A stretch of 33,724 bases of DNA, taken from positions 25,580 to 59,303 of the forward strand of contig MKTG01000073.1 in the NCBI GenBank assembly GCA_001897615.1, read 5' to 3'. The notes below the pieces were generated by a model. The model was not told the origin of the DNA and searched no databases. It saw only the letters and a list, made by a program, of their open reading frames with translations. Made by a program: the position numbers and the translations under genes. This stretch comes from Burkholderiales bacterium 68-10 (GTDB taxonomy: Bacteria; Pseudomonadota; Gammaproteobacteria; Burkholderiales; Burkholderiaceae_C). Shown one piece after another: positions 1 to 33,724 of the stretch. Numbering within the stretch: position 1 is the stretch's first letter; each line of letters starts with the position of its first letter.

Positions 1-78
1 ATTTTTCTCATGCGTCGTGTCGCGGTGCGGCACTGATCAAGTACCTCACCATCATTCGCGAGTAGAGCCCGATTTGAT
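1..78. repeat. Right end of a MITE-like element, copy 1 (cut by window edge)
   Basis: These 78 bases are identical to positions 1867-1944, which form the right end of the complete element further down. Identity stops at 79. The rest of this copy lies left of the window. Both copies have the same orientation. Confidence 0.9.
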
Positions 79-95
79 TTGGGAAGCGTGTGGCT

Positions 96-746
96 TCACC
101 CGCGCCAGCCGGGCAGCGCCCAGCCACGCCACACCGACAGCAGCCGCATGCCGGCGGTGAACACCACGGTGGTGGTCAGCACCAGCCAGGGCGGCAGGCC
201 CGTCGCCAGCAGGCCCACATGCAGCCAGCCGCCGGCAAACGACCACAGGGCGTAGGGCCGGTGGTCGCTGAAGGCGCTGGGCAGCAGGTTGCACAGCACG
301 TCGCGCAGCACGCCGCCGAAGCAACTGGTGATCACGCCCATCATCACCGCCGCCAGCGCCGGCAGGCCCACCGCCAGGCCCAGGTCGACGCCGATGGCGG
401 TGAACAGGCCCAGGCCGATGGCGTCGGGCCACAGGATGGCGCGCTCGGTCGGCGCCAGGTGGCGCTGGCGCATCAGCGCCATGGCGGCCAGGCACAGCGC
501 CAGCAGCGCCCATACGAACTCGATGTGGCGCACCCAGAAGAAGGGCCGCTGGTCCAGCAGCAGGTCGCGCAGCGTGCCGCCGCCAAAGGCGGCGGCAAAA
601 GCCACCACGCACACGCCCACCACGTCCAGCCGCTGGCGCGCGGCGGCGATCACGCCCGACAGCGCAAAGGCCAGCGTGGCCGCCACCTCCAGCGCGGTGC
701 GCAGCAGTTCCGACCAGCCGGGGGGCAGGGGGGCGAGCAGGTTCAT
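96..746 (-). CDS. UPF0126 / TRIC-like small membrane channel or transporter (YicG/YadS type)
   Basis: The 216-residue protein is almost entirely hydrophobic, with about six to seven predicted membrane segments. It shows the duplicated half-motif typical of UPF0126: an AFGGGTLRDLLL segment in the first half and a CFGGVLRDVLCN segment in the second. The family is related in fold to TRIC cation channels, and E. coli YicG has been linked to glycine transport; the substrate cannot be told here. I chose the ATG at 746 because a 21-residue Arg/Ala-rich extension to 809 looks like untranslated leader. The gene is divergent from the TauE/SafE gene across about 120 bp that contains a dispersed repeat. 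The family assignment is firm and the function is open. Confidence 0.88.
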   Translation of the reverse strand: MNLLAPLPPGWSELLRTALEVAATLAFALSGVIAAARQRLDVVGVCVVAFAAAFGGGTLRDLLLDQRPFFWVRHIEFVWALLALCLAAMALMRQRHLAPTERAILWPDAIGLGLFTAIGVDLGLAVGLPALAAVMMGVITSCFGGVLRDVLCNLLPSAFSDHRPYALWSFAGGWLHVGLLATGLPPWLVLTTTVVFTAGMRLLSVWRGWALPGWRG

Positions 747-810
747 GGCGCGCGATTGTGCCCTGCGCGCGCCACGGCCGCCGCCGGGCCGCCGCGCGGC
801 CTCGGACAAA

Positions 811-861
811 TGCTATATAGTTTGTAGCTGCCGGCGCTGACCCGGAAGGCGCCGCAGCCCG
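811..861 (+). repeat. Dispersed palindromic repeat, copy 1
   Basis: The copy follows the pattern seen nine more times in this window: an AT-rich GCTAT start, then GTAGCTG, then a GCGC-containing hairpin half, then GGCGC and GCAGCC. It lies between two divergent genes and ends just before the TauE/SafE start, so it probably lies in the promoter or leader region. Confidence 0.7.
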
Positions 862-869
862 AACTTCCC

Positions 870-1619
870 ATGACCCCGATCACCGACTGGTCGTTCTACG
901 CCGTCGCCATCCCGGCGGTGCTGCTGCTGGGCGTCAGCAAGAGCGGCTTCGGCGCCGGCTTTGGCTCGCTGGCGGTGCCGCTGATGGCGCTCAGCGTCAC
1001 GGTGCCGCAGGCGGCGGCGATCCTGATGCCGGTGCTGCTGGTGATGGACCTGCTGGGCATCGCCGCCTTCCGCAAGGACTTCGACCGCGCGCTGCTGCGC
1101 TTCCTGCTGCCCTGGGGGTTGCTGGGCATCGGCATCGGCACGTTGACCTTCCAGCTGCTGCAGCCGCGCTGGGTGGCCGGCATCGTGGGCGTGTTCACCC
1201 TGCTGTTCCTGGCCCAGCGCCTGCTGTTTGCGCCACGCGCCGACGGCGCGCCGCCGCCGCGCTGGGCGGGGGCGCTGCTGACGGCCACCTCGGGCTTCAC
1301 CAGCTTCGTGGCGCACGCCGGCGGGCCGCCGATCAACGCCTACGTGATCCCGCTGCGGCTGACGCCGCTGCGCTTCACCGGCACCATGGCGTTCTTCTTC
1401 TTCGTCATCAACCTGGCGAAGTGGCTGCCCTATGCCTGGCTGGGGCTGCTGGACGGGCGCAACCTGGGCACCTCGCTGGTGCTGCTGCCGCTGGCGCCGA
1501 TCGGCGTGTGGGCCGGCGTGCGCATTGCGCGGCGCATCGACCAGCGGCTGTTCTACCGCTTCGTCTACCTGGGCATGCTGCTGACCGGGCTGAAGCTGGT
1601 GTGGGACGCCTGGGGTTGA
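870..1619 (+). CDS. TauE/SafE family sulfite/anion exporter
   Basis: The 249-residue integral membrane protein has about eight hydrophobic segments. The N-terminal GVSKSGFGAGFGSLAVPLM motif and the internal HAGGPPINAYVIPL motif mark the two pseudo-repeats of the TauE/SafE (former DUF81) family. Members export or import organosulfonates, sulfite or other small anions across the inner membrane; the substrate here is not evident, and no sulfonate or sulfite genes are adjacent. Length is normal. The start is the first ATG in frame, 8 bases after a dispersed repeat. The gene stands alone, followed by another repeat and a MITE-like element. Confidence 0.9.
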   Translation: MTPITDWSFYAVAIPAVLLLGVSKSGFGAGFGSLAVPLMALSVTVPQAAAILMPVLLVMDLLGIAAFRKDFDRALLRFLLPWGLLGIGIGTLTFQLLQPRWVAGIVGVFTLLFLAQRLLFAPRADGAPPPRWAGALLTATSGFTSFVAHAGGPPINAYVIPLRLTPLRFTGTMAFFFFVINLAKWLPYAWLGLLDGRNLGTSLVLLPLAPIGVWAGVRIARRIDQRLFYRFVYLGMLLTGLKLVWDAWG

Positions 1620-1622
1620 TTG

Positions 1623-1670
1623 AATGCTTCGTTATCGATAGCTTTTGGCGCGCTCTGGAGGCCGGTTTCC
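1623..1670 (+). repeat. Dispersed palindromic repeat, copy 2
   Basis: A short, degenerate copy (AATGCTTCGTTATCGATAGC, then TTTTGGCGCGCTC, then GAGGCC) starts three bases after the TauE/SafE stop codon. It could help end transcription of that gene. Confidence 0.6.
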
Positions 1671-1672
1671 GT

Positions 1673-1944
1673 TCGATTTGAGGCTCTTCTCGCGAATGAT
1701 GGTGATGGCCTGCGAGACAAGGCTTCGAATGGTCGCTTATTGGAAACCGCCAACCTCCGAACGCAGAGGACGCAGAGATTTCGCAGAGGACGCAGAAAGC
1801 CAGAAGATCCATCGGTTTTCTTTGCGTCCTCTGCGAATCCTTGGCGTCCTCTGCGTATGGCTGTTCATTTTTCTCATGCGTCGTGTCGCGGTGCGGCACT
1901 GATCAAGTACCTCACCATCATTCGCGAGTAGAGCCCGATTTGAT
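1673..1944. mobile_element. MITE-like non-coding element with inverted termini, copy 2
   Basis: The outer ends are inverted copies of one another: 1682-1705 matches the reverse complement of 1912-1935 at 23 of 24 bases, core CTCGCGAATGATGGTGA. No convincing gene lies inside. The centre holds four copies of a 12-mer, two direct and two inverted. Together with the strip to 1994 this accounts for the 375-bp gene-free stretch between the TauE/SafE and PiuC genes. Terminal inverted repeats, small size, lack of coding capacity and a second copy at the window start point to a MITE or similar passive element. No target-site duplication was identified with certainty. Confidence 0.75.
1761..1855. repeat. 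Nested inverted repeat built from CGCAGAGGACGC 12-mers
   Basis: The 12-mer CGCAGAGGACGC occurs at 1762-1773 and 1782-1793. Its reverse complement occurs at 1824-1835 and 1844-1855. Each pair is spaced by 20 bp, so the two arms (about 36 bp each) can fold into a long imperfect hairpin with a loop of roughly 25 bases. It sits in the middle of the MITE-like element. Confidence 0.85.
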
Positions 1945-1994
1945 GCCAGGCGCGTGGCGGTCGCCGTCCCGGGGCGCCATGGCGCCGCCGGGCT

Positions 1995-2684
1995 TCAGGT
2001 GCTGGCCCACATGCGCAGCAGGTTGTGGTAGGCGCCGGTCAGGCGGATGGCCTCGTCGGTCTCGCCGTGGCGCTGGCGCAAGGCCAGCAGCGCCATGTCC
2101 ATTTCGAACAGCAGGCGGCGCTGCTCCTGGCCGCGCACCATGCTCTCGATCCACAGGAAGCTGGCGATGCGGGCGCCGCGCGTGACGGGGCGCACCTCGT
2201 GCACGCTGCTGCCGGGGTAGAGCACGGCGTCGCCTGCCGGCAGCTTGACGGCCTGCTGGCCGTAGGTGTCGTGCACCACCAGTTCGCCGCCGTCGTAGTC
2301 GTCGGGTTCGGCCAGGAACACCGTGCACGAGACATCGCTGCGCACCCACTCACCGGTGGTCTGCGAGTGCATCACCGCGCCGTCGACGTGCTGGCCGTAG
2401 TGGTTGGCCGCGCCTTCGTAGCGGTTGAACAGGGGGTTGAAGATCTTGCGCGGCAGCGCGGCCGAGAAGAACACCGGGTCGCGCCGCAGCGCGGCCAGGA
2501 TCAGCTCGCGCAGCGTGGCCGCGCTGGCGCTGTCCTGCGCCAGCTGGCGGTTGCTCTTGCGCGTGGCGGCCTGGCCGCCGGCGCTGCGCGCGCCGTCGAC
2601 CCAGGGCGCGTCGGCGGCCAGCAGCAGGCCGCGCGCCTGTGCGACTTCATCGGCGGTGAGCAGGTTCTTGAGGTGGATCAGCAT
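1995..2684 (-). CDS. piuC: Fe(II)/2-oxoglutarate-dependent PKHD-type hydroxylase (PiuC/YbiX family)
   Basis: The 229-residue protein matches the prolyl/lysyl-type hydroxylase fold. The iron ligands are visible as H99 and D101 in HVDGA and H162 in the SSVHEVRPV segment, with R172 as the likely 2-oxoglutarate anchor. Length agrees with E. coli YbiX and Pseudomonas PiuC. In those species, as here, the gene follows a catecholate-siderophore TonB receptor, so a role in iron acquisition is inferred; the physiological substrate is not established to my knowledge. It is transcribed after the receptor, separated by a 100-bp gap with a strong hairpin, and may share its Fur-controlled promoter. Confidence 0.93.
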
Positions 2685-2690
2685 GGCATC

Positions 2691-2776
2691 TGGGAGCGTT
2701 GAGCGTTGGGCGTGTGGCGTCTAGCGTGTCAGGGGTATCGCCGCAATCGCGCCCAACGCTCACCGCTCAACGCTCA
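2691..2776. repeat. Long inverted repeat of tandem (A)GCGTTG heptamers between receptor and piuC
   Basis: A 12-base arm at 2701-2712 (GAGCGTTGGGCG) pairs perfectly with 2750-2761. Flanking tandem GAGCGTT / CAACGCTC units extend the pairing on both sides. It occupies the gap between the receptor stop and the piuC start, both on the minus strand. It could be an attenuator, an mRNA-stabilising stem or a mobile repeat. There is no U-run of a classic terminator. Confidence 0.75.
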
Positions 2777-2784
2777 ACCTGTTG

Positions 2785-5070
2785 TCAGAACAGGGCCTTG
2801 AGCGTCAGCTCCACCCGGCGCGGCGCACCGGGCTGGTAGAAGCCCCGGTACAGGCCGTCGGCGTAGAGCTTGTTGCTCAGGTTGGTGACGCTGAGCTTGA
2901 GCGTGGTGGCCTCGGTGAAGCTGTACTCGGCCATGGCGTCGAAGGTGACGAAGCCCTTGGCTTTCAGGGTGCGCTGGCCGTCCGGGTTCTGGCTGCCGCG
3001 GTAGTTGGCGCCCAGACCCAGGCGCAGTTGCGGCATGACGCGGTAGGTGGTCCAGACACTGCCGCTGTGGCGCGGCGTCAGACCTGGCCGGTCACCCTGG
3101 ACCTGTGAGCCCATGCCATCGGGGCGCAACGCGACGTTGCTGCGGTCGATCTTGGCCTTGGGGATCCAGGTGTGGTTCCAGAACATTTCCCAGGCCGGCG
3201 TGATGCGGCCGGCCAGGTTGAACTCCATGCCGGCGGCGTGCCGCTTGCCGGACAGCAACTCCTGCTGGGCCGCCGTGTCGGGGTCGGTGTTGCGCTCGTT
3301 GTACTTCTGGCTGTAGAACAGGGCCACGCCGGCCAGCATGCGCTTGTCCAGCAGGTCCCACTTGCCGCCGATCTCGATGTTGCGGCTCTTTTCTGGCGGG
3401 GTCTTGGCGCTGCGGCCGGTGGCCGGGTTGACCAGCACGCCGTACTGGTAGGCGTCGCCCGAGGTGTTGAACGAGGTGCCGTAGGAGATGTAGTAGGACG
3501 AGGCCTCGTCGGGCTGGAACAGCAGGCCCACGCGCGGGCTCCACAGGTTGTCGGTGCGCTGGTTGCCGAGCGTGCCGTCGGCGTTGCGGTACGAGCCCTT
3601 GAAGTGGTCGAAGCGCAGGCCGCCCACCAGCTTGATGGTGTCGGTGAGCGAGACCGTGTCCTGCACGTAGGCGCCGATGCTGCGCGACTCGAAGCGGTTG
3701 TAGGCCACCGGCGTGGCGCGGTTGTCGGGCACCCAGGCGCCGTCGTTGGGCGTGCCCACGGTGGTGCCGGGCAGGGTGCCGGGCAGTGGGTAGTTGTTGT
3801 TGCGCTTGGCGCTTTCGTCGTAGACATCGACGCCGCCGATGAGCGCGTGCTTGCGTCCACCCAGCTCGAAGCTGTTGCTGTAGTCGCTTTGCAGCATCAC
3901 CACGTCGCTCTGGCCGATGCGGCCCTTGGAGCGGCGCGTCAGGGCCGTGGTGTCGGTGATGTCGGACAGCACGGTGGGGGGGCGCGGCTGGGCAAAGCCG
4001 ATCGGGCTGCCCAGCAGGTCGCGCTCGTAGCGGCCGGCGCGCAGGCGGGTCTTGAGCTCGCCGCCGCCGTCCAGGCGGCGCACGTGGCCCAGCGTGGCGT
4101 AGGTGGCCGAGGTGTCCAGGTGGTCGTTCTTCAGGCCGTGGAAGTTCTTGGCCGGCAGCGTCGGGTGGATGGTGCCGTCGGCGCCGATGATCCAGGGGTG
4201 GGCGTAGTTGGGGCGGCCATCGATGTCCAGGTGGTAGAAGCCGACGCTGAACTCGTCGCGCGTGCCGATGCCCCAGCGGAAGGTGGGCGCCACGCCGATC
4301 TTGCGCTGCCTGGCGCCCCAGTTGTCGGCATCGTGGCCCAGCAGGTTCAGGCGCAGCGCCGCGTCCTGGCCGGTCTGCCAGTTGAAGTCGCCCTGCACGC
4401 GCTTCATGCCGCCGCTGCCCAGCGTGGCGCTGGCTTCGTGCTGGTTCAGCAGGAAGGGCTGCTTGCTGACCTGGTTGACCACGCCGCCGGTGGAGCCCTT
4501 GCCGAACAGCATGGAGGCCGAGCCCTTGATGACCTCGACGCGGTCGTCGTTGAAGGTGTCGCGCTCGTACAGCGGCGCATCGCGCAGGCCGTCGCGGTAG
4601 ATGTCGCCAGCCTGGCCGAGCGAGAAGCCGCGCAGGCGCACGTCTTCCTCGCCGGTCTCGCCGGCCTGGAAGGTGACGCCGGCGGTGGAGCGCAGCACCT
4701 CGCGGAAGTCGTCCAGGTTGCGGTCCTGGATCAGCTTTTCGGTCATCACGGTGACGCTTTGCGGGATGTCGCGCAGCTGCTGGTTGCCCTTGCCGATCTC
4801 GGTGCGGGTGGCGCGCAGCTGAGCCTTGCTGGTGGTGGGGCCGTCGGTGGCGGCGGCGTCACGCACGGTGACGGTGCCCAGCGTGCCGGCCACGTCGGCA
4901 CTGGCCGGGGCGGTCTGGGCCAGCGTGGCGGTGCTCAGCGAGCCGGCCAGCAGCATGGCGCCCAGCGGCAACAGGGCAGTGCTCTCTGCTTCAAAAGCAG
5001 GAGCTTTTGACGCTTGCTGGATAAGGGCTTTGGTCTTTTTTGACTTGAATTTCGGGGAGGTCACGGGCAT
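2785..5070 (-). CDS. fiu: TonB-dependent catecholate-siderophore receptor (Fiu-like)
   Basis: The 761-residue outer-membrane receptor has a basic leader, a hydrophobic signal segment at about 32-50 and a TonB-box-like stretch (TLGTVTVRD) at 63-71. The plug domain covers roughly 100-210 (IPQSVTVMTEKLIQDRNLDD, then VRLRGFS, then VEVIKGSASMLFGKGSTGG). A 22-strand barrel follows, ending in the expected terminal Phe. It should import ferric siderophores, probably catecholates, with TonB-ExbBD energy. A Fur box lies about 120 bp upstream, and a PiuC-type hydroxylase follows, as in E. coli fiu-ybiX. Oddity: residues 9-29 of the long leader are encoded by a dispersed repeat copy. The exact ligand is inferred only from context. 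Confidence 0.92.
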   Translation of the reverse strand: MPVTSPKFKSKKTKALIQQASKAPAFEAESTALLPLGAMLLAGSLSTATLAQTAPASADVAGTLGTVTVRDAAATDGPTTSKAQLRATRTEIGKGNQQLRDIPQSVTVMTEKLIQDRNLDDFREVLRSTAGVTFQAGETGEEDVRLRGFSLGQAGDIYRDGLRDAPLYERDTFNDDRVEVIKGSASMLFGKGSTGGVVNQVSKQPFLLNQHEASATLGSGGMKRVQGDFNWQTGQDAALRLNLLGHDADNWGARQRKIGVAPTFRWGIGTRDEFSVGFYHLDIDGRPNYAHPWIIGADGTIHPTLPAKNFHGLKNDHLDTSATYATLGHVRRLDGGGELKTRLRAGRYERDLLGSPIGFAQPRPPTVLSDITDTTALTRRSKGRIGQSDVVMLQSDYSNSFELGGRKHALIGGVDVYDESAKRNNNYPLPGTLPGTTVGTPNDGAWVPDNRATPVAYNRFESRSIGAYVQDTVSLTDTIKLVGGLRFDHFKGSYRNADGTLGNQRTDNLWSPRVGLLFQPDEASSYYISYGTSFNTSGDAYQYGVLVNPATGRSAKTPPEKSRNIEIGGKWDLLDKRMLAGVALFYSQKYNERNTDPDTAAQQELLSGKRHAAGMEFNLAGRITPAWEMFWNHTWIPKAKIDRSNVALRPDGMGSQVQGDRPGLTPRHSGSVWTTYRVMPQLRLGLGANYRGSQNPDGQRTLKAKGFVTFDAMAEYSFTEATTLKLSVTNLSNKLYADGLYRGFYQPGAPRRVELTLKALF
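4986..5044 (+). repeat. Dispersed palindromic repeat, copy 3, inside the receptor leader
   Basis: The plus strand reads GCTTCAAAAGCAGGAGCTTT, then TGACGCTTGCTGG, then ATAAGGGCTTTGG, then a T-run, matching the family pattern. On the minus strand it is translated in frame as receptor residues about 9-29 (SKKTKALIQQASKAPAFEAE). Confidence 0.65.
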
Positions 5071-5189
5071 GGGGGTAGTCAGCGTTGGACGAGGAAGGGA
5101 GGGTGCTGGCTACCTGGGTCCGTGCGGGAGGGTGGGTTGCCTCCCATGGCCGCTCGCTGGCGTGCAATGACGCTGTTGATCTTAAACAA

Positions 5190-5208
5190 AATGAGAATCA
5201 TTGTCATT
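5190..5208 (-). promoter_or_regulatory. Fur box upstream of the TonB receptor
   Basis: The 19-mer AATGAGAATCATTGTCATT closely matches the Fur consensus GATAATGATAATCATTATC, including the central AATCATT. It lies about 120 bp upstream of the receptor start, downstream of the bfr stop and terminator. It therefore most likely represses receptor (and perhaps piuC) transcription under iron sufficiency. Confidence 0.85.
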
Positions 5209-5241
5209 CAATATGTTGCAAATCAACGACGGACGGGCACG

Positions 5242-5263
5242 AAAAAGGGGCCACGAGGCCCCT
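5242..5263 (-). terminator. Rho-independent terminator of bfr
   Basis: Read on the minus strand, a GGGGCC / GGCCCC stem with a 4-base loop is followed by a run of five T. It sits 25-46 bases past the bfr stop and separates bfr from the Fur-controlled receptor unit. Confidence 0.82.
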
Positions 5264-5287
5264 GGTGCGCAGGACGGGCGTTGCGCG

Positions 5288-5764
5288 TCAGCTCGGCGAC
5301 TCCATCTGGCTTTGCAGGTAGTTCTGCAGACCGACTTTGTCCAGCAACTCGATCTGGGTTTCCAGAAAGTCGATGTGCTCCTCGGTGTCGTCCAGGATGT
5401 CCTGCAGCAGCTCGCGCGAGACGTAGTCGCGCACGCTCTCGCAGTGGGCGATGCCGTCCTTGATGGTGGCCTGCGCGGCCTGCTCCAGCTTCAGGTCGCA
5501 GCGCAGCATCTCGGGCACGTCCTCGCCCACCATCAGCTTGCCCAGGTCCTGCAGATTGGGCAGGCCGTCGAGCATCAGGATGCGGTCCATCAGGCGATCG
5601 GCGTGCTTCATCTCGCCGATGGATTCTTCATACTCCTTCTTCGCCAGCTTGCCCAGGCCCCAGTGCTTGAGCATGCGGTAGTGCAGGAAATACTGGTTGA
5701 TGGCGGTCAGCTCGTTCTTCAGCTGCGCTTGCAGGTGGGCGATGACGTTGGCGTCGCCTTTCAT
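5288..5764 (-). CDS. bfr: Bacterioferritin, heme-binding subunit type
   Basis: The 158-residue ferritin-like four-helix protein aligns end to end with E. coli Bfr (KGD start, GLQNYLQ near the C-terminus). The heme ligand M52 and ferroxidase-site residues E18, E51, H54, E94 and H130 are present. The residue three before H130 (E127 in E. coli numbering) is Thr in DDTEEHID, so one di-iron ligand appears replaced. The 24-mer stores iron as ferric mineral in the cytoplasm. Species with two Bfr genes can use one subunit for heme and another for ferroxidase activity, so a partner elsewhere in the genome is possible. A GGAG ribosome site precedes the ATG, and a terminator follows. Confidence 0.96.
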
Positions 5765-5904
5765 GGCGTTCTCCGGTTGTGGTGCGAAAGCCAGGCCATT
5801 CTAGAAGTGCGTTCACCTGCGTCCGCCGCAGGGGCTTTCGAAATGAGACTGGTTCGCGTGCCGGGCGGGCGACGGGCTTTCACGCGCCGGCATGGCGCTG
5901 CACA

Positions 5905-7629
5905 ATGCCCGACACCATGACCGAGCCCACGATTTCCGCTCAGCCCCTGCGTCGACGTGCCCGCGACCGGCTCAAGGGCCGCCAGCCCGAGGCCGCCGCG
6001 CTGGCCGAGGTGCGCGCCCTGATCGGCACGCCCGGCCCCGACGGCCACCGGCGCGACCTGCTGATCGAATACCTGCACCAACTGAACGACCACTATCACG
6101 GCCTGTTCGAGCGCCACCTGGTGGCGCTGGCGGCCGAGATGCGCCTGTCGATGGCCGAGGTGTACGAGGTGGCGAGCTTTTATCACCACTTCGAGGTGCG
6201 CAAGGACGACGCGCGCGCACCGCCGCTGACGGTGCGGGTGTGCACCTCGCTCAGTTGCCAGCTGGCCGGCGCCGATGCCCTGCTGGCGCGTGCACGCGAG
6301 CTGTTGGGCGCCCAGGTGCAGGTGCTGGCCGCCCCCTGCATCGGCCGCTGCGAGCAGGCACCGGCGGCGCTGGTGGGCCAGCGCGGGCTGGGGCAGGCCA
6401 CGGCTGAGGTGCTGGTTGAGGCATCCAATCAGGCGCTGACGCAGGAGGGGAGTGCGCCAGCAGCTATCGCAAAAATAGCATTCGACGACTACGTGCAAGC
6501 CGGCGGCTACGCCCTGGCGCAGGCCGTGGCGCGCGGCGAGCGCGATGCCGAGTCCATCCTCGCCACGCTGGAGCATGCCGGCCTGCGCGGGCTGGGCGGG
6601 GCGGGCTTTCCCGCCGGGCGCAAGTGGCGCATCGTGCGCGATCAGCCGGTGCCTCGCTATCTGGCGGTGAACATTGACGAGGGCGAGCCCGGCACCTTCA
6701 AGGACCGCTGGTATCTGGAGCGCGACCCGCACCGCTTTCTGGAAGGCGTGCTGATCGCCGCGCAGGTGGTGGGCGTCAGCCGCGTCTACATCTACCTGCG
6801 CGACGAATACCCCGAGTGCCGCGTCATCCTGGCGCAAGCCATCGCCGACCTGCAGGCCGCGCCAGGCCTGCGCGAGCTGCTACCTGAAACGCAGCTACGC
6901 CGCGGCGCCGGGGCCTATATCTGCGGCGAGGAATCGGCCATGCTGGAGAGCATCGAGGGCAAGCGTGGCGAGCCGCGGCTGCGCCCGCCCTATATCGCCC
7001 AGGTGGGGCTGTTCGGCCGTCCCACGCTGGAGCACAACTTCGAGACCCTGTACTGGGTGCGCGACATCCTGGCGCGCGGCGCGGACTGGTTTGCCGCACA
7101 GGGCCGCCATGGCCGGCAGGGACTGCGCAGTTTCAGCGTCAGTGGTCGCGTCAGGCAGCCCGGCGTCAAGCGCGCGCCGGCCGGCATCACGCTGCGCGAG
7201 CTGATCGACGAATACTGCGGCGGCATGGCCGAGGGGCACGAGCTGTACGCCTTCCTGCCGGGCGGGGCCTCGGGCGGCATCTTTCCGGCGCGGCTGGCCG
7301 ATGTGCCGCTGGACTTCGACACCTTGCAGCCGCACGGCGGCTTCATCGGCAGCGCGGGCGTCATCGTGCTCAGCCAGCACGACCGCGCGCGCGATGCGGC
7401 GCTGAACATGATGCGCTTTTTTGCCGCCGAAAGCTGCGGCCAGTGCACGCCCTGCCGCGTGGGCACCGTCAAGGCTTCGCGGCTGATGGAAGCGCCGGTG
7501 TGGGACGCCGCCACCCTGGCCGACCTTGGCCAGGTGATGGTCGACGCCAGCATCTGCGGCCTGGGCCAGGCCGCGCCCAACCCCATGCTGTGCGTGCAGC
7601 TCTACTTCGCGCACGAGGTGGAGTCATGA
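5905..7629 (+). CDS. fdh1B: NAD-dependent formate dehydrogenase, fused NuoE/NuoF-like (FdsG-FdsB) flavoprotein subunit
   Basis: Residues 20-170 resemble NuoE/FdsG, with [2Fe-2S] ligands C113, C118, C145 and C149. Residues about 195-574 resemble NuoF/FdsB: glycine-rich GLGGAGFPAGRKW at 229-241, the FMN/NADH segment NIDEGEPGTFKDRW at 256-269, GAYICGEES, and [4Fe-4S] ligands C511, C514, C517 and C551. It passes electrons from the formate-oxidising subunit to NAD+ in the cytoplasm. The fusion and its length match Methylorubrum FDH1 beta, whereas Cupriavidus and Rhodobacter encode the two parts separately. The linker (residues 175-193) is partly made of a dispersed repeat. The start could be the ATG at 5917, since CACAAT at 5901-5906 looks like a -10 box. 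It overlaps the next gene by four bases. Confidence 0.92.
   Translation: MPDTMTEPTISAQPLRRRARDRLKGRQPEAAALAEVRALIGTPGPDGHRRDLLIEYLHQLNDHYHGLFERHLVALAAEMRLSMAEVYEVASFYHHFEVRKDDARAPPLTVRVCTSLSCQLAGADALLARARELLGAQVQVLAAPCIGRCEQAPAALVGQRGLGQATAEVLVEASNQALTQEGSAPAAIAKIAFDDYVQAGGYALAQAVARGERDAESILATLEHAGLRGLGGAGFPAGRKWRIVRDQPVPRYLAVNIDEGEPGTFKDRWYLERDPHRFLEGVLIAAQVVGVSRVYIYLRDEYPECRVILAQAIADLQAAPGLRELLPETQLRRGAGAYICGEESAMLESIEGKRGEPRLRPPYIAQVGLFGRPTLEHNFETLYWVRDILARGADWFAAQGRHGRQGLRSFSVSGRVRQPGVKRAPAGITLRELIDEYCGGMAEGHELYAFLPGGASGGIFPARLADVPLDFDTLQPHGGFIGSAGVIVLSQHDRARDAALNMMRFFAAESCGQCTPCRVGTVKASRLMEAPVWDAATLADLGQVMVDASICGLGQAAPNPMLCVQLYFAHEVES
6427..6483 (-). repeat. Dispersed palindromic repeat, copy 4, in the fdh1B interdomain linker
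   Basis: Its reverse complement reads AATGCTATTTTTGCGATAGC, then TGCTGGCGCACTC, then GCGTCAGCGCCTGAT, matching the family. It is translated in frame between the NuoE-like and NuoF-like halves, as part of QALTQEGSAPAAIAKIAF. Confidence 0.65.
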
Positions 7630-10469
7630 GCGCCGCCGCCCCCATCGCCTTCGAGCTTGACGGCCAGGCCGTCAGCGCCTTCGAGGGCGAGAGCATCCTG
7701 CAGGCGGCCGAGCGCCACGGCGTCGCCATTCCGCGCCTATGCTTCACCGACGGCCTGCGCGCCGACGGCAACTGCCGCGCCTGCGTGGTCGAGGTGGAGG
7801 GCGAGCGCACCCTGGCGCCCAGCTGCTGCCGCGCCGTGCAGCCGGGCATGAAGGTGCGCGCCGCCAGCGAGCGCGCGCGCCAGTCGCAAAACCTGGTGCT
7901 GGAGCTGCTGCTGGCCGAGCTGCCCGCGCAAGGCCACAAGTGGCTCGACGACGACGCCACACAGCCGCATGGAGAATTGAGCCAATGGGCGGCCCAGCGC
8001 AGCATCCACGTGCGCGACGCGCTACAAACCTTGAAGCGCACCCAGCCCGCGCCCGATCTGAGCCACCCCGCCATGGCGGTCAACCTAGACGCCTGCATTC
8101 AGTGCACGCGCTGCGTGCGCGCCTGCCGCGAGGCACAGGTCAACGACGTCATCGGCTACGCCGGCCGCGGGGCCGAGGCGCGCATCGTGTTCGACCTGGG
8201 CGATGCGATGGGCGCCAGCAGCTGCGTGGCCTGCGGCGAATGCGTGCAGGCCTGCCCCACCGGCGCGCTGATCCCCAAGACGCATATCGGGCCGCAGCGG
8301 GTCGATCGCAGCGTCGATTCGGTCTGCCCGTTCTGCGGCGTCGGCTGCCAGATCACCTACCACGTGCGCGATGAAAAGATCGTCAGCGTCAGCGGCCGCG
8401 GCGGCCCGGCCAACGAGGGGCGGCTGTGCGTCAAGGGGCGCTTCGGCTTCGACTACGTGGCCAGCCCCGACCGCCTGACGCGCCCGCTGATCCGCAAGCC
8501 GGGCGTGCCCAAGGACGTGGCGCATTGCGAGCAGCCGCCCGACTGGCGAGAGGTATTTCGAGAAGCCACCTGGGACGAGGCGCTGGAGCTGGCCGCCGGC
8601 GGTTTGCAGGCGCTCAAGGCCGGACACGGCCCCAAGGCCCTGGCCGGCTTTGGCAGCGCCAAGGGCAGCAACGAGGAGGCCTACCTGTTCCAGAAGCTGG
8701 TGCGCACCGGCTTTGGCAGCAACAACGTCGACCACTGCACCCGCCTGTGCCACGCCAGCAGCGTGGCGGCGCTGCTGGAGGGCGTGGGCTCGGGCGCCGT
8801 CAGCAACCCGGTGCGCGACGTGGAACATGCCGAGCTGATTCTCATCATCGGCTCCAACCCCACGTCCAACCACCCGGTGGCCGCCACCTGGATGAAGAAC
8901 GCCGCCCAGCGCGGCGCCAGGATCGTGCTGGCCGACCCGCGCGCCACCGACATCGCGCGCCACGCCTGGCGCGTGCTGCAGTTCCGCCCCGGGGCCGACG
9001 TGGCGCTGCTCAACGCGCTGCTGCACGTGATCGTCACCGAGGGGCTGTGCAACGAAACCTTCTTGCGCGAGCGCGCCGACAACTTCGCCGCGCTGGCCGC
9101 CAACGTGCAGGGCTACAGCCCCGAAGCCATGGCGCCGATCTGCGGTATCCCGGCCGACACCATCCGCGAAGTGGCGCGTGCCTACGCCACGGCGCGCTCG
9201 GCCATGATTCTGTGGGGCATGGGCGTGAGCCAGCACGTGCATGGCACCGACAACGCGCGCTGCCTGATCGCGCTGGCCACCTGCACCGGCCAGTTGGGCC
9301 GCCCCGGCACCGGCCTGCACCCGCTGCGCGGCCAGAACAACGTGCAGGGCGCCAGCGACGCCGGCCTGATCCCGATGATGTACCCCAACTACCAGCGCGT
9401 CGACGATGCCGGTGCGCGCCAGTGGTTCGAGCAGTTCTGGGGCCAGCCGCTGGACGCCGAACCCGGCTACACCGTGGTCGAGATCATGCACAAGGCACTG
9501 GCGCCCGAGACCGACCCGCACAAGGTGCGCGGCATGTACATCATGGGCGAGAACCCGGCCATGAGCGACCCCGACCTGAACCACACGCGCCACGCGCTGG
9601 CCAGCCTGCAACACCTGGTGGTGCAGGACATCTTCTTGACCGAGACCGCCTGGCTGGCCGACGTGGTGCTGCCCGCCAGCGCCTGGCCCGAGAAGACCGG
9701 CAGCGTCAGCAACACCGACCGCATGGTGCAACTGGGCCGTCAGGCCCTGCAACCGCCGGGCGACGCGCGCGCCGACCTGTGGATCATCCAGCAGCTGGCG
9801 CGGCGCCTGGGCCTGACCTGGGACTATGAAAACGAGAGCTGCTTGCGCTTGCCAGACGGGCACGATGGCCCGGTTTCATCTGAAAACCATCACGGCGTCG
9901 AAGTGGTCTACGAGGAAATGCGCCGCGCCATGCACGGCGCCATCGCCGGCATCGGCTGGGAGCGCCTGGTGCGCGAATCCAGCGTCACCTACCCCTGCCT
10001 GAGCGAGGACGACCCGGGTCAGCCCATCGTCTTCACCGACCGCGTGCCCACACCCAATGGCCGCGTGCAGCTGGTGCCGGCCGACATCATCCCGCCCGAC
10101 GAGCGTCCCGACGCCGACTACCCGCTGGTGCTGATCACCGGACGCCAGCTCGAACACTGGCACACCGGCGCCATGACGCGGCGCGCCCAGGTGCTCGACG
10201 CGCTGGAGCCGGCGCCCACGGTGTCGATGCACGGCGACGATCTGGCGCGCCTGGGGCTGGCGCCGGGCGCGCTGGTGCACGTGACCTCGCGCCGCGGCCA
10301 GGTCACGCTGGCGGTGCGGCGCGACGACGGCACGCCCGTGGGCGGCGTGTTCATCCCCTTCGCCTACCGCGAGGCCGCGGCCAACCTGCTGACCAACGCC
10401 GCGCTGGACCCGTTCGGCAAGATTCCGGAGTTCAAGTATTGCGCGGTGCGGGTGGAAGGCGCACCATAG
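7626..10469 (+). CDS. fdh1A: Formate dehydrogenase catalytic (molybdenum/tungsten bis-MGD) subunit with NuoG-like N-terminus
   Basis: The 947-residue protein oxidises formate to CO2. The N-terminal [2Fe-2S] domain has C39, C50, C53 and C67 or C68. Two ferredoxin-type [4Fe-4S] clusters follow (C157/160/163/167 and C200/203/206/210). The molybdopterin domain opens with CPFCGVGC (C234, C237, C241), and the metal-ligand Cys is C375 in HCTRLCHASSVA. The His/Cys cluster motif that NuoG and FdsA carry after the first domain is not visible near residues 95-130. The start is set by the ATGA overlap with the upstream stop. Residues about 733-755 are encoded by a dispersed repeat. FdhD further downstream would be needed for cofactor sulfuration. 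Confidence 0.95.
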   Translation: MSAAAPIAFELDGQAVSAFEGESILQAAERHGVAIPRLCFTDGLRADGNCRACVVEVEGERTLAPSCCRAVQPGMKVRAASERARQSQNLVLELLLAELPAQGHKWLDDDATQPHGELSQWAAQRSIHVRDALQTLKRTQPAPDLSHPAMAVNLDACIQCTRCVRACREAQVNDVIGYAGRGAEARIVFDLGDAMGASSCVACGECVQACPTGALIPKTHIGPQRVDRSVDSVCPFCGVGCQITYHVRDEKIVSVSGRGGPANEGRLCVKGRFGFDYVASPDRLTRPLIRKPGVPKDVAHCEQPPDWREVFREATWDEALELAAGGLQALKAGHGPKALAGFGSAKGSNEEAYLFQKLVRTGFGSNNVDHCTRLCHASSVAALLEGVGSGAVSNPVRDVEHAELILIIGSNPTSNHPVAATWMKNAAQRGARIVLADPRATDIARHAWRVLQFRPGADVALLNALLHVIVTEGLCNETFLRERADNFAALAANVQGYSPEAMAPICGIPADTIREVARAYATARSAMILWGMGVSQHVHGTDNARCLIALATCTGQLGRPGTGLHPLRGQNNVQGASDAGLIPMMYPNYQRVDDAGARQWFEQFWGQPLDAEPGYTVVEIMHKALAPETDPHKVRGMYIMGENPAMSDPDLNHTRHALASLQHLVVQDIFLTETAWLADVVLPASAWPEKTGSVSNTDRMVQLGRQALQPPGDARADLWIIQQLARRLGLTWDYENESCLRLPDGHDGPVSSENHHGVEVVYEEMRRAMHGAIAGIGWERLVRESSVTYPCLSEDDPGQPIVFTDRVPTPNGRVQLVPADIIPPDERPDADYPLVLITGRQLEHWHTGAMTRRAQVLDALEPAPTVSMHGDDLARLGLAPGALVHVTSRRGQVTLAVRRDDGTPVGGVFIPFAYREAAANLLTNAALDPFGKIPEFKYCAVRVEGAP
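9823..9888 (+). repeat. Dispersed palindromic repeat, copy 5, inside fdh1A
   Basis: It reads CTATGAAAACGAGAGCTGC, then TTGCGCTTGCCAGACGGGC, then ATGGCCCGGTTTCAT. The GCGCTTGCCAGACGGGC core is identical to the intergenic copy near 27056. In frame it encodes a stretch with NESCLRLPDGHDGPVSSEN between two conserved segments of the catalytic subunit. Confidence 0.75.
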
Positions 10470-10520
10470 CTGGCGGCGCTCGACCGGCAGGCGCGCACGC
10501 ATTCGGGCGATACTGCCATT

Positions 10521-10539
10521 GCCTGCCGCGACGGCAGGC
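10521..10539 (+). terminator. Possible terminator or processing hairpin after fdh1A
   Basis: GCCTGCCG and CGGCAGGC form a perfect 8-bp stem with a 3-base loop 52 bases past the fdh1A stop. No T-run follows, so it could instead be a partial terminator or an mRNA-stabilising stem between fdh1A and the Bug gene. Confidence 0.45.
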
Positions 10540-10580
10540 CGGTACGACGTGCTGTTGGCCCCCAAGAAAGAGGTGACGAT

Positions 10581-11576
10581 GTGAATGCTGGAATTTCCCG
10601 ACTGATCAATGGCCTGCTGGGCGGCGCGACGGCGCTTTCGCTGCTGGCGGGCGCGGCGGCGCAGGCGCAGACGGCCGACAAGTTTCCGGCCAAGCCGGTG
10701 CGCATCATGTACCCCTTTGCCGCCGGCGGCGGCATGGAGGTGGTGCTGCGCGTGATGGCCGAGGACATGCAGAAATCCATGGGCCAGCCCGTCATCGTCG
10801 AAAACCGCACTGGCGCGGGTGGCTCGATTGCCGCCAATGCCGCGGCCACTGCGACGCCCGACGGCTACACGCTGTTCGTGGGCCCGATCGGCATCTCGGC
10901 CATCACCCCGCACTTGCGCAAGCTGCCCTACGACGCGCGCGGTGACCTGGTCGCGGTGGCCAAGCTGTCGGAGTTCTCCTCGGCCTACGTGGTCAGCAAC
11001 GAGCTGCCGGTCAAGACACTGGCCGAGTTCATCGCCTACGCCAAGGCCAATCCGGGCAAGGTGACCTACGCCACCTCGGGCGTTGGCTCACAGGGGCATC
11101 TGGGCGGGGAGATGCTGCAAAAGGCCTGGGGCATCAAGATGACGCACGTGCCCTACAAGGGCGCGGCCGAGATCGCGGTGGATCTGATCGGCGGCCGGGT
11201 CGACTTGAGCAGTGATGTGACCATGCTGCAGTACGTCAAGCAGGGCAAGGCCAAGCTGCTGGCCACGGCCTCGCGCAAGCGGCTGGCTGATTTTCCGGAC
11301 GTACCCACACTGGCGGAATCCGGGGTGCCCGATCCGCGCTCCACCGGCACCTGGTTCGGCGCCTTTGCGCCCAAGGGTACGCCAGCGCCCGTCATCGACA
11401 AGCTGGCCGCAGCGTTTGAAAGGGCACTGAAGAATCCGGACGTGATCGCGCGCATGCAACCCTACGCCATGTCACCGGCGTTCGCCGGTCCAGCGGCATT
11501 CGAGAAGCAGTGGGCGAGTGACTACGAGCTGTATGGCAAGACGATTCGCGAGCTCGACCTGAAACTGGAGAACTGA
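10581..11576 (+). CDS. Bug-family (tripartite tricarboxylate transporter type) periplasmic binding protein
   Basis: The 331-residue protein has an N-terminal signal peptide (cleavage near AAAQAQ, about residue 30), then the Bug/TctC fold: KFPAKPVRIMYPFAAGGGMEV, VENRTGAGGSIAANAAA, and VTYATSGVGSQGHLGGEML. These proteins bind carboxylates in the periplasm. Betaproteobacteria carry very many, mostly without a TctAB partner, and none is seen here. The start is GTG at 10581, with AAGAAAGAGG about 8 bases upstream; an overlapping ATGTGA mini-frame sits at the same place. It is four bases from the acyl-CoA synthetase gene, which suggests that its ligand is an organic acid destined for CoA activation. 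Confidence 0.92.
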   Translation: MNAGISRLINGLLGGATALSLLAGAAAQAQTADKFPAKPVRIMYPFAAGGGMEVVLRVMAEDMQKSMGQPVIVENRTGAGGSIAANAAATATPDGYTLFVGPIGISAITPHLRKLPYDARGDLVAVAKLSEFSSAYVVSNELPVKTLAEFIAYAKANPGKVTYATSGVGSQGHLGGEMLQKAWGIKMTHVPYKGAAEIAVDLIGGRVDLSSDVTMLQYVKQGKAKLLATASRKRLADFPDVPTLAESGVPDPRSTGTWFGAFAPKGTPAPVIDKLAAAFERALKNPDVIARMQPYAMSPAFAGPAAFEKQWASDYELYGKTIRELDLKLEN

Positions 11577-11580
11577 GACC

Positions 11581-13737
11581 ATGCCCAGACCGGCCGGTGG
11601 TGCGTCGGCACCCGATTCCCGTGCCGCCGTGCAGTGCGCGCTCAACCCGCGCTCGGTGGCTGTTCTCGGCGCGTCCGATGACTTGATGAAGTGGGGCGGC
11701 AGCATTCTGGCGCTGCTGCGCAAGTTCGGCTTTGGCGGCGCCGTGCACCCCGTCAATCCCCGCGCCGACGCCGTGCAGGGCATCAAGGCTTGGCCCAGCG
11801 TGCAGGCCATCGGCCAGCCGGTCGACGTGGCCGTGATCGCGTTGCCGCAAGAGCGCACCGAGGCCGCCTTCGAGGACTGCGCCGCCGCCGGTGTCAAGGT
11901 GATCCTGATGGTCACCTCGCAATTCGCCGAAAGCGGCGCCGAGGGCGCGGCCTTGCAGGACAAGCTGCTGGCCATCGCGCGCCGCGCCGGCATGCGCATC
12001 ATTGGCCCCAACTGCATGGGCTACTTCAACAGCCATGCGGACATGAACCTGCTCAACTCGCAGGCCTTGATGCGCAACGCCAGCCTGATCAAGGGCGAGG
12101 TCGCGCTGATCAGCCAGAGCGGCGCGCTGGCCGGCGCCATGCTGGCGCGCGCCTACGACCTGGGCGTGGGGTTCTCGATCTGCGTGTCGCTGGGCAACCA
12201 GGCCGACCTGGAGGTGTGCGATTTTCTGGACTACGCCATCGACGATGCCCGCTCCAAGGTCATCGCGCTGTACGTCGAAGGCGTGAGGGACGGCGCGCGC
12301 TTCATCGACCTGCTGGGGCGCGCGCGCGCCGTCGGCAAGGCGGTGCTGATCGTCAAGGCCGGGCGGACCGAGCTGGGCCAGAAGGCCGTGCAGTCCCACA
12401 CCGCCAGCCTGGCGGGAGAATTCCGCGCGTTTGAATCGCAGGTGCGCCACGCGGGCGCCGTGCTGGTCGACGATTTTCTTGAGCTCATCGCCCAGGCGGC
12501 GGCCTGGACGCGCCTGCCCGCGCCCAGCGGCCCGCGGGTGGCGGTGCTGTCGGGCTCGGGCGGTGGCGGCGCGGTGGCCAGCGACCTAGTCGGCGAGGCC
12601 GGCCTGCAGGCCGCCACGCTGGGCGCCACCACGGTGCACAAGCTGCTGCCGCTGATGCCCGAGGCGGCCGCGCATCTACCTTTCGATCTGGGCGCGGTGC
12701 CCGGCCCGATGCGGTCCACGCCGCAGTGGCTGCGCCAGGTGCTCGACACCATGCTGGCCGACCCTGGCGTGGGCGCAGGCTTGTTCCTCATGACCACCAT
12801 GCCCGAGATGGCGGCCACGGCCGCCACCGTGGTCGACGTCAACCGTGAGAACCCCAAGCCCGTCGCCTTCGTCAACGCCGCCAGCAGCGCGGGCGCCGAG
12901 GCCGGCGCCAAGCTGAAGGCCGAGGGTCTGGTGAACTTCGCCAGCGTCAAGGAAGCGCTGGGCTATCTGCGCAACCGCCTGGCCTGGGAGCACCATGAAA
13001 ACGAGGCTCCAGCGCCCGATGCCAAAGCGCAGGCAGCTATCGAGAAGATAGCTGGCGAGTTTTCTCCGGGCCTGGTGAGCGAGTTCGATGCCAAGCGCTT
13101 GCTGGCTGCCGCGGGCATTCCCGTCACGCGCGGCGAGCTGGCGCGCAGCGAGGACCAGGCTGTGCAGGCCGCCGCATCCATCGGCTGGCCAGTGGTGATG
13201 AAGCTGGTGTCCGCGCAAATCTCGCACAAGAGCGACGTTGGCGGCGTGGTGCTGAACGTGGGCGATGCCGACGCCGTGCGCCAGCACTTCCGCGCGTTGC
13301 AGCAGGCGGCGCAGCGCGTGCCCGGCGCCAGCTTCGACGGCTGCCTGGTGCAGCAGCAGGCGCGCGCCGACGTCGAGGTGCTGATCGGCACGAACTGGGA
13401 CGCGCAGTTCGGCGCCATGCTGATGATCGGCATCGGCGGCACCCTGGTCGAGCTGCTCAAGGACACGGCGCTGCTGCCCGCCAGCGCTGGCCCGTGCGCC
13501 ATCCGCCGCGCGATTCAGGCCCTGCGCCTGTTCCCGCTGCTCGATGGTTATCGCGGCAAGCCGCGCGTCAACCTGGATGCGCTGGTCGATGCGGCGCAGC
13601 GCTTCGGCCAGCTCGCCGTGCAACTGGGCGCGCGCCTGCCCGAGTGCGAGGCCAACCCCGTCATGATCGCTGGCGACAGCCTGGTGGTGGCCGACGCGCG
13701 CGCCGTGTGGTTGCCGGGCGCTCCATCGATGTCTTGA
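11581..13737 (+). CDS. NDP-forming acyl-CoA synthetase (acetate-CoA ligase, ADP-forming family)
   Basis: The 718-residue protein has the full single-chain architecture: CoA-binding Rossmann domain (about 15-115, SVAVLGASDD), succinyl-CoA-ligase-like domains (about 160-460, LISQSGALAGAML), and a C-terminal ATP-grasp domain (about 495-710, VVMKLVSAQISHKSDVGGV). The likely phosphohistidine is H273 in SHTASLAG. It should form an acyl-CoA from a carboxylate, CoA and ATP, releasing ADP and phosphate. The substrate is unknown. It lies between a Bug binding protein and a crotonase, suggesting an organic-acid uptake and breakdown unit. The linker at about 471-491 includes a dispersed repeat. Confidence 0.92.
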   Translation: MPRPAGGASAPDSRAAVQCALNPRSVAVLGASDDLMKWGGSILALLRKFGFGGAVHPVNPRADAVQGIKAWPSVQAIGQPVDVAVIALPQERTEAAFEDCAAAGVKVILMVTSQFAESGAEGAALQDKLLAIARRAGMRIIGPNCMGYFNSHADMNLLNSQALMRNASLIKGEVALISQSGALAGAMLARAYDLGVGFSICVSLGNQADLEVCDFLDYAIDDARSKVIALYVEGVRDGARFIDLLGRARAVGKAVLIVKAGRTELGQKAVQSHTASLAGEFRAFESQVRHAGAVLVDDFLELIAQAAAWTRLPAPSGPRVAVLSGSGGGGAVASDLVGEAGLQAATLGATTVHKLLPLMPEAAAHLPFDLGAVPGPMRSTPQWLRQVLDTMLADPGVGAGLFLMTTMPEMAATAATVVDVNRENPKPVAFVNAASSAGAEAGAKLKAEGLVNFASVKEALGYLRNRLAWEHHENEAPAPDAKAQAAIEKIAGEFSPGLVSEFDAKRLLAAAGIPVTRGELARSEDQAVQAAASIGWPVVMKLVSAQISHKSDVGGVVLNVGDADAVRQHFRALQQAAQRVPGASFDGCLVQQQARADVEVLIGTNWDAQFGAMLMIGIGGTLVELLKDTALLPASAGPCAIRRAIQALRLFPLLDGYRGKPRVNLDALVDAAQRFGQLAVQLGARLPECEANPVMIAGDSLVVADARAVWLPGAPSMS
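12993..13053 (-). repeat. Dispersed palindromic repeat, copy 6, inside the acyl-CoA synthetase gene
   Basis: The reverse complement reads GATAGCTGCCTGCGCTTTGG, then CATCGGGCGCTGGAGCCTCG, then TTTTCAT, a good match to the family. It is translated in frame as the hinge (ENEAPAPDAKAQAAIEKIAG) between the ligase domains and the ATP-grasp domain. Confidence 0.75.
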
Positions 13738-13793
13738 TGAAAATAGGCTGTAGCGCCTGTCTGATGAGCGCGAACAGCTACTAAATACATAGC
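13737..13793 (-). repeat. Dispersed palindromic repeat, copy 7, intergenic
   Basis: It starts at the last base of the acyl-CoA synthetase stop codon and fills most of the 76-bp gap before the crotonase gene. The reverse complement reads GCTATGTATTTAGTAGCTG, then TTCGCGCTCATCAGACAGGC, then GCTACAGCCTATTTTCATC. Confidence 0.78.
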
Positions 13794-13813
13794 AACTCTG
13801 GACTGGAATCGAC

Positions 13814-14551
13814 ATGAAACCGCTCATCACCTACGAAGTCCACGGCCACGTTGCCCACATTACGCTGCGCCGTCCGGAGCGCCGCAACGCCCTCAACGCC
13901 GAGATGAGCGCGCTGCTGCACCAGTACTGGCAGCGCTTTGCCGCCGGCAATGAGCGCGTGGCCCTGCTCAGCGCCGAGGGCGATCACTTCTGTGCCGGCG
14001 TCGACGTGGCCGATCCGTCCCGCGAAGCCTGGAAGGGCGTGCCCAACGTCGGCGTGCAGCTCGACAAGCCGCTGGTCTGCGCCGTGCAGGGCTGGGCCGT
14101 GGGCGCCGGCTTCACCCTGACCATGATGAGCGACCTGTGCGTGGTCGACGAGACCGCGCATTTCATGTTCCCCGAAGCGAAGATCGGCCTGTTTGGCGGC
14201 ATCACCGCTGGCCTGGTGTCGCGCATCCCGCACAAGGTGGCGGTGGAGTTTCTGATGCTGGGCGATCCCCTGCCGGCCCAGCGCGCCTATGAGGTCGGTC
14301 TGGTCAACCGCGTGGCGCCCAAGGGCGGCGCGCAGGCCGCCGGGCTGGACATGGCCCAGCGCCTGGCCGACGCCGCGCCGCTGGTGCTGCGCACCATCAA
14401 GCGCGCCACCCTGGAGACCCTGCCCAAGTCGCCTGCCGAGCTGGCCTATCCGCAGATGGGCTACCTGACCGAAATCGCCCAGAGCGAGGACTACAAGGAG
14501 GGTGTCGCGGCGTTCCAGGAAAAGCGCAAGGCGCATTTCAAGGGCCGCTGA
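13814..14551 (+). CDS. Enoyl-CoA hydratase/isomerase (crotonase) family protein
   Basis: The 245-residue protein has crotonase motifs: the N-terminal RRPERRNALNAEM, the first oxyanion-hole segment GDHFCAGVDVAD (about residues 56-67) and the second QGWAVGAGFTLTMMSDL. The position of the first catalytic Glu of true enoyl-CoA hydratases (GGGxE) is Thr, while the second acidic residue is kept in FPEAKIGLF. It may therefore be an isomerase, a hydrolase or a specialised hydratase. It is preceded by the acyl-CoA synthetase gene and followed after three bases by fdhD, so co-transcription is likely. The substrate is not known. Confidence 0.9.
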   Translation: MKPLITYEVHGHVAHITLRRPERRNALNAEMSALLHQYWQRFAAGNERVALLSAEGDHFCAGVDVADPSREAWKGVPNVGVQLDKPLVCAVQGWAVGAGFTLTMMSDLCVVDETAHFMFPEAKIGLFGGITAGLVSRIPHKVAVEFLMLGDPLPAQRAYEVGLVNRVAPKGGAQAAGLDMAQRLADAAPLVLRTIKRATLETLPKSPAELAYPQMGYLTEIAQSEDYKEGVAAFQEKRKAHFKGR

Positions 14552-14554
14552 CGC

Positions 14555-15394
14555 GTGCTGCCCCAGCTCACACGCGCCAGCGCCCCCCTCACCGAGCGCG
14601 TCACCGCGCTCGACGAGCACGGCCAGGCGGTCGAGGTGTCGATTCCGGCCGAGCGCGCGCTGACGGTGTACGTGGACAAGCGCGAGCTGGTCACGCTGAT
14701 GACGCTGGGCGCGCACCCCGAATGGCTGGTGCTGGGCTATCTGCGCAACCAACGGCTGGTGGCGTCGGCGGACGAGCTGGCGTCGATCACCGTCGACTGG
14801 GACAGCGGCGCGGCGGCCGTGCGCACGCGCCAGGGCATTGCCGACCTGGCGGCGCGCACGCGCCAGCGCACCGTCACCACCGGCTGCGGGCCGGGCAGCG
14901 TGTTCGGCGACCTGATGGCCGAGCTGGACGACATTCGCCTGGGCGCGGGCCGGCTGGGGCAGGACCAGCTGTACGGGCTGCTGAACGCCATCCGGCTGCA
15001 GGAAAGCACCTACAAGTCGGCCGGCTCGGTGCATGGCTGCGCGCTGTTCGAGCGCGAGCGCATGCTGATCTTCGTCGAGGACGTGGGCCGCCACAACGCC
15101 ATCGACACCATCGCCGGCTGGATGTGGCTCGAACACTCTGGCGCGCCGGGCGGCCTGCGTGGCGACGACAAGGTGTTCTACACCACCGGCCGGCTCACCA
15201 GCGAGATGGTGATCAAGGCCGCGCAGATGGGCGTGCCCATCGTGGTTTCGCGCAGCGGCATCACGCAGATGGGCCTGCAGGTGGCGCGCCAACTGGGGTT
15301 GTGCGCCGTCGGACGGGCGGTGAACCGACGCTTCTTGTGCTTCAGCGCGCCCGAGCGCCTGGGCCTGTCCGGTGCCGCCGACGCCGGCGGTTGA
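14555..15394 (+). CDS. fdhD: Formate dehydrogenase accessory sulfurtransferase FdhD/FdsC family
   Basis: The 279-residue protein carries FdhD hallmarks: YVDKRELVTLMTLGAHPEWL, a loop RTVTTGCGPGSVF, GSVHGCALFE, EDVGRHNAIDTIAG and TTGRLTSEMVIKAAQMGVPI. FdhD transfers sulfur from IscS to the bis-MGD cofactor, making formate dehydrogenase active. The loop has a single Cys rather than the CxxC pair known from E. coli FdhD. The GTG start lies three bases after the crotonase stop, so translation is probably coupled. It is separated from its expected client fdh1A by a three-gene organic-acid cassette. Confidence 0.94.
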   Translation: MLPQLTRASAPLTERVTALDEHGQAVEVSIPAERALTVYVDKRELVTLMTLGAHPEWLVLGYLRNQRLVASADELASITVDWDSGAAAVRTRQGIADLAARTRQRTVTTGCGPGSVFGDLMAELDDIRLGAGRLGQDQLYGLLNAIRLQESTYKSAGSVHGCALFERERMLIFVEDVGRHNAIDTIAGWMWLEHSGAPGGLRGDDKVFYTTGRLTSEMVIKAAQMGVPIVVSRSGITQMGLQVARQLGLCAVGRAVNRRFLCFSAPERLGLSGAADAGG

Positions 15395-15407
15395 CAGGCG
15401 TCCAGGC

Positions 15408-16304
15408 TCAGCCCTCGCGCTCCATTTCGCGGATCAGCGCCTGCGCCTCGGCGCCCTCGGGGATGGGGCGGCCGCTGTCGCGCCACTCGACGGCGGCCTT
15501 GAAGCCGTGCGTCTGCGCATGGCGGCGAAACCACACGCCTTCGGGGTTGTGGCGCGTGATGCCGTCGAACACCGTGGCCAGCATCTGCGTCTGCTCCAGC
15601 CCCATGGTCAGCATGACCTGGTTGACCACCAGCTTGTGCATCTGCAGGTGGCCGCGCGGCACGCCGGCGATGCGCTCGGCCAGGGCGCGCGTGGCGCTGG
15701 CCAGCTCGGCCGCGGGCACGGCCTGGTTGGCCAGGCCCCAGGCGGCGGCGGTGCGGCCGTCGATCACGTCACCGGTGAACATCATCTGCTTGGCCCGCGT
15801 GGGGCCCAGGCGATAGGTCCACATCGCCGTGGTGGGGCAGCCCCACACGCGCGTGGGCATGTAGCCGATGCGCGCATCCTCGGCCATCACCAGCAGGTCG
15901 CAACACAGGGCGATGTCGCTGCCGCCGGCCACCGCCGCGCCGTGCACCTGGGCGATGGTGGGCTTGGGGCAGCGCCACAGGCTCATGAAGTCTTCCGTGT
16001 AGCGCTTCATGGTGCGGTAGTCGAGCGCCGGGTCCCAGGGCGCGGATTCCTGCTGGCAGGGGTGTTCGATGTGCTGCTCGGCCGTGGCGGCCAGGTCGTA
16101 GCCGCCGCAAAAGCCCTTGCCAGCGCCCTCCACCACGATCACGTGCACCTCGTCGTCGGCCACGGCCCAGTCGACGGCGGCGCGGATTTCGCCCGGCATG
16201 TCGTCGTTGATGGCGTTGAGCCGCTCGGGGCGGTTCAGCAGCAGGCGCGCGATGCGCGGCTGCTCGGGGTCCTTGTCGATGCGCAGGGTGCTGAAGGCGG
16301 GCAT
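15408..16304 (-). CDS. Crotonase-superfamily protein, long form
   Basis: The 298-residue protein is longer than usual for crotonases. It contains [17 protein letters not shown], the first oxyanion-hole motif [10 protein letters not shown] and the second [17 protein letters not shown]. The usual Glu in the second motif is Asp. The second catalytic Glu region reads [16 protein letters not shown], without an obvious acidic residue. An insertion follows the first motif ([17 protein letters not shown]). Activity may differ from hydration: isomerase, lyase or CoA-ester hydrolase are possible. The ATG at 16304 is preceded by AGGAG. It converges with fdhD with a 13-bp gap and is divergent from the permease gene. 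Confidence 0.9.
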
Positions 16305-16380
16305 GGGAGTCTCCTGGGTGGGTGCGCCATGGTAGGGCGGGGCGCGGCAGCCGGCTGTCGCTTTGCGTACAGTGCGGGCC

Positions 16381-18903
16381 ATGAACGCATCTTCATGGAC
16401 TTTGGGCTGGCGCACGCTGTGGCGCGATCTGCGCAGCGGCGAACTGCGCCTGCTGATGGTGGCCGTGACGCTGGCGGTGGCGGCGCTCACCAGCGTGGGG
16501 TTTTTTGCCGATCGCCTGCAGGGCGGACTGCAGCGCGACGCGCGCCAACTGCTGGGCGGCGACGTGGTGCTGGTGAGCGACCACGCGCCGGCGCCGCGCT
16601 GGGCACGGCAGGCGCGGGCCGAGGGGCTGGACAGCGCGCTGACGCTCGGCTTTCCCACCATGGGCCGGGCGCCGGACGCACAGGGTGGCGCCACGCGGCT
16701 GGTGGCGCTGAAGGCGGTCGAGGCCGGCTACCCGCTGCGCGGCCAGCTGCGGCTGGCGCGCGACGCGCGGGACCGCGTCGGCGAGCCGACGCGCGGCGTG
16801 CCGGCGCAGGGCCAGGCGTGGGTCGACCCGTCGCTGCTGGAGGCGCTGGCGCTGCGGCGCGGCGACACCCTGCTGCTGGGCGACAGCGCGTTGCGCATCA
16901 CCGAGCTGATCGCGCTGGAGCCCGACCGCGGCACCGGCTTCATGAGCTTTGCCCCGCGCGTGCTGATCAACGCCGCCGACCTGCCGGCCACCGGCCTGGT
17001 GCAGCCGGCCAGCCGCATCAGCTGGCGGCTGGCGCTGGCGGGGCCAGAGCCGGCCGTGCAACGCTACCGCGCCTGGGCCGAGGCCGAGCTGGCGCAGCCC
17101 GGCGTGGCCGGCGTGCGGCTGGAGACGCTGGACAGCGGCCGGCCCGAGATGCGCACCACGCTGGACCGCGCCGGCAAGTTCCTCAACCTGGTGGCGCTGC
17201 TGGCGGCGTTGCTGTCGGCCGTGGCGGTGGCGCTGGCGGCGCGCGGCTTTGCGGCGCGGCACCTGGACGCCTCGGCCATGCTGCGCGTGCTGGGCCTGCC
17301 GCAGCGGCGCATCGCCGGCGCCTACGTGACCGAGTTCGCGCTGGTGGGCCTGTGCGCCAGCGTGGCCGGCGTGCTGATCGGCTGGGCCGTGCACCACGTG
17401 TTCGTGGCCCTGCTGGCCGGCTTGGTGGACAGCGCCCTGCCGGCGCCCAGCCTGTGGCCGGTGCTGCTGGGTCTGGGCATCGGCCTGACGCTGCTGGTGG
17501 CTTTTGGCTTGCCGCCGGTGCTGCAACTGGCGCAGGTGCCACCGCTGCGCGTGCTGCGACGCGATGTGGGGGCGCTCAAGCCCGCGTCGCTGGCGGTGCT
17601 GGCGCTGGGCGTGGCGGGCTTTGCGGCGCTGCTGCTGGCGGTCAGCGCCGACCTGGTGCTGGGGCTGATCGCCGTCGGTGGCTTTGCCGTGGCGGTGCTG
17701 CTGTTCGCCCTGTTGTCCTGGGCCGCGGTGCGGCTGTTGCGTCGCCTGGTGCACGAGCAGCGCGCGCCGCGCTGGCTGGTGCTGGCCACGCGGCAGCTGT
17801 CGGCCCGGCCGGCGTATGCCGTGGTGCAGGTCAGCAGCCTGGCGGTGGGCTTGCTGGCGCTGGTGTTGCTGGTGCTGCTGCGCACCGACCTGATCGCCAG
17901 CTGGCGCGCCGCCACGCCGGCCGACGCGCCCAACCGCTTCGTCATCAACGTCATGCCCGACCAGGGCGAGGCGTTTCGTGCCACGCTGCGCGCCGCCGGG
18001 GTGAGCCGGATGGACTGGTACCCGATGTTCCGCGGCCGGCTGGTGGCCATCAACGGCCGCGACGTCAACCCGGGCGACTATGCCGAGGAGCGCGCGCGCC
18101 ACCTGGTGGAGCGCGAGTTCAATCTGTCTCACGCCGCCGAGCAGCCCGCGCACAACCGCATCGCCGCCGGGCGCTGGGTGGCCAATGAGGCGGGCGCCAT
18201 CAGCGTCGAACAGGGCCTGGCCGACACCCTGCGCCTGAAGCTGGGCGACACGCTGCGCTTCGACGTCGCCGGCACGCCGGTCGAGGCGCGCGTCAGCTCG
18301 CTGCGGCAGGTCGACTGGGCCTCGATGCACGTCAACTTCTTCGCCATGTTTCCGCTGGCCGAGATGCCCGAGGTGCCCGCCACCTGGATCGCGGCCTACC
18401 GGGCTCCGGGCGCCCCGGGCTTCGACAACGCGCTGGTGCGCCAGTTTCCCAACATCACCAATGTCGACATGGAGCAGTCCATCGCCCAGGTGCAGCGCGT
18501 GCTGGATCAGGTGATCAGCGCGATCGAGTTTTTGTTCGGCTTCACCCTGGCGGCCGGGCTGATCGTGTTGTTCGCCGCCGTCAGCGCCACGCGCGAGGAG
18601 CGCGCTCGCGAATTCGCCATCATGCGCGCCGTGGGCGCCAGCAGCGCCTTGCTGGCGCGCGTGCAGCGCGCCGAGCTGCTGGGCGTCGGCTTGCTGGCGG
18701 GCGCGCTGGCCAGCGGGGTGGCGCTGGCGGTGGGCTGGGCACTGGCGCGCTATGCCTTCGACTTCAACTGGAGCGCGCCGCCCTGGGTGCCGCTGGCCGG
18801 CAGCCTGGCCGGTGCGCTGCTGGCGCTGGCGGCGGGCTGGTGGAGCCTGCGCGAGGTGCTGCGCCGGCCGGTGGTGCAGACGCTGCGGAGCGCGGCGGAG
18901 TGA
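16381..18903 (+). CDS. FtsX-type ABC transporter permease (YbbP-like)
   Basis: The 840-residue membrane protein has an N-terminal membrane helix ([20 protein letters not shown]), a periplasmic MacB-PCD-like domain, a first FtsX block from about residue 255, several central helices, and a second FtsX block near the C-terminus (about 720-835, ending [18 protein letters not shown]). The size and two-block layout fit the YbbP family, which works with an ATPase such as YbbA in lipid or lipoprotein-related export. No ATPase gene is adjacent. The ATG at 16381 is preferred over an upstream TTG. A TACAGT hexamer ends seven bases before it, so the transcript may be nearly leaderless. Confidence 0.9.
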
Positions 18904-18910
18904 ATCTTGT

Positions 18911-18967
18911 TTGCTATTTATGTGATAGCTGCTTGCGCTCGTCCGTCGGGCGTGCGGGGTTGATTTG
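18911..18967 (+). repeat. Dispersed palindromic repeat, copy 8, at the kinase start
   Basis: It reads TTGCTATTTATGTGATAGC, then TGCTTGCGCTCGTCCG, then TCGGGCGTGCGGGGTTGATT. It fills the gap between the permease stop and the kinase, and its tail contains the proposed TTG start codon at 18965. Confidence 0.78.
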
Positions 18968-20509
18968 ATTCAAACCCTGAAGGCCTGGCGCGACGCGCGT
19001 CGGCGCTTGCTGGCGCTGGGCGCGCTGGCGTGCGTGCTGGGTGCCACGGCCATCGTGCGCGTGGACTTGGCGCAGCGGCGCGACGCCTTTCTGGCCGAGG
19101 CGCGCGATGCCCATCGCCTGCTGGGCCAGGGCACGGCGCGGCTGGACGCGGTGCTGGCCACGCTGGCGCTGCTGGCGCCACCGGGGCCCGCGGGCGCCGA
19201 CGCCACGGCGCGCCTGCCGGCGCTGTACCCGCAGGTGCTGGCGGCCTGGCGGCGCGAGGCCGCGGGCGGCGACTGGCCTGATGCCGCAGCCCGTTCTGGC
19301 GTGCCGCTGGCTGCGTTGGCGCAGGCCGAGGCCAGGTCGCGCGGGCTGCCCGCCGCCACGCGGCACGCGGTGCTGGCCGGGCTGGACACTGCGCGGGGGC
19401 GCTACACCCTGGTGCTGGCGGGCACGCCGGCCAGCTACGCGCTGCAGGTCGATGCGCGCCAGCTGGTCGCGCCCGGCGCCTGGCCCTGGCGCAGCGGACA
19501 GCCGATGCTGGCGCGCCTGGTCTGGGGCGGCCAGGCCGTCACCCTGCAAGACGAGCGCGGCGACCCGGCGCGCCCGCGCGGGTTGACGCGCGGCTTCACC
19601 TTCGAGCAGACGCTGGCCAGCGCCAGCCAGGACTTCGGTTTCCAGGCGCAGCGTCTGGTCGGCCCGGCGCAGTGGCCCTGGGCCGCGCTGGTGGCTTGGG
19701 CCTTGCTGTGTGCGGGGGCTACGGCGCTGGCGCTGCGCGGCCAGCGCCAGCGCGCCGAACGCCGGCGGGCCGCCGAGCTGGAGCGCCTGGCGCGCACCGC
19801 CCGTCTGGGGACGCTGGGCGAGTTGGCCGCCGGCGTGGCGCACGAACTGAACCAGCCGTTGACCGCGGCGCTGAGCGGCACGCAGACGGCGCTGCGCCTG
19901 CTGCGCGACGAACCGCTGGCCGCACCCACCCAGGCCACCGTGCTGCAGGCGCTGGAGTTGGCCGCCGCGCAGGTACGCCGCGCGGGTGAAGTGCTGGCGC
20001 GATTGCGGCGCCAGATGCAACCCGGCGCCGCTCCTGCGGCGCTGGCACCGGTCGAGCTGGGCGTGCTGGTGCGGCACCTGGGGGTGCTGTGGGCTCCCGA
20101 ACTGGCGCGCCACGCCATCGCCTGGCGCGTCGAAGGCCAGGCGCCACCGGCGCTGGGTGACGCCGTCGCTGCCGAGCAGGTGCTGCACAACCTGCTGGGC
20201 AATGCCGTGCAGGCACTGCAACTCGGCCCGTCCACGGGCCGGCAGATCACGCTGCGGCTGTCGGCCACGCTCACGCACGCCTGCTGCGCGGTACGCGACA
20301 ACGGCCCCGGCGTGCCGGCGGCGGCGCAGGCGCGGCTGTTCGCGCCTTTCTTCAGCACCCGTGACGGCGGCCTGGGCCTGGGTCTGCCGCTGTGCCAGAC
20401 CCTGGCGCTGGCCATGAACGGCGCCGTGCGTTTTCAAGTCCCGGTGGGCGGCGGCGCCGAGTTCGTGCTCGAACTGCCGCTGGCTCGCACATCCCCAGCA
20501 CCGCCATGA
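18965..20509 (+). CDS. Membrane-bound sensor histidine kinase (DctB-like layout)
   Basis: The 514-residue kinase has a first membrane segment at about residues 15-33, a periplasmic sensor region to about 235 with no family I recognise, and a second membrane segment at about 237-258. The HisKA domain has phospho-acceptor H293 in AHELNQPL. The HATPase domain carries an N-box (NLLGNAVQAL), DNGPGVP, and GLGLGLPLCQ. It should autophosphorylate and signal to the regulator encoded next, with which it overlaps by four bases. The TTG start is the first usable one, and the codon lies in the tail of a dispersed repeat. The sensed signal is unknown; neighbours suggest heme or redox state. Confidence 0.92.
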   Translation: MIQTLKAWRDARRRLLALGALACVLGATAIVRVDLAQRRDAFLAEARDAHRLLGQGTARLDAVLATLALLAPPGPAGADATARLPALYPQVLAAWRREAAGGDWPDAAARSGVPLAALAQAEARSRGLPAATRHAVLAGLDTARGRYTLVLAGTPASYALQVDARQLVAPGAWPWRSGQPMLARLVWGGQAVTLQDERGDPARPRGLTRGFTFEQTLASASQDFGFQAQRLVGPAQWPWAALVAWALLCAGATALALRGQRQRAERRRAAELERLARTARLGTLGELAAGVAHELNQPLTAALSGTQTALRLLRDEPLAAPTQATVLQALELAAAQVRRAGEVLARLRRQMQPGAAPAALAPVELGVLVRHLGVLWAPELARHAIAWRVEGQAPPALGDAVAAEQVLHNLLGNAVQALQLGPSTGRQITLRLSATLTHACCAVRDNGPGVPAAAQARLFAPFFSTRDGGLGLGLPLCQTLALAMNGAVRFQVPVGGGAEFVLELPLARTSPAPP

Positions 20510-21129
20510 ATCCGATCTCGCCCCTGATCCACCTGGTTGACGACGATGCGTCGGTGCGCGAGGCGCTGGCGCTGCTGATCGGCACCGTCGGATTGCGCGT
20601 GGCATCCTGGGCCGATCCGCAGGACTTCATGGCGCGCTTCGACCGTGACGCCGTCGGCGCCATCGTGCTGGACATGCGGATGCCGGGGCTGTCGGGGCTG
20701 GCGGTGATCGACGAGCTGCGTGGGCAGGGCGTCGATCAGCCGGTCGTCATGCTGACCGGTCACGGCAGCGTCGACATGTGTCGGCGCGCCTTCAAGGCCG
20801 GTGCGGCCGAATTTCTGGAAAAGCCCGTCGACGACGAATTGCTGCTGGGCGCGGTGCAGGCTGCCGTGCGCGCGCATGTGGCGCTGCGCCGTCAGGGCGC
20901 CGCTGGTCGCGAGGCGCGCGAGCGCTTTGCCCTGCTGTCGGCGCGCGAGCGCGAAGTGCTGGCCCGAGTCATACAGGGCCTGACCAGCAAGCAGATTGCA
21001 CGCGTGCTGCAGCTGTCGCCACGCACGGTGGAGACGCACCGCGCCCACCTGCAGGACAAGTTGCAGGTGCAGACGCTGGCGCAGCTGGTGCGTCAGTACG
21101 CGGCCCTGGTCGACGAGGGCGCCGCGTAG
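20506..21129 (+). CDS. FixJ/LuxR-family response regulator
   Basis: The 207-residue regulator has a receiver domain (1-120) with acidic residues D12 and D13, phospho-acceptor D56 in VLDMRMPG, and a conserved T/K pattern (LTGHG, then EKPVDD). A LuxR-type helix-turn-helix at about 140-200 (LTSKQIARVLQLSPRTVETH) follows. Its ATG overlaps the kinase stop (ATGA), so the two are translationally coupled partners. Family members activate or repress transcription on phosphorylation. Its targets may include the two downstream genes. Confidence 0.95.
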   Translation: MNPISPLIHLVDDDASVREALALLIGTVGLRVASWADPQDFMARFDRDAVGAIVLDMRMPGLSGLAVIDELRGQGVDQPVVMLTGHGSVDMCRRAFKAGAAEFLEKPVDDELLLGAVQAAVRAHVALRRQGAAGREARERFALLSAREREVLARVIQGLTSKQIARVLQLSPRTVETHRAHLQDKLQVQTLAQLVRQYAALVDEGAA

Positions 21130-21235
21130 ATCCACGGATGCTGGACGCGGCGCGCACGGATGGCGCCGGCGCCGCGGCTTTTGAACAATGGCGCTACGGC
21201 CGGTCGTCGGCCGCTTGTTGAACGGGATTCGCGTC

Positions 21236-21739
21236 ATGAAACACACCCTTCGCCTTACCCTGGCCGCGGCCTGCGCCGTGCTGGCGGCCGCCCCGGCCCT
21301 GGCCCAGACCGGTGCACTGCGCACCGAGCGCACGCTGACGCTGGAGTTGGCCAGTCAGATCGCCACCAGCACCGTGGCCGCCTGCCAGGCCAAGGGCTAC
21401 GCCGTCTCGGCTGCCGTGGTCGACCGCGCGGGCAATCTGCGCGTACTGCTGCGCGCCGACAACGCCGGCCCGCACACCATCGAATCGGCGCGCCAGAAGG
21501 CCTTCACCTCGGCCTCGGCGCGCAACAACACGCAAGCCATGATGGAGGGCGCGCAAAAGAACCCCGGTGCCGCCAACCTGGTGCATCTCCCGGGCTTTCT
21601 GCTGCTGGGTGGCGGCGTGCCGGTGCGCGCGGGCGATGAAGTGGTCGGCGCTGTCGGTGTCGGGGGCGCTCCTGGCGGGCATCTGGACGAGCAGTGCGCC
21701 GTGGCGGCGCTCGATGCCGTCAAGGATCAGCTCAAGTGA
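21236..21739 (+). CDS. Secreted GlcG/HbpS-family heme-binding-like protein
   Basis: The 167-residue protein has a clear signal peptide (cleavage near ALAQT, about residue 23), then a GlcG/HbpS fold: ATSTVAACQAKGYAVSAAVV, DRAGNLRVLLRADNA, ARQKAFTSASARNNT, and GGGVPVRAGDEVVGAVGVGGAPGGHLDEQC. HbpS from Streptomyces is an exported heme- and iron-binding oligomer that signals to the kinase SenS. Here the gene follows a kinase/regulator pair by 106 bp, which makes an analogous accessory-sensor role plausible but unproven. Heme binding cannot be shown from sequence. The ATG at 21236 is chosen because the signal peptide starts there. Confidence 0.88.
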   Translation: MKHTLRLTLAAACAVLAAAPALAQTGALRTERTLTLELASQIATSTVAACQAKGYAVSAAVVDRAGNLRVLLRADNAGPHTIESARQKAFTSASARNNTQAMMEGAQKNPGAANLVHLPGFLLLGGGVPVRAGDEVVGAVGVGGAPGGHLDEQCAVAALDAVKDQLK

Positions 21740-22431
21740 TCACGCGGCGCGCGCTGCTGGGCAGCGCGGCAGCGGTCATGGCAATCATCGCCTTGTCCTG
21801 GGACGCGTCGGCCCAGGTGGCGCCGTCGGCCGCTGAAATGCAGGCTTATCGCGGCCTGCATGCCGCCGCCCAGCGCGGCGATGTGGCCGAGATCCGGCGT
21901 CTGGCGGTCGACCCCTCGGTGCTCAATGCGCGTGACGCGCGGGGCCGCGCGCCGCTGCATGTGGCGACCTTCGCGCGCCAGCCGCGGGCGGTGCGCGCGT
22001 TGTTGCGCGCGGGCGCCGATCCCGCGGCGCTGGACCATGACCGCTACGACGCGGTGACGATTGCCGCGGTCGCGGACGATGAAGTCGCCCTGCGCGCGCT
22101 GCTGGAAGAGGGCGCCAGCGCCAGCCTGGTGACCAGCCGCCACGACGGCACGGCGCTGATCGCTGCCGCCCATCTGGGCCACGACGGCGTGGTGCGTCAG
22201 CTGATTGCCGCCGGCGCGCCGCTGGATCATGTCAACAACCTGCACTGGACGGCGCTGATCGAGGCCATCGTGCTGGGTGACGGCGGTCCGCGCCACCAGG
22301 CCTGCGTTCGGGCGCTGCTGGAGGCTGGTGCCAGCACGCAACTGACCGACCGCGAGGGCCGTGCGCCGCTTGCGCTGGCGCGCACCCGCGGCTACACCCG
22401 TATGGTGGAATTGCTGGAAGCCGCCCGATGA
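21736..22431 (+). CDS. Exported ankyrin-repeat protein
   Basis: The 231-residue protein begins at GTG 21736, overlapping the previous stop by four bases (GTGA). An N-terminal signal (VITRRALLGSAAAVMAIIAL) with a twin-arginine-like pair suggests export, Sec or Tat. About five ankyrin repeats follow (for example GRAPLHVATFARQPRAVRAL, GTALIAAAHLGHDGVVRQL and GRAPLALARTRGYTRMVEL). Periplasmic ankyrin proteins such as Pseudomonas AnkB assist catalase function. Together with an HbpS-like neighbour this hints at oxidative-stress or heme handling. The binding partner is unknown. Confidence 0.9.
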   Translation: MITRRALLGSAAAVMAIIALSWDASAQVAPSAAEMQAYRGLHAAAQRGDVAEIRRLAVDPSVLNARDARGRAPLHVATFARQPRAVRALLRAGADPAALDHDRYDAVTIAAVADDEVALRALLEEGASASLVTSRHDGTALIAAAHLGHDGVVRQLIAAGAPLDHVNNLHWTALIEAIVLGDGGPRHQACVRALLEAGASTQLTDREGRAPLALARTRGYTRMVELLEAAR

Positions 22432-22456
22432 CGTGACAGCGAACCGGGACGTATCG

Positions 22457-22533
22457 TTACGCTATCAAAACGATGGCTGTTGGCGCTTGTTCGAGAAATG
22501 GCGACGCCATGAAATTGATAGCTGTCAGCGTAA
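22457..22533. repeat. Dispersed palindromic repeat, copy 9, with a bidirectional stem
   Basis: From 22462 it reads GCTATCAAAACGATGGCTG, then TTGGCGCTTGTTCGAG, then ATGGC, a degenerate family copy. TTACGCTATCAA at 22457-22468 can pair, with a bulge, with TTGATAGCTGTCAGCGTAA at 22515-22533. It lies between the convergent ankyrin and LysR genes and may end transcription of both. Confidence 0.6.
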
Positions 22534-22557
22534 TATTGGCATACTTTACGGGGCTGA

Positions 22558-23493
22558 TCATGTGTCTAGGCGCGCCGCGCCGGGAGGTTCTTCCGCGTCG
22601 CCGGAGGGTGGCTGGCGCCGCTGCTCTTCCAGAAAATCCAGCAGCGCGCGCAATGCGGCGCTGGGGTTGCGGCGCTGGGCGTAGGCGGCGTAGAGCCACA
22701 GGTTGCGGGGCGAATACTGGGCAAACAGCGGCTCCAGCTTTCCGGCCTCGATCCAGTCACCCATCAGCATCCGTGAGCCGCGCACCACGCCGACACCCTT
22801 GAGCGCCAGCGGCACCAGGGGCGAGAAGTCGGTGGCGGTGAAGACCGCCCGCAAGGGCAGGTCGAGCAGCTTGCCCCCGACGTTGAATTGCCAGTGGGGC
22901 GTCTCGCCCGGCGGCGCCATGGCCAGCGTGCGATGGGTGGACAGTTCTCGCGGGTGATCGGGGCGGCCATGCGCGTGCCAGTACCCCGGGGTGGCGGCCA
23001 CCACCATTTCGATCTGCTGCAGGCGGCGCACGATCAGTCTGCTGTCGGCCACCGCGCCGATGCGGAAGGCGACGTCAATGCCGTCCTCGGCCAGATCGAC
23101 CAGCCGGTTGGTCAGGTGCAGATGGACCGAGACGTCGGGGTGGCGCAGCATGAAGTCGGCCAGTCGGCGCACCAGCACCGTGCGCGTCAGCCCGTGCGGC
23201 GCGGCCAGGTTCAGCCACCCGCCGGGTCGGTGGGCACGGTCGTTCATGGCGTCCTCGGTCTGGTCGATCAGGTCGACCACCCGCCCGCTGTGCTCCAGCA
23301 GCAGCTGGCCGGCGTCGGTCAGCGACACCCGGCGCGTGCTGCGGTTGAACAGACGAAGGTGAAAGCGTGTCTCCAGCTCGGCCACGTACTTGCTCACCGT
23401 GGCGGGTGCCAGATCTAGGGTGCGAGCCGCCGCCGAGAAGCTGTGGCGTCGAGCCACCTCGCGAAACGTGCGCAAGAGCTCCAGGGTATCCAT
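22558..23493 (-). CDS. LysR-family transcriptional regulator
   Basis: The 311-residue regulator has a winged helix-turn-helix at residues 1-60 (RTFREVARRHSFSAAARTLD, then APATVSKYVAELETR) and a LysR substrate-binding domain (about 88-295). The N-terminal region resembles the CrgA/DmlR-like subgroup (FNRSTRRVSLTDAG). It is divergent from a small secreted-protein gene across about 180 bp. LysR proteins often control the divergent neighbour, so that gene is a candidate target. The effector is unknown. Confidence 0.95.
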   Translation of the reverse strand: MDTLELLRTFREVARRHSFSAAARTLDLAPATVSKYVAELETRFHLRLFNRSTRRVSLTDAGQLLLEHSGRVVDLIDQTEDAMNDRAHRPGGWLNLAAPHGLTRTVLVRRLADFMLRHPDVSVHLHLTNRLVDLAEDGIDVAFRIGAVADSRLIVRRLQQIEMVVAATPGYWHAHGRPDHPRELSTHRTLAMAPPGETPHWQFNVGGKLLDLPLRAVFTATDFSPLVPLALKGVGVVRGSRMLMGDWIEAGKLEPLFAQYSPRNLWLYAAYAQRRNPSAALRALLDFLEEQRRQPPSGDAEEPPGAARLDT

Positions 23494-23672
23494 TGTTCAC
23501 GGCCTGGAATGATGGAAATTCCATTCAACTGCTTTTTCCGCGGCTTCACAAGGTCCACAGTGAGCGGCCTGGGACCGGCGATGGAAGCGCAGCCGGTCTC
23601 TCGGCAGGGGCCGTGTCTGCGCGTCTTCCCTGTTGTTTCAATCGCTTCGTGGACTTTGCAAGGAGTTTCATC

Positions 23673-23975
23673 ATGTCGATTCGATTGATCTCCATGGCGT
23701 CTGCCTTGGCGCTGACGCTGGCGGCGAGCGCCGCGTCGGCCATGCCGGCCAGCGGCGAGCAGCCCCTGTTCAATGACCAGGCCGACGTCCCGTCGGTCGT
23801 CACGCGCGCCGAGGTGACGGCGCAGGCCACCCAGTCGCCCCCCACCACGGGCGAGTCCAGCGGCGTGGTGTCGGTGGCGGCCACGGACCTACCGATGGAT
23901 CGCGCCGCGGTGGTGACCGAGCTGCGCCAGGCGCTGGCGCACGGCTATCACCTGGCAACCGGTGAAGGTCGTTGA
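23673..23975 (+). CDS. Small secreted protein, DUF4148-like
   Basis: The 100-residue protein has a signal peptide (MSIRLISMASALALTLAASA, cleavage near ASA/MP). The mature part contains a VVTRAEVTAQA stretch resembling DUF4148 proteins common in Burkholderiales. No enzymatic motif is seen. A strong AAGGAG ribosome site lies 8 bases before the ATG, and a hairpin follows the stop. It is divergent from a LysR gene. The family call is tentative; that it is a real exported small protein is well supported. Confidence 0.75.
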   Translation: MSIRLISMASALALTLAASAASAMPASGEQPLFNDQADVPSVVTRAEVTAQATQSPPTTGESSGVVSVAATDLPMDRAAVVTELRQALAHGYHLATGEGR

Positions 23976-23994
23976 GTGTGTCCGGGCATTTACC

Positions 23995-24015
23995 GGCCCG
24001 CGCCAGTCGCGGGCC
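23995..24015 (+). terminator. Hairpin after the small secreted-protein gene
   Basis: GGCCCGCG and CGCGGGCC form a perfect 8-bp stem with a 5-base loop, starting 20 bases after the stop. No T-run follows, so termination efficiency is uncertain. It lies between convergent genes. Confidence 0.5.
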
Positions 24016-24155
24016 AGGTGATCGGCTGGCGCGACGTCCCGCCGACGCCGCGGGTGTCGACGGGTGTGTGCCGTCGCCAGCCGCCCCGGGGTCACGGCCC
24101 GGTGAGCCGGACGCCGCGCACGGCCATCCGCGCCAGGAGCGTATCGGACGTTCCG

Positions 24156-24797
24156 TCAGTGGGTCGTGGTGGCCAGCAGCACCAGCAGTGCCCCCGCGCC
24201 GCCGTCGAGCGGCCTGGCCTGCACGAAGGCCAGCACCTGGTTCTTCTGGATCAGCCAGCCGTGCACCTTGTCCTTGAGCACCGGCGTGCGGCCCGGTGAC
24301 CCCAGTCCCTTGCCGTGCACCACGCGCACGCAGCGCAGGCCGGCGCGCTGGGCGTCGCGCAGGAACTGGCCAAGCGCCTCGCGCGCCTCGTCCCTGCGCA
24401 GGCCGTGCAGGTCGATCTGGGCCTGCACCGCCCAGTGGCCGCGGCGCAGCCTGGCCGCCACGTCGGGGCCGATGCCTGGGCGGCGAAAACTCAGGTGCTC
24501 GTCGGTGTGCAGCAGCGTGCTGGCGTCGAACTGGTCCGAGATCGCCTCGCGCAGCACCGCCTGCTCGTCGCGCTGGCGCTGCAGCGGCTCGGGCGCCACG
24601 GGCGGCGGCGCATGGACCACGCGACCGTGCGGGCGCAGCGGCTGGGTGGGGCCGATGGCGCGCGCGAACAGTGCCTGCTCGGCCTGGGCCTTGTGCTGGG
24701 CGCGGGTGCGCTCGGCCGCGGCCTGCGCCGCGCGTGCCTCGGCTTCGGCCAGCCGCGCGCGCAGCTGCTTCAGGTCCTGCAGCGACTTGGCCTTCAC
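24156..24797 (-). CDS. Smr-domain protein (putative endonuclease / ribosome-associated nuclease)
   Basis: The 213-residue protein has a charged, probably coiled-coil N-terminus (residues 1-45, Ala/Glu/Arg-rich), a linker with PPPVAPEPL, and a C-terminal Smr domain (about 125-205). The Smr domain carries the [15 protein letters not shown] motif and the [10 protein letters not shown] motif. Smr domains nick or cleave nucleic acid; E. coli SmrB cleaves mRNA at collided ribosomes. The start overlaps the radC stop by four bases (ATGA), so the two are translated together. The exact substrate is unknown. Confidence 0.92.
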
Positions 24798-25471
24798 ACC
24801 AGGCCTTTCTCGGCCATCGACAGCGCCTGGCCCGGTGCCACGATGACGTGGTCGAGCACGCGCACGTCGACCAGTGCCAGCGCGGCTTTCAGCGTCTGGG
24901 TGAGCGCCTCGTCGGCGCGGCTGGGCTGCACGCTGCCGCTGGGGTGGTTGTGCGCCAGCACCACGGCGGCGGCGTGGTGGTGCAGCGCGCGCAGCACCAC
25001 CTCGCGCGGGTAGACGCTGGTCTGTGTCAGCGTGCCGCGAAACAACTCCTCCAGCGCAAGCAACCGGTGCTGGGCGTCCAGGAACAGGGCGGCGAACACC
25101 TCGTGGGGGCGTTGTCCCAGGTGCAGCTGAAGGTACTGTTTGACGGTGCTGGCGCTGTCCAGAGCCGGTTTTTCCTTGAGCTGCTCGGCCAGCGCGCGGC
25201 GCGCCAGCTCAAGCACGGCGATCAGCTCGGCGCGCTTGGCGCTGCCGCCCAGGCCCTTGATGCGCTTGAGATCGTCGGCGCCAGCGTGCAGCAGACCGGC
25301 CATGCCGCCGAAGTCGTCCAGCAGCTCCTGCGCCATTTGCAGCACGCCGCGGCCGGCGGTGCCGGTGCGCAGCAGCAGCGCCAGCAGCTCGGCGTCGCTC
25401 AGGGCGCCAGCGCCGCGCGCCAGCAGCTTCTCGCGCGGGCGCGCGTCGGCCGGAAGGTCTTTGAGCGACAT
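24794..25471 (-). CDS. radC: RadC-family JAB/MPN protein
   Basis: The 225-residue protein has a helix-hairpin-helix-like N-terminus ([14 protein letters not shown]) and a C-terminal JAB1/MPN metalloprotease-like domain. The domain carries the metal motif in [15 protein letters not shown] (H-x-H, then S, then D) and an upstream Glu in [11 protein letters not shown]. Length is typical. It is annotated historically as DNA repair, though its biochemical function is unresolved. It is divergent from fkpB and overlaps smr downstream. Confidence 0.95.
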
Positions 25472-25496
25472 GCGGATGGCCTGGTCGGTGGTTTCC

Positions 25497-25502
25497 TAGA
25501 AT
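25497..25502 (+). promoter_or_regulatory. Possible -10 box for fkpB-ispH
   Basis: TAGAAT lies 26 bases before the fkpB ATG, in the short gap between divergent radC and fkpB. No clear -35 hexamer is seen at the right spacing, so this is tentative. Confidence 0.35.
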
Positions 25503-25528
25503 CGGGGCAGTTTATCGGGACACCATTC

Positions 25529-25972
25529 ATGAGCACCGTCGAGCCAGGATCCTTTCTGACCTTGCATTACCGCCTCTCCGGCCCGCAGGGCGATGTCGTC
25601 AGCACCTTCGGTGGGCCGCCGGCCACGCTGTCGCTGGGCAGCGGCCAGTTGTCGCCGGCGGTCGAGCGGCGCCTGCTGGGTCTGCAGGAGGGCGCGCGCG
25701 CCAGCTTCGACATGCCGGCCGGTGAAGCCTTCGGCGAGCGCAACCCGGACATGATCCAGTGGCTGGCGCGCCAGGAGCTGGACGAGCTGGGCGATCCGCA
25801 GGAGCAGTACGCCGTGGGCGATGTGATCCAGCTGCCCACGCCCGATGGCCAGGGCCAGTTCGGCGCCGTGGTGCAGGCGGTGCGGGACGATGGCGCGTTG
25901 CGGCTGGACTTCAATCACCCGCTGGCCGGCCTGCCGGTGACGTTTGAAGTGCAGGTGATCGGGATCCTATGA
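25529..25972 (+). CDS. fkpB: FKBP-type peptidyl-prolyl cis-trans isomerase (SlpA/FkpB type)
   Basis: The 147-residue protein matches the bacterial SlpA-like FKBP group: [33 protein letters not shown], and an inserted-in-flap chaperone region ([15 protein letters not shown]). It catalyses prolyl isomerisation and acts as a cytoplasmic chaperone. The gene overlaps ispH by four bases, reproducing the fkpB-ispH pair of E. coli. The start is the ATG at 25529; an upstream open extension is not needed for the domain. Confidence 0.94.
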
Positions 25973-27030
25973 GCTCGCGTGATCCCGCCGATGCCTCTGC
26001 CGTGCCGCCGGCTCTGTCTGTCACCCGCACGGCGGCTGCCGAGGGCGCCGCCGGCATGCCGCGTGCCGGCGCCAGCATCCTGCTGGCCGAGCCGCGCGGC
26101 TTCTGTGCCGGGGTGGACCGCGCCATCGAGATCGTCGAGCGCGCGCTGGCCAAGTTCGGCGCGCCGATCTACGTGCGCCACGAGATCGTGCACAACACCT
26201 ACGTGGTGAACGACCTGAAGGCCAAGGGCGCGATCTTCATCGAGGACCTGGCGGACGTGCCACCCGGCGCCACGCTGGTGTTCAGCGCGCACGGCGTGCC
26301 CAAGTCGGTCGAGCGCGAGGCCGAGGCGCGCGGTTTCCGCGTGTTCGACGCCACCTGCCCGCTGGTCAGCAAGGTGCACGTCGAAGTCGCCAAGCTGCAC
26401 CGCGAGGGCTTCGAATTCATCATGATCGGCCACAAGGGCCATCCCGAGGTCGAAGGCACCATGGGCCAGCTGCCCGGCGGCATCCACCTGGTCGAGGACG
26501 TGCAGGACGTGGCGCGCATCCAGCCGGCGCAGACCGACAAGCTGGCGCTGGTGACGCAGACCACGCTGAGCGTGGACGATGCGGCCGAGATCTCCGCCGC
26601 CGTGAAGGCGCGCTTTCCCATGGTGCGCGAGCCCAAGCAGCAGGACATCTGCTATGCCACGCAGAACCGGCAGGACGCGGTCAAGCTGCTGTCGCGCGAG
26701 GTCGACGTGGTGATCGTCGTCGGCAGCCCCACCAGCAGCAACAGCAACCGGCTGCGCGAGGTGGCCCTGAAGCTGGGCACCGCCGCCTACATGGTCGACA
26801 GCGCCGACGACCTCAGGCCCGAATGGGTGCAGGACCGGGCGCGCATCGGCCTGACGGCTGGGGCGTCGGCCCCCGACGTGCTGGTGCGCCAGGTGATCGA
26901 GCGACTGCGCGCCCTGGGGGCGTTGTCGGTGCGCCAGCTGGCCGGCATCGAGGAAACCATGAAATTTCCCCTGCCCAAGGGCCTGAAGCTGGACGGCGCC
27001 AGCGAAGACAGCCTCGCCCATCTGCGTTGA
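25969..27030 (+). CDS. ispH: 4-hydroxy-3-methylbut-2-enyl diphosphate reductase
   Basis: The 353-residue iron-sulfur enzyme performs the last step of the MEP isoprenoid pathway, producing IPP and DMAPP. The three cluster cysteines are C46 ([14 protein letters not shown]), C130 ([12 protein letters not shown]) and C228 ([12 protein letters not shown]). The motif [11 protein letters not shown] is also present. The N-terminus has about 35 extra residues compared with E. coli; an alternative start at M30 would remove most of it. The ATG chosen overlaps the fkpB stop (ATGA), supporting coupling. Confidence 0.97.
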
Positions 27031-27032
27031 AT

Positions 27033-27092
27033 GCAATTGATTTGATAGCTGCTGGCGCTTGCCAGACGGGCGCAAGCCGTGGTTTTGACTCT
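27033..27092 (+). repeat. Dispersed palindromic repeat, copy 10, between ispH and serS
   Basis: It reads TTGATTTGATAGCTGC, then TGGCGCTTGCCAGACGGGC, then GCAAGCCGTGGTTTTGACT, and is one of the best-preserved copies. It begins three bases after the ispH stop. Confidence 0.8.
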
Positions 27093-27094
27093 GA

Positions 27095-28450
<1,356 letters not shown>

Positions 28451-28498
28451 GCCGGCAGGCCGCGGCCTGCTAGAATCCGACTTTCGACACGAATTCAC

Positions 28499-28588
28499 GG
28501 AGAGGTGGCAGAGTGGTCGAATGCGCCGGACTCGAAATCCGGTATACGGTTTACCGTATCGAGGGTTCGAATCCCTCCTTCTCCGCCA
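28499..28588 (+). tRNA. tRNA-Ser (anticodon CGA)
   Basis: The 90-base tRNA has a 7-bp acceptor stem (GGAGAGG with CTTCTCC, one G-U), anticodon stem CCGGA/TCCGG around the loop CTCGAAA giving anticodon CGA (codon UCG), the long variable arm of serine tRNAs (TACGG/CCGTA), a T-loop GGTTCGAATCC, discriminator G and an encoded CCA. Accessory genes begin directly downstream, so its 3' end is a likely attachment site. Confidence 0.97.
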
Positions 28589-28599
28589 AAAATAAAGAA

Positions 28600-28631
28600 A
28601 GCCCGCTATCGTTTGCATAGCGGGCTTTTTT
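28600..28631 (+). terminator. Rho-independent terminator after tRNA-Ser
   Basis: GCCCGCTAT (28601-28609) pairs with ATAGCGGGC (28617-28625) around a 7-base loop, followed by a run of six T. It lies 12 bases past the tRNA CCA. Confidence 0.92.
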
Positions 28632-28643
28632 CTTTGCCAGCGT

Positions 28644-28664
28644 CTGTAGGCAAGCTGTAGGCAA
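28644..28664 (+). repeat. Two CTGTAGGCAA direct repeats, 11-bp period
   Basis: CTGTAGGCAA is found at 28644-28653 and again, identical, at 28655-28664. The one-helical-turn spacing places both on one face of the DNA. The position, 56 bases past the tRNA end, would suit binding sites for a recombinase or its helper. Confidence 0.85.
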
Positions 28665-28833
28665 CTTTGCCGAATGCGGTGGGGCTTGGCCGGGGCTAAG
28701 TGCCAGCGTTCCGGGTAATTGCCCGGCCTGGGGCTGGCGGCCTGAGTGCGGCGCTGCGCTGTATTACGTCGGGGCGCACGGCACATCAAGCGCGCTGTCG
28801 TGCGGGCGTCCGCGCTTGCGGGCAACTCGGGGT

Positions 28834-28861
28834 GTCAAGGCGGCGTCAAGCATTCGTCAAG
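28834..28861 (-). repeat. Three GTCAAG direct repeats, 11-bp period
   Basis: GTCAAG occurs at 28834-28839, 28845-28850 and 28856-28861, exactly 11 bp apart; the last two extend to CGTCAAG. Read on the minus strand each is CTTGAC. Helical phasing suggests a protein-binding array such as arm-type or excisionase sites, or an operator. Confidence 0.8.
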
Positions 28862-28934
28862 CGCACTCGCTGGCGCGGGCGCGGGGGTCGAATTGCCCGC
28901 ACCGGTACCCCGGCCAGAGGTACCTATGGGGGGG

Positions 28935-29171
28935 TCAGCGCACCAGGTAGCGGTGCACTGCCAGCGGCGGCAGCGGGCCATCCTCGGGCAGGCGCGCACG
29001 GTGCCAAGGGTTCGGCAATTGAATGGGAACGTGACGCACCACGCGATGCGTGGTCTGCAGCCCCAGGCCGTAACGCCGGGCCAGCTGGCGCACCGTCCAA
29101 CCGCGCGCGCGGTCGGCGCGCATGGCGGCGTTTCTCTCGGTGCGTGCGGCGTGGCTGGGGGCTCTCGGCAT
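28935..29171 (-). CDS. Small HTH protein of the accessory element
   Basis: The 78-residue basic protein has a helix-turn-helix-like stretch at about 17-45 (MRADRARGWTVRQLARRYG, then LGLQTTHRVVRH), resembling resolvase or IS-type HTH segments. No catalytic domain is attached. It is the last gene before the tRNA on the minus strand and is flanked by imperfect 33-bp direct repeats. It may be a regulator or a directionality factor; this is inference. No clear ribosome site precedes the ATG at 29171, so the start is uncertain. Confidence 0.6.
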   Translation of the reverse strand: MPRAPSHAARTERNAAMRADRARGWTVRQLARRYGLGLQTTHRVVRHVPIQLPNPWHRARLPEDGPLPPLAVHRYLVR

Positions 29172-29275
29172 AGTGTGACGGGTGGCGGGTGTCAGTAACT
29201 TTCCAGGGCACTACCTACCCCGGCAGCGGGGCCCGAATTACCCGCACGGGCCCCCGCCAGGGAGGACCCGGAAAC

Positions 29276-29680
29276 TTATCGCGGGCCCAGCTGGCGCACC
29301 ATGCGCCACCAGGTCAGCGGGTCAGCGGCCAGCGTGTCGGCCACATGGCCTGACTGTGGCGGTGCGTCGGTGCAGTGCAGGCCGGCCGGCCACACGAAAA
29401 CCCAATCGCGCATGCGGTCGGCGCGCCAGGCCAGCAGCGGCCATGCGCCGACGCGGTGCGCCTGGGCAGCGGTCTGGCGCCACCAGCGGGCCACGTCAGC
29501 CGGTGCGGCGGTGGCGTGGCGCTTGCACTCCACACACCAGCCGGGCAGGCCTTCTAGGTCGCTGTCGCCGTCATGCTGACGCACGCGGCGCCGCACGTCC
29601 GAGCCGGTCAGACCCCGCAGAAACTCGGCAAGCTCGCGCTCGCCGCGCTTGCCCTTGTCACGGCTTGCGGCGCCCATCAT
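29276..29680 (-). CDS. PD-(D/E)XK-type nuclease, phage-associated
   Basis: The 134-residue protein has an N-terminal RDKGKRGERELAEFLRG segment (E14 and E18), then a GDSDLEGLPGWCVECKR stretch with D41, E51 and K53 forming the PD-(D/E)XK catalytic pattern. The layout resembles Hjc-like Holliday-junction resolvases and phage endonucleases of similar size. It probably processes branched or nicked DNA during replication or recombination. The ATG at 29680 overlaps the exonuclease stop by four bases (ATGA), so the two are coupled. Confidence 0.8.
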   Translation of the reverse strand: MMGAASRDKGKRGERELAEFLRGLTGSDVRRRVRQHDGDSDLEGLPGWCVECKRHATAAPADVARWWRQTAAQAHRVGAWPLLAWRADRMRDWVFVWPAGLHCTDAPPQSGHVADTLAADPLTWWRMVRQLGPR

Positions 29681-30387
29681 CGGCCCTTCCCCTGCAGCCG
29701 GTGCCACACGTCGCGCACGGCATGGGCATCGCGCAGGTTGTAGGCGGCGATGCGGTCATAGTCGCCCGCGCGCCAGGCGTCGTATACGCCGGCCCCGTCA
29801 AGGTCGCCGGCCTTGGGGCTTGAAACCCCCAACGCGCGGCACAGCGTATCGAGGGCCACGCGGCCACCATAGCCGGCCCAGGTGCCCATGCTGTCGCCGT
29901 ATTCCTTGCCGGCACGCGCCATCGGGCCAGGCAACCATGCAGGCACCGGCACGCGGCACACGATGGCACGGCGCCACAGAAAGCCCAGGTCGAATGCGGC
30001 GTTATGGGCCACCGGCCAGACGTCAACCGGCCATGCGTGCGGGTTGCCTACGCATTGCGCAGCGTCGGCCTCTGTCCACGCTTCCACGGCGGCGAAAAAC
30101 TCGCTCAGCAAGTCGCCTTCGGTTTCGTCGTCAGCGCGGCAGCGCACCCACTGCTGGCCTTCTGTGTCGGTGCAGGCGGCGATGCTCACCAGCTCGCCCA
30201 GCGTGCCCCCGTCCAGGCTCTGCCGGCGCCAGGCTTCCAGCTCGGCAGCCGGGCCGGATTCGGCCCACCAGGCGGCGATGCTCTCGGGCTTCTTCAGGGT
30301 GCCAGGCGGTCGCACGCCCTCGGAGGCGGCCTTGCGGGCGGCCTCGGTCTGCCCGGGGATGGTCTCAACGTCAAGAAAGAGAATCAT
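29677..30387 (-). CDS. DEDDy-type 3'-5' exonuclease (PolB-exonuclease-like)
   Basis: The 236-residue protein carries the three exonuclease motifs: D6 and E8 in ILFLDVETIPGQ, D133 in VAHNAAFDLGFL, and Y216/D220 in YNLRDAHAVRDVW. This is the DEDDy pattern of the predicted PolB-like 3'-5' exonuclease family, free of a polymerase domain. In phages and mobile elements such enzymes trim or proofread DNA. The ATG at 30387 is preferred over a low-quality 37-residue extension. It lies 10 bases after the SSB-like gene. Confidence 0.85.
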   Translation of the reverse strand: MILFLDVETIPGQTEAARKAASEGVRPPGTLKKPESIAAWWAESGPAAELEAWRRQSLDGGTLGELVSIAACTDTEGQQWVRCRADDETEGDLLSEFFAAVEAWTEADAAQCVGNPHAWPVDVWPVAHNAAFDLGFLWRRAIVCRVPVPAWLPGPMARAGKEYGDSMGTWAGYGGRVALDTLCRALGVSSPKAGDLDGAGVYDAWRAGDYDRIAAYNLRDAHAVRDVWHRLQGKGR

Positions 30388-30397
30388 GCTCGCCCCC

Positions 30398-31126
30398 TCA
30401 GAATGGAATGTCATCGTCCATGTCGGCGAGCGCAGCGCCAGGCGTTGCCACTGGTGCTGCGGCCGGTGCGGCGGGTGCCACGGCCTGCGCCATCGCACGC
30501 ATGCCGCGCGCGGCGGGACTGGCAGCAGGTGCCGGTGCAGCAGGCGGCGGGATGTTCACGCGCTGCGGCCGGCCGGCGGCGGCCTGGGCGAACTCGGGCG
30601 CTTGCTCGATTTGCGCGCGGATGCGTTCGGGCAGCAATTCGAACTGCACCCAGTCGGGCGCGCTCAGGTCGAAGTGCGTCAGCTCCAGCTCGCCGGCCGG
30701 GGCGGGCATGCCCTTGGGCAGCTTCATCGCCCCGGCGATGTTGCAGTAGGTGCGGTCGCCCTTGGTGGCGTGCACCAGCGACAACAGGCAGGGCAGGCCC
30801 AGCAAGGCCTTCAGGTGGAACCCGGCCAGTTCCTGCGGCGTGAACGGGCGCCCGCGCCAGGCTTCCAGGAACCCGCGCAGCGCGGCCTTCGGGTGCAAGG
30901 ATGCGGTGAAGCGCTTGCTGACGATGTGCGCGCTGCCATCGTCGCGCCGGTTGTCGGGGTCGGTCAGTTCGAACTGCACCAGCAGCTTGTGCGCGTGCTT
31001 GGTCTCGCCTTCGAACGTGCTGGCCTGGGTGCCCAGGTCAATCAGGCCGATGCAGCGGGCGGTGAAGGTGCCCGCCTCGGGCGGGGTGTAGGTGCCGGTG
31101 GCACCCTCGGAAACGGTCAAACTCAT
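30398..31126 (-). CDS. Putative phage ssDNA-binding protein with SSB-like C-terminal tail
   Basis: The 242-residue protein has a folded region (about 1-175, with beta-rich segments such as GTFTARCIGLIDLG and HKLLVQFELTD), a low-complexity Pro/Ala linker (about 190-232), and ends in DMDDDIPF. Bacterial SSB ends in the same kind of acidic, Ile-Pro-Phe tip, which recruits replication partners. I do not recognise the N-terminal fold with certainty; an OB-fold is inferred. Its place between a primase-helicase and nuclease genes supports a replication role. The start overlaps the previous stop (ATGA). Confidence 0.72.
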   Translation of the reverse strand: MSLTVSEGATGTYTPPEAGTFTARCIGLIDLGTQASTFEGETKHAHKLLVQFELTDPDNRRDDGSAHIVSKRFTASLHPKAALRGFLEAWRGRPFTPQELAGFHLKALLGLPCLLSLVHATKGDRTYCNIAGAMKLPKGMPAPAGELELTHFDLSAPDWVQFELLPERIRAQIEQAPEFAQAAAGRPQRVNIPPPAAPAPAASPAARGMRAMAQAVAPAAPAAAPVATPGAALADMDDDIPF

Positions 31127-31380
31127 GATTCAGAGACTCCAGAATGGAAGTTGTCGGGCTCGGTCTGGCTCGGTCGGGTCTCGGTCTTGGATTCGGTCGG
31201 CAGCGCGCCCACGTAGGCGGCCCACAGCACAGCCCCAGCCGGGCAGCGCTCGGCACCAGGCAGGCAGGCGGCGGCGGTGCAGGGCAGGCAGGTCAGGGCG
31301 TGCCGGATGTGGGCATCCAGGGCAGGGCGCCAGGGGGTCGCAGCGCGCCCACCTTTGCGCCGATTTGCGCGCGCGCTCAC
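31123..31380 (-). CDS. Small Cys-containing protein coupled to the primase-helicase
   Basis: The 85-residue product begins at GTG 31380, whose last two bases belong to the primase-helicase stop (GTGA), and its own stop overlaps the next ATG. Such linked overlaps support a real gene despite a compositionally odd sequence. A central ALDAHIRHALTCLPCTAAAC segment followed by CPAGAVLWAAY has four Cys and two His, which might bind zinc. Similar small proteins occur in phage replication regions. No function can be assigned. Confidence 0.6.
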   Translation of the reverse strand: MSARANRRKGGRAATPWRPALDAHIRHALTCLPCTAAACLPGAERCPAGAVLWAAYVGALPTESKTETRPSQTEPDNFHSGVSES

Positions 31381-33536
31381 CCCCCATACCCCCCTAGGGG
31401 GTGGGCGCGGTGGGCGCACCCACCTTGCGCCTTTGCGCCTTCTGCGCTCACATCCGATGTGGGCGCGGTGGGCGCGGTGGGCGCAGTCAGCCCGGCAAAG
31501 ATGCGGCCTTGCTCGGTCACGGCCCAGCGCTCGCGTTCCTTGCGGTCGCTGGTGCGGTAGTCGGCAACCTCAATCCAGCCGGCGCGCTGGCACTGGTTCA
31601 CCAGGCGCTGCACATCGCCGCGCGTCAGGCCCAGGGCCTTGAATGCTGGTTCGCTGCGCAGCAGGGCGTGCGGGTTGTTGCGCGCGGCAAGGTTGGGGCT
31701 TGCGTATTGCCCCCGGCCTTCGAACTCAGCCAGCAGGCGCAGCAGCGCAGCGGCGGCCGTATCGTCGGCACGGGCTTGCGCACGCTGCACCAGCACGCGC
31801 GTTGCCGGTGCGTCGGCAGAGTCGGGCAGCCCACCATCGGGCCAGTGCAGCGTGAGCGGCTCGCGCTTGCGGCCAAGGTTCGCCTTCTGGTGCTCCAGCA
31901 GCAGCGAACCATCGGCCGCGCGGCTCATGAATAGGCGGCTGCGCACGCTGTTGTGCCAGGCGGTGGAACCCGAGTAGCCCTCGCCGCCCTCGGCCTTGCC
32001 CGCGCGGCTGGTGCCCTTGTTCACGTGCGCCAGCAGCAGGCAGGCGGCGTCAACGTCGCGCGCGATGGCAGCCAGGCTTCGCACGAAAGCGCGCACGCTG
32101 CGGCGCTGGATTTCGTCGCCCCCGTAGGCGTCGCTGGCGTTGTCCACGATTGCCAGGCCGGCGCCGGTAGCGTTCACCAGCGCGCGCAGCTCGGCATAGG
32201 CGGCGGTGGTGCGGCCCTCGCTGCGCCCCTCGGCCGTGAAAAGCTCGGGGCTCTCGGTGCCATCAACGATGTGCAGGCCGGTCAGCTCGGCAGGCTCGAT
32301 TTGCCACTGCCGGCAGATATGCGCCAGGCGGTGGCGCACCACATGCGCGCCATCTTCAAGGCTTGCGAACACCACGGCGGCGCGCTCGGTCGGCACCCCG
32401 AAAAGCGGGCGGCCGGTCACCACCGCTACGGCCAGCATCTCTCCGATGGTCGATTTGCCGGTGCCCCCATGCGCACCCAGCAGCGTCACCTCTCCGCGCG
32501 GGCAGTAGCCCTCCCACACGAAGCGCGGCGGCGGGCTCGGGTTGGCAATGACGCCGGCCACGTCAACGGGTTTCAGCAGCGGCTCGGGCTTGGGTGGCTC
32601 GGTCGCACCTTCCAGCAGCGCGGCCAGGGCGTCGCCGCCTTCGCGCCGGGCGTAGTCGTTCGCGTCAAAGTTCGCCGGCTCCCCTTCGGGCAGCTTGGCA
32701 ACGGCGCATTGCAGCTCGCGCGCCAGCTTGTCCGCGTCGGCTTCCTTGCCGGTGTCGGGCACCAGCACCAGCGCGGCGGTCGGTTCACGCTCGCGCAGCT
32801 GCGCGGCCACGCGGCCCACGTTGCCCCAGCCGAAACACACCACGGCGCGGCGGCCGGTGGCCTGCCAGCAGGCCCAGGCCTGGCCGATGCCCTCCACCAG
32901 ATACAGCGGCCGGCCTTCCTGGGGCTCGCCCACGATGTGACGCGCCCCGGCCATGCTGGCGCCGGGAAGGTTCAGCTTCTTGCCGGCGCCGGGCGGGACG
33001 AATTGCAACGATTGCAGCTCACCATCGGCACCACGCGCTGGCACCACAAGCCAGCCGACCACGGACTGCCCGGCGATGCGCAGCGCGTCGCCTTCGGGCA
33101 CCACGCGCAGGGCGGCCAGCGGCACGCCAGCGGCACCCTTGCGGGCGATGTAGGCATGCTCCCACGTCGCAGGCTCACACCGGCCCCACACAGCCGCAGG
33201 GCTCATTGCTGGGGCTTGGGTGTGCTCTCGCTTTGGAAGCGCACCAGCGGCCGATTTCAGGCCTTGCCGGGGCTTCATGCTGTCGGAGTAGCCATGCTCA
33301 CGCGCGATGTAGTGCAACGTCGCAGCGGTCACGCCACCATCGGCCTTGATGCTGCGCCAGGTGTCGCGTGCATCGGCGGTGCGATAGCTTGCGCCCTGCT
33401 GGCTCCAGGCGTCGAAGTCCTCGAAGGTCAGGCCGGCAGCCTTGACGGCCATGCCCACGCGCGCCCACTGCTCGCGCGGTAGGTCGGCAGGAATACACGC
33501 CAGCGCGGCGCGGGCGCGCTCGATTTCTGTCTGCAC
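31377..33536 (-). CDS. Primase-helicase: PriCT-2, Toprim and RecA-like ATPase domains
   Basis: The 719-residue protein starts with a PriCT-2 domain (about 5-85; ERARAALACIPADLPREQW). A Toprim-like region follows (about 205-285; E215 in YLVEGIGQA, D261 in VPDTGKEADAD). Then comes a RepA/DnaB-like ATPase with Walker A GAHGGTGKST (354-363), Walker B LAIVDNASDAYGG (461-473) and an AHVNKG motif (503-508). A winged-helix-like C-terminus ends in a low-complexity TAPTAPTAPT tail. It should prime and unwind DNA for an element's own replication. It lacks the zinc-binding and full AEP catalytic parts, so priming may need a partner. The GTG start follows a GGGGGTGAG site, five bases after the upstream gene. 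Confidence 0.88.
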   Translation of the reverse strand: MQTEIERARAALACIPADLPREQWARVGMAVKAAGLTFEDFDAWSQQGASYRTADARDTWRSIKADGGVTAATLHYIAREHGYSDSMKPRQGLKSAAGALPKREHTQAPAMSPAAVWGRCEPATWEHAYIARKGAAGVPLAALRVVPEGDALRIAGQSVVGWLVVPARGADGELQSLQFVPPGAGKKLNLPGASMAGARHIVGEPQEGRPLYLVEGIGQAWACWQATGRRAVVCFGWGNVGRVAAQLREREPTAALVLVPDTGKEADADKLARELQCAVAKLPEGEPANFDANDYARREGGDALAALLEGATEPPKPEPLLKPVDVAGVIANPSPPPRFVWEGYCPRGEVTLLGAHGGTGKSTIGEMLAVAVVTGRPLFGVPTERAAVVFASLEDGAHVVRHRLAHICRQWQIEPAELTGLHIVDGTESPELFTAEGRSEGRTTAAYAELRALVNATGAGLAIVDNASDAYGGDEIQRRSVRAFVRSLAAIARDVDAACLLLAHVNKGTSRAGKAEGGEGYSGSTAWHNSVRSRLFMSRAADGSLLLEHQKANLGRKREPLTLHWPDGGLPDSADAPATRVLVQRAQARADDTAAAALLRLLAEFEGRGQYASPNLAARNNPHALLRSEPAFKALGLTRGDVQRLVNQCQRAGWIEVADYRTSDRKERERWAVTEQGRIFAGLTAPTAPTAPTSDVSAEGAKAQGGCAHRAHPLGGYGG
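31459..31485 (+). repeat. Three tandem 9-bp units in the primase-helicase tail
   Basis: GTGGGCGCG, GTGGGCGCG and GTGGGCGCA are consecutive. A further one-and-a-half to two units occur near 31400-31418. They encode the TAPTAPTAP tail on the minus strand and are a likely site of slippage length variation. Confidence 0.8.
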
Positions 33537-33540
33537 CAGC

Positions 33541-33724
33541 TCACCCCCTGCCAGCAGCCAGGGCGCGCAGCTCGGGTAGGTGCCGGGGTGCCAGGCGATA
33601 GGCGGCGACGTTGCGGCCGGGTGCGATGTTGGACGGGGCAGGCAGGCGGTCGGTCAGCACTGGCCACCCCATGCGTGCCAGCTCGTGCACGGCGGCAGCC
33701 AAGCGCCACGAATCGGCCAGGAAT
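33541..33724 (-). CDS. Winged-helix-like phage protein, C-terminal part (gene runs off the window)
   Basis: The last 60 residues are visible, ending at a TGA at 33541-33543. The reading frame enters from the right edge: FLADSWRLAAAVHELARMGW, then PVLTDRLPAPS, then GRNVAAYRLAPRHLPELRAL. The pattern (a helical region, a turn, a beta wing with 'YRLAP') resembles small helix-turn-helix proteins that precede replication genes in prophages. It lies four bases upstream of the primase-helicase start on the same strand. Only a fragment is available, so the family is tentative. Confidence 0.6.
   Translation of the reverse strand, partial: FLADSWRLAAAVHELARMGWPVLTDRLPAPSNIAPGRNVAAYRLAPRHLPELRALAAGRG

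Follow-up and report, generated by a model that had tools for sequence, protein, structure and literature searches.

The window, a stretch of 33,724 nt from an Ottowia genome, carries dispersed copies of a 68-nt near-palindromic DNA repeat that occurs about once every 3.9 kb (422 kb of this genome covered), and whose key letters change more slowly in place than the rest. This slower change, read from aligned orthologues, suggests that many of the copies still serve as functional sites and are more than debris.

Detection, size and abundance of the element

Extrapolation of the observed density gives ~930 copies per genome, and the core GATAGCTGCTNGCGCTTG had 309 genome-wide matches with up to two mismatches, against none for the reversed pattern. 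The position table of the own-genome copies showed sharp ends on both sides, and by eye the consensus runs from GAATGCTA... to ...GACTTGAAAC. An independent profile, built from 103 core matches in 104 non-Ottowia loci and refined by one iteration over them, has an information content of ~58 bits. It recovered all ten window copies, nine of them at E<=0.0013 and the one at 1623 at E=0.014 (Table 1), and placed a further partial unit, in tandem, at 22505-22530 (E=0.011), while the reversed window gave zero matches at E<10. The own-genome profile detected eight of the ten at E<=2e-5, with values of 0.0015-0.0021 for the remaining pair; in its controls, a first-order Markov imitation and the reversed sequence of the same loci, the best match reached only E=0.15. 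The excess over background expected in the preliminary description was thus found, and each of the ten coordinates listed there carries a copy, seven on the plus and three on the minus strand. The count of ten stood; one correction concerns 1623, where a 254-nt MITE interrupts the copy.

Table 1. Copies of the 68-nt element and related features in the window, with E-values of the own-genome and independent profiles and the positions reported by the latter at E<=0.0013.
Feature	Coordinates	Strand	Context	E (own)	E (independent)	Independent-profile position
Copy	807..876	+	Just upstream of TauE/SafE-like gene (870-1619), between divergent genes	6e-10	0.0013	810
Copy, 3' end interrupted by MITE	1621..1681	+	After stop codon	0.0021	0.014	
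MITE, 254 nt, separate from the element	1682..1935	.	24-nt terminal inverted repeats; 8-bp target duplication CGATTTGA at 1674-1681 and 1936-1943			
Copy	4983..5052	+	Upstream of TonB-dependent receptor gene	2e-5	2e-4	5010
Copy	6415..6484	-	Inside NuoE/NuoF-type fusion gene, inter-domain linker (Pfam domains)	8e-10	3e-6	6482(-)
Copy	9818..9887	+	Inside formate dehydrogenase alpha (FdhA) gene, linker before C-terminal domain	1e-11	2e-8	9823
Possible degraded copy	10465..10494	+	After FdhA	0.01	missed	
Copy	12988..13057	-	Inside NDP-forming acyl-CoA synthetase gene, in the linker preceding ATP-grasp	6e-6	1e-6	13052(-)
Copy	13729..13798	-	Overlaps stop codon of acyl-CoA synthetase gene	7e-13	3e-8	13795(-)
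Copy	18908..18977	+	Between FtsX-domain gene and histidine kinase gene	3e-10	1e-9	18911
Truncated copy	22457..22493	+	Between convergent genes	0.0015	0.001	22459
Second, partial unit, in tandem with the 22457 copy	22503..22530	+		0.072	0.011	
Best copy of the window	27028..27097	+	Starts at LytB stop codon, before seryl-tRNA synthetase gene	1e-14	3e-13	27030

Neighbouring bases within the element are strongly coupled, and no linkage between doublets exceeded a z of 3.6. Subfamilies or recent bursts were considered and rejected: in a pairwise comparison from which 22 of 143 copies had been dropped as partial, gapped or lying at edges, the best-matching pairs whose flanks are unrelated were 72% alike, against a mean top value of 72.6% after column shuffling, and pairs closer than this belong to a duplicated array.

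Distribution and relation to DUF1010

The repeat is amplified patchily within a single family, the Comamonadaceae, reaching hundreds of copies in this genome and in genera related to it, which bears out the earlier suspicion that such repeats are common there. Among 290 genomes from 49 other Burkholderiales families the counts were near background, with at most 20 core matches, and on plasmids the element is rare, E<=1 being reached in 10 out of 72,556 records. Within the window, no copy lies in 28632-33724. This absence, once taken to fit an acquired region, is real but weak evidence, since only 1.3-1.8 copies would be expected in that interval and the chance of finding none is ~0.17-0.27; its gene content, next to a tRNA gene, is better evidence of acquisition than the missing copies.

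The first 20-30 positions of the Pfam family DUF1010 (PF06231) weakly match the opposite strand of the copies, and an integron-like array of this genome holds four full DUF1010 units, each with one copy. DUF1010 is a protein model and not a repeat family, and the second half of the model has no counterpart in the element; on these matches, part of DUF1010 may be explained by the element, and some DUF1010 annotations may be spurious. An integron origin of the element was set aside, the element and attC-like sites having been found together in just the one array opened.

Placement relative to genes

Of 140 copies on three contigs, 84 were intergenic, 22 overlapped a gene end and 34 lay inside genes, in agreement with the earlier report of copies in both intergenic and coding DNA; 84-89% of those contigs was called coding. 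Once seven copies at contig edges had been excluded from the gene-context tally, 29 copies fell between convergent genes and 7 between divergent ones, against 50 and 50 for the background gene pairs, so that divergent promoters are avoided, and the median distance from a copy to a stop codon was 9 nt. Orientation was indifferent, with 43 copies in the same and 41 in the opposite direction among those within 60 nt of a stop, and a replication-strand bias was rejected, no consistent orientation relative to GC skew having been detected in six stretches of one genome (G039). An apparent strand pattern among the matches listed concerned only the first places of the list and was discarded.

The three copies inside genes of the window differ in their effect on protein length. 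The FdhA copy corresponds to an in-frame insertion of ~21 aa in the alignment with the distant homologue 7vw6_A, and this extra segment points to an old insertion of the element. The acyl-CoA synthetase copy changes the length by zero or one residue with respect to orthologues lacking the element, and the NuoEF copy adds only ~4 residues; both lengths are unexplained by simple insertion.

Stability and substitution rates at orthologous sites

Between two close species, whose flanks at orthologous sites are ~92% identical, 45 of 53 and 46 of 53 copies were retained in two overlapping directions. The orthologous copy was absent in 15 of the 106 tests, which is not the complete lack of presence/absence polymorphism that the preliminary description named as a refutation. 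None of the 12 absences displayed showed a clean 68-nt insertion, and in the remaining three the genome without the copy was longer, not shorter. Copies detected in one genome only (8/53 and 7/53) were fewer than under neutrality: of the detected pairs simulated, 443 of 1267 at 11% divergence and 543 of 1082 at 17% were present in one genome only.

Rates were compared between the top 20 positions, picked solely by conservation among own-genome copies, and the rest of the element, using 39 loci where the pair had kept its length. In this one species pair the top positions had 69 substitutions in 775 and the rest 269 in 1691, a ratio of 0.56 (p=1.5e-6), against 0.96-0.97 in the neutral simulation. 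The slowing held in coding copies (34/375 versus 145/833) and, with frames assigned by a heuristic, at third codon positions (20/159 versus 55/240, p=0.013). The Spearman correlation between rate and paralogue information was -0.65 over 41 of the 45 retained orthologous pairs, and -0.60 and -0.61 when detection of the partner was not required (35 and 37 loci of unchanged length, in two overlapping directions).

Seen post hoc, the slowest positions make up a pair of inverted repeats, CTAT-N7-ATAGCT and GCGCT-N9-AGCGC, with centres 23 bp apart. This set had 53/780 substitutions against 305/1772 elsewhere, a ratio of 0.39 (0.93-0.96 simulated) that is inflated because the set was chosen after the rates had been seen, the non-circular ratio being 0.56. 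Third codon positions in the inverted repeats, again with heuristic frames and over 39 loci of unchanged length, were only moderately slow (10/118) with respect to all other third positions, flanks included (303/1822, p=0.019).

Mobility and possible association with transposases

The element shows no sign of the target-site duplication that, together with terminal inverted repeats, marks a classical DDE-type MITE: in 122 copies, duplications of 3-8 nt were no commoner than in shuffles. REPs of the GTAG type flank a linked Y1 transposase (RAYT). No candidate Y1 transposase (PF01797) was found in this Ottowia genome; PF01797 matches were present in 21 of 29 genomes of the genus, element-poor ones included. 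Copies lay within 500 nt on both sides of the transposase gene in two of 30 fetched genus loci (L233 and L236), and in four (L224, L230, L233 and L236) a copy sits at the stop codon of a transposase gene of 235-265 aa. Over the transposase loci, 10 of 17 copies fell within 500 nt of gene ends, a portion making up 28 of 94 kb; copies favour gene ends anyway, and those around transposase genes may reflect this background preference.

Interpretation

The reading that we tentatively prefer, with a confidence just short of even, is a REP/BIME-like family once spread by copying insertion, the survivors of which are kept by selection as a putative bipartite nucleic-acid site. The 68-nt element would originally have spread in a REP-like manner without target duplication, possibly through a RAYT-type transposase, and copying would now be rare or inactive. 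A dimeric DNA-binding protein, with a nucleoid-organising or topology-related factor as the candidate, would recognise the two inverted repeats in double-stranded DNA; this double-stranded reading is inferred because the stem sides lack covariation, orientation is indifferent and the slowing is also seen inside ORFs. The main competitor, which we consider unlikely, is an RNA element, in which selection would keep the hairpins for a role at mRNA 3' ends, be it as terminator, processing site or exonuclease protection. The position of copies immediately behind stop codons and in the gaps of convergent pairs would suit it, as would the fold of the consensus (z of -3.77, with three of eight window copies below -2). 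A scan of window positions 1-20000 for intrinsic terminators, G+C hairpins with a U-run directly behind them, gave 12 candidate sites, of which three fall within copies, three of the eight copies there holding one. The scan as a whole, however, compares with 8.2 sites (sd 3.0) in shuffles, the slowing is also found in coding copies, and in 139 copies neither of two structures showed covariation, although stems so conserved leave it little room (73.1% of cells paired versus 73.6% shuffled, and 68.1 versus 67.7). Both structures exceeded their own slid versions, as expected when structures are derived from the consensus; the outer stem was paired in 54.8% of cells, RNAalifold predicted no consensus pair, and Rfam at the gathering threshold matched nothing in the window but a tRNA. 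The small mobilised RNA-like element once proposed for these repeats accordingly found no backing in covariation or in RNAalifold.

DNA uptake sequences are a model for motifs that replace sequence without a change of length, and an uptake or drive-like motif, the copies of which arise where they stand through point mutation combined with biased recombination, would account for the acyl-CoA synthetase linker, which is as long or one residue longer without the element, for the rarity of near-identical copies, seen only in the duplicated array, and for copies on both strands, in coding and intergenic DNA, that are stable at orthologous sites. It appears very improbable to us: by our own arithmetic roughly 13 bits would be needed for ~930 sites in 3.6 Mb, against the ~58 bits of the profile, and FdhA carries an in-frame insertion. 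Somewhat less improbable, but still doubtful, is an ancient inactive REP- or MITE-type element with no present function, its conservation stemming from descent from one master; patchy amplification inside one family, rarity on plasmids and the lack of any remaining target duplication are in line with it, while rates that differ between positions in place and retention above the neutral simulation argue against it. Returning to selected bipartite sites, a bolder version can be entertained, with less confidence than the preferred reading itself: ~900 putative sites per Comamonadaceae genome, element-seeded and individually selected even at silent positions inside protein genes, would serve a conserved protein in organising the chromosome, or relaxing it, downstream of genes, and the MITE would have evolved to target them as places where insertion does no harm.

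To our knowledge, selection on single REP-like copies has seldom been measured, widely described as such repeats are. Here slowed letters could be measured copy by copy and, inside genes, apart from protein constraint. The rate data name the letters to mutate, so that laboratory Comamonadaceae can be used to ask whether such repeats are junk or sites.

Comparison with known repeat families

Palindromic elements of Rickettsia are inserted in frame in protein genes, and the present element resembles them in being palindromic with some copies in frame inside protein genes; it differs in that no CGTC tag was seen, the bacterial class is another and most copies are intergenic. The Rickettsia elements are of the CGTC type (PMC3733652). 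REPs of the GTAG and CGTC superfamilies are single palindromes of 20-40 nt with a GTAG or CGTC end tag (PMC3733652). Like REPs as described there, the element is palindromic and of high copy number, sits between genes in convergent or tandem order and beside gene 3' ends, and has some copies inside genes. Unlike them, it measures 68 nt, contains two inverted repeats and, by eye, has no GTAG or CGTC tag at either consensus end. The earlier label of a REP-type element therefore holds for placement (29 versus 7; median 9 nt) and fails for strict form, in length and tag. REPs also serve as targets of insertion elements, such as ISPpu9 (PMC8450116), and the element shares this property, the insertion point of the MITE at 1682 being the element's 3' end. 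The Beta-proteobacterial repeat element (BRE), compared by description only, is similarly betaproteobacterial, present in many Comamonadaceae and mostly intergenic with some copies wholly inside genes; it differs in its 75-91 bp, 69% G+C in Bordetella and tandem, VNTR-like arrangement (PMC3110155).

The closest precedents are two anonymous motif pairs in Table 7 of PMC5217627: GCTTAT(N)5AAGCG, with 114 copies in Acidovorax ebreus TPSY, and ATAGCT(N)22CAAAAG, with 125 copies in Polaromonas naphthalenivorans CJ2, described there as mainly intergenic, close to genes and in many cases convergent. In 117 named loci, from other genomes than those two, all matches to both pairs fell inside profile copies (29/29 and 1/1), and the reversed sequence of the loci gave none. 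The published pairs are thus consistent, at the level of sequence, with fragments of this family, the second identity resting on a single match. The family would account for two anonymous published motifs and part of a Pfam protein family. A literature search, the reach of which left out most subscription journals, found no description of the full element, and PMC5217627 gives two short-word pairs, one genome each, without the full element, its ends, range, constraint or mechanism. Short fragments were therefore already in print (PMC5217627); new here, relative to that paper, are the full element with its ends, its range and its constraint in place.

Identity, anatomy and range of the element

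A profile seeded with 103 core matches, drawn from 104 loci in genera other than that of the source, and iterated once on those loci, was applied to the window, because a profile trained on the source genome would be circular. All ten places named in the preliminary description were recovered as copies of one element (nine at E<=0.0013 and the copy at 1623 at E = 0.014), with zero matches in the reversed window, and the own-genome profile gave consistent results on these copies. The core, with up to two mismatches, matched 309 times in the source genome versus 0 for the reversed pattern. Among aligned copies, information spans model positions ~7 to 74, beyond which both flanks are flat, and delimits a 68-nt element of ~58 bits in total, whose majority sequence, with one extra base in front, is GAATGCTATTAAATTGATAGCTGCTGGCGCTTGCCAGGCAAGCGCTAGAGCCCGATTTGACTCGAAACC. 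Positions T12, A24, G25, C26 and T27 are 96-100% conserved, many others lie near 50-80%, and neighbouring bases are strongly coupled (positions 45-46: AA 49, GG 35, AG 7). Three contigs totalling 422 kb of contiguous sequence held 108 copies at E<0.01 (49, 45 and 14), one per 3.9 kb, which extrapolates to ~930 copies in a genome of 3.64 Mb.

Scanning named genomes for the exact core returned at least 117 stretches; among the 80 listed, most titles were Comamonadaceae genera (Acidovorax, Comamonas, Polaromonas, Rhodoferax, Giesbergeria, Simplicispira, Extensimonas, Melaminivora and others), several were assemblies named at higher ranks only, and a single Aliikangiella match looks like chance. 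The suggestion that the repeat is common in Comamonadaceae was supported. At least 30 core matches were reached by 14 of 120 genomes of the family, the source genome included; 18 same-genus relatives had from 0 to 641. Across the order, 300 genomes were scanned, 290 of them from 49 other families; in these the top core counts were 20 (G296), then 10, and the reversed-pattern controls reached 16. The G296 genome (family f35), outside the main family, had 20 matches versus 0 in its control, possibly through transfer or contamination. The element was also present on a few plasmids (L268, L269 and L270 are IncP plasmids), and in two of the three plasmids examined a copy lies in a DUF1010 gene, close to resistance genes and the integrase of a class 1 integron.

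Placement and spread

Placement was scored for 140 copies (E<1e-3) on three contigs using a simple gene caller. As the preliminary description had it, both intergenic and coding DNA were occupied: 84 copies were intergenic, 22 overlapped the end of a gene and a further 34 lay within genes, the called coding share being 84-89% of the DNA. Among non-coding copies, 99 had a gene on either side: convergent in 29 cases, divergent in 7 and tandem in 63 (40 on the opposite and 23 on the same strand), against a background of 50, 50 and 304 gene pairs in the three contigs. Median distances were 9 nt to a stop codon and 49 nt to a start codon, and the two orientations were equal within 60 nt of a stop codon (43 and 41). 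This preference for gene 3' ends, convergent over divergent, matches the pattern reported for REPs (PMC3733652).

No candidate for a PF01797 Y1 transposase (RAYT) was found in the source genome (99.99% complete); hundreds of copies can thus be maintained without a RAYT. Evidence from the genus is mixed: among 30 same-genus transposase loci, two were flanked on either side by copies less than 500 nt away, and four RAYT-size genes had a copy at the stop codon. Given the general preference of copies for gene ends, this may be background; it may also be a relic of spread by a RAYT. The two flanked loci, L233 (G018) and L236 (G011), encode Y1 transposases of 235 and 248 aa, with copies nearby, and are possible REPtron-like units. 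No target duplication was detected across 122 copies, and comparison of the own-genome copies revealed no near-identical ones outside a duplicated array; the phase of copying thus looks old.

Conservation of copies in place

Two close species (G039 and G010) were compared at 53 testable copies per direction, in overlapping sets. The orthologous place was occupied in 45/53 and 46/53 cases, with mean flank identities of 91.5 and 92.3%. The comparison of orthologous loci proposed earlier yielded 15 absences. Of the 12 inspected, some were decayed copies of equal length and none was a clean insertion; at G010 C16 40917 the spacer was 65 nt shorter, but the surroundings failed to align.

For the non-circular rate test, positions were chosen from own-genome copies alone, and 39 loci recognised in either genome were used. 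Changed cells numbered 69/775 at the 20 most informative positions versus 269/1691 elsewhere (ratio 0.56, p = 1.5e-6), whereas neutral simulation with the identical detection step gave 0.96-0.97; rank correlations agreed (-0.65; also -0.60 and -0.61). Slowing was also seen where copies lie in open reading frames (19 copies; 34/375 versus 145/833) and at third codon positions (20/159 versus 55/240, p = 0.013). Two inverted repeats are made up by the slowest positions: 11-14 pair with 22-25 (plus 26-27), and 32-36 with 46-50. This set was chosen after the rates had been seen, so its ratio of 0.39 is inflated (53/780 versus 305/1772; simulated, 0.93-0.96; coding copies, 31/380 versus 159/873). 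Third positions changed in 10/118 cells of this post hoc set, compared with 68/302 elsewhere in the element and 235/1520 in the flanks. Changes by codon position were 50/287, 41/284 and 68/302 outside the set but within the element, and 86/1520, 65/1520 and 235/1520 in the flanks; the weak codon pattern of the former, unlike that of the flanks, implies little constraint on the encoded peptide.

As a fold, the consensus surpasses 199 of 200 shuffles, whereas copies from the window vary (z from -2.83 to 0.53); of the eight copies at window positions 1-20000, three coincide with terminator-like sites. The test for hairpin covariation proposed in the preliminary description was negative: for both the two-hairpin form and the long hairpin that the consensus adopts at minimum energy, paired cells and compensations were not above shuffles, and RNAalifold returned no consensus structure. 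Covariation thus gives no support to an RNA family. The absent covariation, the indifference to orientation and the slowing inside genes would fit a putative DNA site to which a dimer binds.

Copies inside protein genes

Each of the three copies that fall in coding DNA of the window occupies a linker between Pfam domains. The FdhA copy is a ~21-residue insertion relative to formate dehydrogenase 7vw6_A; orthologues in G037, G031, G014, G039 and G018 carry a profile copy at the same site, and those of G008, G038 and G003 have different inserts at that spot. This linker is a hot spot for in-frame insertion. Loci L346, L348 and L349 show FdhA linkers with other inserts where other species have the element, and these inserts had no blastn match to another palindromic repeat of ~105 nt (L267:15225-15350), to which G039 has dozens of partial matches, on either strand. 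The acyl-CoA synthetase copy is common to G017, G010 and G039; here the element seems to have replaced existing sequence, because the element-free linkers of G012, G004 and G031 are equal in length or one residue longer. NuoEF has only ~4 extra residues with its copy. Insertion as the in-gene origin is therefore supported once, by FdhA.

Other elements

Other features of the window and the source genome
Feature	Coordinates	Description
MITE	window 1682-1935; also 1-78, partial, beside run of N	Terminal inverted repeats GGCTCTACTCGCGAATGATGGTGA; 8-bp target duplications
Integron-like array	L009:772-1990 (own-genome contig C39)	Cassettes ~262-300 nt; attC-like sites
Island candidate	window 28499-33724	Likely integrated; tRNA gene, then PriCT_2/AAA primase-helicase, PolB-type exonuclease and PDDEXK phage endonuclease genes

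Nine paired MITE copies (199-254 nt, 24-nt terminal inverted repeats) were found in the sampled sequence, seven with exact 8-bp duplications. Eight adjoin the 3' end of an element profile copy, around positions 58-65 (CGATTTGA in the consensus), and the ninth, in the window, directly follows the copy at 1621-1681, with duplication CGATTTGA. The preference for one spot in the element is strong but incomplete, because three further MITE ends are unpaired and a BLAST match in contig C57 near 72,700 has no adjoining profile copy. In the L009 array, each of four DUF1010 units holds one copy; the first part of DUF1010 (PF06231) resembles the repeat translated in antisense, and some DUF1010 annotations may therefore be spurious.

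Relation to known repeats

The element is a real, widespread, REP-like family, fragments of which are already in print: PMC5217627 gives two motif pairs without explanation, and their matches in 117 named loci (29/29 and 1/1) all lay inside profile copies. What is new is evidence that copies are under selection at the nucleotide level where they lie, with a bipartite pattern of inverted repeats recognised post hoc; any function of the element is putative. BRE, as described in PMC3110155, resembles it in range and habits but differs in reported length and G+C. The landing of the MITE in the element has a known parallel in ISPpu9, which targets Pseudomonas putida REPs (PMC8450116).
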